Source: Psococerastis gibbosa (Eukaryota; Arthropoda; Insecta; Psocodea; Psocidae). From it: a DNA stretch of 64,000 nt. The translations under genes were made by a program, and so were the position numbers. The DNA is taken from contig OZ020484.1 of NCBI GenBank assembly GCA_963971405.1, forward strand, positions 18,228,001-18,292,000, in the 5' to 3' direction. The notes below the pieces were generated by a model. It had not been told where the DNA came from, did no database searches, and was given only the letters and a program-made list of their open reading frames with translations. Within the stretch, counting starts at the first letter, position 1, and each line of letters opens with the position of its first letter. Positions 1 to 64,000 of the stretch are shown piece by piece.

Positions 1-1235
1 AATAAGCTAAGTGTTCCAAATGTCATCCTACCGTGGTCGGGTAGTACAGTTGTTCTTTTGATCAAAGGATTCATAAAGGTGATTTGACTCATTGCACAAC
101 AGCATATTAAATGAACTCTTTACGTTAAAGCAGGCTGCAAAAACTGCATACTCATTTCACATTGTTAACCATGTAATAAAACAAATTTAAAATGAATTCA
201 TTCTAGAATAATTACTAATATCAGTAAAATGTGGTTTATAACAGTAAATCGGGGAAAAATATCTGGATTGATGGGCCATGAGCGTATTTAAATCAAAAGT
301 TTCTGCGAGCTCTGCAGCTGACATCTTCAAGGGCATTGGCTACCAAGAAAACACCTCGGAGGCGGTCTTCTGCTGCCGAGTTGGTAGTAATCGCTACCTA
401 GCGCGAAGTTTGCAGAAAATACTCTACTAGCCCAAATATTTATACTACTCCAAAAATTTGTTTTATTCTGCAAGTAGTACATTTTTTAAAAGTGAAAAAT
501 TATAAAGGCACAGTAAAATAGGGTAATTGGCACATATTATTGTTAATTATTTCGAAACTTCATTATGAGAAGGGTACTAGTACTAGTTATAATCATCTAT
601 AGACTATAATTACGTGTAAATTATCTTTCCAGGCACTTGGTTAGTAACTTGGATTTATACAGTAGTATGTATTTCAATTTGCGTTACATGCAAACTCAAT
701 AACAATAATTGTGCAAGAAAGTAAACGAATAAACAATGCATCCCAGTATCTTTTTGAAAGCACGCGAATGGACAATAATTAAATGTGGAGGCACAACTTG
801 AAGTTTCTAGGCTATTATTATATTATAGGTAATTTTACTAAACTACTCATTATTCGTTACACTGAAGGCCAATTCCAGATATAAAGTTGATCGCCTTCAA
901 CTTGGTACTCTGTTCTACATACATATAGCTCTCAGCAAGAGTCAAGATTGAGGCACTGAGCCTCCGAATGGTATTTTATAACTGCATACCTACGCATGAG
1001 TATGAGTACAACTGAAACTCACTATGCAAATATTAAAAGACTAACGGACACCACATCCACCTCCGATGTTTAATATTTAAAAGTAAATTTAACATGAAAT
1101 AAAAAAAAAAACTATCCTTTAATGGCATTGGCATAATATAATAATAATAATAATAATGGGTTAATTGTAAGAGTGGGCCGAAAGGCCCAAAATTCACCCA
1201 TATGGAAAATATAGACAATTTTCTTTATTTCTTTC
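1..1235. other. Intergenic, AT-rich, no gene seen
   Basis: No splice-bounded or long open frame is visible. Positions about 262-420 resemble a decayed relative of the palindromic repeat at 1855-2167: a GATGGGCC block is followed by a CTGCAGCTGACATCTTCA-like block. The first 90 bases share a GTCATCC..CGTGGTCGG stretch with about 7208-7270 and 14424-14450, so an old dispersed repeat begins here. A short AAT microsatellite lies at about 1136-1157. Confidence 0.5.
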
Positions 1236-1800
1236 TATAATATTATTGCTTTCCTATTTTTTTCCCTCGCGTTTGTCAGGAGATTTTGGCGGAATTTCGC
1301 TTCTACTATTCTTCTTTCCTTCCTATTTATTACGAGATTCCAACAAATTTAAACGTTTTGAGGTCCCAGGAACCAAAACACTGTGTTTTTACGAAATGTC
1401 TGCCTGTCTGTAACTCAATTTGGGACCAAACTAATAGTTTTAGAATTTGATGAATATCGGCATGTCCATAGGTTCACAAAAATATTGTCCATGGGAATTT
1501 TTTTTCTTCATCATATTGGGAGTTTTTTACCCCGAAAAACGGCTATAAAAACGACTCAAAACCCCCAACTAGATTGCATCCCCGTTGACAATTTAGTTCA
1601 GGGAGTAAAAAAATAAAGAAAAGGCTCAATTTTCATGAGAAATGACTAAAAAATATTTTTCAGAAAAACCATTCTATCTATGCTTTTTAACTTCAGGTAT
1701 GTTTTAGGTTAGGTTAGGATAGGTTTTAGGTGCTAAATACAGCAACAAAAAAGAACAGAATGCATTCGAAAGCAAGGTTTTGGTTTTGATAAAAAATTAT
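1236..1800 (+). repeat. R1 repeat, degraded copy
   Basis: This stretch follows, in order, the landmarks of the better preserved copies at 44222-45046 and 51238-52141. It has a GCTTTCC start, GAGGTCCCAGGAACC, TTACGAAATGTCTG, AGGTTCACAAAA, a run of CAAAACGG-like phrases and the GGTATGTTTTAGG block. It is clearly more decayed than those copies, and the far end is missing. A TTAGG-like tract (AGGTTAGGTTAGGATAGG) occurs near 1706 and is too short to call telomeric. The family is unclassified and has no coding capacity here. Confidence 0.6.
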
Positions 1801-1854
1801 TTTATGAATATACTGTATTATGGATAATCCGAGCCCAATGTATTACTTACCATG

Positions 1855-2167
1855 TAACTGCAAAGGCTTTCACGGCCGGAGTCAAATGAAGAACCAGTAG
1901 AGTCCGGGCTGATGGGCCGTGGTCGAATTGAAAGTGAACTTCCAAACGTTTCGTCAACATCTGCGGTCGACATCTTCAGTGGCGCTGCGTAGACTTCGAA
2001 GGTTGTACCTCGGTGGCTCCGTAGCGAGTGACTGGGTAGGGGGCTGCGCACTGACCTTTATACCTTCGAAGTCACTGAAGATGTCGACCGCAGATGTTGA
2101 CGAAATGTTTGGAAGTTCACTTTAAATTCGACCACGGCCCATCAGCCCGGATTCTACTGGTTCTTCA
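1855..2167. mobile_element. P-family foldback with 14-bp target duplication
   Basis: The two halves are inverted copies of each other, starting and ending near GATGGGCCGTGGTCGAATT and its complement. The element is flanked by the direct repeat TATTACTTACCATG at 1841-1854 and 2168-2181, a perfect 14-bp target duplication. This length fits target-primed retroelements such as Penelope-like elements better than cut-and-paste transposons. Each arm carries a hammerhead-like motif, CTGAAGA then a stem (GTCGAC/GTTGAC) then GAAA, at 2075-2106 on the plus strand and 1947-1979 on the minus strand. Relatives lie at 29405-29616 and 59085-59349. The class is an inference from the duplication length and motif. 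Confidence 0.75.
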
Positions 2168-2181
2168 TATTACTTACCATG

Positions 2182-3920
2182 CCATTATTATTGTGTAGTA
2201 TTGTATTATTGGCCTGCCTATTTTATACTACACATCGATCAATCTAGTACTTTAGGATAGGGAAAATCTATAGCCAGTCGCTATTTAACCACGGGACAAT
2301 TATTTACCATTGAACTATTAAAGTACCTCTAATAATTGATAAATAGAAAAGCATGTAATTTACGGGTTCACTCATACCGGTTCTTTAACAAAGGGTTAGT
2401 TGGACTTACATTGCCTGTTGTGTTAATAGTCATTTACATAACAGGCACTCTACTCTAGTGTGTATCACAAATAGGAAAATTAGTCATTTGGCTAATTTAT
2501 TAAGAAAATGTATTATTCATGTGATGACAGCAAACAATTAACAAATACGACAATGTTGTTTCATCAAAGAAAAACAACACATCAATGATTCAGATAACTT
2601 GATGACTTCTTAACCTTTACTAATCGCTAATTCTCATCTTAGTAGCCCATAATATTACTAAATACTTGAAATTAACATGATTCCAACCCACAAACAAGCT
2701 CTAATTTGTATGACTTATGCATACAGGTAAATACAAGCGGTTGCGGCACTCTTCACGGGTCTCCACCTCTTGCACATGCCGCGGGGGGCAGCTTGGCCTC
2801 CGGACCCGCAATCACCTGCCAGCAACGAAAATATGAACAATAATAACAAGTTTTCGCGTTTGTTCTGATTAGTGGTAATCCATCGATAAATTTTATCGTC
2901 GTATCGCAATTGCGTATTCAAGTCAGAAGAAATTTACCTCAAATTAAATTTATCCTCCAGATGAATTTATGAGTTAGAAAATTTAGAGAAGAAAACTTTA
3001 CCTTCAGCAACTCAATGTTTAAAATTTGGCAAATATAGTAAAACATAAAATTGGCTAATACGCAATCAAATATAATTAATGTGAGGAATTCACAAGGGTA
3101 TTGGTAAATTGCATGCTAACACTCCCTAACTTAATTAAATATTGAGGGCAAATATATAAGGGCAGAGGCATTTACGTTTGTAAATAAGCCTTGAATTCGG
3201 TTCGGTAGGAAATTTAGTGAAAAACAACCCGGAGTGACCTCAAATGGCCCGCATCTATTGATCAAAGCCTTCATCATGTTGGACGTGCGTGGTCCCAACT
3301 GGAGACAATTGGCTCTTAATTCTGATCTGTATCTGCTAAATGGATCGTTTTCAAAACACGCATTTTCCAAAAAAAAAATTATGAATGAATAACGACTTTT
3401 TTGCAAAACAATTGGCAACAATAAGACCATAAAGTCTTTTTTTCATGTTAACCCTATTATGACTCAATTCCTCATTTGAAATCCTTATTCGTTTCTGATC
3501 TGATGTGCCAACAGTATTGGCGCGGATTTATGGGCTGTAGTATGCTGTACTGTTCGCAAAATTAAGGAAAAACTTGGTGCTAAGCTGGTTTCATATTTAT
3601 GCGGTTTGTCGGGGAGATCATAGATAGGCAGATTTGTGCAGTCCGTAACACCACCTAAAAAGCATAAAAATATGTGTATCTATGGTTAGATTACTGTTGA
3701 CTGCAGCTTAACTATGACAGTTACGAATCATAGTCAGATTCTCCAAAGTGACTTTGTGGAACTTCATTATACTTAAAATTATGGAAAAAATAAGACGCAA
3801 CTGTGTGGGGATCAGTTGCGTATTAATTTTTCAATAATTTTAAGTATGACAGTTACTGTCACTTTCAGTATAAAAATTAATCATTAAGTGCACTTTATTC
3901 GATGTAGGGCGGATTCTAAT
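2182..3920. other. Intergenic, no gene seen
   Basis: No credible exon was found. A short repeat at about 2389-2430 (AAAGGGTTAGTTGGACTTAC followed by ATTGCCTG) recurs at about 32030-32070 (inverted) and at 56560-56625. The stretch 3705-3880 contains loosely symmetric GACAGTTAC blocks. Confidence 0.45.
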
Positions 3921-4143
3921 AAAATAAATAAATAAATAAGGACTTTTTGTTCTATTATTAAACCAACCTAGCGGTGTTAGGGCTATAAAGCCCTCTCTTA
4001 AACTCAACTAGGAAGGCCCGGGACTGCCTGCTTTACATGCTCTCCGCAGCATGGCCAGAAAATGTAGGAAGTGTAAGACTCGAACCAGCAACCTTTCGGG
4101 TGGAAGTCCAAGTTCGTACCACTACTCTACATATTGTCTTGAC
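3921..4143 (-). mobile_element. tRNA-derived SINE, family S1
   Basis: Read on the minus strand this is a tRNA-like head followed by a unique body and an A-rich AAAT tail. The B-box-like GGTTCGAGTC(T) lies near the head, then the ACATTTTCTGGCCATGC body block and the TAGCCCTAAC..CTAGGTTGG tail block. It ends in (AAAT)n/(TTTA)n. Other copies lie at 23971-24112, 32274-32490, 48018-48090, 48702-48895 and 59636-59860. This copy is near full length but diverged. Confidence 0.8.
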
Positions 4144-4722
4144 AATGTACTCCCTACAACATTATAGTCTGTTTTACGTAGCCAACCACCGATATTCTTC
4201 ATTATAACAAATGACCGATTTGACAACTTGCCCCATTAGCTTCCATAGCGTGTCCCCAGGTTAAACCGTGTTATTGCTATAGCAGCTATTTTAAATAATT
4301 TTTAACTAGTTCCAATAAATTTGTCCCATGTTTCATACTCAAAACTGATATTTCTCAATTTTTGACGATATTAAATAGGTGTCATATTAGGCATTATTCT
4401 TAACAAAATATAAATGCCATACCAAGATCCCAGCAAATATGCTATAACTGTTATAATCTGACACTATGATTACATATATTAACATTCACAAACATTAAAT
4501 TACGTCTCAATAACTTGCGAAAGACAAAAACTATTAATGGAAACAATTAATCTAAAAATGTACTCATAAATACGCCACTTTCACGGGACTCTACAAGGCG
4601 CAAAACTTTATATTTAAAAAGTTCTGACCTATTTATATTTTATTGTTTAATTATGTTTATTTGCCAATAAAATTAGGTATTGTATGTTTATACATAGAAG
4701 AAATGTTTTTTATAGATATTTG
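4144..4722. other. Intergenic, no gene seen
   Basis: AT-rich sequence without recognisable exons or repeats shared within the window. Confidence 0.4.
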
Positions 4723-5028
4723 CAGGGACGCCGACTTGGGGGGGGGGGGCACGGTCCATCTTACCCCCGCAGACTAGTTTCTGGGGTGGCAGCGCCCCCC
4801 CCCCCCCCCCCCAGAAGGGAAGAGCATTCACAATGAAGAGGGACAAAACCTTGATATAAGCTTTAGTCAATAATTTTATAGAAAGAGCGAGTGTACCTGT
4901 ACGTCGGTCAACGTTTTCTGCATTATAGTTATTTTAAGTAACCATTTACCAATGCATTTTCTTAATACTTTCCAGAGTATCGAATTCTTGCCCCCCCCCC
5001 CCAGAATTTTTAAAACTCGGCGTCCCTG
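4723..5028. mobile_element. hAT-like MITE with poly-C/poly-G tracts
   Basis: The element begins CAGGGACGCCGA and ends with the imperfect complement TCGGCGTCCCTG. The flanks GATATTTG (4715-4722) and GATATTGG (5029-5036) match at 7 of 8 positions. CAGGG termini with an 8-bp duplication are the signature of the hAT superfamily. It has no coding capacity. The interior contains long G and C homopolymer tracts near both ends, so the length may be unreliable in the assembly. Confidence 0.75.
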
Positions 5029-5589
5029 GATATTGGTACATACATTTTGACACTAACGATCGATATTTCCTGTAAAATGTAAAATTTTGTACACCCATAA
5101 GGTTCTTCCCTCTGGCCATCTATTAATATTGTTGTAGTGTAGATTAACCTCAGTAAAAAGCATAAGTTACAATGGTGGTTCATAACCACTTTCAGCCTTA
5201 TCTTAAGGAAAAATGAATTCTCGCTGGAAGCCACTATAAGCCAGTGGCCAACGAATTCCATAGGCTTACACACGATTTATCAACATAATATCAGAGTGAT
5301 GGACTCATTTCAATTCTCTAATAGTTCTAGAAATAGAAGCTAATGATGTACGAGGGGTATCACTTCTTGAACGTCACAGACCTAAACACAAAGGAGCGCC
5401 ATATCTATTTCAAGTTTATAATTAGCATTTAAAACCCTATTAGGTTTTGGAGGTTACAAAATCTAATATTCAAACTTGTCGATCATTAGCCTGGTGGTGG
5501 AACTATCAAGATTAGTAATTGATAAACATTCTGATATCCCGACAAAAGCAGGGTCCATCGATTTCTTATAATTTTCAAATTTTTAAGGG
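5029..5589. other. Intergenic, no gene seen
   Basis: AT-rich sequence without recognisable exons. The first eight bases belong to the target duplication of the preceding hAT-like element. Confidence 0.35.
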
Positions 5590-5790
5590 TTAGATTCCAA
5601 AATATTTTGTAAGCAAGGAACGGTCGTGTATTTTAGTCAAATTAATTAATTTCCCGTTCGACAGCCAAACATTTAAAGGTGGCCAAGTGAAAAATCCATA
5701 AATAAAGCTAGGTTTCTCTAAAAGCTGTCCATTTCTCCTACTGATTCACTATTGCACAAAGTCGGTTTAATGCACTACATCGGTTTGGTC
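5590..5790. repeat. R3 repeat, rearranged partial copy
   Basis: The first half (TATTTTGTAAGCAAGGAACG, GTCGTGTATTTT, AAATTAATTAATTT) is inverted relative to 60860-61110. The second half (CTCTAAAAGCTGTCCATTTC) is in the same direction as 60865-60900. The related copy at 55108-55462 is a palindrome, so this looks like a rearranged half-foldback. No coding capacity. Confidence 0.5.
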
Positions 5791-5869
5791 AACACTGTAT
5801 ATATACAGAAATAAAAGGTATTGTCAGAGTAAAGACATTAATAATCGAAATTCTCTTGAATTAGGGGTA

Positions 5870-6015
5870 TCATCGGTCCTGCAATGCCTTGCAAGGGAGT
5901 TGGACGATGTAGTCACGATTTAGGAGTAACTAAGTTTGTGCTGTACCCCGGCCTGATATTGGCTTAGCCAAGTGGCCGTAAAAAAAAAATAATAATAATA
6001 ACAATAATAATAATC
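5870..6015 (+). repeat. Possible SINE-like retrocopy with AAT tail
   Basis: A moderately GC-rich stretch (GCAAGGGAGTTGG..GATATTGGCTTAGCC) runs directly into an A tract and (AAT)n/(AAC) repeats at about 5981-6014, as expected of a retroposed short element. No second copy was found in the window, so the call rests only on the tail. Confidence 0.35.
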
Positions 6016-6821
6016 GAAATTCTAATTCTAATATCAGACGAACCGAGATACATGTATGGAGGAGAAACTTGGCTGCAGACAAATCGATAGATTGAGTCTA
6101 AAGAAGAATCGGACTAATACTGTACTAGTTAGTACGTTCCGCCGTGCCCACCACCCTTCGAAATGCATTGGAACATGGCGGTGCCGTCCAGTGTTCATTA
6201 CCGAGATATTTCCAAGTGTGGTGGGACCGGCCCTAAGTATCTCAAAGAATATGTTCCAGTAGAGGAACGCTAGTGGCTTAACTGCACAAATCGAATACAA
6301 ATCTGTACAAAATCGGTCACCAAGCAATGTTAATAATACTGAAATTACGGCATAAGGGAAAACCTAAGTATATACCGAATTAATTAGTCCAAATTCCAAG
6401 TAAGGTCGCCTAACTCCTAACTGAAAACCTATAATAAGCGGTAGCTTTCAAATCTTTGCACCTCAGTCTCAACCACATCACATTTTGGTTATTTTTCATT
6501 TCGACCAATTAAACTAATTAGTGTTTACGGTGGCGTCACCAAAGTTCTAACCTCGGGCTATTACTATTTACAATGTTACCAATCATGATCCAAGGTTCTT
6601 TAGAATATTATGAGTTACGCCGCGTCTGGGCGGACACTATGTTGTAGCAAGTTGAAATACGAATTGTCAAGTTTACCCGACCACAATAGGATGACATTTG
6701 GAACACATAAAAATAATAAATAAAGTCGGTGTTCCGCTTATTCAACTTTTCGAGTAAACAATGATTCCAAATATAGTCAATAAGTCCGAGAGTTGTACCA
6801 TCAAAAGCAAACAAACTTTCG
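6016..6821. other. Intergenic, no gene seen
   Basis: The open frames here are short, lack splice context and match no family I know. Confidence 0.4.
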
Positions 6822-7018
6822 ACATTTACCGACTTCGATGGTAAGGTGGTAGCGTGCTTGTACTTGCGCGAGCCTCTACAAGCCATGCGATCGGAGACGT
6901 GTCGTAACTCAACACGGGTACTAGCCTACAGAGGCGACTGAAGAGGTCAATTGGATACATTCATTAAATTTTTTGTATGCAATTACCTTCTATATAAATA
7001 AAATAAATAAATAAAAAA
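6822..7018 (+). mobile_element. SINE, family S2
   Basis: It shares an ordered series of blocks with 28487-28664: TTCGAT, GGTGGTAGC, CTTGTACTTG, GCGCGAGCCTCTAC, GGAGACGTGTCGTAAC, CACGGGTACTA, GAAGAGGT and CATACATTCATTA. It ends in an AAATAAATAAATAAA tail. The polymerase-III-like head and A-rich simple tail are typical of SINEs. I infer a tRNA- or 5S-like head but cannot assign it. Confidence 0.65.
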
Positions 7019-9570
7019 CATAATTGCGCATAAAGATGCTTTTGCTCATAACTATCAGTCAGATACGCCCCCCAAATCGAAAATTTCTGCCTTATTTTTC
7101 ACGTATGATTTTTTCGGCACATGCAAAGGTAGAACTTACGACAAGGTCACTAAATCTGATGATAACTCAAATTCCCCAAAAATTTTGGTTACGCCCTTCT
7201 GACTGTAGATATGACATTCTATCGTGGTCGGGTAGTACAATATATTCTAATAATCAAATAATTTCATAGGTGCAATTATGATTTACAACCCAATGACATT
7301 GTAGATGGTGCAGTCAAAAATATTTTAATTCTCTCAAAATTTAAAAGAAAAAATTGTTCTGAACTTATTAGAAATCATAAAAGGTCATCCATCCATCCAC
7401 GTTATGCATTTCAGGGTCAGATTAAGAGGACATATAAATTTTTTTGTGGTTCATAAAGTATAATATTTATACTTCGGCTAAAGTCATAAATTTTATTTTT
7501 AAAGATTTCTGAATAAATTACCATATTGAAATGTTTGGGTCAGTAAATACACCATTTTAAATGAACAATTAAAACTCATGGCTCTCAATCACATTGCAAA
7601 AGACGTATAATATTAATGTCTATAATAATCTACATCGGTCTTGCTGATAACGACACCTGGCCGCTATGCAACCTCTTAAGGATGGACGGAGTCCACCTGA
7701 CGGTTTGCACTGCCTTCACCTACCCGAACGAAGACATCACGAATCGCTACAGGACCTGGGCAGCCCGGCGACGAATGATTGAACAACAACGGAAGGGAAA
7801 ATGATAAAAAACCACCGCATAATATTGATGTTTCACCGAACCTTAGCTTGTTTGTAAGAAGTCTGCCTTATTAGGTGCCGAAATAGTGGAGAGAAAATGC
7901 CAGTCAGCGCTATTAAAATTTCAAACAGACCAGCGTGATAGTAAACGGAGTACAGCTACTAGCTCACATGATGGCCAGAGGCTATAGATTGGCACAAAAT
8001 GGAACCGCATTATTTATCGATGGGGAAACACTTTACTTAGATTAGGCTACCTTGTAATACCATGATCTACTCTATTTTTAAAACACATAGAGGCACTGCG
8101 ACCATCCACTGCATACATTTCTTTAAATGATAATGTAAAAGGTCACCGCTTTAGGACGCGGGAAATCTTCTGTATATAGTAATTATTTATTCTACAGCAA
8201 ACATGCTCGAGAATTTTTTATTTGCCATTCAGAAAAAGAAGGCCAAGTTGACTTGCCAAGAAAACATTGCATTGGCAATGCAAAACATTAGGCACATAAA
8301 ACAGAAACTGCAATTTTCCCATCAATTAGAAATGACGTCAATGCACCGATTTGGCCATTATAGATACTATTAGTATGCTAAACATATATATGTCCTTCAT
8401 CCTGTAGGATTCAAACGGAATGACTCAATGTCGCTTACCAAGGACAACGCCGGATGAGCAGCTAATGAATAATAATAACGATTGTTGGGCCTTTCTGTGG
8501 CACATGGAATGGCAATGTGCCGTAATAGCCTTTGAGACTGTTGATGGTCCATCGTCCGCCATCTTGAAAAATATATTTAACTACAATAACTCCATTAGCA
8601 TTAAGCAAAAAATCGGATAAGATGTATCTAGATTCTAGAATAAATTATCAATTTAATTCTATAATTATTACAATGATAAAAAACAAACAAATAACACGTT
8701 AGAAGCTGAAATATCTTGAGTAGGAATTAATTTATTCAAAAAAAGAACAACAAAAAATCTGTGAAAATGGGATTCGAAGCTACAATGTTAACCTTCGAAG
8801 ATTTACATAGGAAATGGAATAAAAATAGTTTTATAAATTAATTAATAAAGAAAAAATTCTGAAGGCTGCCACCCTTCCCAAGTTCCCAACAGGTTCTTGA
8901 ATGGGTTCTTGCCGATGAGCGCCCAGGAAGTCATGTAAGAATCAGCAGATAGGGTTGTGTGGAAGTGACACGTTGTCCCAAACGGCTAAGATCGCCGGTT
9001 TAAATCCAGCTCTAAGATTTCTTTAAACATTTTTTGGCTATTTCTTTCTGGCGTAAGAGTTTCCATAGCTGCGAAAATAATTAATTAAAATAGAAGTTTA
9101 CCCTCTGTCAACAGAGAATATATTTCAACGAGAACAGTGCGGGGGGAGGGCTGTCTTCCATAAAGACCTACATCCGGGGCATAAGCCCTTTAATTGGAGG
9201 GGGGTCACCACAAATTCATTTTTTAGAGACGAAGAACCATGTAACTGCAAACAGGGGAACGAGGGTGCCCACGGGGAAACGTTTTTGGAACAATATACCT
9301 TAAATATTGGGTCTTACTAATTTTGACATCAATTGAGTTTCGATTTCGAGTTTTCGAAGACTTATTCAACTATTTTGAAAAATACAGGTGTGAAATATTG
9401 GGGTTTTACATATTTTAACAGGAAAGAACTTCAGATTTATGAGCCACAGACTATTCATAAAACTGCAAGTTACAGGGGGAGGGGGCATTTTTTCGAAGAA
9501 AAAAAATAGACCCGCAATTGTGGGAGTTTACGAATGTTTGAGGCATCAGTCAGTGCAGTAGGTATTGTGT
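7019..9570. other. Intergenic, no gene recognised
   Basis: Only weak signals are present. A 62-codon open stretch at 7616-7804 is richer in GC than its surroundings and reads like the end of a retroelement protein (ending AARRRMIEQQRKGK), but I cannot place it in a family. Positions about 8880-9030 have a GGTTTAAATCC block resembling a decayed B box. A purine-rich stretch lies at about 9140-9210. Confidence 0.4.
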
Positions 9571-10248
9571 AAAGTATTAAAATCAAACAAATTTGCACAA
9601 TTTCCACATTAACATATATATTATTCAAAGTTAAACAATTAAAAATTAAATTAAACCATCATCAGACTAACAAGTTTCTACCTGACATTAAGCTCTAAAC
9701 CTATGGGATGGGATGATTGATCCGATTTTTGATGTTGCGGCCTGTTTGGCCAATATAAGTAACATTACAGTTATTGCAGCACAGTTGGTAACCTGGAATT
9801 CTCAACTAAGTCCTTACAGTTAATAAAAATCTGAGTTAGACATGGTCGAAAAAGAAACAATCTTGCCAGTACTGCGTTCTACTATTCTCCCTACTTGGAG
9901 ACTAATATCAAGATTGCGACTCAGCTTTCGCGTACCTCTGGACATACTTCGGAATTCTCAACTTTTAAAATTTTACATGACTATAGGAAGGGGAAGCTAT
10001 TAGACAGATTAGAGTGTATTGAAATAAAAAAGCATTGTTTAATGGTTGTAATCTGGTAAATGACATAACTTTCATACATCCCTCCACCCTCCCATCCCAT
10101 AGGCTTAGAGCTTAATGTCAGGTAGAAACTTGTTAGTCTGATGATGGTGTAACACCGAAACAGCTATAACTAATTTTTAATTTTTTAACTTTTAATAATA
10201 TATATGTTTATGTGGAAATTGTGCAAATTTGTTTGACTTTAATACTTT
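9571..10248. mobile_element. Penelope-like retroelement remains, inverted
   Basis: The element is broken and old. Its outer 100-150 bases are inverted copies (AAAGTATTAAA..GTGGAAATTGTGC and complement, and CTAACAAGTTTCTACCTGAC and complement). On the minus strand near 9715-9790 the translation contains TYIGQTGRNIKNR after a CC..C cluster. This is the GIY-YIG endonuclease signature of Penelope-like elements. On the plus strand near 9967-10044 the translation KGKLLDRLECIEIKKHC looks like the end of the same domain, so two tails meet head to head. A hammerhead-like motif lies at 10138-10161. Confidence 0.7.
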
Positions 10249-10933
10249 AGACATTATGTTTCGTTTCCACGAAGTCACGAGAGAAACCCTACATTGGATA
10301 TGTAGTGGGTATCTTGATAACAAGAATTTGGATAAGACATTATGTGTCTTTCTAATAATTTATCTTCAAATTTAGTGTCCACCCCTGACCAACATCTAAA
10401 CCTTAATTTTTTGGAAGCCAAATGCAGCTGAACAGTTGCAGCCTCAACCTTCTACACAAAAACTCTTATTAACCTGTCACAACAATACTACTTAAATATG
10501 AAATACTTAATGGAATTGCAATATAAAATAGCTTCCTGAAATCGTCGTCTTTCTGTTTCTATAGGTTGAACAGGTTGATAACGCAAATCCCTGCCTGATA
10601 TCCCGCCAGATAGGTATTTGAGTTGAGTAAGGAGTCACCCTTCCCTAAATATCTCCCCGAATACGTCCATGCCATGGAGTTGACATTCCTTCTGCTTCCG
10701 CTCAAATTATTCCTATTAGTAAGGCCACTGGGCAGGCATTATAGTACCGTATTGATATGTTTGGGAAGGAATCATTGGACAAGTTTCATGATGCAGAGGC
10801 CTGCAGTGGTGCCTTCAGCAACCGGACGCCACAATCCTGTCAGCTGTATTTGGAACAGAAGAATTTCGGCGACTACTGTACTGTGGTGACACCATAGGAC
10901 TAAGGCCATAGTGACTATGGAAGAGAGCATACT
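10249..10933. other. Intergenic flank of repeats
   Basis: The block TTTCCACGAAGTCACGAG at about 10265-10283 recurs at the ends of the elements at 34383-34796 and 50880-51230, tying these three loci to one family. The stretch 10623-10900 is relatively GC-rich and may be a further decayed portion of the neighbouring LINE, but I see no recognisable motif. Confidence 0.4.
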
Positions 10934-11671
10934 TTACTTTATACAACGTACCGCCATCTGGTGCCACGCCTGCCAGTATAGTGATGTGCTGTCATTGTTA
11001 GGGCTCTGGATCGATTGATACGTTAGTAGGTGGTCAGCATCCATGCGTCCACTGAGGCCGAGTGGGCATTGGTCTGAAGCAGCCAGGCCTAGGGGAAACG
11101 GTTGAGCCAGCAGGTAGTCGTGGCGAAAACGGGCGATAAAAGCAGCTCTTAGTAGGTCATGTGGTAAAAGATTTTTAACCAAAGTTTCCCATCGCTGTCC
11201 TGCTGCTCTGGTTGATATAGCGTTCTTGTATCTTTTTTGAGTTACAGCCGAATTTAGTTCGAATTTTTGCATGGGCAGGACAAATTGCTCATAAAAATTT
11301 TTTATGTCAGAGGCATGTAAATAAGACAACTCTTGCTTAAAATATGAATTCCCTTGCAAATGGGATGTTTTCCTTCCATATTAAAAGCATTTTCATTCGA
11401 CTTTTGATACAGCGGTGTAGCTAAACTTAACCTTTACCGAGGAACTGCCAAGTTCACTGCACTTAGCTAGCAGGTGTGCCTTTTCGTTTCCAGCTATTCC
11501 GACGTGGCTCGGTATCCATTGAACAGCAACTGTCCATCCTGAAGATTTTAAACTGGCTAAGACTCCCCTGCATTTTAACGTCCTCGGTCCTGTAGCGGAG
11601 TTGGTGCAAGCAGCCGCTCTTTTAGTTTGTTTATTGAAAAGTTTTATACGTCCCCATCGCAAGACTCTCAT
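10934..11671 (-). mobile_element. LINE fragment: RNase H and C-terminal region
   Basis: On the minus strand the upstream open frame (11671 to 11393) contains VQWIPSHVGIAGNEKAHLLA. This is the conserved end of the RNase H domain found in I, LOA and R1-type non-LTR retrotransposons. The next frame (11359 to 10934) contains RFRHDYLL, LGLAASDQCPLG and DADHLLT. These match the typical C-terminal segment after RNase H, where a Cys-His motif follows an HL..GL block. The two frames are not continuous, and the reverse transcriptase and endonuclease are absent, so this is a dead 5'-truncated copy. The exact clade is uncertain. Confidence 0.8.
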
Positions 11672-13581
11672 TCATAGCTAAATAAAAGCCTAAAGTTCGC
11701 ACTCATTATAGGCCCTAATTAGAAAGAGGTCATCAACAACAAAACATTTGCGGTTTCATCACATCGCCGCACCAAAGACTGGAACTTTTGCAGAACGGGT
11801 CATACGTAGTACAGAATAATATTGCTTCCTCCATGCGATTAACATTTATTTAAGTAAACCAAAACAATGTATTAATTACAACGAGATTCGCTGCTGAAAT
11901 TTCGGTACAAGATGGCGTGTGTAAACAATTATACAATGAACTTACCGCCTCCGAGCTGGCTTCTCCATTTCTGGGTGAAAAGTCAAGCAGCAAAACTATC
12001 AGGCACTGCTGACGAGCTTTGTTAACAACACATTTTAACGAATAATTTTAAAACTCACTACACAGATTTGACACTAATAACTACTTTCACATTACACATT
12101 TCATTAGGAGAGTGCGTTCAGTTTCATAACAACATGATTAGCGTTCTGCTTCCGCTGGATGACGTCATAAGAAACGTTCAGAAATCAACCAATAAAATCA
12201 TTAGGCGCAATTATTTAAAGCAACTATCCGTGACATTATTATCCATTATTAATTAACAATAATTAAATTTAATTATTCATTAATACTAAAGTCTACGGCC
12301 ACTAAAAGGAACCAACTCGCATATTTTTGTTTCGTACCATACAATGAAATAGGCCATTAATAAGCCTCTGGCCCTTTTTTGCTTGCCCACTACTGTTTAC
12401 AGTCCATTAATGCTGACATTGCCCCAGCAAGCTTCAAAGATGGCTTGAGAACTGAACTGAACCAATAACATTGTTCGAACCGTAGGTAGTTATTATTGTA
12501 TGCAATATGCTAATATTATGGTCCCTGACCAGCTAGAGCCGCATCATCCGTTTCGTTGCATTCAACTGTCTCACTGCAACTGGCAACTTATATATAAATG
12601 GAATGCAAGTATCGGGTAGGCGTCTTAGATATTTTATTCGGGCGACACCTAAGCATATCAAACCCTCCCGCCAAGCGGGTGTCATGAGAGTACACAGTGC
12701 TCCTGGTCTGTAGGCGGTAAACTGTTATGAGGAAATTGTCCGTAAGTGAAAAAAATTGGTAGATAAAATCTTAACTTGGTGTCAAGTAGCAGGTTGTATG
12801 ACGTCATCATAAGACTACTATTTCTCTAGGGTATGGCATTAATCATAATGACAATAGTTGCTTTTGCGTTAAGGAAAAATACCAAACTGAACCAACCGAC
12901 ATAAGGGCAGTGCAGTTATTCGGCCAAAGTGAGCTATTATGTACGCATTTGTTCCTTCTTAACGCCTTCTTAAAGTTAATACTTAGGAAAACCCAGGAAC
13001 ATAATTTATTTGGTCTCTATGGATGAATAGTCTGAATTGTATTTTTTCAATTATCACTATGGTCCAGCCAAAAGTAGGAAAAGGAAAAGCAGGAAATGGG
13101 TACTTGAATTACTCGAAATGGCGCTTGGTTTGGTTTTTTATACGGACCAAGTTTCGGTGCAAATTAGTGTAGAGTAAATTTACTTATATTTATTTATTTA
13201 TACACACAGGTAATTGTTTGCTTGGAGTCAATATTGTGATCCTAATAAAAATAGATAAATACTATGCCAAGTTCAAGTTCAAAACAGGTTAGCCATTGTT
13301 AACTGAGATATAGCGAATAATCCCAGTTTTAGGCTTCGTCAAGTATGATACACCTAGCATAAACAAACATGCAACAAAAAAAAAAAGCTGAAGATTGTGA
13401 AAAAAGGTCTGAGCTTCCTGCAAGGGGGTTTCTGTAGTAGGCATAAACGAAGGATGAACAGAATATGAATGATATTATCAGTCTATCATAACTTCCAATC
13501 AATTCAATTTGAAAAAAAAATTACAGAATAAAAACAACTTTTAAAGTCACATACTGCAATTAATTCTAATCTAGAGCTAAT
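11672..13581. other. Intergenic and CHCHD4 3' flank
   Basis: No exon was recognised. A TATATAAA-like box lies at about 12592, with no gene attached. The region 13190-13580 lies downstream of CHCHD4 on the minus strand. A TTTATT (minus-strand AATAAA) at about 13192 is a candidate poly(A) signal. Confidence 0.4.
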
Positions 13582-14034
13582 CTATCCCTTTACAATTTCC
13601 TTTTCAGGCAAGGGTGGAACAATCGGTGGGCCTCCCAAAGGTTGTTCGTTCATCTCAGCAGTCAGCAGATCCTTATCAACACCAGAGTCTAATTCAAATT
13701 CCCCCCCTTCCTTTCTATCATCGTCATCTTTGTTATACAATTCCGGATATTCTGCCATGCACATATGCATCTCCTTAAATGCTTCGTAGCAATCTTTGCC
13801 TTTTGGATCAGCGGTACTGTTATGGAAACAAGAAAATGCTTCACGGAACTCCAATCCACAAGGTCCAGTGGCCATTCCTCCAAGACATGGGCAGTTCCAG
13901 TTGATTTCACCGTTTGGAAGAATCAAGCCAGGGGCCGTCTCAGGTTCCGGAAGTTTGACCGAGCTCGGAGCACTATGATCCTTTGCTGTTACAAAGATGA
14001 CTTCATCTTTGCCATACTTCTTGCAATAAGACAT
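13582..14034 (-). CDS. CHCHD4: CHCHD4/MIA40, mitochondrial disulfide relay oxidoreductase
   Basis: The 150-residue protein is the import receptor and oxidase of the mitochondrial intermembrane space. It traps twin-Cys substrates as mixed disulfides and passes electrons to ALR/Erv1. The sequence shows the family layout. An MSYC start is followed by GKDEVIFVT, then [14 protein letters not shown] with the redox CPC at residues 48-50. The twin CX9C helices follow, with Cys59/Cys69 and Cys82/Cys92, and then an acidic tail. There is no presequence, as in animal MIA40. The gene is intronless across the coding region. The start is fixed by the conserved MSYC N-terminus. Its ATG lies 22 nt after the stop of RPP14 on the same strand, suggesting a shared transcript. 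The tail is less conserved, ending [11 protein letters not shown]. Identification is secure. Confidence 0.96.
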
Positions 14035-14056
14035 GATGTGTTACTGTATTATATTA

Positions 14057-14736
14057 TTACTTATATGAATTTTCTTCAGTTCTAAGATAATTACCAGCAA
14101 ATATAGCAAGTGCTGCACGAAGCTGTCGGCGGTGTGTTTCGGAGCAACGCAAAATTACTTCTTCTGCGACAATATCGAACTTTATAATTTGAATTTGGGC
14201 TGCACGACCTACCTGAAAAAGACAAAATATAAACGCAAATTAAATGAGCCCTTACTACCCTTACTAGGTATAAAATCCCATTGAACTCTGAAAAATGTTG
14301 TCCTCCGCCATCAATTAATACATTGATTTGCTAATACGCCCACCGAGTAGTTTGTGATACGTTGGTATATTGTGTGCTGTGTGGGTGGCAAACTGCTATC
14401 AGGAACGCACTGGACAACGAGGTGTCATCCAATCGTGGTCGGATATTACCCCCCATCATCAGATTATCTAGCGTTCGCCCATTATTTATTAGCCAGTAAA
14501 ATTAATATTTCGATACAACGAAACCATTAGGATGCAGTTATGTCTGTATAAGTTTTAAATACTGTATGTTTTCATTCTAAGCATAGTATTCCTTAATACT
14601 CAAAATATTTTTAGAGGCATACCACCTAACAACTTACCTCACCAAATAATGTCTGTAAACTGTTGAGAATAATTTGCCTCAATTGTGTTTCGTCCTTCAA
14701 ATACAACGGATCACTAAAATTAAAATAATAGACCAT
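14057..14736 (-). CDS. RPP14: RNase P/MRP protein subunit RPP14, two exons
   Basis: Exon 1 is 14638-14736 (33 codons) and exon 2 is 14057-14212. A CTC|AC donor (minus GAG|GTAAGTT) and a TTTTTCAG acceptor join them in phase 0, giving 84 residues. The protein starts MVYYFNFSDPLYL and contains RQIILNSLQTLFGEVGR. It continues IKFDIVAEEVILRC and LRAALAIFAGNY. This parallels the RPP14 pattern in human (KQLLISAVKDLFGEV, then D-L-Y-E-ILR, then LWSSLTLLGSY). RPP14 is a nuclear/nucleolar subunit of the RNase P and MRP ribonucleoproteins that process tRNA and rRNA precursors. The protein is shorter than the human 124 residues at both ends. A weak internal donor (GCTG|GTAATT) near 14093 could give another C-terminus. 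POP5, a relative, fits less well because it lacks the LFGEV block. Confidence 0.85.
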
Positions 14737-15339
14737 AGATACCTTCGTATGGAAAATTAGAAATCCATTAAAGTAAGGACGTCAAAACCCAATGTTTTAT
14801 TTGGTTGGGCGAAAGCATTTTTCAATACAATGTTGTCCAAGACATAATTTAATTTTGTCAATTTTTCGTTTAGTTTTTGCTAATCGTTCGCTATTCTAAC
14901 CATAACCAAATCAGCCTTAGGTCAATTGCATAAGTCAAATGGAGTGACACATACATAAGCTAAGTAAAACACCAGAAATACAACAGGTGATCTACAGCCT
15001 TTATAGAGGTGTTACTGTGTCTACCCACCCACCTTCATCTTTTCTTTACCAGCGGTAAGCAGGGTAAGCAATTAGTCGTTTTCGAATGTATATTTAACAC
15101 AAAAGCTCCCATAGCCCATTTGAATTAATATTTAGTATCAGTTTCAGTGACTTGTTGCTTCAAATAACTTAGAAGCACTTATTCATTTGTTAATTACCAA
15201 ATAATACCAAGACCAAAGTCATATATCGATAATAAAACGGCTGGAAAATTATAAGTGGAAAACAGAATCAGTAATGATAGAAGTCTCACCAAACATCCAC
15301 AAGCACTTGCTAGGCAATATGTATTCCTAGGAGTACAAC
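14737..15339. other. RPP14 upstream flank
   Basis: This should hold the promoter of the RPP14-CHCHD4 pair, read on the minus strand. I see no TATA box at a convincing distance and no other exon. The sequence is AT-rich, and from about 15340 it passes into a LINE fragment. Confidence 0.4.
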
Positions 15340-17015
15340 GGCTTAAAGTTTTTGATTTTGTTGCGGTGAGAAGGTGTGGCCTATGCTTTGCCTTCTCACA
15401 TGGCACTAAAGAGTGCAAAGAAAAAGGACATTTCAAGATTGTGCCATTGGTTGGAAGTAAATAAACTAATAATAAATACTAGTAAGACGAAAGCCATGAT
15501 TCTAAGTAAAAAGAACCGGTCCGAGTTTACTCGAACATGCTTTCCAATTTATCAATTAGTAGGGAGAGAAAATGAATAATTTCATGGTAAATAATTTTCC
15601 TATGGTTAAATTTCGGATATCTCGGGGGGGAGGGGGGGGGTGTCCACCTGACGTCACTGGAGGTGAGGTAGCCTCAATATATTTAAAACACATTACAACA
15701 CAGTAATAATGGCAGGGCAGGCAATGCATTTCAGCGTGAACTTTCTATCATTTTTTCACAAAAAAATTTTTTGCGCAAAAGCAAATAGGTTTTTGGGAAA
15801 GCAAACTGTCCGGTTTCGTTACTCAACTTAACACCTAAAACATGCCTGAAGGTAGAAATCATCGATAGAAAAGTTTCGCAGAAATATTATTTTTTAGTCA
15901 TTTTTCATTAAAATTAAGTTATTTTTATTTTTTACCCCCAGAAGCAAACTATCAAGGGGTAAGAAAGAGACCCCCCGCATTTTATCAACATTAAGAACGA
16001 CTAGAATATATGTGAATTTTAAAGAAATCGTTGGAGCCGTTTTTGAGAAATAATTTTTTTAGCCGTTTTTTTGGAGTTTTTTGAGAATAATCCCCCCCCC
16101 CCCCCAAATTGAGTAAGCCCAAAATAAAATAAAATGGTCCCGAGGAATGATTTTTGTAAACCTACATGCCAAATTTCACTCAAATCCACCGAGTAGTTTG
16201 CCCGGAAATCAACGAACAGACAGACCGACAGACAGACATTTCGTAAAAAACACTTTTTTGGGTTCCTGGGACCCCAAAACGTGTAAATCCGTTGAATCGG
16301 AATCGAAAATTTCGACCGTCACAAAGCTTTCCTTATATTACGTATAAATTGGAAAGCAAAAAACAATGAAATCACAAGACATATGTAGAATTGTTATGAA
16401 TGGGCAAGAGAGTGAGATAGTCCACTCTATGAAGTGCCTGGGAATCATAATTGACGATAAACTAACGTTACGGCTACACTACGACTATGTCTTAAACAAG
16501 TTGAAGCAGGAAATGTCGATTTACAGACGTTTGAAATACTGTCTCACAACACCCACAAAGATAGATATATATATATATGGCACTCTTAAAACCATATTTT
16601 AATTACTGTTCTTCTCTCTGGTATCAAGCGTCAAAAGAAAACACATCAAAACTACAGAAAATATTAAATCAAGCCATGAGAATCATTCTGCGAGCGGAAT
16701 GGGATACGCCTATAAAGGTTATGGTGATGATATTAGACTGGTTAACAATTGAAGAAAACCTCTACTTGGACACTATGACATTAATATTCAAAATCGATAA
16801 AGGTCTGACTCCCGAGCACCTAGCGCTAACTATGAGATACCAAGAAAGGCACACCTACGAGACGAGAAAATCTAACTACTAGTGGTAGTCAAGTCAGGAA
16901 GACAATATTTTCAAGACGGAATCTCTGAATATACCAAACTAAGCAGAAGAATAAGAGAATGCAATACAGTGGAAATGTTCAGAAAAAAACTAAAATAAGT
17001 GATTTTGTGTAAAAT
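15340..17015 (+). mobile_element. Jockey/CR1-like LINE fragment, interrupted by repeats
   Basis: Before the interruption, the plus-strand translation near 15376-15510 reads ISRLCHWLEVNKLIINTSKT then KAMILSKK. This is the region just after the reverse transcriptase catalytic box. After 16365 it resumes with MNGQE, VHSMKCLGIIIDDKLTL and RRLKYCL. It then shifts frame near 16575 and continues LLKPYFNYCSSLWYQASKEN, LQKILNQAMRIIL and TRKSNY, the usual thumb and C-terminal region. The copy is 5' truncated and disabled by at least one frameshift. It is split by an R1 repeat (15513-16362), and its 3' untranslated region carries a foldback insertion after 17015. Confidence 0.85.
15513..16362 (-). repeat. 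R1 repeat inserted in a LINE
   Basis: This is an inverted copy of the repeat seen at 51238-52141. It begins ACCGGTCCGAGTTTACTCG and ends ACGTATAAATTGGAAAGC. The subterminal GCTTTCCAATTTAT and its complement form an inverted pair. Inside are a G-run and a C-run, a GACAGACAGACA tract and GGTTCCTGGGACC. LINE coding sequence lies on both sides, so R1 inserted after the LINE. Superfamily unknown: no target duplication can be read with confidence. Confidence 0.75.
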
Positions 17016-17362
17016 AAACATAATCCTTAGTAACTTTGTAAAACTTGCTGTCACTCATTGTTAAAATTAACTTTGTATAGTTTTACGAATTAAATTAAAT
17101 TAAAAATTCACAACTGGTTTCGGCTTTAAGTAGTTACCCCTTGTTGGAACTTCCATTGGTTAATGTTTAATTGTTTAATTTAAATTGTTTACTTTATGCG
17201 ATGCTGTGTGTTATCCTGACAATGAGTTTTATTTTGTTTTAGCTTACATACCTTTTGTTTTATCTGTTTTCAATCGCACTTGACGATGGCGTGAGCCGAA
17301 ACCGGCTGTGAATTTTTAATTTAATTGTATTCGTAAAACTATACAAAGTTAATTTTAACAAT
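17016..17362. mobile_element. Penelope-like foldback with 15-bp target duplication
   Basis: The arms at about 17056-17125 and 17294-17363 are inverted copies built around GTTAAAATTAACTTTGTATA and TTCACAACTGGTTTCGGCT. The flanks GATTTTGTGTAAAAT (17001-17015) and GATTGTGTGTAAAAT (17363-17377) match at 14 of 15 positions, a target duplication of retroelement length. The right arm holds a hammerhead-like motif at 17280-17303 (TTGACGAT, GGC-GTGA-GCC, GAAACC). It inserted just past the LINE stop codon. Related ends occur at 31560-31690 and 32835-33032. Confidence 0.7.
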
Positions 17363-17377
17363 GATTGTGTGTAAAAT

Positions 17378-18566
17378 GCTGAGCTGAGCTGAGCATGGAT
17401 TAAAGACAATTAGAAGACTGAACTGTGAACTGTGTTTCACAACAACAACAATTTATTGCCACATAAGTTACTTAACACCTTCTAAGCAAAAAACTTCAGT
17501 TCTGCAAAGAACATTGAAACATCAATCGAAATCCGGGTAGGCCTATACGTTTTTAACATGTCCGATATGTTCAGAGTTACTAAATTACCAATAAGGCATT
17601 TCCATGCCGAAATAAATCCTAAGCATGCTCACACATTTAGCTCAATACCTGACTTGTTACCTCGAAGTTAACCAATGGTATTAAATTTATTTAAATAAAA
17701 TGAACTACCTACATCTAATACTTACAATTTCAGTGTGGTATTACATTCATTGATCATTTCCATCCATTTCTGTTTTTAACTTTTTATCGTACTTAAAATA
17801 AATTTTTCATTTACGGTAATTTAATAAGGTTTTGTTGTTTGTTGATATGATTATGATAACCCAAAAAGATAAAAGCATAGACAATAAAAGATTTTTTTTT
17901 AAGCGGGAAGTTCAAATTTTATATAATATTAATATTGCTTTATATTTTATATTGTATTTCAACTTCTTAACATTTGAGTTTATAATTCAGACAGGAGAAC
18001 TAGTTGTAGATAACTTTTCCAATGTCCCCGTTAATTTCTTTTACTACAGACGAGCAAAACAGAATGGTTAAAAAAGGCAAATTCTAATTCGAAAAGCAAC
18101 AGATCCGTTGGGAGGTGCCGAGGAAGCAGTTGATGTTTCTCAGCAGTAGAAGAATCTGGCGTTGTGTGCAATCAATCAATCAATGCCTACCAATTCTTTA
18201 TCTCAACGATCAGCTGCGTAAAATAGTATCGCCTCAGAATTTGCCTTTGTACAAAGGGTCCTCTAATGAAAAATAGATGGTACCGCACTCCACACTAGGC
18301 ACCGAGGTTGACAACACGAGAAACAAGAAAGCAGTGAATGAAACAATAGTAGAAATTGTGATCTGCCGACAAGATATAAAAGACTGTATATTAGGGACAC
18401 TAGGAGAAAGCTTACCGCTTACAAGGCTTCGTAGCAGAAAAATTATATATACTAAAAATAAATACTAAATTAATATTTTTCACATAGTTACGGATACTGT
18501 ACGGTAGGTCCCTATTATAGTATTCTGTGGTCCCTACCTACTAGGTAGACTAGAATATTTTTCTTA
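17378..18566. other. LINE 3' remnant and intergenic, no gene
   Basis: The first bases continue the interrupted LINE 3' region. Beyond that the sequence is AT-rich. An open stretch at 18277-18468 (ending RSRKIIYTKNKY) could be a transposon scrap but matches nothing I recognise. Confidence 0.4.
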
Positions 18567-18992
18567 GGCGCCCATTCCACATACGTACAACGTCAATGAA
18601 AATTATGAAATTGAAGGACATTTCAATTTCTCATTGATGGGGGCCATTCCATGTTTTTCAAAAATTGACAATTTTCAATTGAAGCGTATGCGCCAAATTT
18701 GTGAAATTTGTTTCTTGAAATTGTATTTGTTTTCTTCGTCGCCTTATTATTTAATCCTTATTATAATTTTTATACCGAAATGCTTTCTTTTTAGAGAAAT
18801 CAATTAAAATAGTTGTACTTGTCATATCACATGACGCCATTTTTTAATTTTAGATTGTTTGTTTCATTGTTTGTGATTTTACTCTATTATCAATTGATCA
18901 TTGATCAATTTTAACAATGGCATAGAGTAAAATTGAAATGCCCTTCAATTTCATAATTTTCATTGACGTTGTACGTATGTGGAATGGGCACC
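18567..18992. mobile_element. Harbinger-like foldback MITE, arm type 1 with core A
   Basis: The element starts GGCGCCCATTCCACATACGT and ends with its near complement ending GGGCACC. The left flank is TTA and the right flank TTT. The arms contain ACGTACAACGTCAATG then a GAAATTGAAGG block. The interior (core A) contains AGAAATCAATTAAAATAG, CATGACGCCATTTTTTAATT and a minus-strand-symmetric ATCAATTGATCATTGATC. The copy at 30362-30799 is almost identical. The interior is shared with the inner units at 37339-37581, 38192-38444 and 42237-42484, which have different arms. No coding capacity. Confidence 0.85.
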
Positions 18993-19264
18993 TTTTATCA
19001 AACAGCACATGCAAAAATTAGCTCTAGATATATTTTCAAATTGTTGAATTTGTTCAATAAGGCACTGGAAAATGTTTTTCAATTTGGAACAGACGTTGAC
19101 ACAACCGAAATTTGAGGATTTAGAAAAAACGGGACTGGCTGGATTCGAACCCACGATCTTTTTCAAAACGGGGCATCACCTCTTACCTCTTCAACCTTAG
19201 TTTAACGTCAGTATTATATACCATATAATACTGGAATATATTGAATACAGAATTAAAACCCCAT

Positions 19265-19404
19265 GGCGGGGTTTCCATTGACCTCGCATTTGAGCGTAAG
19301 CGTGACATTGGCCTGGCAACAGACATTTTTAGACTGTCTTTAATGTCTGCTACCACGTCAATATCTCGCTCACGCTCAAATACGAGGTCAATGGAAACCC
19401 CGCC
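19265..19404. mobile_element. Harbinger-like foldback MITE, arm type 4 with core B
   Basis: A 140-bp palindrome starts GGCGGGGTTTCCATTGACCT and ends AGGTCAATGGAAACCCCGCC. Its centre is core B, GTCTGCTACCACGT and complement around GTCTTTAATGTCTGC. The flanks CAT and TAT are a near match to a 3-bp duplication. The arms (GAGCGTAAGCGTGACATTG) resemble those at 27206-27311 but not those of other copies. Confidence 0.8.
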
Positions 19405-20202
19405 TATTGGTGCTTTTGTAAGTCGATGGCGAGACTTGAAATATGACGCCATATCATGGCAACCCCAGGTCTTCCCGCGTTTTGGTCCACGAACTCCACA
19501 GTTTACAACACTCACATGTATTTATTATTTCTTAATATTTACAATTTTTATCATGCATAAGCTACCTTATCTAGCATATTTTACATTTTATGCTACAACT
19601 GCCTACTTGCAGCACAAGCCCTTTACTAGGTTGCATGATTAAGATTATCCTCCGAAACCTGGTGGTTGGTCGACAGCTGCTACAAGTCATTTTTCGTGCG
19701 TAAACACGATTATGCTTTTGTAAATCATCCTGTCCACAGCTCCCGTGGACTATTAGTGAATTGAGCTGCGTAAATGAAGTCAATCAGTCTTATATCGTCC
19801 ATCATCGCGAGTCAGCCATGTTCCGAACTGATGAAACTCCAGGATTCACCCCCATTTGGTTTACATGTAGGCTTACGAGCATACGAATGCGATAATGTAC
19901 CACCTATAGGCATATTCCATTTCTTTGCGACATAATAGTTATTGCATTGCACGTCGTTATAGTCACAGTGGGATACAAATAGTGGCAACGTTCTCTAATC
20001 AGAAATTTTTACGATACTATGTAACAATTTGGCGCATTATGGAGCCCAAACTCGCAGTTTATGTGCAGAATTTCAGAACGGCAACGCTTGGCGAAACATT
20101 TCAGTGACCAGCAAATGCTGCATAGATGCACTAACGGTATTTCTTTCACTGTTGGCATTGCTCTGGCGGCAGCAAGCTAAGTGTACATTGGAGAAGAGGT
20201 AA
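19405..20202. other. Intergenic, no gene seen
   Basis: No recognisable exon. SLU7 lies downstream on the opposite strand and ends at 20374. Confidence 0.4.
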
Positions 20203-20328
20203 GGCGGGGTTTCCACATACGTCAATCGTCAATGAGAAATATGGTAGCAGAATTTTTAGTATGTCTTTAATGTCTGCTAAACAATTTCACATGTCTCATT
20301 GACGATTGACGTATGTGGAAACCCCGCC
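20203..20328. mobile_element. Harbinger-like foldback MITE, 126 bp, TAA duplication
   Basis: The palindrome starts GGCGGGGTTTCCACATACGT and ends ACGTATGTGGAAACCCCGCC, with TAA on both sides (20200-20202 and 20329-20331). The centre is a shortened core B (GTAGCAGA..TGTCTGCT). It lies 46 bp beyond the SLU7 stop codon, so it is probably in or next to the SLU7 3' untranslated region on the minus strand. Confidence 0.85.
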
Positions 20329-20373
20329 TAATGAGTCCCACAAACCAGGAGACACAGCAACAATTTTCCTCTA

Positions 20374-22445
20374 TTAGCGAAGAAAGTGAGCCATAGGATC
20401 ATCCATTTTTCTTTGCTTCATTAAATATGCTTCCATTTCAGCCTCCGTCGGTTCTTTAACATCAACCATACTGTTGTATGGTCGCTTCCGCTCGTCGAGA
20501 GATAGTATTCTATCCGCTTCCTTACGCTGTTCCTCTTGTTTTCTTATTGCCTAAAAATAAATTATTCCCATATCAATAACTGTAGAGCAGTCTAAAGAGT
20601 AGACGCACTTGACTATTTCAATTTCAATTTTCATTAGAAACGTATTTTTATTTTATCATATTTTCACTGTGTCCCCCCTTGAAAATCATGAAGAAATTTT
20701 ATTATTTTAATGTAAAACCTTAAAAGACGACCGGAGGGGGAAAAGCTTAATGAGTGTATAGCCTGAATCAAATATCTCATGAAATATAAAACTTGGGAAA
20801 AACATAAGAAATTTTCCTGTGCATTTTCATACATGACATGTACCTCTTTCTAACACAGATTGGCCACAATTATTGAGTTTTACTTGTACATAAAAGATTG
20901 GTGTGGTAGCCCCGAGGAAGGAGTTCAAGAATTGTGTTTTTTGTGTGAATTGGTGTTAGTGAAGGCCACATTTCATACATCGAAATGTACAGGAGCATTT
21001 CTGCTGGTTTGACGGCTATTTTGACTGTTACATTACTGTAGCTCAGACAATAATTGTGCCTATGGGGTTTTGATGCATTGTACTGACTATTAAAAAATGT
21101 CATAATTGATTTGAGCTAGAGTTTCACGGTTTTATGGGTTTGTTTGAGATAACCAGGATTCCCAAATATCATATTTATTTATACTTTTGAGTTAAATTTG
21201 CTGATCTTGATCTTTGATATTCGTATTTATAGTCCTATTCAAAGTTATTTCTAATCCAATGAACACTTTTACGCATTGTAAATGCTTATTTTAGCACAAG
21301 ATTCAGAAACAAATAAAATTGTCTGTCATTAGCCTATAAAGTTTAGTGTTTTTACAAATGGAATGACGAAATTTTACCCCAAAAGGACAAGTCATAACTT
21401 ACTTCTTTCAACTGAATTTCGAACGACTTCTTTTTTTCTTCTTTTTTCTGTTTTTTAAGCTCCTTCTTTAGCTTCTTTTTTAGCTTCTTCTTTAGAAGTT
21501 TCTTTTTGACTTTTGCAGCTAATTCCTTATCCAGTCCACTCAAAACAGAATCGCTCTGAAAAAGAAATACACCATACAGTATGCATTTTATGCCTAGGAA
21601 GATAGGTAACACCAGCTAAACAGAATCCTCGCATGTTCTACCCTTGCTATTTGCGAACTTCTGTATGTATCTCCTATTTTTAGTATTCTTACAGATGAGA
21701 TGCCACAACCTTTAGACAAAAACGTACGCTTCCGTTTCTTTCCGCATATTTTATACAGGAACAGCCTCCAAACCCAACTTTATTTTGTTGTAGACTCCAA
21801 AACTAACGCCAAATTGCAGTAGTGGCCATTCAATCACATATCTAGTGACATGTTCGTTTATTATTGAATGGTAATACCTCTGAGGATGAGTCAACAGCAG
21901 AATCGTCATTAGTTGTCGGTACAGGTACTTCGGATGTGTCTGGAATCTGCTGGGCAGTACTGCTACCAGCTGACGTATCAAACTGCTTTCCACCGTCACC
22001 AACGCAATATGCATTCTGCAACAAGGACAACACTTAAAATATCCGTAACAAAAAACATCTGTTATGCAGTACCTATTAATTGCTGCAATGATCACATAAA
22101 GTACAAAATGATTCAATAATTTTAAGGCAGGAACTGCAAGGGCGTTGGGGAATGCTTGCTGATATGATTGAATAACGAGCACATGGCGACCATCAAGAAT
22201 TAAAAGAAATAGAACACAGTATTTATTCGATATCATTGATTTTATTTATGTATTAAAAAACGTATTTCATTTCGTTCCATTAGTGGTCAGCCAGTAGGAA
22301 GGTGAAACATTTAATATTGGAATAGTGGTGACCTCCCAGATTGATTTCCCGAGTCGAGTCTTCTTCATACTTCCGTATAGAAAAAATTCATGCGCCCAAC
22401 CAATCAGTGTGAGGCCCGCCATTTTAGGTTATTATAGGAAGGTTG

Positions 22446-22476
<31 letters not shown>

Positions 22477-25400
22477 CAAAAAAGCTACATTACACTAATT
22501 CAATATTACTGATTCCATTATATTTAGAGCCATAGTTTATGGGATATTAAAAAAAGTGGCGAACCAGTAACCATCCTGAAAATGTTGCGATGGAAAACTA
22601 TTTGTTCAGTTTTATTTTATTCATATGGCATACCTTTATAAAGGAATGGCAACATTTATATCCCCATTGGCCTGCTCTCCAGTAGGAGCCAAATACTGAC
22701 GTGTGGTTACCAGGAATTACATCCTCTTCATACTTAGATCGAATAACTGGCTTCTCGTCACCCTGGAATAACCATAAAAAAAAACAAATCAGCATTAAAA
22801 AAGGGGTAAAGGTACAAGGATAAAAAATATTTCAGGTATGACCCCAATTTAATATTTCTCAGCAAGAATTCAAAGATGCAATTTTTCAAGCTTTCAAAAG
22901 TAGGGCTCTAATCTTAACTTCATGTAAATAAACACACAAGCTTATTTAATGTTTTTGTCACTCAAAATATCGCTAATGGTCCGGTATTATAACACATCAA
23001 GATAGATTCGAAAACTGAGAGTGACTGCAGGCGATATAACGCAATATACTATACGCATATATATATATATATAATATTTCAAGACTACCGTCGCTGTCGA
23101 ATCGAATATAATAAAAGTTTTAACCAGCCTTTAGGAAATCCTTTAATTAAACGTACAGGTCTACGTACCGCCCAATGTCCGTACCTTTATGACTTTCCCA
23201 GAGCGTGAATACTCCACATATTCTTCTGTTTGAGCAAGTAAAAGAGCTTTTGGTGGAGCTTTAAGATGCTCAGCACCTCCATACTTCTCAAGCACACTAT
23301 CTTGAATTTTGTCTTTGTACTCTTCCTTCTTCGACTCATATACTTTTTGAAGCATTTCCAGCTTAGTAGGTTCAGCTAGAACATGTACATCTACACCCTT
23401 CTCATAAGCCTCCCACGCAAACGATTGCGCCTGCGAATGTTTTCTCGTGTCACCCGTGAAGCGGACGAAATTTTCACCAGCATAGTCAGTGCTGAAAAAA
23501 ATTGATTAGGTGCTTACAAACAGGTGCCTTTCTTGGAACAATGTCGATATTTAAGAGCTTATTTCGCCTTGCATTTAAATGAAGAAATACAAAATTGGAA
23601 TTCTATGGTCAGGATATGCATGGTGCACCGAAATGGTTGGAGATGTAGAATATAAGTAAGTGTAAAACTAGTTTAAACATGTATACCTGATACTATTATG
23701 TACTAACTTTACAACTAGCGAGGTATGGCCATACCTGAACTTTTTTATTAAGACAAAACCAAAATTTAATATTTTCTCTTAATAGAAGAGATGCGCCGTT
23801 AAAGTAAAGTAAGTAGAAGAGATTCCCTTTAACGTGGAAGAATGTCTTAACTGTATCTGAATTTTTTTATGATCTTCGTTCCTGGGCAATCGGACTGAGG
23901 AGGATCAAAATTTTAAAGAGAACGTCAAATCACCGTTCAAAATAATGCACCTGACAGTTTTATTCAAATTGTACCCTGCTACATTTTCTGGCCATGCTTC
24001 GGAGGACATGTAAAGCAGGCGGTCCCGGGTCTACCTAGTTGAAAGGGCTTTATAGCCCTAACTCCGTTAGGTTGGCTTAGTAATAGAACAAAAAAGTTGT
24101 TATTTATTTATTACTAATATAATTATTATATTTTTGTTTCTTACTCGTTATTGTCTGCGGTGGGGTCAGGATTATCTCGCATCGATCGAGTTTTGGGGTC
24201 GTAATATGCAGAATCAGGATCCAAGTTCCGTAGATACTTGGCTGTGTCCTCGCGAATTCTTAAATTTCTTACTGTAATCCGTTGTTTGCTATCAACTTTC
24301 GTGCCAGGCATGTCGAAATCATCCACATACTTATCTTCATCTTCTTCGTCATCTTTCTCTTCTTCTTGTTCCTGCGAAAATAAATAAGAAAATAACGGGT
24401 CTTGTAGGGGGGGGGAGGGCTATTGTGCTCCAAAACGCAGATAGACCGGAAATTTCTGACAGAGTGACAGCTTTATCGGTAAACTTCATAACGGTATATA
24501 ATCTTCGTAAAGCAGCACTCCAATAGGCCAGGTATAAATAATATAAAGAAAAATCACTATATTTGCTCTCTACCCAGTAACGGCTCGTGGTTGTTTTTAA
24601 AAGCAATCATTCAAATGTGCAACAACATATAAACGTTGCATCTACTCGCATACTACGCATAGTTATTTTATTGAATATTTATTTTGGTCACACCAATTTT
24701 TTATATGCTACTGGGCGGCTCCTACAAGTTCCATGTCTTTCAATGGTAAGTGGAATCTCAAGCCGAGGGTCACACCTCAACCTAACACTCACAGTAATTA
24801 TTTAAAATCTGTACATGAACTTAAGGGGTAAAAATAAAGCAGACTATTGTCTTTGGTATATACACTGTTTATAGTTAAGTAGACATAAAAAGAGAAGAAA
24901 TGTCTGTACCAAAAACCACAGAAACAATAGGATAGAATGGAAACTTAAAAATAATAAAGGATTGATGTTTATAGTTACTAATACCGGTTCATCCACGTTA
25001 TCGAGACGATCAGCTCTTAACTGTCTCTTAGCTTCTTCCACCTTAGCATACTCCTCAACAATGGCCTGATGCATAGACGGGTCATAGCCAGCCCATCTGT
25101 CACGCTTGCCATCAAAATCGTGGGAAAGTTCCGGCTGGAGTAATTCGTCTGCTCCACTTTGGACACCAGTGAATTTGGCACCAATTTTTCTTGGTCTTTC
25201 CATGCAGTCCTTTTTCTGGTGAGTCATTGCTCCACAGTTTTCACAGGAACCCGGGCGATACTTCTTAGCTATATTGCTCTGAAATAAACAATATTCTTTT
25301 GAGTTGAATTGCTGCATGTCGTTTTATGTTGCCCCGAACTATAATGAAGTATATTTATACAAAATGAAGCCGGCCACCTTGCCAAGTTGAATCCAGCGGA

Positions 25401-26968
25401 CCAGAGCAGGTTCAAAGATGCAGATAACTTGGTAGTGTGCACAGTGCCGGTAGGGAAACATGGTAGGACTTGTCCTGGTCATCTCCGAACTAATCGTGTG
25501 ACTTCACTGTGTTTCCCGAGTGGTTCGGAATCCACTATAATCAGGAGGTCCACTGTCCAATGGGTCCACACCGTGGCCTGGGACTGTGTCCAACCATACT
25601 ACTATACAAAATGAGCTGAAGAAGCACAAAACGTAAAAACCGCAAGAGTTCAAATTATAATAAATCGCACCCAGACGAATGTATTGACCATTGGCGTGGC
25701 ATATTTAAAGCCTATCGCGTGTTGACTGTATATACAGTATTTGGCCTGACAGACAAAATTTGCTATGAGAGAGTAAGAACAATGAGACTGGCTAGGATAA
25801 TCGGAGATTATTCTTTGCTTTGGTTACATTATGTATACTTAACTACCATATTAGTTATTTTTTTATGATAATTTATTAACTTACAGTGTCAACGCCACGC
25901 TTATACCACTCGTCTAACCTAGAATATTCCTTTTGCTTTTCCGGTTGAGGCCGTTGATGTTTGAGTGTTGGTCCTGATGATCCATAATACCAAGGCGCCG
26001 CAGATATGTATTGGGGAATGTGAGGATTAATGTCCTTACCCTCTTCATCCACCGCCGCAGGAGCAGTTCCTGCCTAAAAGATAAAAATAACAATGATTCA
26101 TTTGCAGTACTATGCTACTTATTTTTCTTTGTTATGATAAGGCGCGGGATCCTTGGGGATATTTGCGCCGTTCCTCTTCTTCTAATACCTCCTCTATCGA
26201 AGATTTTCGATCATCATCGCAGTTGCAGTCTTGTTGACTTTCCTAGGGAATTGTAATGCAGTGGTTTCCCGTTGCCTTTTTCATCCTTCTATCATTGACT
26301 TTCCATTGAGTTCCTTCGCCTTCGGGGCCAATTTCCCAACCCCAGGACAAAATTGTGCCCTGCACAGAAAAAACTATGTTTTTCGCTAATCCCGGCTCAA
26401 AATGTGTTCAGTCACCATTACGCTTCCATCACTCCACGAGGTGTATATTGGGGAATTTTGCCTCTGAGACTATAAGGTGTTACTCATAAGCTCAGCTACT
26501 TTGAAAACTTGCGCCATTAGGGCCTTAGGCGGGGGTTTGTGATAGGTGGTACTGGTTAAATAATATGGATTGCGGAGTTGACGACAGTGCTATTGCTGAG
26601 AAGATGGGGTAGAGTGTGAGGTGGTGGCAGGTTTTGCCTGGGTGCAGAAGTATGAGTTAAATTGTCAAATTGGTATTGCAGTGACCACATACAGGAGCTG
26701 GTTTGCCGCACATCAGATGGCCATGGGTGAACCTTGTATTCATTTAGAACTCCCAGCCCCCAGAGAATGGGAATCCTAAGGCAGCCAGTGGCCAGACTTC
26801 CTCATTCACTTTAATATAAGCTTAATAACACAACACACATACCTTTCTAGCTTCCTCAAGTTCTTTAGCTTTCCGCCAATCCTCCCTCGATTTCTTTTTT
26901 GGTTCGTCATCACTTGCTGCTTTGGATCGTAGTATCTCTGACAGCGGTATATTTGGTGTGCTGGCCAT
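20374..26968 (-). CDS. SLU7: SLU7 pre-mRNA splicing factor, nine coding exons
   Basis: The coding exons are 26843-26968, 25885-26073, 24985-25278, 24145-24371, 23185-23491, 22634-22762, 21878-22015, 21403-21555 and 20374-20550. All have GT/AG borders and matching phases, and sum to 579 residues (human 586). SLU7 acts in the second catalytic step of splicing, where it helps select the 3' splice site with PRP18 in the spliceosome. The CCHC zinc knuckle is at C117, C120, H125 and C130 ([14 protein letters not shown]). Conserved blocks follow: [68 protein letters not shown] and a C-terminal [27 protein letters not shown]. Exon 8 encodes a lysine-rich helix, a possible localisation signal. Introns carry a SINE, an R4 repeat and a long T tract. 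It shares a promoter region with CDIN1. Confidence 0.97.
22450..22477. repeat. Poly-T tract in SLU7 intron 6
   Basis: An uninterrupted run of about 27 T bases lies on the plus strand within the 22016-22633 intron. On the transcribed strand it is a poly-A run. No SINE body lies next to it, so it may be a simple tract or a decayed tail. Confidence 0.8.
23971..24112 (+). mobile_element. S1 SINE, 5'-truncated, SLU7 intron 4
   Basis: It contains the S1 body (ACATTTTCTGGCCATGCTTC, GTAAAGCAGGCGGTCCCGGG) and tail (TAGCCCTAACTCCGTTAGG, then TTATTTATTTATT). The tRNA-like head is missing. It sits antisense to SLU7 and ends about 30 bp from the exon 4 splice donor at 24145. Confidence 0.85.
25380..25612. 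repeat. R4 repeat in SLU7 intron 2
   Basis: This stretch matches, in inverted orientation and with moderate divergence, 56205-56480. Shared blocks are GTTGAATCCA, GCAGGTTC, TAGTGTGCACAG, GGGAAACATGGTAGGAC and CCACTATAATCAGGAGGTCC. The family is unclassified. Confidence 0.6.
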
Positions 26969-27159
26969 TTTAAAGAAAGAAAAAATATTTACATATACTT
27001 TACCAAACTTTAAACGACAGAGTCCTCAATATTGAATTTTTAACAAGTTATAATCAGATTATTCATAATATACAACAAGTGCAAGATGTTAGCACGCCAT
27101 CTTGCTTGTTTAGTTGTTTGTTTGACAATGTTTGTCTAGTTAATTATCGAACTATCGAA

Positions 27160-27167
27160 TATCGATA
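27160..27167. promoter_or_regulatory. DRE-like motif TATCGATA
   Basis: This is the palindromic DNA-replication-related element bound by DREF in insects, frequent in housekeeping promoters. It lies inside the shared SLU7/CDIN1 interval, flanked by further ATCGA repeats. Occupancy is an inference. Confidence 0.45.
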
Positions 27168-27205
27168 CATCGATCCTGTGTTCTACGAAGGAGCCACTTC
27201 ATGAA

Positions 27206-27311
27206 CCTCGTTTTGCAACGTGAGCGTGACATTGACGTAGTAGCAGACATTTTTAGACTGTCTTTAATGTCTGCTACCACGTGAATGTCACGCTCACGCT
27301 GCAAAACGAGG
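27206..27311. mobile_element. Foldback MITE remnant in the shared promoter
   Basis: The palindrome runs from CCTCGTTTTGCAACGTGAGC to GCTGCAAAACGAGG. Its centre is core B (GTAGCAGACATTTTTAGAC and complement), identical in plan to the element at 19265-19404. The outer GGCGGGG termini are eroded. It separates the TATCGATA motif from the CDIN1 start. Confidence 0.75.
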
Positions 27312-27477
27312 TCTATCGAATAGACGCTGAACAACGGTAAATCATCCATAATCGTTCGAGATTCGATATTTCGATATTTAAGAAGAAACTAACATGGCAG
27401 TTTTTTATTATTATAGAAATTATTATTATTTTATTCTAAAATATCGCTAATTCGCTACTATCCTTTATTTTTTTTAA

Positions 27478-30400
27478 ATGGCTGTTGTTGTGAGCACAGA
27501 CGATTATTGTAACATTATTGAAAAGATCAGTTCATTTGATGGTCCAGAAGAGGAATTGGAAAATTTGCTACTAACCGATTATAGGTAGGATGAAAAGATG
27601 CAACAATTCAACTAATAACCAGCTTAGAATAGTATTGTGATCAAGATAACTATGTACCTATTAATAAAGAGATTATCTAGGCCCTAGGGTAACATTTAAT
27701 AAATAAAGTTAGATGTAAATCTGCCAAAGAAAATTACGACTATGCTTCTCGCCAAGCGCTAGCCTTAATGTCATCCTAGCCTAAACGTATTGTGGGAGAC
27801 GCGGACAGGTGATGTCAATGCCTGAAAAGGGGTGAAGGGCTCAACAACTGAACTGGTTCATCTCAACTCGTAAATACCCCCCTGGAACAGTAGACTAAAT
27901 CTGTAGAATATGCTCGAACACCCAATAGAGTAGTGAGTAGATATAACCAAATAGGTACCCTTGTAACTTTTGGATACACCCCGGGAAAAATTAATTTTCA
28001 AAATGTTACCAACAATTTAGGAAAATCCAATCGCAATTCAACATTAAAGCCTGAAATTGAACAAAAAAAAACAGCCGATGTTGTGGTCAGCAAGAAACAA
28101 CCGTTATCCAATTGACCAATAAAGCTGTACCGCTACCTGCTGCTGCTGATGTTAAGGTTCGTTACACACGGACTATTCTGCCAGTCGCCGACGATTTCGC
28201 CGACGTTTTTTTCATTGTAGGCATAGAGCTTGGAGAATGGTCGTTGCAAAACCACAGAGTCTAATTCAGAATTAGTTACCATTAGTGCAGACCACTTTGC
28301 AAAGCTAATACCAATTACCCTTGTTGCTTCATATAGGTTGCCAGTGATAACAATACGAAGTATTGGAGCACAAGTGTTTAAGCGACGCATGAAATTAACT
28401 CACGGTAAAGTGAAAAGTCAAGCAGCTGACCTTTATTATCGGTGGGTATTTTGTTTTTTTAGTCATTCCAAGGACTAGTGCTCTATCTTCGATTTCGGTG
28501 GCAACGTGGTAGCTTGTCCTTGTGCGAGTCTCTACACACCTTGCAATAGGAGACGTGTCGTAACACGGCACAAGTACCTATTAAGTTACTTAGTGAAGCG
28601 ATTGAAGAGGTTAATCGCATACATTCATTACATTGTTTGTATGCGATTAACCTTTTTTCTAAAGAGAGAACTAAAGAATCTGCAATAGGTTATAAAATCC
28701 CGTTTTAACCATACACTATGATGTTCTGAATCATATGATAAGAAGTAACTTGAGTCCTTACTTCCTCCATCCATAACTAGCTTTAATAATTAGACATCAT
28801 AATACTAGATTATTGTTTTTGTTGCAGATATGACCTAGCAGTCCATGAAAATGATCCTGAGGGGATTATTATTCGGCTTGCCTACGAATTAAATTCCTCT
28901 CCTTGCTTAATTGCGAAGCTAATTCTAGAACAGCACCTGAAGTTAACATTAAATAAGTCGAACATATCGGAAACTGATTCAGGTCTCTCTCCTGAAGTCA
29001 ATATTAGCTTAGATATGTCTCTCGATTCAGAATTGGAACGGAGGGACGGAGTTTCTGTTAGCAGTATGATGCGTGATACTACTCTCATACCGGATAGCCG
29101 ACTTTCGTACGAGATTCTGTTGGTACGTATGCTAATCAGGAATGGTAGCTAAGAATTAACACCGACAAATGGCAACATTGTTTAAAGGTAACTTTACTGA
29201 TTACAAGTATGATAAATTGGGTTAAAAAATTCAAAATACATTACAAAGCAAACTCCAACAGGCAACGAATAAAACATAAGGAACGCCTTATATCACGAAC
29301 AGACAAGAGACAACACTATTCTACCATGCCTCACTTATGGCGTTGAGTTTGTTTTGTATTTTCTATTGTTTAAAAAAAAAAAAAAAAAAAAAGTATTTGT
29401 TTTGTAACTGCAAAGGCTTTCACGGCCGGAGTCAAATGAAGAACCAGTAGAATCCGGGCTGATGGGCCGTGGTCACTCGCTACGGAGCCACCGAGGTACA
29501 ACCTTAGAAGTCTACGCAGCGCCATTGAAGATGTTGTCCGCAGATGTTGACGAATCGTTTTGAAGTTCACTTTCAATTCGACCACGGCCCATCAGCCCGG
29601 ATTCTACTGGTTCTTCAGTATTTGTATTGTTTTGAACGCTAAGATATAAGAAAACATCCCATAGCTGCTATCATTAACTATCTTCCCCATTAATCCCTTG
29701 GACATTGCTTCATACCATTCGGCAAACCTATAGGTCCATAGTATGCGGTCGACCTATTGCTCATCGCAATACGTAGTACAACGTTTTATATGTTCTGCGT
29801 TTGGCAAAGTTCATATGCAGTCCTTCGTCCTTTTTATAGTCTTTTTATAATTCCTCAATATTGTTTATAAATGTTCAGAGCTATGGGATCCAGATTTTCC
29901 CAGAATTGGACTGAGAAACAATGATTAATATCGGTAAATTGACTCTTCCTTTATGGAAAAATTGTTATTACCCAGAATATCGGTTTAACTGTCTACACTT
30001 CTAATGTGCTTCAAAGCTAAAACGATATAAAACATTTGTAACTTTGACCTCGTCCCTGGCTAAATATTTAGTAGTAGTAGTAGTTGTGATTTGAAGTAGT
30101 GCATCGCACTAATGATTAATCCAGACACTACTGCTCTACGTCCTCTTCTTTTTTACATCCTCCACAATTTTCTTTCTGAAATCCTTCAAGTTTGCAGCAT
30201 CTTTGATAGTTTTCTGCAGCAGATTAAACATTTGAAGGCCTTCATGAAAAATGCTCGTTCCACTGGTTCGTCTTCTATACTCGAGCGTAATGCAATCTCT
30301 ATTTCTAGTTCCATAGTTGTGCACTTCACTAAAAGTCATTGTAAGGTCTATCATGTGCTTAGGCGGCCATTCCACATACGTACAACGTCAATGAAAATTA

Positions 30401-33400
30401 TGAAATTGAAGGACATTTCAATTTTTCATTGATGGGGCCATTCCATATGTTTCTTCAAAACTTGACAATTTTCAATTGAAGCGTATGCGCCAAATGTTTG
30501 AAATTTGTTTGCATTTGTTTCATGAAATTGTTTTAGTTTTCTTCGTCGCCTTATTATTTAAACCTTATTATAATTTTTATACAGAAATGCTTTCTTTTTA
30601 GAGAAATCAATTAAAATAGTTGTACTTGTCATATCCCATGACGCCATTTTTTAATTTTAGATTGTTTGCTTCATTGTTTGTGATTTTACTCTATGATCAA
30701 TTGATCATTGATCAATTTTAACATTGGCATAGAGTAAAATTGAAATGTCCTTCAATTTCATAATTTTCATTGACGTTGTACGTATATGGAATACCCGCCT
30801 AAGGCATTAACCCTGATATAATACTCCAGATAAACGACATGACATCGACGTACACATTTTCTTGGATGGTGAGCATGTCTAATTCCTCTATCATTTCAGC
30901 TACCCTCTTGTCGATAGGAACATTTAGTATTGACCTTAGTCCCCTGTTCAGGGTCACTTGTATTTCCACTAGAACAGAACTTTGTGCATAATACAGTAAG
31001 GTGCTGCAGTATTTTATGTGGGGTTTAATGAAGGCTTCATAGATTAATTTCTTCGTTCTTGTCGGCAATACATATTTAACTTTCCTCAAGATAAACATTT
31101 TCTGATTTAGTTTGGATATTAATTTGCGAAAATGTTCTTTAAAGTTTAATCTATTATCAATAGTGGTGCCAATATATCGAAACGAATCCACCACTTCTAA
31201 TCTTTCACCATTCATTTGGATATTGAGATCATAATCACAGCCTTTCTTTGAGACCAACATTGCTTTAGATTTCTTCACATTGAGGCACAGTTTATTAGCT
31301 GCCAGCCAGTACGTCAACCGGATCAGCTCTTCATTTAAGATTTCCTCCAATTTCTCAACGGCTTTGCCAACCACATAGATCAGGGTATCATCCACGAAGA
31401 GGTGAACGTGGCATCGCTTCAGGCATATCAAAGCCAAATAACCAAAAATATATAGCCTATAATATTTTTTACCGTTTCAGTGCACGTTATGCGACACTAA
31501 GTACGGCAGTATTACTGAACTGGGAAACAGGTAATGTTTTATTATATAAATTTTATAACTTTGTAATATTTTGAACACATCATAATGAGAGTTAACTTTG
31601 TAAAATAACACATAAAAACATATAAAACATAAAAATATCGTCACGACCGGTTTCGACAGATTGTCGTAGGCAATGTTTTCTTTATTACTACTATTAGTTT
31701 TTAAATTATCTTTTGGTCACGTCTGTAGTCGTCACTTATCATGTTCAGGTTATCATTTAAAAGTATCAAGTTATTTATGCATTGCACGAGGCCTTTCCTA
31801 AATATACCCATAGTTTGAACTTCAGGTGGGGAGTGACATATCATTTATGGTAGAGAACTGGAGTTTCGTAACTTGACATAAAGGAAAATCTATTGGTACA
31901 AGTTAATGGCAATGGTGCAATATTTTTTAGGGCATTAGAGACAGCCTCACAGTAATCGAACAATTAGGATAAAGCGACCCGAAAAGTCGCCCCCTTCCCC
32001 TGACAATGGGCTCCGCCCTAATATGAACACAACAGGCAATGTAAGTTCAACCAACCTTTTGTTAAACAAAGGAAAATCTGTCTGTCTGGCCTTAGTCCAT
32101 ACTACATCCAACCCTGGGTAGCTTGCTTTCACCAGTAGGGAAAAAAACGTGTCTGCTGGGCATGTTTCTTCCCGCAACATCGCAAATAAGCAGTTGGAAA
32201 GGAAAAGGGAATCCTCGGCTGGCCTTTCTCCATGTGTTGACCAAATATACTGGGTTATGATTGTAGCGTACTTTTAAATAAATAAATAAGGACTTTTTAT
32301 TGTTTCTATTACTAAGCTAAACTAGCGGAGTGAGGGCTATAAAGCCCACTCTTACACTCAACTAGGAAGGCCAGGCATCCCCTGCTTTACATGCCCTCCA
32401 AAGCATGGCCAGAAAATGTAGCCAGTGTGGGACTCGAACCAACAACCTTTCGGGTGATAGAGTCCGGACCACTACGCTACATGTCTTGACTTTGACTTTT
32501 AGAGAAAGTAGCAGCAAAAAGTAAGTTGTGTGTTTTTTTTACAGATTGGTTGGGGAGGAACATGAGCGTCGGTTGTTTCTGGAGGCCAAGGGGCTCGGGG
32601 TGACCTTCCAAGCAGAAAAGGATTTACGAGGTGGTGGCTTTGACAAAACGCCGGACTTGAGATTAGCAATACCCATAGTTGTGGAGGGATCTGTTGTAAA
32701 TTGGATTGAGAGCAAAGCTCTATTTGGGGGTCCCGAGGAACATGTGGACTACATCAGAGATCAGTATAATAGCTACTGGCTCAGGTAAAAATTATATTCA
32801 TAATACTCTCCTTATTAACTTTCTATTCCTTTCTGTCACTCATGGTTAAATTTAAAATTCTTAGTACAGTTTTAAGGTATAATTATAAAATACACGACCG
32901 GTTTTGGCCATCGTCATGTGGAAGAAACTAAATAAAAAATAAAACACAAAAGTATACTTTTGTAGACGTATCTGTATTTTTTAATTATAACGTAAAACTT
33001 TACTAAGAATTTTAAATGTTTCCGTGAGTGAGGTAAAAACAACTTCTTGATGTTTCCAGTTTTCTAAATTCAGACGCATTCTTTTTAGATGTGGTAGCTT
33101 AAAATCTTGACAAGAACTGTCTTATCGGATATACCTAGGTTATACATGTGAGTTTCTGAACAGTATCTTGCTGTGATCAACCAACAACACCTACTACGCC
33201 TGCAACAACCTTCCCATGTCGTTATTAAATTGTTTCCGTATGAATTTTTGGCCATTGGCAAACTGGTATACGTTCTCGATGTCAACCTACACCGGCTACA
33301 AGCGATAATGGACGAGCTGAGACCAGATTACCATTAACGCAATGAAACAGGCGAGAGCATGACTTAACCAAGTACAGATACGAGTCTTCCCATGTCGTTA

Positions 33401-34232
33401 CTGCTATTAAGTTCTGGTCAAGTTTAACTACGACCAATTAGATGTAGATGGTTGGAGTCACCCTAAAAGGAATTTAGCGTAATTTGCAGATTTTCAATTC
33501 CTTCATTCATTTCGTTAAATGTTCCTTGTCGGAATTAAATGGAGTGAAATTAAGAGGGAATGTTGAGGTCATTGGTGTCACTCAAAATTCCGATGCATTT
33601 TACTTTAGTTGCATAGTCAGTGATTTGCAGGGGTTGCGACAAAACCCTCAAGGAAATGCAGCAGCCAACGTTTTGTGGAGTTATTGAATTGATTGTAAAA
33701 TCCAGCTTAGAAAGTTTAATTGCTTTATTTCTATGATATGGGGAAAACCGGTTGGCTTCACGTCAGCTCCGAAATCGACAAAAATCTTCTACACACTTAC
33801 GATCCTCGCAGTCGCGATTTGCCGACGTCTTTTCCATTGTAACCGTAGAGGTAGCAAATGATTTCTTGACAATTTTGGAAGCAGGCGTGAAGCCGATCGC
33901 ACAAAAGTGCATGATTTTCTCCTAGACACGCCAGATCATAGAAATCTTCAGAAGTAGACTCTATTTGTTTGCACCAACCATTCATTATGCCCTAACCCTC
34001 CAATGACGAAGACGTCGGCCAATCGCGACTGCTAGAATCGTCCATGTGTACTGGACCTAACAGCTAACTGTTTTACAGGTTTGGCCCGGGCATGGTGATT
34101 TATTGGTTTGGTTTCGAAGAGAGTGTGGATGATCCGATGGAGGAACGGTTCATTGTGCGTTGCAAGCTTCCGACCGAATTATACTTTTACCGTATCGATC
34201 GCAAGTTTGCAAGGTTAAACCCTTCTTCATAG
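27478..34232 (+). CDS. CDIN1: CDIN1 (CDAN1-interacting nuclease 1), six coding exons
   Basis: The exons are 27478-27584, 28337-28441, 28828-29122, 31481-31530, 32545-32784 and 34079-34232. Phases agree at every junction, giving 316 residues (human 281). Human CDIN1 (C15orf41) binds codanin-1. Mutations in either cause congenital dyserythropoietic anaemia type I, and the protein is predicted to be a PD-(D/E)XK nuclease. Here the catalytic-type residues are P222-D223 and E241-S-K243 (FDKTPDLRLAIP and NWIESKALFGG). Other family blocks are VFKRRMKLTHGKVKSQAAD, LAYELNSSPCLIAKLILE, YGSITELGN, GPGMVIYWFGF and RCKLPTELYF. Exon 2 is short and was found by homology to the human THAKHHTSEA region. Exon 3 carries about 30 extra Ser/Asp/Glu-rich residues before MMRDTTLIPDS. 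Introns are dense in transposons. Confidence 0.95.
28150..28290 (+). repeat. R6 repeat arm in CDIN1 intron 1
   Basis: The blocks TTACACACGGACTATTCTGC, CAGTCGCCGACG, CCGACGTTTT, CATTGTAGGC, GAATGGTCGTTGCAAA and AGAGTCTA recur, inverted, at 33955-34050. There they form one arm of a foldback. This single arm ends about 50 bp before the exon 2 acceptor. Confidence 0.55.
28487..28664 (+). mobile_element. S2 SINE in CDIN1 intron 2
   Basis: It shares GGTAGCTTGTCCTTGTGCGA, CTCTACACACC, GGAGACGTGTCGTAAC, GAAGAGGTTAATCGC and CATACATTCATTA with the copy at 6822-7018. It starts about 45 bp after exon 2. The A-rich tail is shorter than in the other copy. Confidence 0.65.
29405..29616. mobile_element. P-family foldback in CDIN1 intron 3
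   Basis: Its ends (GGCTTTCACGGCCGGAGTC, then GATGGGCCGTGGTC and inverted GACCACGGCCCATC) match the element at 1855-2167. The interior is shorter. Flanks AGTATTTGTTTTG (29392-29404) and AGTATTTGTATTG (29617-29629) are a 13-bp duplication with one mismatch. A long A tract lies immediately upstream. The hammerhead-like motif is degenerate here. Confidence 0.75.
30112..31440 (-). mobile_element. Jockey/CR1-like LINE fragment in CDIN1 intron 3
   Basis: The minus-strand frame from 31437 to 30800 contains VHLFVDDTLIY (the catalytic box, YADD in other families), LTYWLAANKLCLNVKKSKAM, SFRYIGTTIDNRLNF and KPHIKYCSTLLYY. After a foldback MITE (30362-30799) it resumes in the same frame with HMIDLTMTFSEVHNYGTRN, then FHEGLQMFNLLQ and FRKKIVEDVK, the usual end of this protein type. 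The copy is 5' truncated, and begins only about 40 bp below the small CDIN1 exon 4. Confidence 0.85.
30362..30799. mobile_element. Harbinger-like foldback MITE inside a LINE
   Basis: This is a near twin of 18567-18992, starting GGCGGCCATTCCACATACGT and ending with GGAATACCCGCC. Flanks are TTA on the left and TAA on the right. Dropping the element and one flank copy lets the LINE frame read M-P-K-H-M-I without a break, which fixes both borders to the base and supports a 3-bp TAA target. Confidence 0.9.
31560..31690. repeat. Penelope-like foldback end, partial
   Basis: GAGAGTTAACTTTGTAAAAT, then TCGTCACGACCGGTTTCGAC and TGTCGTAGGC parallel the arm of 17016-17362. On the minus strand GACAATCTGTC precedes GAAACCGG, a hairpin in the same place as the hammerhead-like motif of other copies. 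It lies in CDIN1 intron 4. Confidence 0.45.
32274..32490 (-). mobile_element. S1 SINE in CDIN1 intron 4
   Basis: A near-complete copy on the minus strand: head (ATGTAGCGTAGTGGTCCGGA), GTTGGTTCGAGTCCCACAC, ACATTTTCTGGCCATGCTTT, AGCAGGGGATGCC and a TTTATTTATTTAAAAG end. It finishes 54 bp upstream of exon 5. Confidence 0.85.
32835..33032. repeat. Foldback repeat in CDIN1 intron 5
   Basis: Arms GTCACTCATGGTTAAATTT and AAATGTTTCCGTGAGTGAGG are inverted relatives, and AAAATTCTTAGTA mirrors TACTAAGAATTTT. The CACGACCGGTTTTGGCC block relates it to 17016-17362. No flanking duplication is clear. Confidence 0.6.
33175..33340 (+). repeat. R5 repeat with a decayed reading frame
   Basis: An open stretch reads LFPYEFLAIGKLVYVLDVN and then HRLQAIMDELRPDYH before a stop. 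The block TGTTTCCG..GGCCATTGGCAAAC..CTCGATGTCAACC recurs at about 53254-53315. The shared sequence and peptide suggest a retroelement scrap of unknown family. Confidence 0.4.
33790..34050. repeat. R6 foldback just before CDIN1 exon 6
   Basis: Left arm TACACACTTACGATCCTCGC and AGTCGCGATTTGCCGACG mirror the right arm CGTCGGCCAATCGCGACT and GCTAGAATCGTCCATGTGTA. It ends 28 bp upstream of exon 6, so it leaves room only for the acceptor tract. One arm of the same family is at 28150-28290. Confidence 0.65.
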
Positions 34233-34382
34233 ACTACAAATCTCTGAACCACTCATCAGGTTTGTGTTTTTACTGATCTTGGCAGTGTACCAAATCCGAA
34301 GTATATACAGTATGTATTAATGTTTAATTGTAAATAATTGTTGACTGAACGTGGAAGTCGCCTGCAACAGCTTTGGGGGTAA

Positions 34383-34796
34383 ACAAAAAATAACAAAAAC
34401 TTAGAGTTTTAGAAAAACTTGTTATAACAACCCGAATTAGTAAAACCCAAATAATCGTTAAGAAATTAACTTTGTCTAAGAAACCCACTTGTGTTAGTAT
34501 AAAACCCTGAGCGCTTTCGGAAAGAACTGCCATCTACAGAGGGAAACCCACTAGCACAGTTACACCTTATCTGCGATTTGAGACTTGCTCAACTCGAGGA
34601 GAAGATGCAAATGTGCAAACGCTCAGGGTTTTATACTAACACAAGTGGGTTTCTTAGACAAAGTTAATTCCTTAACGATTATTTGGGTTTTACTAATTCG
34701 GGTTGTTATAACAAGTTTTTCTAAAACTCTAAGTTTTTGTTATTTTTTGTTTATTAAAATGAAATACCACGAAGTCACGAGTAATCTAATTATTTA
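34383..34796. mobile_element. Penelope-like foldback after CDIN1 stop, 14-bp duplication
   Basis: The perfect direct repeat AGCTTTGGGGGTAA lies at 34369-34382 and 34797-34810. Between them are two long inverted arms (about 34383-34512 and 34620-34752) containing CTTAGAGTTTTAGAAAAAC and AAACCCACTTGTGTTAG. The right end carries GAAATACCACGAAGTCACGA, as at 10265 and 51150. The insertion point lies 150 bp after the CDIN1 stop, so it may sit in the 3' untranslated region. The element is broken and has no coding part. Confidence 0.8.
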
Positions 34797-34810
34797 AGCT
34801 TTGGGGGTAA

Positions 34811-35271
34811 CATTAACAGTTTTTCTAGGTGTTAAGAGTTTGAACTTCTGTAAGAATTGGCGTAAAAGCGGTAAAAGCAATTAGTTGACAACCAAACTGG
34901 ATTGTGCCATTTTGTTTGAAGCTGGTAATTTTCTTGATTATGTTGCATATGGACCTGCAGCCTGATCGAGGCGATTATAATACCGGTATTTATTTAATCC
35001 CCTGGTAGTAAAAATGTAAACAAGATAATTTTCTAATGGAAAGTGCTATGCAAAATTTGTTTGTTTACAGTTATAATCTTAGGGTATTTATTCAACCCCG
35101 GTATTATAATCGCCTCGATCAGGCTGCTGGTCCACTCGGAATACCCGTGCAATTCTAAGAACTAAGGAAACGTGAAACCCATACAGTGTGTTTATATCTG
35201 TGTATTATTAATTTAGCTGATTATTTAATCATGATTAATTTGCTTACAGCGTATCTCATTGTTTCAGAAAT
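34811..35271. other. Intergenic, small inverted repeat
   Basis: CAGCCTGATCGAGGCGATTA at about 34960 is mirrored by TAATCGCCTCGATCAGGCTG at about 35107, with TAATACCGGTAT/ACCCCGGTATT next to each. This makes a roughly 165-bp foldback. No gene. Confidence 0.55.
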
Positions 35272-35423
35272 CCAAAGACATTCTACATCAAACCATTATA
35301 GAAGTTGTGAAGTTTGTGAAAAATTAACGTGAATTGAAACATCGAATTGTGTTTAATGTGTACGTTATTGAACTAGTTTGTGTAGTGTTATTGATTGCTG
35401 ATGGCACCACTTTTGCAATTCAG
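35272..35423 (+). other. Possible 5' exon of an unidentified gene
   Basis: A pyrimidine-containing TGTTTCAG acceptor precedes this stretch, and a consensus CAG|GTAAGT donor closes it. One ATG near the end opens MAPLLQF before the donor. A second frame reads ELVCVVLLIADGTTFAIQ, which is signal-peptide-like but has no ATG. I could not find a following exon. It could equally be untranslated or chance. Confidence 0.25.
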
Positions 35424-36760
35424 GTAAGTTTATTCCCTTTTAATACTATTACAATTCATGTGACTGTTTTCTGTACATAAAGTTATAAAAATAAGTTTAC
35501 CTCGAGTAAATATAGAATAATTGGAAGGGCCTAAAATATGTGAGCAATGATCCAAAGCTTTGCACTCGACCAAAACCGGCCTCATGTAGACGTCACCTAT
35601 CCAATAGGCCTTGAAAAAGAAATAAAGCTTGTTGTATAAAGGATGTGCAAGGTAGATATCGATACGAAATGGTTAGCAAGTGGCCCTCACAATAGCTCAC
35701 TTTCTTCCCGATTGCCTAACCTACTCGGTCCAACGACCCTCCTTCCTACGAGCACCCTCCTCCCTCTCCGATGCGCTAGGAAACAAAAAAAAACAGCCAC
35801 AAATAATATTATACTATTCCTAAAAGCCTCTTCTTCAAACACAAAAAAAAGCAACGGGTATCATGACGATGTTAACCAAAATCCTCCAGGCTACCTAAAC
35901 GTGAAACTTCAGAAATCGTTTTTTACTTGGCATTATCTTGTCGGGCAGGCTGCGCTCTATTGTTCATTTTTTTAGTAAATTATATTGTATTCTTATTTTC
36001 AAAGTTTATATGGAATTACTAAATTCCCCAAAACTACAGAAAAGACTGGTACGGGTAGAATGATTCAGTCCGTATGTAACCAGGCTATGGTTGTAAATAA
36101 GTAATTACTTTCCGGTATTGCTCGTTCAACCCCACGAATGGAGTTACAGATAGGGTCTTCAAAGCTCCCTAACATGAAATCAATTTAGGGTTATCTGGGA
36201 CCGTCTGTTTTAAATACCTTCCGAACCGATGTTTGATTCGAAAACAACCGGTATGAGAGATGAGGCAACTCCTACACTGCGCTGCATGCACTGACGTTAA
36301 TTAACACATTCGAATTAAACGTTCGCTAAAGTAAGCCAACTGACCGGCTCTAAATTGACGGCGGAATGGCCACAACTAGGTGTCGCAAATCGGAAACAGC
36401 TAAAGCTTACTTGAAAATGTATCAGACTTTAAATTTGTACGGGCCTTATAGACATAAACTTTTATGCAATTAATTCCGCTTTAAATTGTCAAATTGAATC
36501 ATGGCTGAGCTGAAAAACGTGAGTCTAGAGAGAGATTTGATATGTGGCGGAGAAGCACTGAAACGATGGGATAAAACTGCCTGGGGAGTAGTTGGAAATT
36601 AAATGTCGGAAGGAGGCTCCCGCCACTCACCCCTGGGAACATACAGATGGCTCTTCATTTCTGTGCTCGTAGATTATAATATTTTATACTGCATATCCGC
36701 TCTGATTTGTCTTACACTAATCATACTAATGCCGGGCTATGTATGTTATTACTAGGAATC
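35424..36760. other. Intergenic, no gene seen
   Basis: A ~110-codon open stretch at 35643-35975 has low-complexity Ser/Thr/Lys content and no family resemblance. Nothing else is recognisable. Confidence 0.4.
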
Positions 36761-37040
36761 AGTGGTGTAACTACAATTCGATGGCCCCGGTGCAAGATAA
36801 GGCATATGGGCCCCTAGAAAATAGTGATGGTAGAAATGGCCCCATAGATCAGCCAATTAGCCACTAGTAAATCATACAAATGCGCGCCAAGTCGCCAAAA
36901 TTCAAATCCTGCATTAATTTTAGTTCTTTTTGTAAATTTTGTTGAGTTTAATTTTTAAATATTTTCATGACTTTTCAAGAAGTTACATACAGTACTGTAA
37001 GTATAGGGCCCCGGTGCACTGCAACGTTTCGCTCCATAGT
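36761..37040. repeat. MITE-like scrap, CAGTGGTGTAACTAC end
   Basis: The block begins CAGTGGTGTAACTACAATTC and continues GGCCCCGGTGCAA. GGCCCCGGTGCAC appears again near 37006. CAGTGGCGTAACTA starts are common in hAT-like non-autonomous elements. The opposite end is not visible, so the call is tentative. Confidence 0.4.
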
Positions 37041-37267
37041 ACCAGACCAGAATATGTTGATGAATCACTATTGTTACATTGCACGTGAATTTTATATTTT
37101 AACATTTTGCTTCTTGGTGAGTAAACAGTTACTCTTATGAGTCTTTACTAAATGTACTATGTGGGGTAAATTTGGTGGGAAATTAGCTGACTTAGCGTCG
37201 GCAATTTTAACCGGTTTTAAAAATAGACCGGTCCACATGTGTAATGTTATTTTAGACTCTCCGTTTA

Positions 37268-37652
37268 GGCGCCCATTCCATTGACCGGCTAGGGCTATTT
37301 CCAAAAACAGTGACGTGGTAGCAGACATTCAAGACATAGGTTGCGTTTCCACCGATCTCGCATTGCAGAATGCAAATGACATTGACGGAAATTACAATTT
37401 TTCTTTTTATAGAAATCTATTAAAATGTTTGTACTTAACATATCCCATGACGCCATTTTGTTAATTGTAGTTTGTTTGTTTGTGATTTTACTGTATGATC
37501 ATTGATAACATTTAACTATGGCATAGAGGAAAATAAAAATTTCCGTCAATTCTGCAATGCGAGGTCGGTGGAAACGCCACCTAAGTCTTGAATGTCTGCT
37601 ACCACGTCACCGTTTTTGGAAATAGCCCTAGCCGGTCAATGGAATGGGCACC
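37268..37652. mobile_element. Nested Harbinger-like foldback, TTA duplication
   Basis: The outer element starts GGCGCCCATTCCATTGACCG and ends CGGTCAATGGAATGGGCACC, with TTA on both sides (37265-37267 and 37653-37655). The outer arms hold GGCTAGGGCTA and core B (GACGTGGTAGCAGACATTC). At its exact centre sits an inner foldback, 37339-37581, with arms GTTTCCACCGATCTCGCATT and core A. The same outer and inner combination recurs at 42166-42555. Confidence 0.9.
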
Positions 37653-37764
37653 TTAAGTAATTCGTATTCATATCGCGGTTGCAAGTTTAGAGTTTAATGG
37701 GGGAAAAAAGGTGTGTAGTGTGTATTACAACATTTGTCTTTAAGCCTGATGCAATTACTGCTAA

Positions 37765-37819
37765 GGCGGTTATTCCACCGACGTCAATGGTAATTATTGA
37801 CGTCGGTGGAATAGGCGCC
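37765..37819. mobile_element. 55-bp foldback with TAA duplication
   Basis: The whole element is two arms, GGCGGTTATTCCACCGACGT and complement, around a TAATTA centre. TAA flanks it on both sides (37762-37764 and 37820-37822). Both cores are missing. It is a minimal member of the family. Confidence 0.85.
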
Positions 37820-38120
37820 TAAGCAATTTAGTTATTAGCGTTAGGTAGTAAAACTCTATGCTTCACTTGTGGCCAAATGTTTGAGATGAAGAGCGCTCCT
37901 CGCGGGCGAATGTGGCAATAATTCGCCCCATTTTATATAATGTTACTTACACTGGACAAATTATAATGTAAATCATTCAGACCATTCCGGCCGATATTAA
38001 ATGAAATACTGTCTTCCTAGATTATAATTAATGTCTCCCTTGTATATTGTTTCTGAGTGTCCAATATAAAAATACTCGAATGCTACATTGCAATAAAATA
38101 CAGACCTCGAGTGTTCCTTA

Positions 38121-38515
38121 GGCGCGGTTTCCACCGACCTCTAAGTGCAAAATACACATACGGTGACGTGGTAGCAGATATCATTAATAAAGGCGTGGTT
38201 TCCACCGACCTCTCATTGCAGAATGCAAATGACATTGACGGAAATTTTTGTTTTACTCTATGCCATAGTTAAAATTGATCCATGATCATAGAATAAAATC
38301 ACAAACAAACAAACTAAAATTAAAAAATCGAGTCATGGGATATGTTAAGTACAAACATTTTAATAGATTTCTATAAAAAGGAAAATTCAAATTACCGTCA
38401 ATGTCATTTGCATTCTGCAATGAGAGGTCAATGGAAACTCCGCCTAAGTCTTGAATGTCTGCTACCACGTCACCGTATGTGTATTCTGCACTGAGAGGTC
38501 GGTGGAAACCCCGCC
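38121..38515. mobile_element. Nested Harbinger-like foldback, arm type 7
   Basis: The outer arms start GGCGCGGTTTCCACCGACCT and contain AAATACACATACGGTGACGT and core B. The inner foldback, 38192-38444, has the same arms and core A as the inner units at 37339 and 42237, but in the opposite orientation. Outer flanks are TTA (left) and TAA (right). Confidence 0.88.
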
Positions 38516-38854
38516 TAAATGTAAAATTGTAAGTTACCCCTTTCCGATTTTATGTCGGGTCCACTTCAAATGTCAGAGAGCTTAAACGAAAGGTAAGGGA
38601 TGAGATGAGAGAGAGATGCCGGGGGGTTGAAACCTGGGCTTTGACATTATCGACTGCGAAGGTCCAATTAGATACGTAATTTAATCAGCGGAAAAAACGC
38701 TTTAAGGACCAGGGGCGGGTTGCATTAAAGAGGGTTGCTAGAAATAGGGTGCTGAGACGGGCGAGGCGCCACATTTTGATTTTGAGCTTTCCTTTTTTAC
38801 CATTGTTCAGCCTACAGTTTCTATCCTGTTATTTGCAAATTGTTTCCTTCTTAT

Positions 38855-41080
38855 GGCGGCTATTCCACTGGCCAATTTGCTTCTGAAGTAAGGTACGCGT
38901 AATTAAACACTCGATATTAACATTTCCATCATCTATTTATTGTACACACACTCCTACTCCTCTCCTAACGGTCCTCAACACTCTCCTCTACAGTCTCCTC
39001 CCGTACCACGCAGGGCACCAACTTATATATCCATTCAGCACTAACCTACTTTGAGTTCATACACACTATATGCCACACCCATACTATACCACACTTCACT
39101 ATTCGTCGTGCCGACGTGGTAGCAGACATCATTAATCAGTCTCTACCATATTATAACTTAATTTATAATCATTGATATACATGGATTGCTACCACGGCAC
39201 CTAGCCCAGGCTGAACAAATGTCTTCACTTTTGGTCACGTAACAAAAAGGGTTATTATGGCAAGAAGTGGTTGACTCCATTGCGTTCAATGCGATTTAGA
39301 CGTATTTCATTGCAAGATATGTCGAGAAACGGGGGAAAATATTACTTTTCACAAGTAAGTGTTCGCATGGTTTGGTCATTAGGTCGCCCCCCCCCCCCCC
39401 CCGAGAGAAATAGCATTATTCTAGTTAGAATGGACTTTTGAAGGAAATTAAGAGAAATTATTACTCAAGTAAGGGAAACGCGATATTTTTTGGGCCACCG
39501 CCCCCCCCCCCCCCCGAAAACTTTTTCTGAAACCGTCCCTGCCCCGAAATGAAATGGCTTGACACTAGATAGAATCGGAGAGGAAACATAAAAACCACTA
39601 TGTAATACCCAATGAAATTTTTACCCCCCCCCCCCCCCCAAAAAAAAAATCCTGGCTACGGCCTTGATTGTCCTGTATAATTTTAATACTAATTATTATT
39701 ATTATTATTGTTTCAACTTCAATGCATTTTTTAGTTAGTCAAGTTTAAAATTATTTTAGGAAGCTGATAATTCCAGCAGTCTAAGTAGGCCAAGTCCTGC
39801 AGAACCTCAGTTTTGATAGTGAATAAAAATAGCGAAACACTATAAGGCAAATTTACAGAGGAAAAAAGTGTTTTTATTTCCCATTTGGGCGAATTTCGTG
39901 GCTTTCTTGCAAATCACACGTACTGCAAATTATTAGGCTTATTGATATTGACATCCCTAAATCAACAGCATTGGCCTACTACACTGCAATATTTTTTCAT
40001 CGATGATAGCTCACAGAATATTCACGTGTAAGCATAATAAGTAGGCTATGAGATTTAAAAATTCGAATGCCGGTGTTGGTGGATCAGGGACGGATCCACC
40101 TCATGGGGGGGGGGGGGGGGGGGGTAGCTGTTGGTCAAAATAGGAAAATCCTATATAGTATCGATTAAATCAGAGCGTTATAAAAATTAACTTATAAAAT
40201 AGATTTACTGATTTTTTTTTTTGGGGGGGGGATATCCGCCCCCCTGTCTCCGTCCATGGGGTGGATCCAGGGGGGAACCTGCCGCCCTGTATCCGCCCAT
40301 GGGGTCTAGCCAGAGTGACTACTTATTCTTTTTATATTCTGCTTATTCTAGTTGAAGTGTAGTCAAGGACAGGTGAAGGGGGGAGCTGCCCCCAAAATCG
40401 TATAAGCTAGCCTGTTGTAAGTTGCCTAACTTATTACGTTATAATGTAAAGGATACTGCATATGTTTATTATATTTTGAGCCAAATTACCCCCCCCCCCC
40501 CCCCAATGGGCTGGATCTACTCCTGGTATAGGTAGGAGCCTAAATTTATCAAGTTGAACACTTCAAATTTAGTCCCAATGCAATTAAATAGACGAACATG
40601 GTTAGATTGGACTAAATAGTTTGGCTATATTTTGTTAAATTGCTGCTTGACACAATTTTTCTTAGTACCATATTCCTAACTAAATATTAATAAATCTTCA
40701 TAAATGCCGGTGTGTGACCATAGAATATTGTTCTATAATAAATAAAAAAATATTACAAAAACAGAAAATGTCAATTAATCGTATTAAAAAAATTATTGAA
40801 ATACATCAAATTTACACGTAAGTGTGTATGGCATGGAACGCTTCTGCCATAATATCCAAGATATCAGGTTTTGTCCGTTGCCGACAGCCCTAGCGCTCCT
40901 GGTGTCTTTCCATAGTGTATATATATATATAGTTCAGTGTTTATAATAGATAAGTTAAGTATCTACTGTAGATAATCTACATAATAGTCTCCTTAAAATA
41001 TGGCATAGACTTATCAATGATGTCTGCTACCACGTTGACACATCGATTAGTGAAGCAAATTTGTCGGTGGAATAGCCGCC
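38855..41080. mobile_element. 2.2-kb composite foldback, TAT duplication
   Basis: The left end GGCGGCTATTCCACTGGCCA and right end GTCGGTGGAATAGCCGCC are inverted, and AATTTGCTTC is mirrored by GAAGCAAATT. TAT flanks both ends (38852-38854 and 41081-41083). Core B occurs near both ends, with a core-B-like hairpin at 39109-39201. The interior has been enlarged by hAT-like sequences. A stretch near 40938-40998 matches the loop of 41310-41535. No coding part was seen. Confidence 0.55.
39380..40525. repeat. Cluster of hAT-like ends with poly-C/poly-G runs
   Basis: One element appears to span 40085-40525, from CAGGGACGGATCCACC to GGCTGGATCTACTCCTG. Other ends are CCGTCCCTG near 39523-39535 and CCTGGCTACGGCCTTG near 39650-39666. 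Each end is backed by a run of roughly 10-20 C or G bases. These runs may be collapsed or misassembled. Superfamily is inferred from the CAGGG..CCCTG termini. Confidence 0.55.
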
Positions 41081-41309
41081 TATGTAAAGCATACAATGTT
41101 GGTTTTATTGGTCAGTGGTATAAATCAATATTACATTGATTGATCTATATGAACATGAGCCATGGTAATGGCTGGACTTTATAAATTTATGATAGCAATA
41201 CCATTTTTCTAAATTGGTTATTTCATTATTTCAGCTTCCTACTCAATATTTAGGTAGTAAAACGTGTAGCTCCCATCTCTCCATCTTGAAATTTCGTAAT
41301 CAAAATTAA

Positions 41310-41535
41310 GGCGGCCATTCCACCGGCGATTTTACTTCATATTTTGATTTTGTGAATTTTGTCATTGACGTTTGTTATTTGTTTTAAGGAGACTGTAAGG
41401 TAGTAAGGTAGATACTTAACTTATCTATTATAAATTAAGTATCTACCTAACAGTCTCTTTAAAGCAAAAAACAAACGTCAATGACAAAATTCACAAAATC
41501 AAATATGAAGTAAAATCGCCGGTGGGGTGGCCGCC
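41310..41535. mobile_element. Harbinger-like foldback, 226 bp
   Basis: The arms are about 100 bp, starting GGCGGCCATTCCACCGGCGA with TGTCATTGACGTTTGTT further in. They surround a loop holding AAGGTAGATACTTAACTTAT and its complement. Flanks are TAA on the left and TTA on the right. This arm sequence is unlike every other copy except for the first ~13 bases and the TTGACG block. Confidence 0.85.
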
Positions 41536-42165
41536 TTACATCCAGCAGCCCTACCGTGCCGTTTACAGATTACGATAAATAAACACCGGGAATATGACAG
41601 TCTGCCCTCCTCTGATAGGCGGGTCAATTCTCAATTATACCGCCCATGTTTAACTTATATGGAGGAGCACATCGCGTGTCAACTCGCCACTTTGCCGCTC
41701 ACAAATATTGTGAACAAAACTCTAATATTATTTTTATTTCGCGTTGTTGCTGTAAAATAAAGACGAATAATGATTCAAAATTGAGTAAATAGTAAATTGT
41801 TAGTTTGTTATCTGTGAATTACCACCATTACTCTTAAGGTAAGATGACCGAGCCTTCTATACAATAATTTTTTTACCGTATTTTGCTTTTTTTTCTTCAA
41901 ATATCTGGACCCAATAATCCAAGTTCTAAATGTTGAATGTTGTTCTTTGATCTTTTTTGCTTCTATAGAAGTCTGCTTCTTTACATTCCTACAATTTCTT
42001 ACATGTTTAAACGTGAATAACCGCAATTTCAATTTTAGATTCTCATGAATAAAAAGGTGCCCTCTCTTTATAAGTTAAACATGAGTGTTGAATTGGCAAT
42101 TGAAGTGCTCACTTCTAAGTTTTCTACAACAACAAAAGCTAGGTTGTAAAATAAGTAATTGCTTA

Positions 42166-42555
42166 GGCGGGGATTCCATCGACCGGCTAGGGCTAAATAC
42201 AAAAACGGTGGCGTGGTAGCAGACATTCAAGACTTAGGCGGATTTCCACCGACCTTGCATTGCAGAATGCAAATGACATTGACGGAAATTACAATTTTTC
42301 TTTTTATAGAAATCTATTAAAATGTTTGTACTTAACATATCCCATGACGCCATGTTTTAATTTTAGTTTGTTTGTGATTTTACTGTATGATCATTGATAA
42401 ATTTTAACTATGGCATAGAGGAAAACAAACATTTCCGTCAGTGTCATTTGCATTCTGCAATGCAAGGTCGGTGGAAACCCCGCCTAAGTCTTGAATGTCT
42501 GCTACCACGTCACCGTTTTTGTATTTAGCCCTAGCCGGTCGGTGGAATCCGCGCC
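42166..42555. mobile_element. Nested Harbinger-like foldback, TTA duplication
   Basis: The outer arms (GGCGGGGATTCCATCGACCG, GGCTAGGGCTAAATAC, core B) and the inner foldback (42237-42484, arms GATTTCCACCGACCTTGCAT, core A) repeat the plan of 37268-37652. TTA lies on both sides (42163-42165 and 42556-42558). Inner and outer junctions are at the same base as in the other nested copies (CAAGACTTA|GGCG). Confidence 0.9.
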
Positions 42556-44221
42556 TTATCAGTGGACGCCTACGGACGGTGACGGGGGGAATTGAAGAAT
42601 TACTGAAAGTTACCGCATTTCTTATAGTCAGGGGTCTACACCAACCGAGCGCTATGCTTGGTCTCCTGGTACTTTACTTTTATTTTAACACTAATAATAA
42701 ATTTAAATCATGCAATTAATTCGAGATAAAAATAAATGTAGCTGCTATATTCAGATTCAGAAGTTGTAACTTTCGAATGTCGCCTGTCGGTAGTACCCAA
42801 ACTTACCCGTGGCCCGTGGGTAGCATTTAACCGCTGGATCGATTACTCATACTTGGTGAGAACCGCCCTAAATGTTGTAAATGTCAAGACACTACAAATC
42901 TATACATGTATGGTTAGTGCTGATAGTCATCCAATAAATTTCACACATACACTGTATAGTTAAATTAATCAAAATGGAGAAGATGTACTTGCATTAAAGC
43001 CATACTACTAGTTCCCCCCCCCCCCCATTCTCCAAACTGATGTAAAAACCCGTAGAGTCAGAGCCAGAGGGTAAAGGCGCGGCCTTAATAAATTTCCAGA
43101 TAGAAAAGCGGTAGTATTGGTGGAAGTTAGGTCTTTTCGGAAGAAAATATGGAAGGTTAAAATCGAAAATCGGACATGACGAGGCCGCGGGCGAGCGGCT
43201 ACAAGTAGACGAGAGAAATTCCATGTGCAGGGGCAGGGAGGAGGGGGGGGGGATCACCCCCACGTTTCACTGCCTTCATCTATTTATTGCGCGTCGCTGG
43301 ATGTTCTTCAGAACAGCTCTGAAGCCTTATTTAACGCTTTGTGAGATTGTCAGCTGTACAGTTAGAGCAATGTTCTAGTCAGACCTATTTTTTGTACACT
43401 ATTATATCCACATTTATGGGCTGAGACGTGATATGGTTGTAGAATTGCAGAGAGGGGGGGGGCTGTTTCCACCAACAATACTTTGGGTTTGGGCAGGTTG
43501 TTGGCCTGCTCGCTATGACCGATCTATCTGATATACTTTTCTTCTTTTCTGGAAGACGCATTGTATCATTTGTATCCGATGCAGAGCTAAAACTATCTCT
43601 ATGATCAGGGGACAACAGGAACCCTGCCAGTGGCTCTCTCAAAAAGACTTTATTTATAAAACTCAGTGTATGTACAGGTGTGCATATGTTTACTTGAGTA
43701 TATTCAACCATAACTCACTGTAGTCGTCATCATGTATTAGGATTTCGAAATTCGTAAAAATTAAACGAAATCTAGACTGATTAAAAAAAGCGGTCCCGTG
43801 AGTGATGCCCTGTCCCTTTACATGACTATTTTTTTTTTTAAGAAACCAGACTATCTTGTAACGCATTAAACCATGCCTGGTGAAATGGAACATTGAAGCA
43901 AATCGAAATTAATATTCTTAATAGGTAACTTTGCATTTGCTTGAACATTTCCGTATTGGAAACAAGTGTAGTCTGCAATTGACGTCATCTGTCACTATAA
44001 AATTCAAATGGCACTGGGAAGACAGTTCATTGGACGCAATAAAGCATAATATAATTCGGCATTCGTTGTGTTATGGTATTTTCTATATACAATACATTTC
44101 ATCATCTTGATGTGCGATTACGTCTGAATTATGCCGCTGACTTTCTATTCAACATTAACAGCACTACATGTATTTTCGGGCCATGTTCCAAGTTGAGCGT
44201 AACAGAGGACTTACTTAGTAA
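42556..44221. other. Intergenic, no gene seen
   Basis: A poly-C run at about 43014-43026 and a G run near 43240 stand out. Open frames here are short and low-complexity. Confidence 0.4.
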
Positions 44222-45046
44222 CTTATAGCTTTATTTTCGATTCCGAGATTCCAATGTTTTAAGGTCCCAGGAACCCAAAAAAGTGGTTTTTACGAAATGT
44301 CTGTCTGTCACTCTATATGTCTGTCTGTCTGTTCATCGATTTCCGGGCAAACTATTCAGCCGATTTTGATGACATTTTGCATGTAGGTTCACAAAAATCA
44401 TACCTCGAGACAATTTATTTTTATTTTCGGCTAACTCAATTTGGGGGGGGGGCTTTATTCTCAAAAAACTCCAAAAAAACGTATAAAAAATTATTTCTCA
44501 AAACGGCTCAAACGACTTCTTTTAAATTCACATGTATTGTAGTCTTTATTAATGTTAACAAAATGTGGGGGGTCGCTTGCCCCTTGATAGTTTGCTTCTG
44601 GGGGTTAAAAAAATAAATATAACTCAATTTTCATGAAAAATGACTAAAAAATCATTTTTCTGCGGAACCTTTCGATGATTTCTATACCTTCAGGTATGTT
44701 TTAGGTGTTCAATAGGGTAACAAAAACGAACAGGTTGCATTCCAAAAAAAATATTTGCTTCTGTGCAAAAAAATTATTTTTTGAGAAATTATGGAAAATT
44801 CACGCTCCAATACATTACGTGCCATGTGCCATTGTTACTACTATTACAATGTATTGATCTGTTCGTTCCAGAATATGCAATTGAGTTTTAAGGGGTTTTT
44901 AATATATTGAGGTGGACCCCCCCCCCCTCGAGAGATCTGATATTTAACTATAGGGAAATTATTTCCTATGAAATTACGCATGTCTATATCTACTAATTTA
45001 TAAATTTGAAAACATGTTCGAGTAAACTCGGACCGGTTCTTTATTA
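44222..45046 (+). repeat. R1 repeat copy
   Basis: It carries GAGATTCCAATGTTTTAAGG, TCCCAGGAACCCAAAAAAGT, a GTCTGTCTGTCTG tract, TTCATCGATTTCCGGGCAAA, a G run and GCTTCTGGGGG. It ends GTTCGAGTAAACTCGGACCG. No coding capacity: the Ser/Val/Cys-rich frames are readings of the GTCT repeat. Confidence 0.75.
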
Positions 45047-48017
45047 AAGGAACAGTATTTACAGTTATATACAGTTTTTTTATTCTTGCCCCCCAACCCT
45101 CCCTCTCTCAATTCTGGATGGATGAATAAACCCATAAACTGCTTGAAATGGGACAAAAATAGAACAATACAAGTTAAAATAGTTAATGCATATGCGAAAC
45201 CATGAGCCGGAATGATTGCTTCAATATTGCAAAATTGAGGAATCAGAAGGCTGAAATGTACCTCGAGAGCCTCCATAAAACTCTCGTAAAATACGCCATA
45301 AACGCTCTCCCAGTTTGCCGTTCCGAGCTAGTTTTGAATTTCATTTTCTATTTTTGAGATTTTTAGTTGGAGAAAATTCATATCGCATTATTCCTCACCC
45401 TTTCCAGTCTCGACCTCTTTTCCTTTCTACTGTATATGTAACTCGTTCGGATAATGTTCGTTTCCCTTTTATTCCATTACATAATGATTTAATTATGTGT
45501 GTTTAATTGAGTAATCTCAATTCACCTGCTAGATATCTTGCAGCTTAAAGCTTCAGGATTTCATTGTGAACTTTCTGGATTCTGGCGTAAAATAATAATG
45601 TGAAAATTGAGAATCTATCAGCTATCGCTATCAGGGACACCATATACGCAGCAACCGGTGGTCCTCGAGATGGTAGACAAGAAATGTACAGAAAATTATT
45701 TTTTTCATACAGTAAATTCAAAATTTTTTGGAATAATTTAACTGTAGTTAAATTTATTACTACTGTTCGCCCAGCCATTGAATATTATTACCACGACAGT
45801 ATTATTATATTATAGTTAACTAAAGACTTTTTAATGATGACACACATTATTATATTTATTGTCTATTTTGTAAGAGTATAACATCTCAGTTTCGATTTCT
45901 TCTTAGTCCGTCTACGGCCTTGCATTCAATAATTTATATTCTGAAAGGATGAGTTGGGAGCAGTAGCAGTAGGCATAGGTTAGAAGCTTTACTGAAAAAC
46001 TTGGTTGGTGCATTTGAATTTAACAAAATTATTTTGCTTGAACGTTGAGAACAAACCCACATTTTTATTATACCTTTGTCTATTGCAATGGAAAATTGAA
46101 CGATGAGAAATCAGCAACGTTTCTAATGAAATTCAGTTTAGCATTATTGGCAATGTTGATTGAATTAAGAGGTAGCCGAGACCAATCACTCATCTAATAC
46201 CCCAATCGCCGAGCCGTACCTTGTACATTCTCGAAATACCTGATTGCTGGTCGAGATGTGTCTGCCCCTCGATTTCAGGTCATCCTCATCCATTTCGTGG
46301 TTTCTTTTGTTTCGTGATTAATTGAGAATTGATCATCGAGCACTACATCCATCTCTCGATGTTGCTGACCCTATTCTTGGTCGTCCAATGATGTTCTACT
46401 TATGATTGGTCTATATGCTGTCTAAAAAAAGATTTGAGTCGTGCTTGTTGTCATAATTTATATAGATGATTTGATTTTAAAAACATTATTACCGGCAGGT
46501 ATTATGCTTAAAATACTTAATTTCGAAGAGACAATTAAGCTTAGTGCAACAAGCTGCATTTATGGGAGAATGGATTTCAATCCTAATTTTTAACACTTGC
46601 CAATATTGTAGAATATTTTCGAGCTTTTTTTTGCCATAAATGCAACATATGTAGACATCCTGTTAGTACCTCCTCAATCCTTAGTTCATCACATCATGCA
46701 AATGACAAAGCAGGACATATTTTTTGTTGTTGTTAGATATAGAATGAACAATGGCACACGTTATTAAATTCACATAATATTGATATTATTTGAGGGATTT
46801 TGATTGTCTAGTACACGGCCCAATGTGCGGTGTGTAAGCCAATAAAGCTACGTTGAATTTGGAGACCAGAATATTCAAAATTAACAGCAGTGACAGAGTT
46901 TAGAGGTTTTAATATTGATGAGACAATGCGTGGCATGTCACGGTGAAATGTTGTCGTGTTTTGTTGGTACTGATAGCATCACCCCTCGTCTCCAGCTATT
47001 CGATTAACATAAACGAAAAATTAGCGGCTGGTACATTATGTGGCCCATGATTTAACCCCGCCACAGTCAAACTGGCTAAACCCTCTCGCTCTCCGGGAGG
47101 AAAAATTTAAACTTGATCCAATTAAGTTAGTTATGTTAATTAATCAATTTGTTTAATTTCGTGTCCTAGACTAAAACTTGGTTGATTGCGTTAGACTGCT
47201 TTATACTGTAACCTCAGCAGGTGGCAACCACAACTCGATTTCAGATGAAAGCAAATTTGCTGAAAAAATTTAATTATACGACCCTCCTAAATGCAATCCT
47301 TCCTGTTTTAACCTCTGTTAAATGTAGACCTCGTCAGTCGTCATAGAGTTTAGCACAGTTAGAACTAATATTACTGCTACCCTGCGTATTTTTTCACATT
47401 TTAAATTGCTTTCAACCCTTGTGAAACGCATGTGTCCCGTTGTCAGTTTGAAAACCCCCTATGTGTATCATTTATCCCGAGATAGCGTAAACGGATTATT
47501 TAAGCTGCTCATGGAACCACCGTGTCTTATAGCGCAAGGGCTTTAGTTTAAAAAAAAAAGTGCCCCGAACTAATTAAAGTAAATCTGAAACTTTGCAAAC
47601 GGAAAAGTTTTATTTGATGTCCTAAACGGCATGCAGAAAGTCCCCAACTTTCGGCTGAGTGGGATTTCCGGGATCCCTGAAAATTAGTCCTACTAATTTC
47701 CAAATTACATATATTAAATTAATGTAGCCTAGTACTATACGTACAATTTAATGCAGCTAGCGTTTTCAGAAACGACATTCCTCGTGTATTAACTTCCAGT
47801 GGTCCAGGAAATGAACAAAGCGCGAGAAATTAAAAAACAAAATCTGGGATTTACAGGGGGGGGGGGGTGACCCATGCATGTGCCACAAAGAGGAAAATTA
47901 AATTGTGGCTAGATTGCTTAAACTAAACTAAACAGTGTTCAATACCTTCTTGGACACTTTAGTTACATTCATTCTTTCGACATGACCCAGCCATCTGAGC
48001 CCTGCTTTTATTTTTTA
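45047..48017. other. Gene-poor stretch, possible regulatory blocks
   Basis: No exon was recognised. At about 47075-47170 a non-repetitive block carries clustered TAAT/ATTA motifs (CCAATTAAGTTAG, GTTAATTAATCAATTTG). A G run lies at 47856-47866. Confidence 0.35.
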
Positions 48018-48090
48018 TAAATAAATAAATAAGGTCTTTTTATTGTTTCTATTACTAAGCCAACCTAGCGGAGTTAAGGCTATAAATATA
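48018..48090 (-). mobile_element. S1 SINE tail fragment
   Basis: Only the tail is present: AAATAAATAAATAAGGTC, ATTACTAAGCCAACCTAGCG and GTTAAGGCTATAAA, read on the minus strand as the S1 3' end. Confidence 0.75.
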
Positions 48091-48701
48091 ATGGATGGCC
48101 ATCGCAGTTCCATCGACGTTTCTGACCGCTCCTAAGATTTTTTCACATGACCTATGACAATAGCAAAACTATTAAATAAAAATGCAACGTGCAAAAATAT
48201 AGCCTATTATGGATCGAAAGTGATAAGCAGTAGTGTAATCAAAACGAGAACAGAAAAGAATTGTCATTGTTTTACTGCTGTTACGCAAATACATTCCCTC
48301 AGTACCACGGGCACTATGTGCATTTGTGGCCATTATATCTATCACAAATTTTAATATGATACAATCCGCAGATGCAGGCGATTTTGTAACCGCACCGTGT
48401 GTTGACGATTCGATGAGCTGGAACCCCGCACATTTTCGGGCTTCCTATTGGAAACTCCCTCGCTGACCACTTTTGGAATAGGTTTAATTTTTGATAGGGG
48501 ATGTAATTCCCATAGCTTTTCCGTTGAATTCTGCAATGGTTTGAAAATTGTCCGCTATCGAATATTTCATAACTTGTCTTCGTTGAACGAGTTATTACAG
48601 ATTGCGAGTTCAACTCCCAAAACAATTTTGTGCCTTTTTCTGAGTTGCTAATTTGGAAAAGTTGTGTATTGGTTTAAAAAGCACCATTACAGTATACAGA
48701 T
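48091..48701. other. Intergenic, no gene seen
   Basis: Open frames on both strands at 48314-48651 are complementary shadows with no family resemblance. Confidence 0.35.
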
Positions 48702-48895
48702 TCTACTACTCCGACTTTTACCCGAAAGGTTGTTGGTTCGAGTCCCACACTTGCTACATTTTCTGCCCATGCTTCGGAGGGCATGAAAAGCAGGCGGTCC
48801 CGGGCTTTCCTAGTTGAGTGTAAGAGAGGGCCTTATAGCCCTAACTCAGCTAGGTTGGCTTAGTAATAGAACAAAAGGTTATTTTTTTTGTATAT
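48702..48895 (+). mobile_element. S1 SINE copy
   Basis: It lacks only the first bases of the head. ACCCGAAAGGTTGTTGGTTC then GAGTCCCACAC hold the B box (GGTTCGAGTCC), followed by the S1 body and tail. Confidence 0.85.
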
Positions 48896-50879
48896 TTATT
48901 TTACTGCATTTACTGCACGCATGAGTACTATACTATACAATATGTAAGTATATAATATGGCTTGTGGAGTCTTAATGTTAGGGTGTACATTAAGTGCATA
49001 TGCCTACACACTTTCTACACCTACTGTATCCTTTTCCAAATTTAAATATCATCTGTTACGGCACAAATTTGTTAGCTATAAAACTAATATTTATTACATT
49101 TCGCAATTCCATGATCATACCGTGTATTCACGATAGCGACTACATTCGTGTATACATATGTACTACAATAATTCATAGCAGAGCAGTACTACTATAACGA
49201 GATTAAAACTGAAATTGGATTAGATTTGAGCAATGAATGTGATTAATGTGGCCCCATTCGTCTCCCCCTTACTGTGCAGTTTAAATGTTAAAAATTATTG
49301 TTGCAGAAGCTGCTCTTTACACAGACAAATACCCCTCTCTAATAAAATTTAGAGCTGAATTTAAAAGTAATACCTGTTAGGATGATGTTGCATTGTACTT
49401 TCAGACCGTTAGTGACATACTGTATGTATGTATGTGTAGTAATGTATTGTACTATTTCGCCTCATTAGAAAGGGAGTCTGACTGGATAGGTAAAACCTTC
49501 CCTCGTTAAAAATCAAAAGATTGTATAGTCGACGTATTTAAACAAGAATTACGACCAGTACCCTGTCACTTGTGCGCTTAGAGGGTTGCAGCGCGAATCC
49601 CCACTGTCAATCACTTTGTATAATTTTATATTTTATTGATTCATTTATATTATATTATACATTATATTTTGTTCTGAAAATGCATTGCTGCAAGAACTGA
49701 AATATTTTTGCAATTTTGCACTGGTAGAGAATGCAAGCTTGCTGCCTACAGGATAATTTAAAAAAAAATGGGAAAGTGCTTTTCAAAATTGTTTTGTTTA
49801 CATTTTTAACCCCAAGAATAAGTTAATACTAAACGGCATAGAAGGCCCGCTACTGAGAGTAGGTAGTTTAAGACCCAATCGTACTCCCCCCCCCCCCCCC
49901 ATCTCCCCCGGGACACCAGCGCCACTCTTTTCTCAGTAAATATTCACTGGGAAGGGGGTCCTATTGGGCCTTCAGGATATGATGGAAATTATTTTGGGAA
50001 CGTGACTTACGCCTGTTAGAAGGTCGACTTCAATATGGTGGAGTATAGGAAACAGCAGTGAAAACCAACTTTGGTGTAATAGCCTGAAATTTTGCACAAT
50101 TGGTACTTTTAACTAGCACGTAGTGTGTAAGCTTAGGTCGCTCTCTTAAACCTCCCCCTCCCCCTTCAACAATCCGCGCCCTTTATAGCTAAATCTTCAT
50201 ATAAAATGGGCCGCAGGGCCAGGCTGAAGGTTTGTAAAATGTTTCACTGTTTCCGGTCGCGCTGCCCAACCGAAAATGCTTTGACTTCCGCCCATCCCCT
50301 TCCCTTTGCAGCCACGTGCAAGTCTCCCCCGGTTTTCTCGGTATCCGCACGGCTCTTTAATAGATGCCGCCCCCTCCAAGCATTTTCCCTGTTGTGTTTT
50401 AACAAGTTTCTCGTTGGTTGGTGAGGGCCAATGCGATGATATAGAATAAAATATGGATTGACGAAGCCATGTTTATCTTATGAGGCAATATATGATAAAC
50501 TCAGATGTTGCATTTGTTTAAACATTCGCGTCGATATTTAATTGGATTTTTTACCTGGCAATACGACGGGAAAACTTCTGACCTGTAATCGATTCAGCAG
50601 ATGAAATTCTGTAAAGGTTCATTGCCTAAATAAATTTCATTATCCACTACTAGTCTTTACATATGCAGAAGACTATTTTCAATTATGTATTTGTTTTCAC
50701 AGCTTGAGAGCATACTTTCAATCTGTCGATTTGCCTTCCTGACTATTGCTTGGTACAGGAAACTCTTTAGTTAAACTAGATTTCATAAAATAATAAACAC
50801 TATTAAATTATAAGTTAACTTGTTTCTGTGGTGACACTGGGTTTTACAATAAATAGTTCATTCATAATCAAAATACACA
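48896..50879. other. Gene-poor stretch, one GC-balanced block
   Basis: No exon was recognised. Positions about 50160-50440 are non-repetitive and less AT-rich than their surroundings, with pyrimidine-rich sequence and a CACGTG at about 50313. This could be a regulatory block. A C run lies at 49886-49900. Confidence 0.3.
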
Positions 50880-51230
50880 ACCTTAGAGTTTTAGAAAAAC
50901 TTGTTATAGCTATAACCCGAATGCAAATGTGCATCTTCTCCTCGAGTGGAGCAAGTCTCAAATCGCAGATACGGTGTAACTGTGCTAGAGGGTTTCTCTC
51001 CTTAGATGGCAGTTCTTGCCGAAAGCGCTCAGGGTTTTATACTAACTGAAGTGGGTTTCGTAGACAAAGTTAATTTTTTTAACGATTATTTAGGTTTTAC
51101 TAATTCGGGTTTTCTAAAACTCTAAGTTTTTGTTTTTTGTTGATTACAATGAAATTCCACGAAGTAACGAGTAATATAATTTTTTCTAGTTCATTCATGA
51201 TGTAGTGTTACCACCGAAACGGGTTAATTC
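50880..51230. repeat. Penelope-like foldback relative, rearranged
   Basis: It shares CTTAGAGTTTTAGAAAAAC, GCAAGTCTCAAATCGCAGAT, GCAGTTCTTGCCGAAAGCGC and TCAGGGTTTTATACTAAC with 34383-34796, but in a different internal order and with shorter arms. The right end has AAATTCCACGAAGTAACGAG and then a hammerhead-like motif (51195-51220). The element is broken. Confidence 0.65.
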
Positions 51231-51237
51231 CATAATT

Positions 51238-52141
51238 TATTGCTTTCCAATTTATACGTAGTATAAGGAAAGCTTTGTGATGGTCGAAATTTCCGAGTTC
51301 GAGATTTCAACGGAATTACACGTTTTGAGGTCCCAGGAACCCAAAAAAGTGGTTTTTTACGAAATGTCTGCCTGTCGCTCGGTCTGTCTGTCTGTATGTA
51401 TGTCCGTCTGTCTGTTCACCATGCACAGTCGCTCTGTCAGTCTGTCTGTCTGTTCATCGATTTCCGGGCAAACTACTCGGCCGATTTTGATGAAATTTTG
51501 CATGTAGGTTCACAAAACTCATTCCTCGAGACAATTTTTTTTAATTTTGGGCTAACTCAATTTGGGGGGGGGGGGGTTTTGTTCTCAAAAAACGTCCAAA
51601 AAAATTATTTCGCAAAAACGGCTCCACGATTTCTTTTAAATTCACATATTCTGTAGTCGTTATTAATGTTAACAAGATGCGGTGGGTCGCTTGCCCCTTC
51701 ATAGTTTGCTTCTGGGGGTAAAAAAATAAAAATAACTAAATTTTAATGAAAAATGACAAAAAAATATTTTTTCTGCGAAACCTTTCTATCGATGATTTCT
51801 ACCTTCAGGCATGTTTTAGGTGTTAAATTGAGGAACGAAACCGGACAGGTTGCTTTCCCAAAAAACTATTTGGTTTGTGGAAAAAAAATGTTTTTGAAGA
51901 AATGATAATGAAAATTCACGCTCAAATGCGCATTGCGTGCCCTGCCATTATTGCTGTGTGGTTATGTAATGTCTGACCTATCTAGAATTTACTTCACCTC
52001 CAGTGACGTCAGGTGAACAACCCCCCCGAGATATCCGAAATTTTACTATAGGAAAATAATTTACCATGAAGGTACTCATTTTCTCTATCTACTAATTGAT
52101 AAATTGGAAAGCATGTTCGAGTAAACTCGGACCGGTTCTTA
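51238..52141 (+). repeat. R1 repeat, best-preserved copy
   Basis: It starts GCTTTCCAATTTATACG and ends AATTGGAAAGCATGTTCGAG then TAAACTCGGACCGG. The subterminal inverted pair is clear. GAGTAAACTC forms a small hairpin near the right end. A GTCTGTCTGTCTG tract, TTGATGAAATTTTGCATG and a 13-base G run follow in the same order as in other copies. Non-coding. Confidence 0.75.
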
Positions 52142-53499
52142 TTATGTTACTATAATCTCGTGAATTCGATAGTCGTATTGTCTTTTAATTTTATTTATTG
52201 TCCAATAAAAAAACACATGACCTCAAATCATGGATTTGTATTTATCATTTGCATGATAATATAAGGTGAAGTAGATAAATTTCTTCACCTTATCGGGATT
52301 CGAACCGGAAAGCCAAGACAGGTACTTTAGATGATTGGACTGTGTAATCGGAAATAACTGAAAGTGTCGAAGGAAATGTCGCTCAGAAAACGCCCTTTCC
52401 TTGTCACTAGAGTTGCCGACCTCATCCAAAAGGTCCCCTAGCTTTGGCTTGGCTTCCTTCATTTGCTACAGCTACACATTGCCAGTAATTAGGTATATCC
52501 AGGATATTAGCTTCATTTTTGTAACTTTCTGTATTAAATTTTATAATAATTATAGTTTATACGGGTTATTTACAGTCACTCCAACGCTCCATTTCTTATT
52601 GTGCCGGGTGCTTTTTTTTTTTTGGCCTCGCATTAGGCTACCTTAACTCACATTAGAGCCTACAGCGTGATGCCCGAGTCCAACTCCGACCCCTATTTCA
52701 AAGGCCATCACCACCACAATTCGGTGAGTTCCGTATAGTACTTACGAAAATCTAGAATTTTGTTTTTGGATTTTAGCAAAATAAGTAATGACGATGAAAA
52801 ATAATGCAACTGACTCCCTCCCTGCAATTAATCTTTGGGCGTGCCGTACCGATAGTCACTGTGACGTCAGGTGGTTTTAAAATTAGACTAAAATGGAATA
52901 GACTGTAAAACCTTGCAAACTTCTTAGTCCCTGTATTAGACATTAGACGTTCTCTTATAGTGGCTCCCAGGGGCCACAATCGTTAGAAAAGTCTTGGCAA
53001 ACTTTCCTACGGTAAGCGTTTCACTTGTAAACTTGCCAGTCAACCTCAACGGTTGATTTTCCTGGGGTTTGTTTTGGTTTTCAAAATGACTGACATGCTT
53101 GATATGTGAGTTTGCCAAAGATTTTCCAATGATGGTGGGAGCCACCCTGTTCTTGTACAATTAGTCCTATTATTATTTGAAGAGTTTTGGTAGTTTGGTC
53201 CATTAAACCTTGCCCTGCCAACGACCTCGTCGATTTTCGGAATTTATTGGTATTGTTTCCGAATGAAGTCCTAGCCATTGGCAAACGGGTTCACTCCTCG
53301 ATGTCAACCCACACCCTTAATGCAAGAAACAGAATTTTATGAACCAATTCCCTCCATATAGAATTCGGACGATAATCCGTCATGTTTGAGGGATTTTTTT
53401 CGTAAGCCTTACAGTAGGATTATCAGCACCCTTACAAGAGAACACACCCTTGTTACAAATGTTACAAATCGGTTAGATAAATATGAAAAGTAAAAAATA
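52142..53499. other. Intergenic with R5 repeat relative
   Basis: The block 53254-53315 matches 33231-33293 (GGCCATTGGCAAAC, CTCGATGTCAACC), and is therefore repeat-derived. No exon was recognised. Confidence 0.4.
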
Positions 53500-54390
53500 A
53501 TGGGAAAGTCTCCCTGGCTGAATTGTTTTGATTGGAAATCGATGACCGCCCTGACTCATCCCTGGCAGGCTATATGGGCAATGCGTATAGCTCGGGGCGT
53601 TGTTATTGCCCATTTCATTTATGAACTTTCATAGCCCCTTTTCCCCAAACGCAATAAGTGCTTGGGTTATTAATCCGCAAGCATAAAGGCGGTTATTAGT
53701 TGTGTTATCGCCCACAAAAATGCCATTTTCCTTCATGAGCTGTTAATTATTGCACTACACTTGTATCTTTTCATTCGTTAATCTTTTTAATACAAGCTTC
53801 AAAATTTTACTCTTCTTCTACGTGAGTGGTGAGATGAGCAGTTGAAATTATGTCTGGGCGTCTTCTTAATATTTGAAGTGAAAATTTTAATGGGAGGGCA
53901 ATGGCAAGCGTAAAAACAGCCCATATCCTGTTTATCGGGAGCCCACTTGCGTTGTCCGCTAGGTGTCTAGCTTGCGGAAGACAACTCATCAGTGTCAGAG
54001 GGGATGGCTTAGTGTTGCGGTTGTACGCTAGGTGTCTCGTTGTCCGTGGTTGCTATTCAAAGGTGATTGACGAATAATTAAAATGTTTCCCTGTAATTGA
54101 AACGTTTCCCTTCCATTGTGTGTGTTTTTAACGTCTTTTTTCATTTTTATAGCAACTGGACTATGCTGGTGGTATAATAAAGCCAATTAATGATTTCCAA
54201 CGTATAGTATATGCAGATTATTCTTTTTATAGTTGTGTGACTGAACTGGCGGTGATAATGGCGCTCGTTGTCTCGCTGCTGGAATTCGTATGTCCTGCTG
54301 GAGTGCCGTAATTAATGGATCCTCCGCCGCCATCAATCATTTGTTGACGGTGTGCGGGTGAGTGACGCAAAATGGAGGACACTATCACAC
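53500..54390. promoter_or_regulatory. Candidate regulatory (conserved-type) blocks
   Basis: Positions about 53510-53770 and 54240-54370 match no repeat in the window, and are GC-balanced. They hold homeodomain- and PBX-like motifs such as GTTATTAATCCGC, GAGCTGTTAATTATTG and CCATCAATCATTTG. No open frame or splice context explains them. Function is an inference from composition and motif density only. Confidence 0.25.
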
Positions 54391-55107
54391 TTTGCGCTAC
54401 TCATTCGTTTTTACAGCCAGCATACGGCAAACGGAAAATTTAATTCGGTGATTACTTCTCTGTTCCCAACATTATCTTGTATATTAGGGAGAGGCGGCAT
54501 GACTCATGCGAAGCTATCGTATCTATCTATGAATTTGAGTGGAGCCAATGGAGAACTATACACCAATCAACATCAGCCTCTTGGAAAAAAATAAAACTTT
54601 CTGCTGAATTTTTTTGTCAAAACTTATTTTAATTGAACCTTAGGCCTAATTATGATATTATGACGTCTAATTAGACCAAGAGACCGAGCATAAAGTTCGG
54701 CTGGTGTAGTGAAAATAAGTTTAGGCTATAAATAAAATCGCTCTTCTCAATTAATCTGCAGCTGATTTTCGTAAGGGTCTGCGCTATGATTTCTATAATC
54801 ATTTCTGTTTAATATGGGTGAAAATGGGGTATAAATCGTTGCAGGATAAGTGAAAATAAAATCTACGGCGTTAGAAGAGTAAAATTAATATTTTTTACAA
54901 CGTAGTAAAATTGAAAGTAACAATGTTCAGTGTGTATAACGAGGTCTGCCGTTAAAGTATAGAAAAAAGTTCATAATAGATGCATGAAATGGCTTTCATG
55001 AAAATTCATACCCATCTGATGCTAAACTACTCAGACAATCAAATGCCCTAACACTCTGAAAATTCCAACCGTATATTCCATATTATACGATAAGGCTGAA
55101 TGTTCAA
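54391..55107. other. Intergenic, no gene seen
   Basis: AT-rich; nothing recognised. Confidence 0.35.
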
Positions 55108-55462
55108 AATGTTTTGTAAACAAGAAATTTTGCTGATTTTTTGACGAAAATAATTCATTGCTCATTCCACAGACAAAGTGAACAGATAAAAAGCTCATAA
55201 CAAATCCAAGTTATCGCAGGAAGTTTATATTTTCTGAACTGAAATACTATTACCTTAAAAAAATTGGATAAAGAGCCTTAAACCCATTTTGTAGCACAGT
55301 TGTAAATCTGTAAGGGAAATAGACAGCTTTCAGAGAAAGCTCGTATTTTTTAAGATTTTTTCATCTGTTCCCTTTTATGTCTTTGTGGCTATGGAACGAA
55401 CAATTAATTAATTTCGTCCAAAAAGTACGATAATTTCTTGTTTACAAAACATTTTGAACACT
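55108..55462. repeat. R3 foldback repeat
   Basis: The left arm (AAAATGTTTTGTAAACAAGA, ACAGACAAAGTGAACAGAT) is mirrored by the right arm (ATCTGTTCCC..GTCTTTGTGGC, TCTTGTTTACAAAACATTTT). The loop holds GGGAAATAGACAGCTTTCAG, which recurs near 60870 and 5712. Confidence 0.65.
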
Positions 55463-55679
55463 CAGCCATAAGCTTATGAAAAACTACATATTACATGTTT
55501 AAAATTGTTAGGAAAATGTAGTGTCATTATGGTAATGAGTATTGTTGTGTTATATTTACGTATAGTTGCTTTCCTCAAAAAATTTACATTACGTTCTTCT
55601 AAATCTCGCTGTATTTGCTAACGTGGGTATTATAAAATCAACAACGTATGTAAATTGACTAGCGCATTAAAACGACGAG
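55463..55679. other. Intergenic spacer
   Basis: AT-rich; nothing recognised. Confidence 0.3.
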
Positions 55680-55990
55680 GCGTGCGGGCCTCTTCACACA
55701 TCGCATTCGTCACCCATCAATACTAAAATGCCCCGGGTTGGAGACTTGGAGCCCATGTTCCTCTTCTAAATATTTTGAAAGACAACAAGTGGCTGAAAGG
55801 AAATGCATTACCACGACCGGGACGGGGCAAATAAGTGACCTATTGATGGTATTTGTTTAAACACGCTAAACCTATGGCCTATGTTATCTCTAGCCTGGCT
55901 GTCTGCACAGCCACTTGTTGTTTTAGACTTGAAAACTCATTAGACCCTCTCATCTATTCTAATGGACGGCAAAGATGCTAAACGCAGATG
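55680..55990. promoter_or_regulatory. Candidate regulatory block
   Basis: This stretch is non-repetitive and GC-balanced. It includes forkhead-like TTTGTTTAAACA, GACCTATTGATGG and TGGCCTATGTTATC. It is not open over any useful length. The call is tentative. Confidence 0.22.
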
Positions 55991-56204
55991 TTGTTGGGAC
56001 TCATGATGGTATAAATTAGCTACCGACGATTGATATTGTGTGAGAGTGAAGCGGCGACTTTCTGTGTCTGCTGATCACTCTGAGTCTGATCGCTTTAGCA
56101 GTGGATACCGACTGACTGAATATATTGTGTGTTCCAACTTCCAACGCCTGCTTTCAGCATTTCTGCTTTAAGCAAACCTGTCACTTGTCAGCCTGGCGGG
56201 GGAG

Positions 56205-56480
56205 GGAGTCTGTTTATTAACTTGAGGCACCCTAGTGACAGACTATGGGGAGTTAACTGCCAGGGTGGACTTCCTGATTATAGTGGGTTCCGAACCATTT
56301 GGGGAACGTGGCAAAGTCACATGATTAATTCGGAATTAAGGACTCGACATGCAATGCTTAAACCGACTGATGTAGTCTCAGCGCGTTGCCATGTCTCACC
56401 ATGTTCCCCTGCCAACGCTGTGCACACTGTCAAGTTTGCTGTAGCTTGGAACAGGCTTCGTTCTGGTGGATTCAACATGG
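56205..56480. repeat. R4 repeat copy
   Basis: Inverted relative of 25380-25612, sharing CCTGATTATAGTGGGTTCCG, CACATGATTA, CACCATGTTCCCC, CTGTGCACACTG and GGTGGATTCAAC. The open frames across it are not conserved between the two copies. Confidence 0.6.
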
Positions 56481-56559
56481 TATGGCCGTTGGCAACTGAC
56501 TGAATGTAACATTGTATATGCATTTATGCATATATGCAGCAATGGTGTTATACTATTTA

Positions 56560-56625
56560 ACAAAGGGTTAGTTGGACTTACATTGCCTGCTGTGTAAGTC
56601 CAACTAACCATTTTTTAAATTGTAT
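56560..56625. repeat. Short hairpin repeat
   Basis: GGTTAGTTGGACTTACA and TGTAAGTCCAACTAACC are perfect complements around a short TTGCCTGCTG loop. Single arms occur at about 2393 and 32040. Confidence 0.7.
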
Positions 56626-59084
56626 ATGCAGTTAATTTACTAGTATATAAACTCTTTGCCGCACGTATGGAGCCTTCTATTTAAAATTTTAAAATGCCGG
56701 TATCCTGTATCTAAATCATGGGAGCTAGCAACTAATTTCAAACTTGTATCATGAGCCCCCTGGACAAAGAGGTTGCCCAGGGACCGTCTAAAACGGTTCG
56801 CCTACTAATCCCGTTTCTTTAAAGTAATAGCCAACTGCCAAATTGTATTTCAAATTAGAAGATAAAACTTTACTGCCAAATATTTTATTTTTTGTGACTT
56901 TTTTAGCTGTAGAAAGAGGAATTGATTAATTTTGTCAAATCGACTTGATCATTCGTTGTTTGAAATCTCCGCCTTAATTGTTACATCATTTCCAATTTCA
57001 TTTCTTTATTTCATGAGATCCATAATCGTGGTACCTCCCTGTTAACACTGTAAATCTAGCCATATGTATGATGCCCTGCCATCATGTATCTCCATGTTGA
57101 ACATAGAAACTACGAACTCATAATTATATTGGTCTGTCCAAGTTTGACATGACTCACATTCACAATGAGATATGAATTAAAAATATATCCGACAACATGG
57201 GGTACGGTATTTAAGCCCTGAGCGCAATTATATAGGTTTTTTCCTATACCTTATGAAATGCTCTGCGTGTTATTATTAGGACTCAAGTTTGACTCATCCG
57301 AAAACTGGGGCATTCGGGTCACACTGGCAAGTAAAGCAAACAAACCTTGGCAATTCATATGAGTAGTCTTAAATACCAATAGTCGTAAAAAGTCGTTGAC
57401 ACGACGACAATAAACCTAAATCAGAAGCTTTAACGCTGCAACATTTATAAAATTTCTTGTCTGATTTAAAGGCAGTTTCCCATGAGTTGCAACGTTCTAT
57501 GGGGCAGTAAACATAACATCCAACTGAAATCTCATCACACTCCATTAAAAACACATGCCACTCAATCATGCTACGTTAATCTTCTCCCGTTAGAGTTGAG
57601 TAATCCTTGGGGGTTATTCTCCATGATGGCCAATGCAGATGGCTGCCGTGGAGGAGACGTCGTGTAGCAAATGGGGCGCTTTCATTATTACTACAGATGA
57701 CCCATGAGTTTTCAATCTCATTAGGTGCGGCTATGTTCAATGTTCCTGCCTCCTAGGTAACCTATAGGCCTATTATTATTGTTATTATTAGCTTGGGGAT
57801 GCGGGATGGTATTATTATGTAAGTTATTGTACTTTGTATATATTTATATATATATATGCTCCTAGTCCAGGGAATACTGGGCAAGGAAAAGAAAGAAGAA
57901 GAAAGAATTATTATTATTATTATATGGCAGACGCCTTAATGAATCAATTTTGCAAGAGATATTTAATAAATTGCCATTTAAACTAAAAAAAAATTGAACA
58001 AAATAGGGAAAATAATAAAAAGAAATAAAATATACTTAATTTCAAATACTAACTAATTATTAGCCATTATAAGCCTAGGCCTAATAATTTTCCTTTGGAT
58101 CTAATTCATTTGCCCGGAGGCTAGTGTTGGTACTCTATAATGATTTATTATATTTAATTATTAATTAAAATTATATTTTGCTGCTCTAAGATCGCTCGAT
58201 AAGCGGAAGCTTGAGCGTGATAATTCGTTATGTATTACATTTTTTTTTCAATATATTGCCCCGTTGAAATGGCTGCTTTGCATTGCTGAAAGGTTTCGCC
58301 ACTGATTGTAAGACCGATGACGCGGGAAAGGTTCTAGGAACCTTTATCGCGGCTATTTTTCCCCGAAAACGTGCTGTCATGAGTGCTATTTGCCAGCATC
58401 GTTCCCAAAAAGAGTGACACTGGTCTTTGCGCTGTTAAGTTACTTGGAACATCTCCACTCATAGGCACATATTTCTGTTAAAAACTTTTAAACTGTTAAA
58501 AACTGGATTTTTGCCACGCAGTGAATGCAATATTACTGTACCTGTACGTAATTACACTCCCGGATTCTTGGTCATGAACGAATATTGAAAATTACACACT
58601 GCTAATTGTTTAAAATCATAATTAGCCTACATTTTAAACTATCAGTACATGCATCAAAATGTATAGGAGGTTTGTGGGCTTTCAGAATAAAAACCAATGT
58701 AGAGCTAGCTATCCGTCATGGGAGCATTATATGAGCATTAGCATAACGCAGACCACCCTCGTCATGGCCCTTTGTTGTCTGTGGCGTTGTACTGCATTAA
58801 TGGACTCTCGGAACTTTGCGGTTGGGCATTTTAGTTGCATTTGTGGTTAGCCCCCCCTGGAATATTGATGGTATTTCAAAAATGGCGGCGGGCTAATAAT
58901 AATTTTATTCGTTTCACTATGGGTTGCTTGGTGACGGGGTGGTATAATATGCCTTGCATTATATTTTGTGTTCCCTTTTTATGTGAAAGCTTCCTTTTAG
59001 GTGCACTTGGTCTTTTTCTTTCTGAAGGGTATACTTGTGTAACTCTGGAAGTCGCGACCATCTATGGTAAATCCTGTTGATAAT
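56626..59084. other. Intergenic, microsatellites, no gene
   Basis: R3-like sequence occurs near 56860-56970. (ATT)n tracts lie near 57770-57790 and 57907-57923. A TATATATA run lies near 57847. Positions 58660-59050 are less AT-rich, but no exon borders or family motifs are visible. Confidence 0.4.
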
Positions 59085-59349
59085 ATATATACGAAGGCTT
59101 TCACGGCCGGAGTTACATGATGAATCAGTTGAATCCGGGATGATAGGCCGTGGTCGTTCTGAAAGTGTACTTCTCAGTATAAATATCAGAGCACATCCCC
59201 TTGCCCACACAGTTTCTGCTGAGCCTCCGAGATACTATCTTAGAAGTCTACGCAGTTCCACTGAAAATGTCGACCGCAGATGTTGACGAAACGTTTTGAA
59301 GTACACTTTCAGAACGACCACGGCCTATCATCCCAGATTCAACTGATTC
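59085..59349. mobile_element. P-family foldback, 14-bp duplication
   Basis: It has GGCTTTCACGGCCGGAGT, GGCCGTGGTCGTTCTGAAAG and inverted CTTTCAGAACGACCACGGCC ends. Flanks ATCCTGTTGATAAT (59071-59084) and ATCCTGTTGGTAAT (59350-59363) differ at one base. The hammerhead-like motif near 59260-59298 is intact apart from one core change. Confidence 0.8.
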
Positions 59350-59635
59350 ATCCTGTTGGTAATGTTTCTTTGGAACCCCTTACACCAGGCACCCGCATTA
59401 TACAAATTAAGTTCGATAACGGTGGCCAATCGGTGTTCCGGACAGCCACAAACTATACGGGTGGTTATGTATAGAAACATTTCTTCTGAGGGATATGACC
59501 TAATTAATAGCTCTACGAATCTACGATCGACATTTCATGTGAGGTTTGATTTTGTACCCGAGCAATGTTTCCCACCGGTCGTCCCTTAAAGGGAAATTAA
59601 GTGCAAACAAAAGAAGCACTAAAAGGACACTGTCA
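59350..59635. other. Intergenic spacer
   Basis: No exon recognised between the P-family element and the SINE. Confidence 0.3.
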
Positions 59636-59860
59636 GGACATGTAGCGTAGTGGTACGGACTCTGACTTTCACCCGAAAGGTTGTTGGTTCGAGTCCCACA
59701 CTGGCTACATTTTCTGGCCATGCTTCGGAGGGCATGTAAAGCAGGCGGTCCCGGGCTTTCCTAGTTGAGTGTAAGAGAGGGCTTTTAGCTTTAACTCCGC
59801 TAGGTTGGCTTAGTAATAGAAACAATAAAAAGCCCTTATTTATTTATTTTATTTATTTAA
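59636..59860 (+). mobile_element. S1 SINE, most complete copy
   Basis: The tRNA-like head is clear, with A-box-like TAGCGTAGTGG (59643-59653) and B box GGTTCGAGTCC (59686-59696). The body, the tail block TTAACTCCGCTAGGTTGG and an (ATTT)n end follow. It defines the family: about 220 bp, polymerase III promoter, simple-repeat tail. Confidence 0.9.
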
Positions 59861-60019
59861 AAGGATAGATCAGGGGCCAGGAGGGCCTTTCAAAATGGTA
59901 CAGTTGTCCAGGAAGTGAAATGAAAAATGAGTCTGAGGACGAGAAACGTATTCCCACCCTGCTGCCGACTCTGACAAACATAGACATAGCTGCAGCGTGT
60001 GCTAGTATTTAAATGATGT

Positions 60020-60340
60020 TGTCAGTGTTATTAGGGGAGCACAATACGTGAGCTGGGGAGAAAAAAACGCTCCCCATTCCCCTGTGACAAACAAATAGCA
60101 CGGGATAACTGCGATGAGGGATTATTTTTGCACAGACAGCCCTTGCTGATTAATCACGTTAAGCTACGGGGGTGCGGGAGGGGGGGGGGTCGTACGTGCC
60201 CACACCGTGCTCGGGGCCCGGACTTGATCCCCTTGCAAGCCTGCTGCTTCCACGGCCGGCCAGATAAAATTTTCCCTCTCTCTTCCCTCTGGGCGTCTTT
60301 GAAAGTTTGTATTATTAGCTTGCTGTTTCGGTGTGGGACA
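60020..60340. promoter_or_regulatory. Candidate regulatory block
   Basis: Non-repetitive, GC-balanced. It holds GAGGGATTATTTTTG, GCTGATTAATCACGTTA (K50/homeodomain-like) and CCAGATAAAATTTTCC (GATA-like). A G run lies near 60179-60190. No open frame explains it. Confidence 0.25.
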
Positions 60341-60779
60341 TGTTAAAATTGAGTTCCGTTTTTTTTTCGAAACTTTCCTTTAGTTTAACTAACCATGTTG
60401 TTTTGCTCGACACTTTCTCTATCGAGTTTTCAAGCCTGAATTATGATTCTCTTTTCACTTCATGCTTATTGATTGTACACTGGCATTTCTCTACAGACCT
60501 ACTTTATTTTGCTGCTTAATGCATAATGTTAGCTATGCGGAGCCTATCGACTCATGCTACGATCGCAGCTCTTTTTTTGGGAGAAAAATCGTGTTTTTTC
60601 ATGTCATGCACATTGCTATTTCGGACAAACCACGTTGATTTCAATTCTATTTATAGATCTGAGCAGAATTTTCCCTAATAAAACGTATTGCAGTAGAATA
60701 CTACTGTGCTATGCAAAGCATACTGGCTTAAGGGAGAGATTTTATAATATTTTGCTAACTAGAAATGGCCGTGTATTTT

Positions 60780-61110
60780 TGTTGAAATCAATTAATTTTT
60801 TGTTCCACAGCCTCAATGATATGAAAGTGGTCAGATGAACAATTCATAAAAAATACAAGCTCTCTCTAAAAGCTGTCTATTTCCCTAATGATTGACTACT
60901 ATTCAGTAAAATCTGTTCAATGATTTTTATCGGGTTTTTCTAAAGTTGTAATATTTGAATGAGAAAATGTAAATTTCCTCAGTGCAATTTTTTTTTTAAA
61001 TGCAATTTTCACTTGCGCACTTTCACATCTTTGCGACTGTAGTCTGTTAAACAAAAACATAATTAATTTTGTCGAAAATACACGACCATTTTTTGTTTAC
61101 AGAATATATT
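60780..61110 (+). repeat. R3 repeat copy
   Basis: Shares CTCTAAAAGCTGTC(T/C)ATTTC with 5712 and 55320. Shares AAACAAAAACATAATTAATT, GTCGAAAATACACGACC and TTGTTTACAGAATAT with 5600-5660 (inverted). Confidence 0.5.
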
Positions 61111-61884
61111 GAAATCTGCCACTCACGCGTCTAGTACTGTAACTGTCAGGTTCCGAGCAGGCGGCACCAAAGATATGATTGCCAGTTGATCGTTATGTTA
61201 TGCATATATGGAACCAAGTACAGAATGTTAATTCCGTCATTGATGATTTATTTGTTATTTATTTCAATGTATATAATGCGTTGACTTGGCTGATTTCATG
61301 GCCTTATGTAACATTATAATGTCTACTTATTCTAAACTAGTACTTTTCCATTTTTAAGAGACAGCCTTTGCGTCAATTCTTGGCGACATTTCAGTGACCT
61401 CATTTAATATAGCAGTCTTTATTTCTAACAAGATTGAGGAAGCCCACGAAGGTTCCGAAAGCGCATGAAGCCTTTTCAGCTTGATAGGAAATTGAACCCT
61501 AGAAACCCGTGTACTGCCTCGGGTCAGCTTCTGTTGTGCAACCCCCGGCCCCCGCCACTGTTTCCTTGAATATTTTCCGCCTTTCGTCTCTCTTATACTG
61601 CTGCTTAGCGATATTATTTTTGCTGATTTCTGGAGGTATTGAAACCAGTTTTGTGTTAGACTACTGTCATTCTCTTTGTGAAATTTCGTAGATTTTTTTG
61701 GAATTTGCAATGGAATCATCGTAGATAAACTTCATCTACCATTGTGTTGCCTATTTTAATGGCTTTCATAGCTTCGTTTATGGATATCGTATTGTCATAT
61801 TAATTTAACAACAATTAAAGGTACAGACTACCTCCTTTATCTTTGTAGAAAGCCTTTACAGGTAGAAAAATCAGGGGAAGGAAT
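61111..61884. other. Intergenic, no gene seen
   Basis: A 121-codon minus-strand frame at 61354-61719 has no family resemblance, and overlaps an equal-quality frame on the other strand. I do not call it a gene. Confidence 0.35.
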
Positions 61885-62465
61885 ATATAATAATAATAAC
61901 AATTCTTTATTTCCAACAAATACAATAATTAGACAAAATACAATTAGGGCTCCCATGCCTTCATAGAGGCGTGCGGGATACACCCTACAGAGTACAGTTT
62001 AAACATTATTCATTTTAATACAATCATGATATAATACTAGTATTTGTTACATTGCCATTAGTGTTTGTTTTATATATATATATATCAATGTAACCTTTTA
62101 TGCTCGTATTTGGCCTTGCGAACTTATTGTAACTACTAATGAATTCGTTATAGTAGTAATATGATTTGTATAAGAATGATGCTGTTGTATGAGCCTTTGT
62201 AAATTTGGGTAATATGAGACATCCGTTGATATTCATTCTCGTTGGAATATTCCTTGTCTGTGGTACCAAGGCTGGTAAGATATGGTATATAAATAACTGT
62301 AGTATAACTTTCCTGCAAAGTAAAGCTACTGGAAGTATATTTACAGACGTATAAAGCGGTAGCGTGGCTTTTCGATATAGATCTAACTGCAAATTTTTGA
62401 CTTATATGTAAAGGTTTGAGCCAGACTTGTGGTGCAGACCCCCACAGAGTCATACCATACTGTAA
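61885..62465 (-). mobile_element. CR1/Jockey-like LINE 3' fragment
   Basis: The minus-strand translation contains YGMTLWGSAP and LHISQKFAVRSI, then in other frames NILPVALL and VLIYHILP-like segments. It ends with NIPTRMNINGCLILPKFTKA and FLYKSYYYYNEF. These are the ordered C-terminal blocks of CR1/Jockey-type reverse transcriptase proteins. The 3' end is AATAAAGAATTGTTATTATT, a simple tail. The copy is 5' truncated and has at least two frameshifts. Confidence 0.75.
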
Positions 62466-64000
62466 CCGAGTCTGATGTTGGTAAATGGAAGATTAGAACC
62501 TGAGTCTACCTTGCTGGGGTGGAGGGGGTTGGGGTGTACACCAAATCGGGTTTTAGCTTTACCTTGAAACTGGTAATAGACAAAAATTTGTCGAATTCAT
62601 GGGAAAATTATAACAACAGAAATAAAAAAGCCCTTATTACTATTATAGTGTTTGTAGTCCTCTACCAATTGAGTGGACTAAATCTTCATAACTAAAATAT
62701 AAAATGAAAACCAATCCATTTTGGGGTGTTGGCCAATGTGTTCGACCCCTCTTCCTCTTAACCACCTACTGTAGGTACTATAAATGGTATACTGGATGAA
62801 AGGTATTAATTTTGAAGTAGAGCCTCGGGATCAGTTTTCATGATCAGAAATAAATTACGAATCCCCTAAGGCGTCTATATAATACGTGGCGTCATTCTGT
62901 CTGAAATCTTTACAACAAAGCAATCTGGGTCTTTGCAACATAATGTACAATAGAGTTGGTTCTGAATGCAGCGGGGGAACATTTCATTTGGCTCAATAAT
63001 AACTGTCATAAAGGGTTTTCTTTCTTCTCGTGTCATTTATAATCCCTATGCAGGAACCTGCTCCTGGCAGTTGTAGACCGAGCTTTTTATTTATTTGCAA
63101 TTACATTTCACTGTAATACCCCCGAGTGCTTTGTCGGATATGACAGGAAAAATGTGCTGTTGTGTTCAATTGATCAACATTTTCAGTTTTTAATTGAAAT
63201 ATTTTGTAATACAATTCTTTCGGGCTAATCCACATTATATAGTACTCCCTGTAGGTTCATTATTTATTATTGTATGTTTTAAATATATCCTATATTTTGA
63301 GGTGTATTGCAGCATTATATTAGTATTTCCACATTTTCTGTGTTCGAAATTTGGCTTTATAAGGTATTATTGTTTCAAAAAATGAGTTACTGCATTTTTT
63401 GTAAGCCGGTAAAAATACAGCAGTCTTCTTTTTTAACATTTAAAAATTAAAATTAAAATTTTCTCTTAGTCGTAAGTGACATATTTAAAAAGGGTAGCCT
63501 ATAATTGGCTTCATCGGTGGGTCTGTTCCCGGTTGTGTTATGTCACAAATAGGCAAGAACTAATGCATATTACACAATATAAAGTACTAATAATGTACTA
63601 TATAGTACAGTAAAAGAAATGGCCTAGTATTTTTAAACAATTAAATTATTTTATTGCCACCTAAAACAGGGTTATTGCTTCACATAATGGGATATAAACC
63701 CCATGCAATGGGATTACACATTAAGACCCAAAATGTTGGGAGGGTGAATAATTTTCAAACCGATTACGCTAATTGATCATTATTTGACCGTTCAATGGGG
63801 ACTTGGGAAACTCCATTAAATTTAATTCAGTTTTTACCTTCATTTCAAACAAATTAGGCTACCCGATATGCTACTATAGTATTTTTTTTTTTTGTAACTT
63901 TTTCTGTGTGAAATCTTGTAGGTACCTGCTGTGTCTTCTAACTTATAATCGATAAATGTGTAGGAATTAAACTCCACTTTAGCCCAGTTTTCCGTCGATC
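62466..64000. other. Intergenic, no gene seen
   Basis: AT-rich sequence. No exon, SINE or foldback recognised. Confidence 0.4.

Follow-up and report, generated by a model that had tools for sequence, protein, structure and literature searches.

Mirrored outer-arm differences between related composite families of foldback MITEs in Psococerastis gibbosa

The foldback units found in a stretch of 64,000 nucleotides from the insect Psococerastis gibbosa (assembly GCA_963971405.1, contig OZ020484.1, positions 18,228,001 to 18,292,000; hereafter the window) are members of one large clan of non-coding, non-autonomous foldback MITEs. Here, we show that the four types searched genome-wide (A, B, B' and G) have constant mirrored arms at many places, and that in the composite families, where one MITE lies nested inside another, the outer arm differs after nesting, nearly always on both sides. 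It is on these composite families that the argument for arm copying rests, and the best account of them is probably rare copying from arm to arm in source elements, followed by amplification. The likeness of the two arms of palindromic MITEs amid family divergence is usually ascribed to descent from one founder.

Foldback units of the window and their clan

The original prediction had counted at least twelve palindromic units in the window. Using a strict detector that allows at most two mismatches to GGCGNNNNTTCCA at the ends and requires an arm complementarity of at least 80% over up to 58 bases, we found seven outermost units (arm complementarity 85-97%), compared with none in each of 20 order-1 simulated windows; lowering the arm threshold to 65% lets the units at 20203 and 41310 join, making nine. 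The units are genuine foldbacks bounded by GGCGNNNNTTCCA ends, and their ends and arms lie where they had been reported, while the count of twelve holds when inner and partial units are included and otherwise falls to the seven or nine outermost ones. The self-folding energy of 42166-42555 is -166.7 kcal/mol, against a mean of -41.7 for shuffled sequences (z -26.8). As in MITEs and foldback elements, the units are non-coding, short (55-438 bp) and of high copy number, and carry inverted terminal arms. The sole stop-to-stop frame of at least 120 amino acids that spans a unit (19229-19642) is a read-through of the whole palindrome. The units are listed below.

18567-18992, plus strand: family A unit whose mirrored arms measure about 62 bp and whose core is akin to the B/G core; the left side alone has a further end-like motif, at 18639
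19265-19404, plus strand: family F unit; nearly palindromic over its 140 bp, the subterminal GGCAACAGACATT / ACGTGGTAGCAGACATT module lying in the middle
20203-20328, plus strand: family D unit; 126 bp, both flanks TAA
27205-27312, plus strand: partial F-like palindrome; arms 27205-27251 and 27266-27312, 94% complementary
30362-30799, plus strand: second family A unit, more diverged than the first; flanks TTA and TAA
37268-37652, plus strand: family B composite; outer arm of about 71 bp, followed inward by a buried unit whose end motif is degraded; both flanks TTA
37765-37819, plus strand: family H unit; 55-bp palindrome, both flanks TAA
38121-38515, plus strand: family G composite, a hybrid with arms G2 (CTCTAAGTGCAAAAT) and G1 (CTCTCAGTGCAGAAT); asymmetric junctions
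38192-38444, minus strand: buried inner unit of 38121; core direction opposite to that of 42237-42484
41310-41538, plus strand: family E unit; internal indels in the arms, flanks TAA and TTA
42166-42555, plus strand: family B' composite; both flanks TTA
42237-42484, plus strand: buried inner unit of 42166; flanks TTA and TAA, right outer arm mirroring the left

Partial units or lone ends are also present at 27205, 38855 and 41080.

The genome was searched as a 409-Mb assembly of 68 contigs, of which about 299 kb, one third of it chosen by similarity, were read closely. The subterminal 18-mer module GACGTGGTAGCAGACATT has 24,101 exact matches in the 409 Mb, and its reversed-pattern control has none. 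For the family of 42166, likeness is 94-100% across at least 380 of 390 bases at the 40 best-scored places in the genome, counting the place of 42166 itself; for family A, the first part of the unit is 94-99% alike at the 39 other best-scored places. The outer arm of 38121 in its G1 form has 440 matches within three mismatches, and family B recurs in 4 of the 20 units of the random-stretch sample. Since arms of types A, B, B' and G are met in the same form throughout the genome, these units do not have private arms acquired one by one.

Arms were compared between units in a sample made up of the window and 20 stretches of 10 kb along four contigs, which holds 20 units, 18 of them at least 100 bases long and compared. 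That the arms would be complementary within a unit and unlike between units was borne out: at arm positions 14-45, with the better arm taken, the mean likeness over the 18 units is 90.5% within a unit vs 42.6% between units. In eight of the 18, belonging to families A and B, the left arm is at least 97% alike to an arm of another unit. For the remaining ten, likeness to the nearest other unit of this small sample is 47-88% (47-78% for D, E and F), so that constancy of arms among them is established only where the genome was searched (42166 and 38121). Given the constant arms wherever they were tested and the high count of the module, the striking pattern seen in the window is largely that of the clan's families, each sampled once or twice.

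The 3-bp flanks match in 27 of 58 units (22 of them TWA), are inverted as TTA/TAA in 13 and mismatch otherwise in 18, each of these classes containing some inner ends. The commonest matching flanks are TAA/TAA and TTA/TTA, and ATA/ATA, GTA/GTA and TTG/TTG also match over three bases. According to passages of PMC4482050, PIF/Harbinger elements make a TWA target duplication and ISL2EU elements AT duplications. A 3-bp, mostly TWA duplication, which is the commonest pattern here though with many exceptions, fits PIF/Harbinger and not ISL2EU, whose AT dinucleotide duplication is absent from these units; nor do they have the 7-bp duplications of Galileo. With the MITEs that the same passages derive from PIF/Harbinger (PHIS superfamily), the units share the 3-bp, mostly TWA duplication, short G-rich ends and a short, non-coding, high-copy nature. 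They differ from such MITEs in their layered composite structure and in outer arms that have changed on both sides within a single lineage of composites. With ISL2EU (PMC4482050, in part) the likeness lies in the PF13359 transposases, which are abundant in this genome.

We scored 150 PF13359 matches in the genome and read eight representatives with about 3 kb on each side, all eight of which carry the Pfam domain DDE_Tnp_4. A scan with a fixed end motif found unit-type ends around the transposase in the right direction in none of the eight, and tblastn of the eight transposases against the window and L001-L028 gave no match at 1e-3. Two candidates for an autonomous partner were rejected: an element with a 384-aa transposase is itself inserted inside a family A unit (its 3' end at about L051:3645), and an element with a 375-aa transposase is simply the carrier of a family D unit. 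Near-identical copies are present for two element types that carry PF13359 transposases.

One could argue that many independent MITE families have converged on similar short ends, each family keeping its arms constant and having an autonomous element of its own, and that arms were never copied. The constancy of arms in the families tested, the widely different arms of A, C, E and H and the many PF13359 transposases all agree with this. It is contradicted for B, B' and G, in which the left junction, module and core are nearly base-identical while the outer arms differ in a mirrored way, and the 18-mer common to 24,101 places also speaks against it; we therefore regard such convergence as unlikely.

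Nesting and the junctions of composites

Three units of the window (37268, 38121 and 42166) are composites in which a MITE lies within the centre of another MITE. In 38121 and 42166, the distance from outer to inner end is 71 bp on both sides. Most of the G-type composites that we read have the left junction CATTCAAGACTTA/GGCG and the right junction CGCC/TTTATTAATGATATC, from which an empty host, CATTCAAGACTTA/TTAATGATATCTG, is predicted. This host was found at 110 places (53 + 57; control 0), and 99 of 100 among the matches listed read exactly CATTCAAGACTTA/TTAATGATATCTG. The 71-bp spacing and the existence of the empty host indicate that the composites are insertions of a clan member at a TTA in the centre of another, and nesting of this kind accounts for part of the pattern of new arms. 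The right flank of the composites has one T beyond what a plain TTA duplication leaves. Three solo hosts were read, of which L113 and L114 have arms resembling those of the inner MITE and L112 has arms that differ.

The right junctions of G composites are unlike those of B composites. In B and B', the right outer module mirrors the left one exactly as far as the inner end (TTA/inner/TAAGTC), and plain insertion with a 3-bp duplication into a symmetric host would not give this junction. In a genome search for a symmetric empty host of B/B', a 40-mer with up to three mismatches was found at no place, and the looser pattern CATTCAAGAC N0-20 GTCTTGAATG at one locus. As the junction is mirrored and a symmetric host is nearly absent, the simplest account would be that the right arm of the B/B' founder was overwritten by a copy of the left.

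It is conceivable that separate insertions of one inner MITE into different palindromic hosts made the different outer arms: nesting is real, an empty host exists, the arms of solo hosts vary (L112 vs L113 and L114), and G and B composites have different right junctions. The hosts that this would require did not appear, since none of 71 solo hosts has the G/B-type arm end CGGTGACG (43-base search with up to two mismatches, which strongly diverged hosts would escape), and all 71 have an ATTGACG or GTTGACG arm end. A host for the B/B' junction exists only at the one locus of the loose pattern, and all four composite families have an almost identical core and homologous buried segment. Within the reach of these searches, independent nestings were rejected as the source of new arms, and we consider them quite improbable.

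Mirrored change of the outer arms

To compare the composite families B', B, G1 and G2, we built consensuses from 21 copies of B', four of B and three each of G1 and G2. Between these consensuses, 2-12 of the 23 positions at 19-41 of the outer arm differ, compared with 0-1 of the 30 at 42-71 of the left arm and 0-3 of the 132 in the core (a 4-base length variant excluded). The buried counterpart of the outer segment serves as a control and differs at 0-2 of 23 positions on the left and at 0-1 of the 15 compared on the right. Over the entire buried stretch 72-104, which includes the old end motif, 0-7 of 33 positions differ on the left and 0-3 of 33 on the right, the maximum being seen for B vs G and lying mostly within the old end motif. 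Between B' and G1, the outer arm differs at 9 of 23 positions, the homologous buried positions at 1 of 23 and the core at 2 of 132 (Fisher test of outer arm vs core, 3e-7). The differences at positions 1-58 are mirrored in 10/10, 10/11, 8/10, 16/18, 17/20 and 2/3 cases for the six family pairs, a total of 63/72 over comparisons that overlap and are not independent. These results show that the outer arm of the composite families differs after nesting, nearly always on both sides. Copying does not explain why positions 19-41 change rapidly relative to the buried control; selection on functional ends or end-linked mutation may be behind the fast terminal change.

The G subtypes CAGTGCAG, AAGTGCAG and AAGTGCAA differ by single bases. 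From 56 G loci, typing yielded 34 elements with both arms, 22 loci with a missing, truncated or unread second outer arm being dropped. Both arms belong to the three subtypes in 28 of the 34; they are matched in 25 of these (9, 3 and 13 for the three subtypes) and mixed in three, where shuffling gave a mean of 11.8 matched elements and a maximum of 23 in 100,000. The matched majority follows from common descent alone, and it shows that the founder of each subtype carried the change on both arms. In the other six of the 34, the second arm falls outside the three subtypes and is B-like in two.

One-armed forms occur in two families. In G, the window unit 38121 and L071 have mixed arms, in opposite ways relative to the core. 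In B, L016 and L024 have AAAAAC changed to AACAAC at position 38 on both arms, and L010:4023 on one arm. Such forms are predicted by arm copying, and equally by recombination between subtypes.

Exchange between copies, by ectopic gene conversion or recombination as for Galileo, could also move arm segments, and symmetry would then come from the same donor acting on both arms or from better amplification of symmetric products. In favour of this are the hybrids L084 and L108, whose second arm is B-like, and L067, whose second arm is K-like. The six second arms outside the three G subtypes, two of them B-like, imply that exchange between copies occurs and could stand in for copying between the arms of one copy. 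The flanks that are inverted in 13 of the 58 units and otherwise non-matching in 18 fit as well, as passages of PMC3573991 report non-matching flanks for Galileo chimeras; each flank class here, however, contains some inner ends, which are no true outer flanks. Exchange would moreover require two events per symmetric family, and hybrids are a minority, given that 25 of 28 typed G elements are matched. We think it possible, though on balance rather doubtful, that exchange between copies alone produced the mirrored families.

Within dispersed copies the traces of arm copying are faint. We compared 21 copies of B', namely the window copy at 42166 and its 20 next best matches, which form no random sample. 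Their consensus is mirrored at 125 of 125 arm bases. Over 120 positions, left arms carry 57 changes and right arms 55; five pairs have the same change on both arms of one copy, compared with a mean of 2.6 when the pairing is shuffled (P ~0.10). End base 5, which is hypervariable, accounts for two of the five and a CpG for one, and the change at base 35 of L040 is the best candidate for arm copying among them. Mirroring of the private changes of single B' copies is thus not significant. Mean arm divergence is 3.78% within a copy vs 4.03% between copies (P 0.039), and arm copying in single dispersed copies would be at most slight.

Differences between the two arms are also passed on. Family A has left/right differences at positions 3 and 52 in seven of eight copies, G has kept an asymmetric stretch at 59-70, and another at 84-85, through amplification, and L029 and L047 have in common a change on one arm only. 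These transmitted asymmetries exclude copying at every transposition. They bear on the suggestion that a hairpin with stem repair equalises the arms at each jump, for which one could cite the B' consensus, perfectly mirrored over 125 bp; the A and G asymmetries and the unmirrored change common to L029 and L047 led us to reject it, and we hold it to be most improbable.

A possible history of the arms and its meaning

Taken together, the mirrored outer-arm differences, the one-armed forms and the symmetric B/B' junction argue for some arm-to-arm transfer in source lineages. The original prediction that a new arm is acquired and then copied to the other side is supported for the source lineages B, B', G1 and G2, by their mirrored differences (63/72) over a nearly unchanged core (0-3/132), by the one-armed forms 38121, L071 and L010:4023, and by the mirrored B/B' junction. 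It does not stand unit by unit: the A, B, B' and G arms recur genome-wide, the private B' changes are weakly paired (P ~0.10), arm divergence within copies (3.78%) is close to that between copies (4.03%), and asymmetries are transmitted.

We argue that the history of the clan could have run as follows. Each family would have constant mirrored arms at many places, as seen for A, B, B' and G. An inner MITE would then have inserted into the TTA at the centre of a host, K, with arms nearly the same as its own, and the two-layer composite so formed is documented by the empty host; all G and B composites may go back to a single nesting event. The outermost arm would have diverged afterwards, mainly at 19-41 and on both arms, with the core and the homologous buried segment left nearly unchanged, as the consensuses display. 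As the consensuses further suggest, a base change on one arm would have been copied to the other in a source element, after which the symmetric element would have amplified; possible routes of the copying are quasi-palindrome template switching, gene conversion between the arms and gap repair. Such copying would be rare, does not accompany every transposition, and would leave little or no trace in individual dispersed copies. The terminal segment might, finally, change faster because pressure, or end-linked mutation, reaches only the functional ends. The order of the arm states is one that we infer from the sequences without a tree. A more speculative extension, which we put forward as improbable but worth stating, is that the ~23 bp at 19-41 are a specificity segment driven to change by a contest with a transposase or a silencing system, that a dedicated or strongly favoured step of arm copying rewrites the ends as a pair and spares the core, and that buried arms leave the contest and hardly change.

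Several known systems resemble parts of this picture. Galileo of Drosophila mojavensis, a member of the P superfamily, is foldback-like as well, has subfamilies defined by arm sequence and includes chimeric copies that carry the arms of two subfamilies and have non-matching flanks, and its authors discuss the repair of one TIR with another as template (passages of PMC3573991). It differs from the units described here in its 7-bp duplications, its TIRs, which can exceed 1,200 bases, and its transposase superfamily; its changes, as the same passages present them, are extension and exchange, whereas here a short terminal segment changes against a conserved core. The arms of imperfect inverted repeats are known to become more alike through quasi-palindrome template switching, which parts of PMC3820800 and PMC7202029 describe as a mutation process of yeast and Escherichia coli; here this process would have acted over evolutionary time in a mobile element. 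In the open-access literature, mostly at the level of titles and the beginnings of abstracts, we found no description of mirrored arm divergence in foldback, nested or palindromic MITEs, and no related paper came up when open-access texts were searched for the end sequence and for the module.

We would like to point out that arms changing together between related families make it possible to ask how the ends of a transposon stay matched as they evolve. The common core, the nesting and the buried copy of the arm are internal controls, with which the rate and the symmetry of arm change are directly measurable. As one assembly holds tens of thousands of copies of the module, computation alone could separate arm copying from exchange between copies. 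Selection on the terminal segment, if present, would point to a binding site that determines which of the elements are mobilised.

Flanks, end bases and layered arms

Among the 58 units, foldback MITEs of probable PIF/Harbinger type, inverted flank pairs were found as TTA/TAA in eight and as TAA/TTA in five. These pairs could mark an exchange between copies or, alternatively, a variable cut. Bases 5-8 of the ends likewise differ from copy to copy within one family. At C15:7738035-7738675 (L070, a stretch read elsewhere in the assembly), the outer arm is built in direct repeated layers, with arm patterns spaced by 69 and 71 bases:

C15:7738083, first arm pattern
C15:7738152, second arm pattern
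C15:7738223, third arm pattern

Facing ends, other inverted repeats and a frame in the window

38855-41080, a pair of family E ends in facing orientation, separated by 2.2 kb, TAT flanking each side
34380-34753, long inverted repeat, arms of 137 bases
1880-2174, long inverted repeat, arms of 102 bases
17052-17367, long inverted repeat, arms of 74 bases
30799-31476, minus strand, 225-aa frame that borders directly on one end of a family A unit

The facing family E ends are possibly those of a single long unit; tblastn of the eight representative DDE_Tnp_4 transposases against the window gave no hits. The arms of the three long inverted repeats are 93-99% complementary, and none of them yielded a GGCGNNNNTTCCA pair in the scan for end motifs. 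Judged by eye, the 225-aa frame reads like a fragment of a non-LTR reverse transcriptase.

DDE_Tnp_4 elements elsewhere in the assembly

L049:4074-4235, family D MITE carried within the DDE_Tnp_4 element with a 375-aa frame
L051:about 426-3645, DDE_Tnp_4 element with a 384-aa frame, inserted within a family A unit

The scored DDE_Tnp_4 matches include five closely similar ones across about 300 kb (C3:25.54-25.84 Mb) and six across about 490 kb (C14:20.36-20.85 Mb), and these clusters are perhaps segmental duplications.

The whole 5.2-kb query of the 375-aa element, which also has long internal inverted repeats, was matched at 21 places at 99-100%. A frame downstream in this element looks, by eye, like a YqaJ-type nuclease, a feature of ISL2EU that the element would putatively share.

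Exon 1 of the 384-aa element, again by eye, looks like a THAP domain. This element is 100% identical at 39 other scored places among the matches listed, over up to 2,846 bases, which marks a very recent burst.
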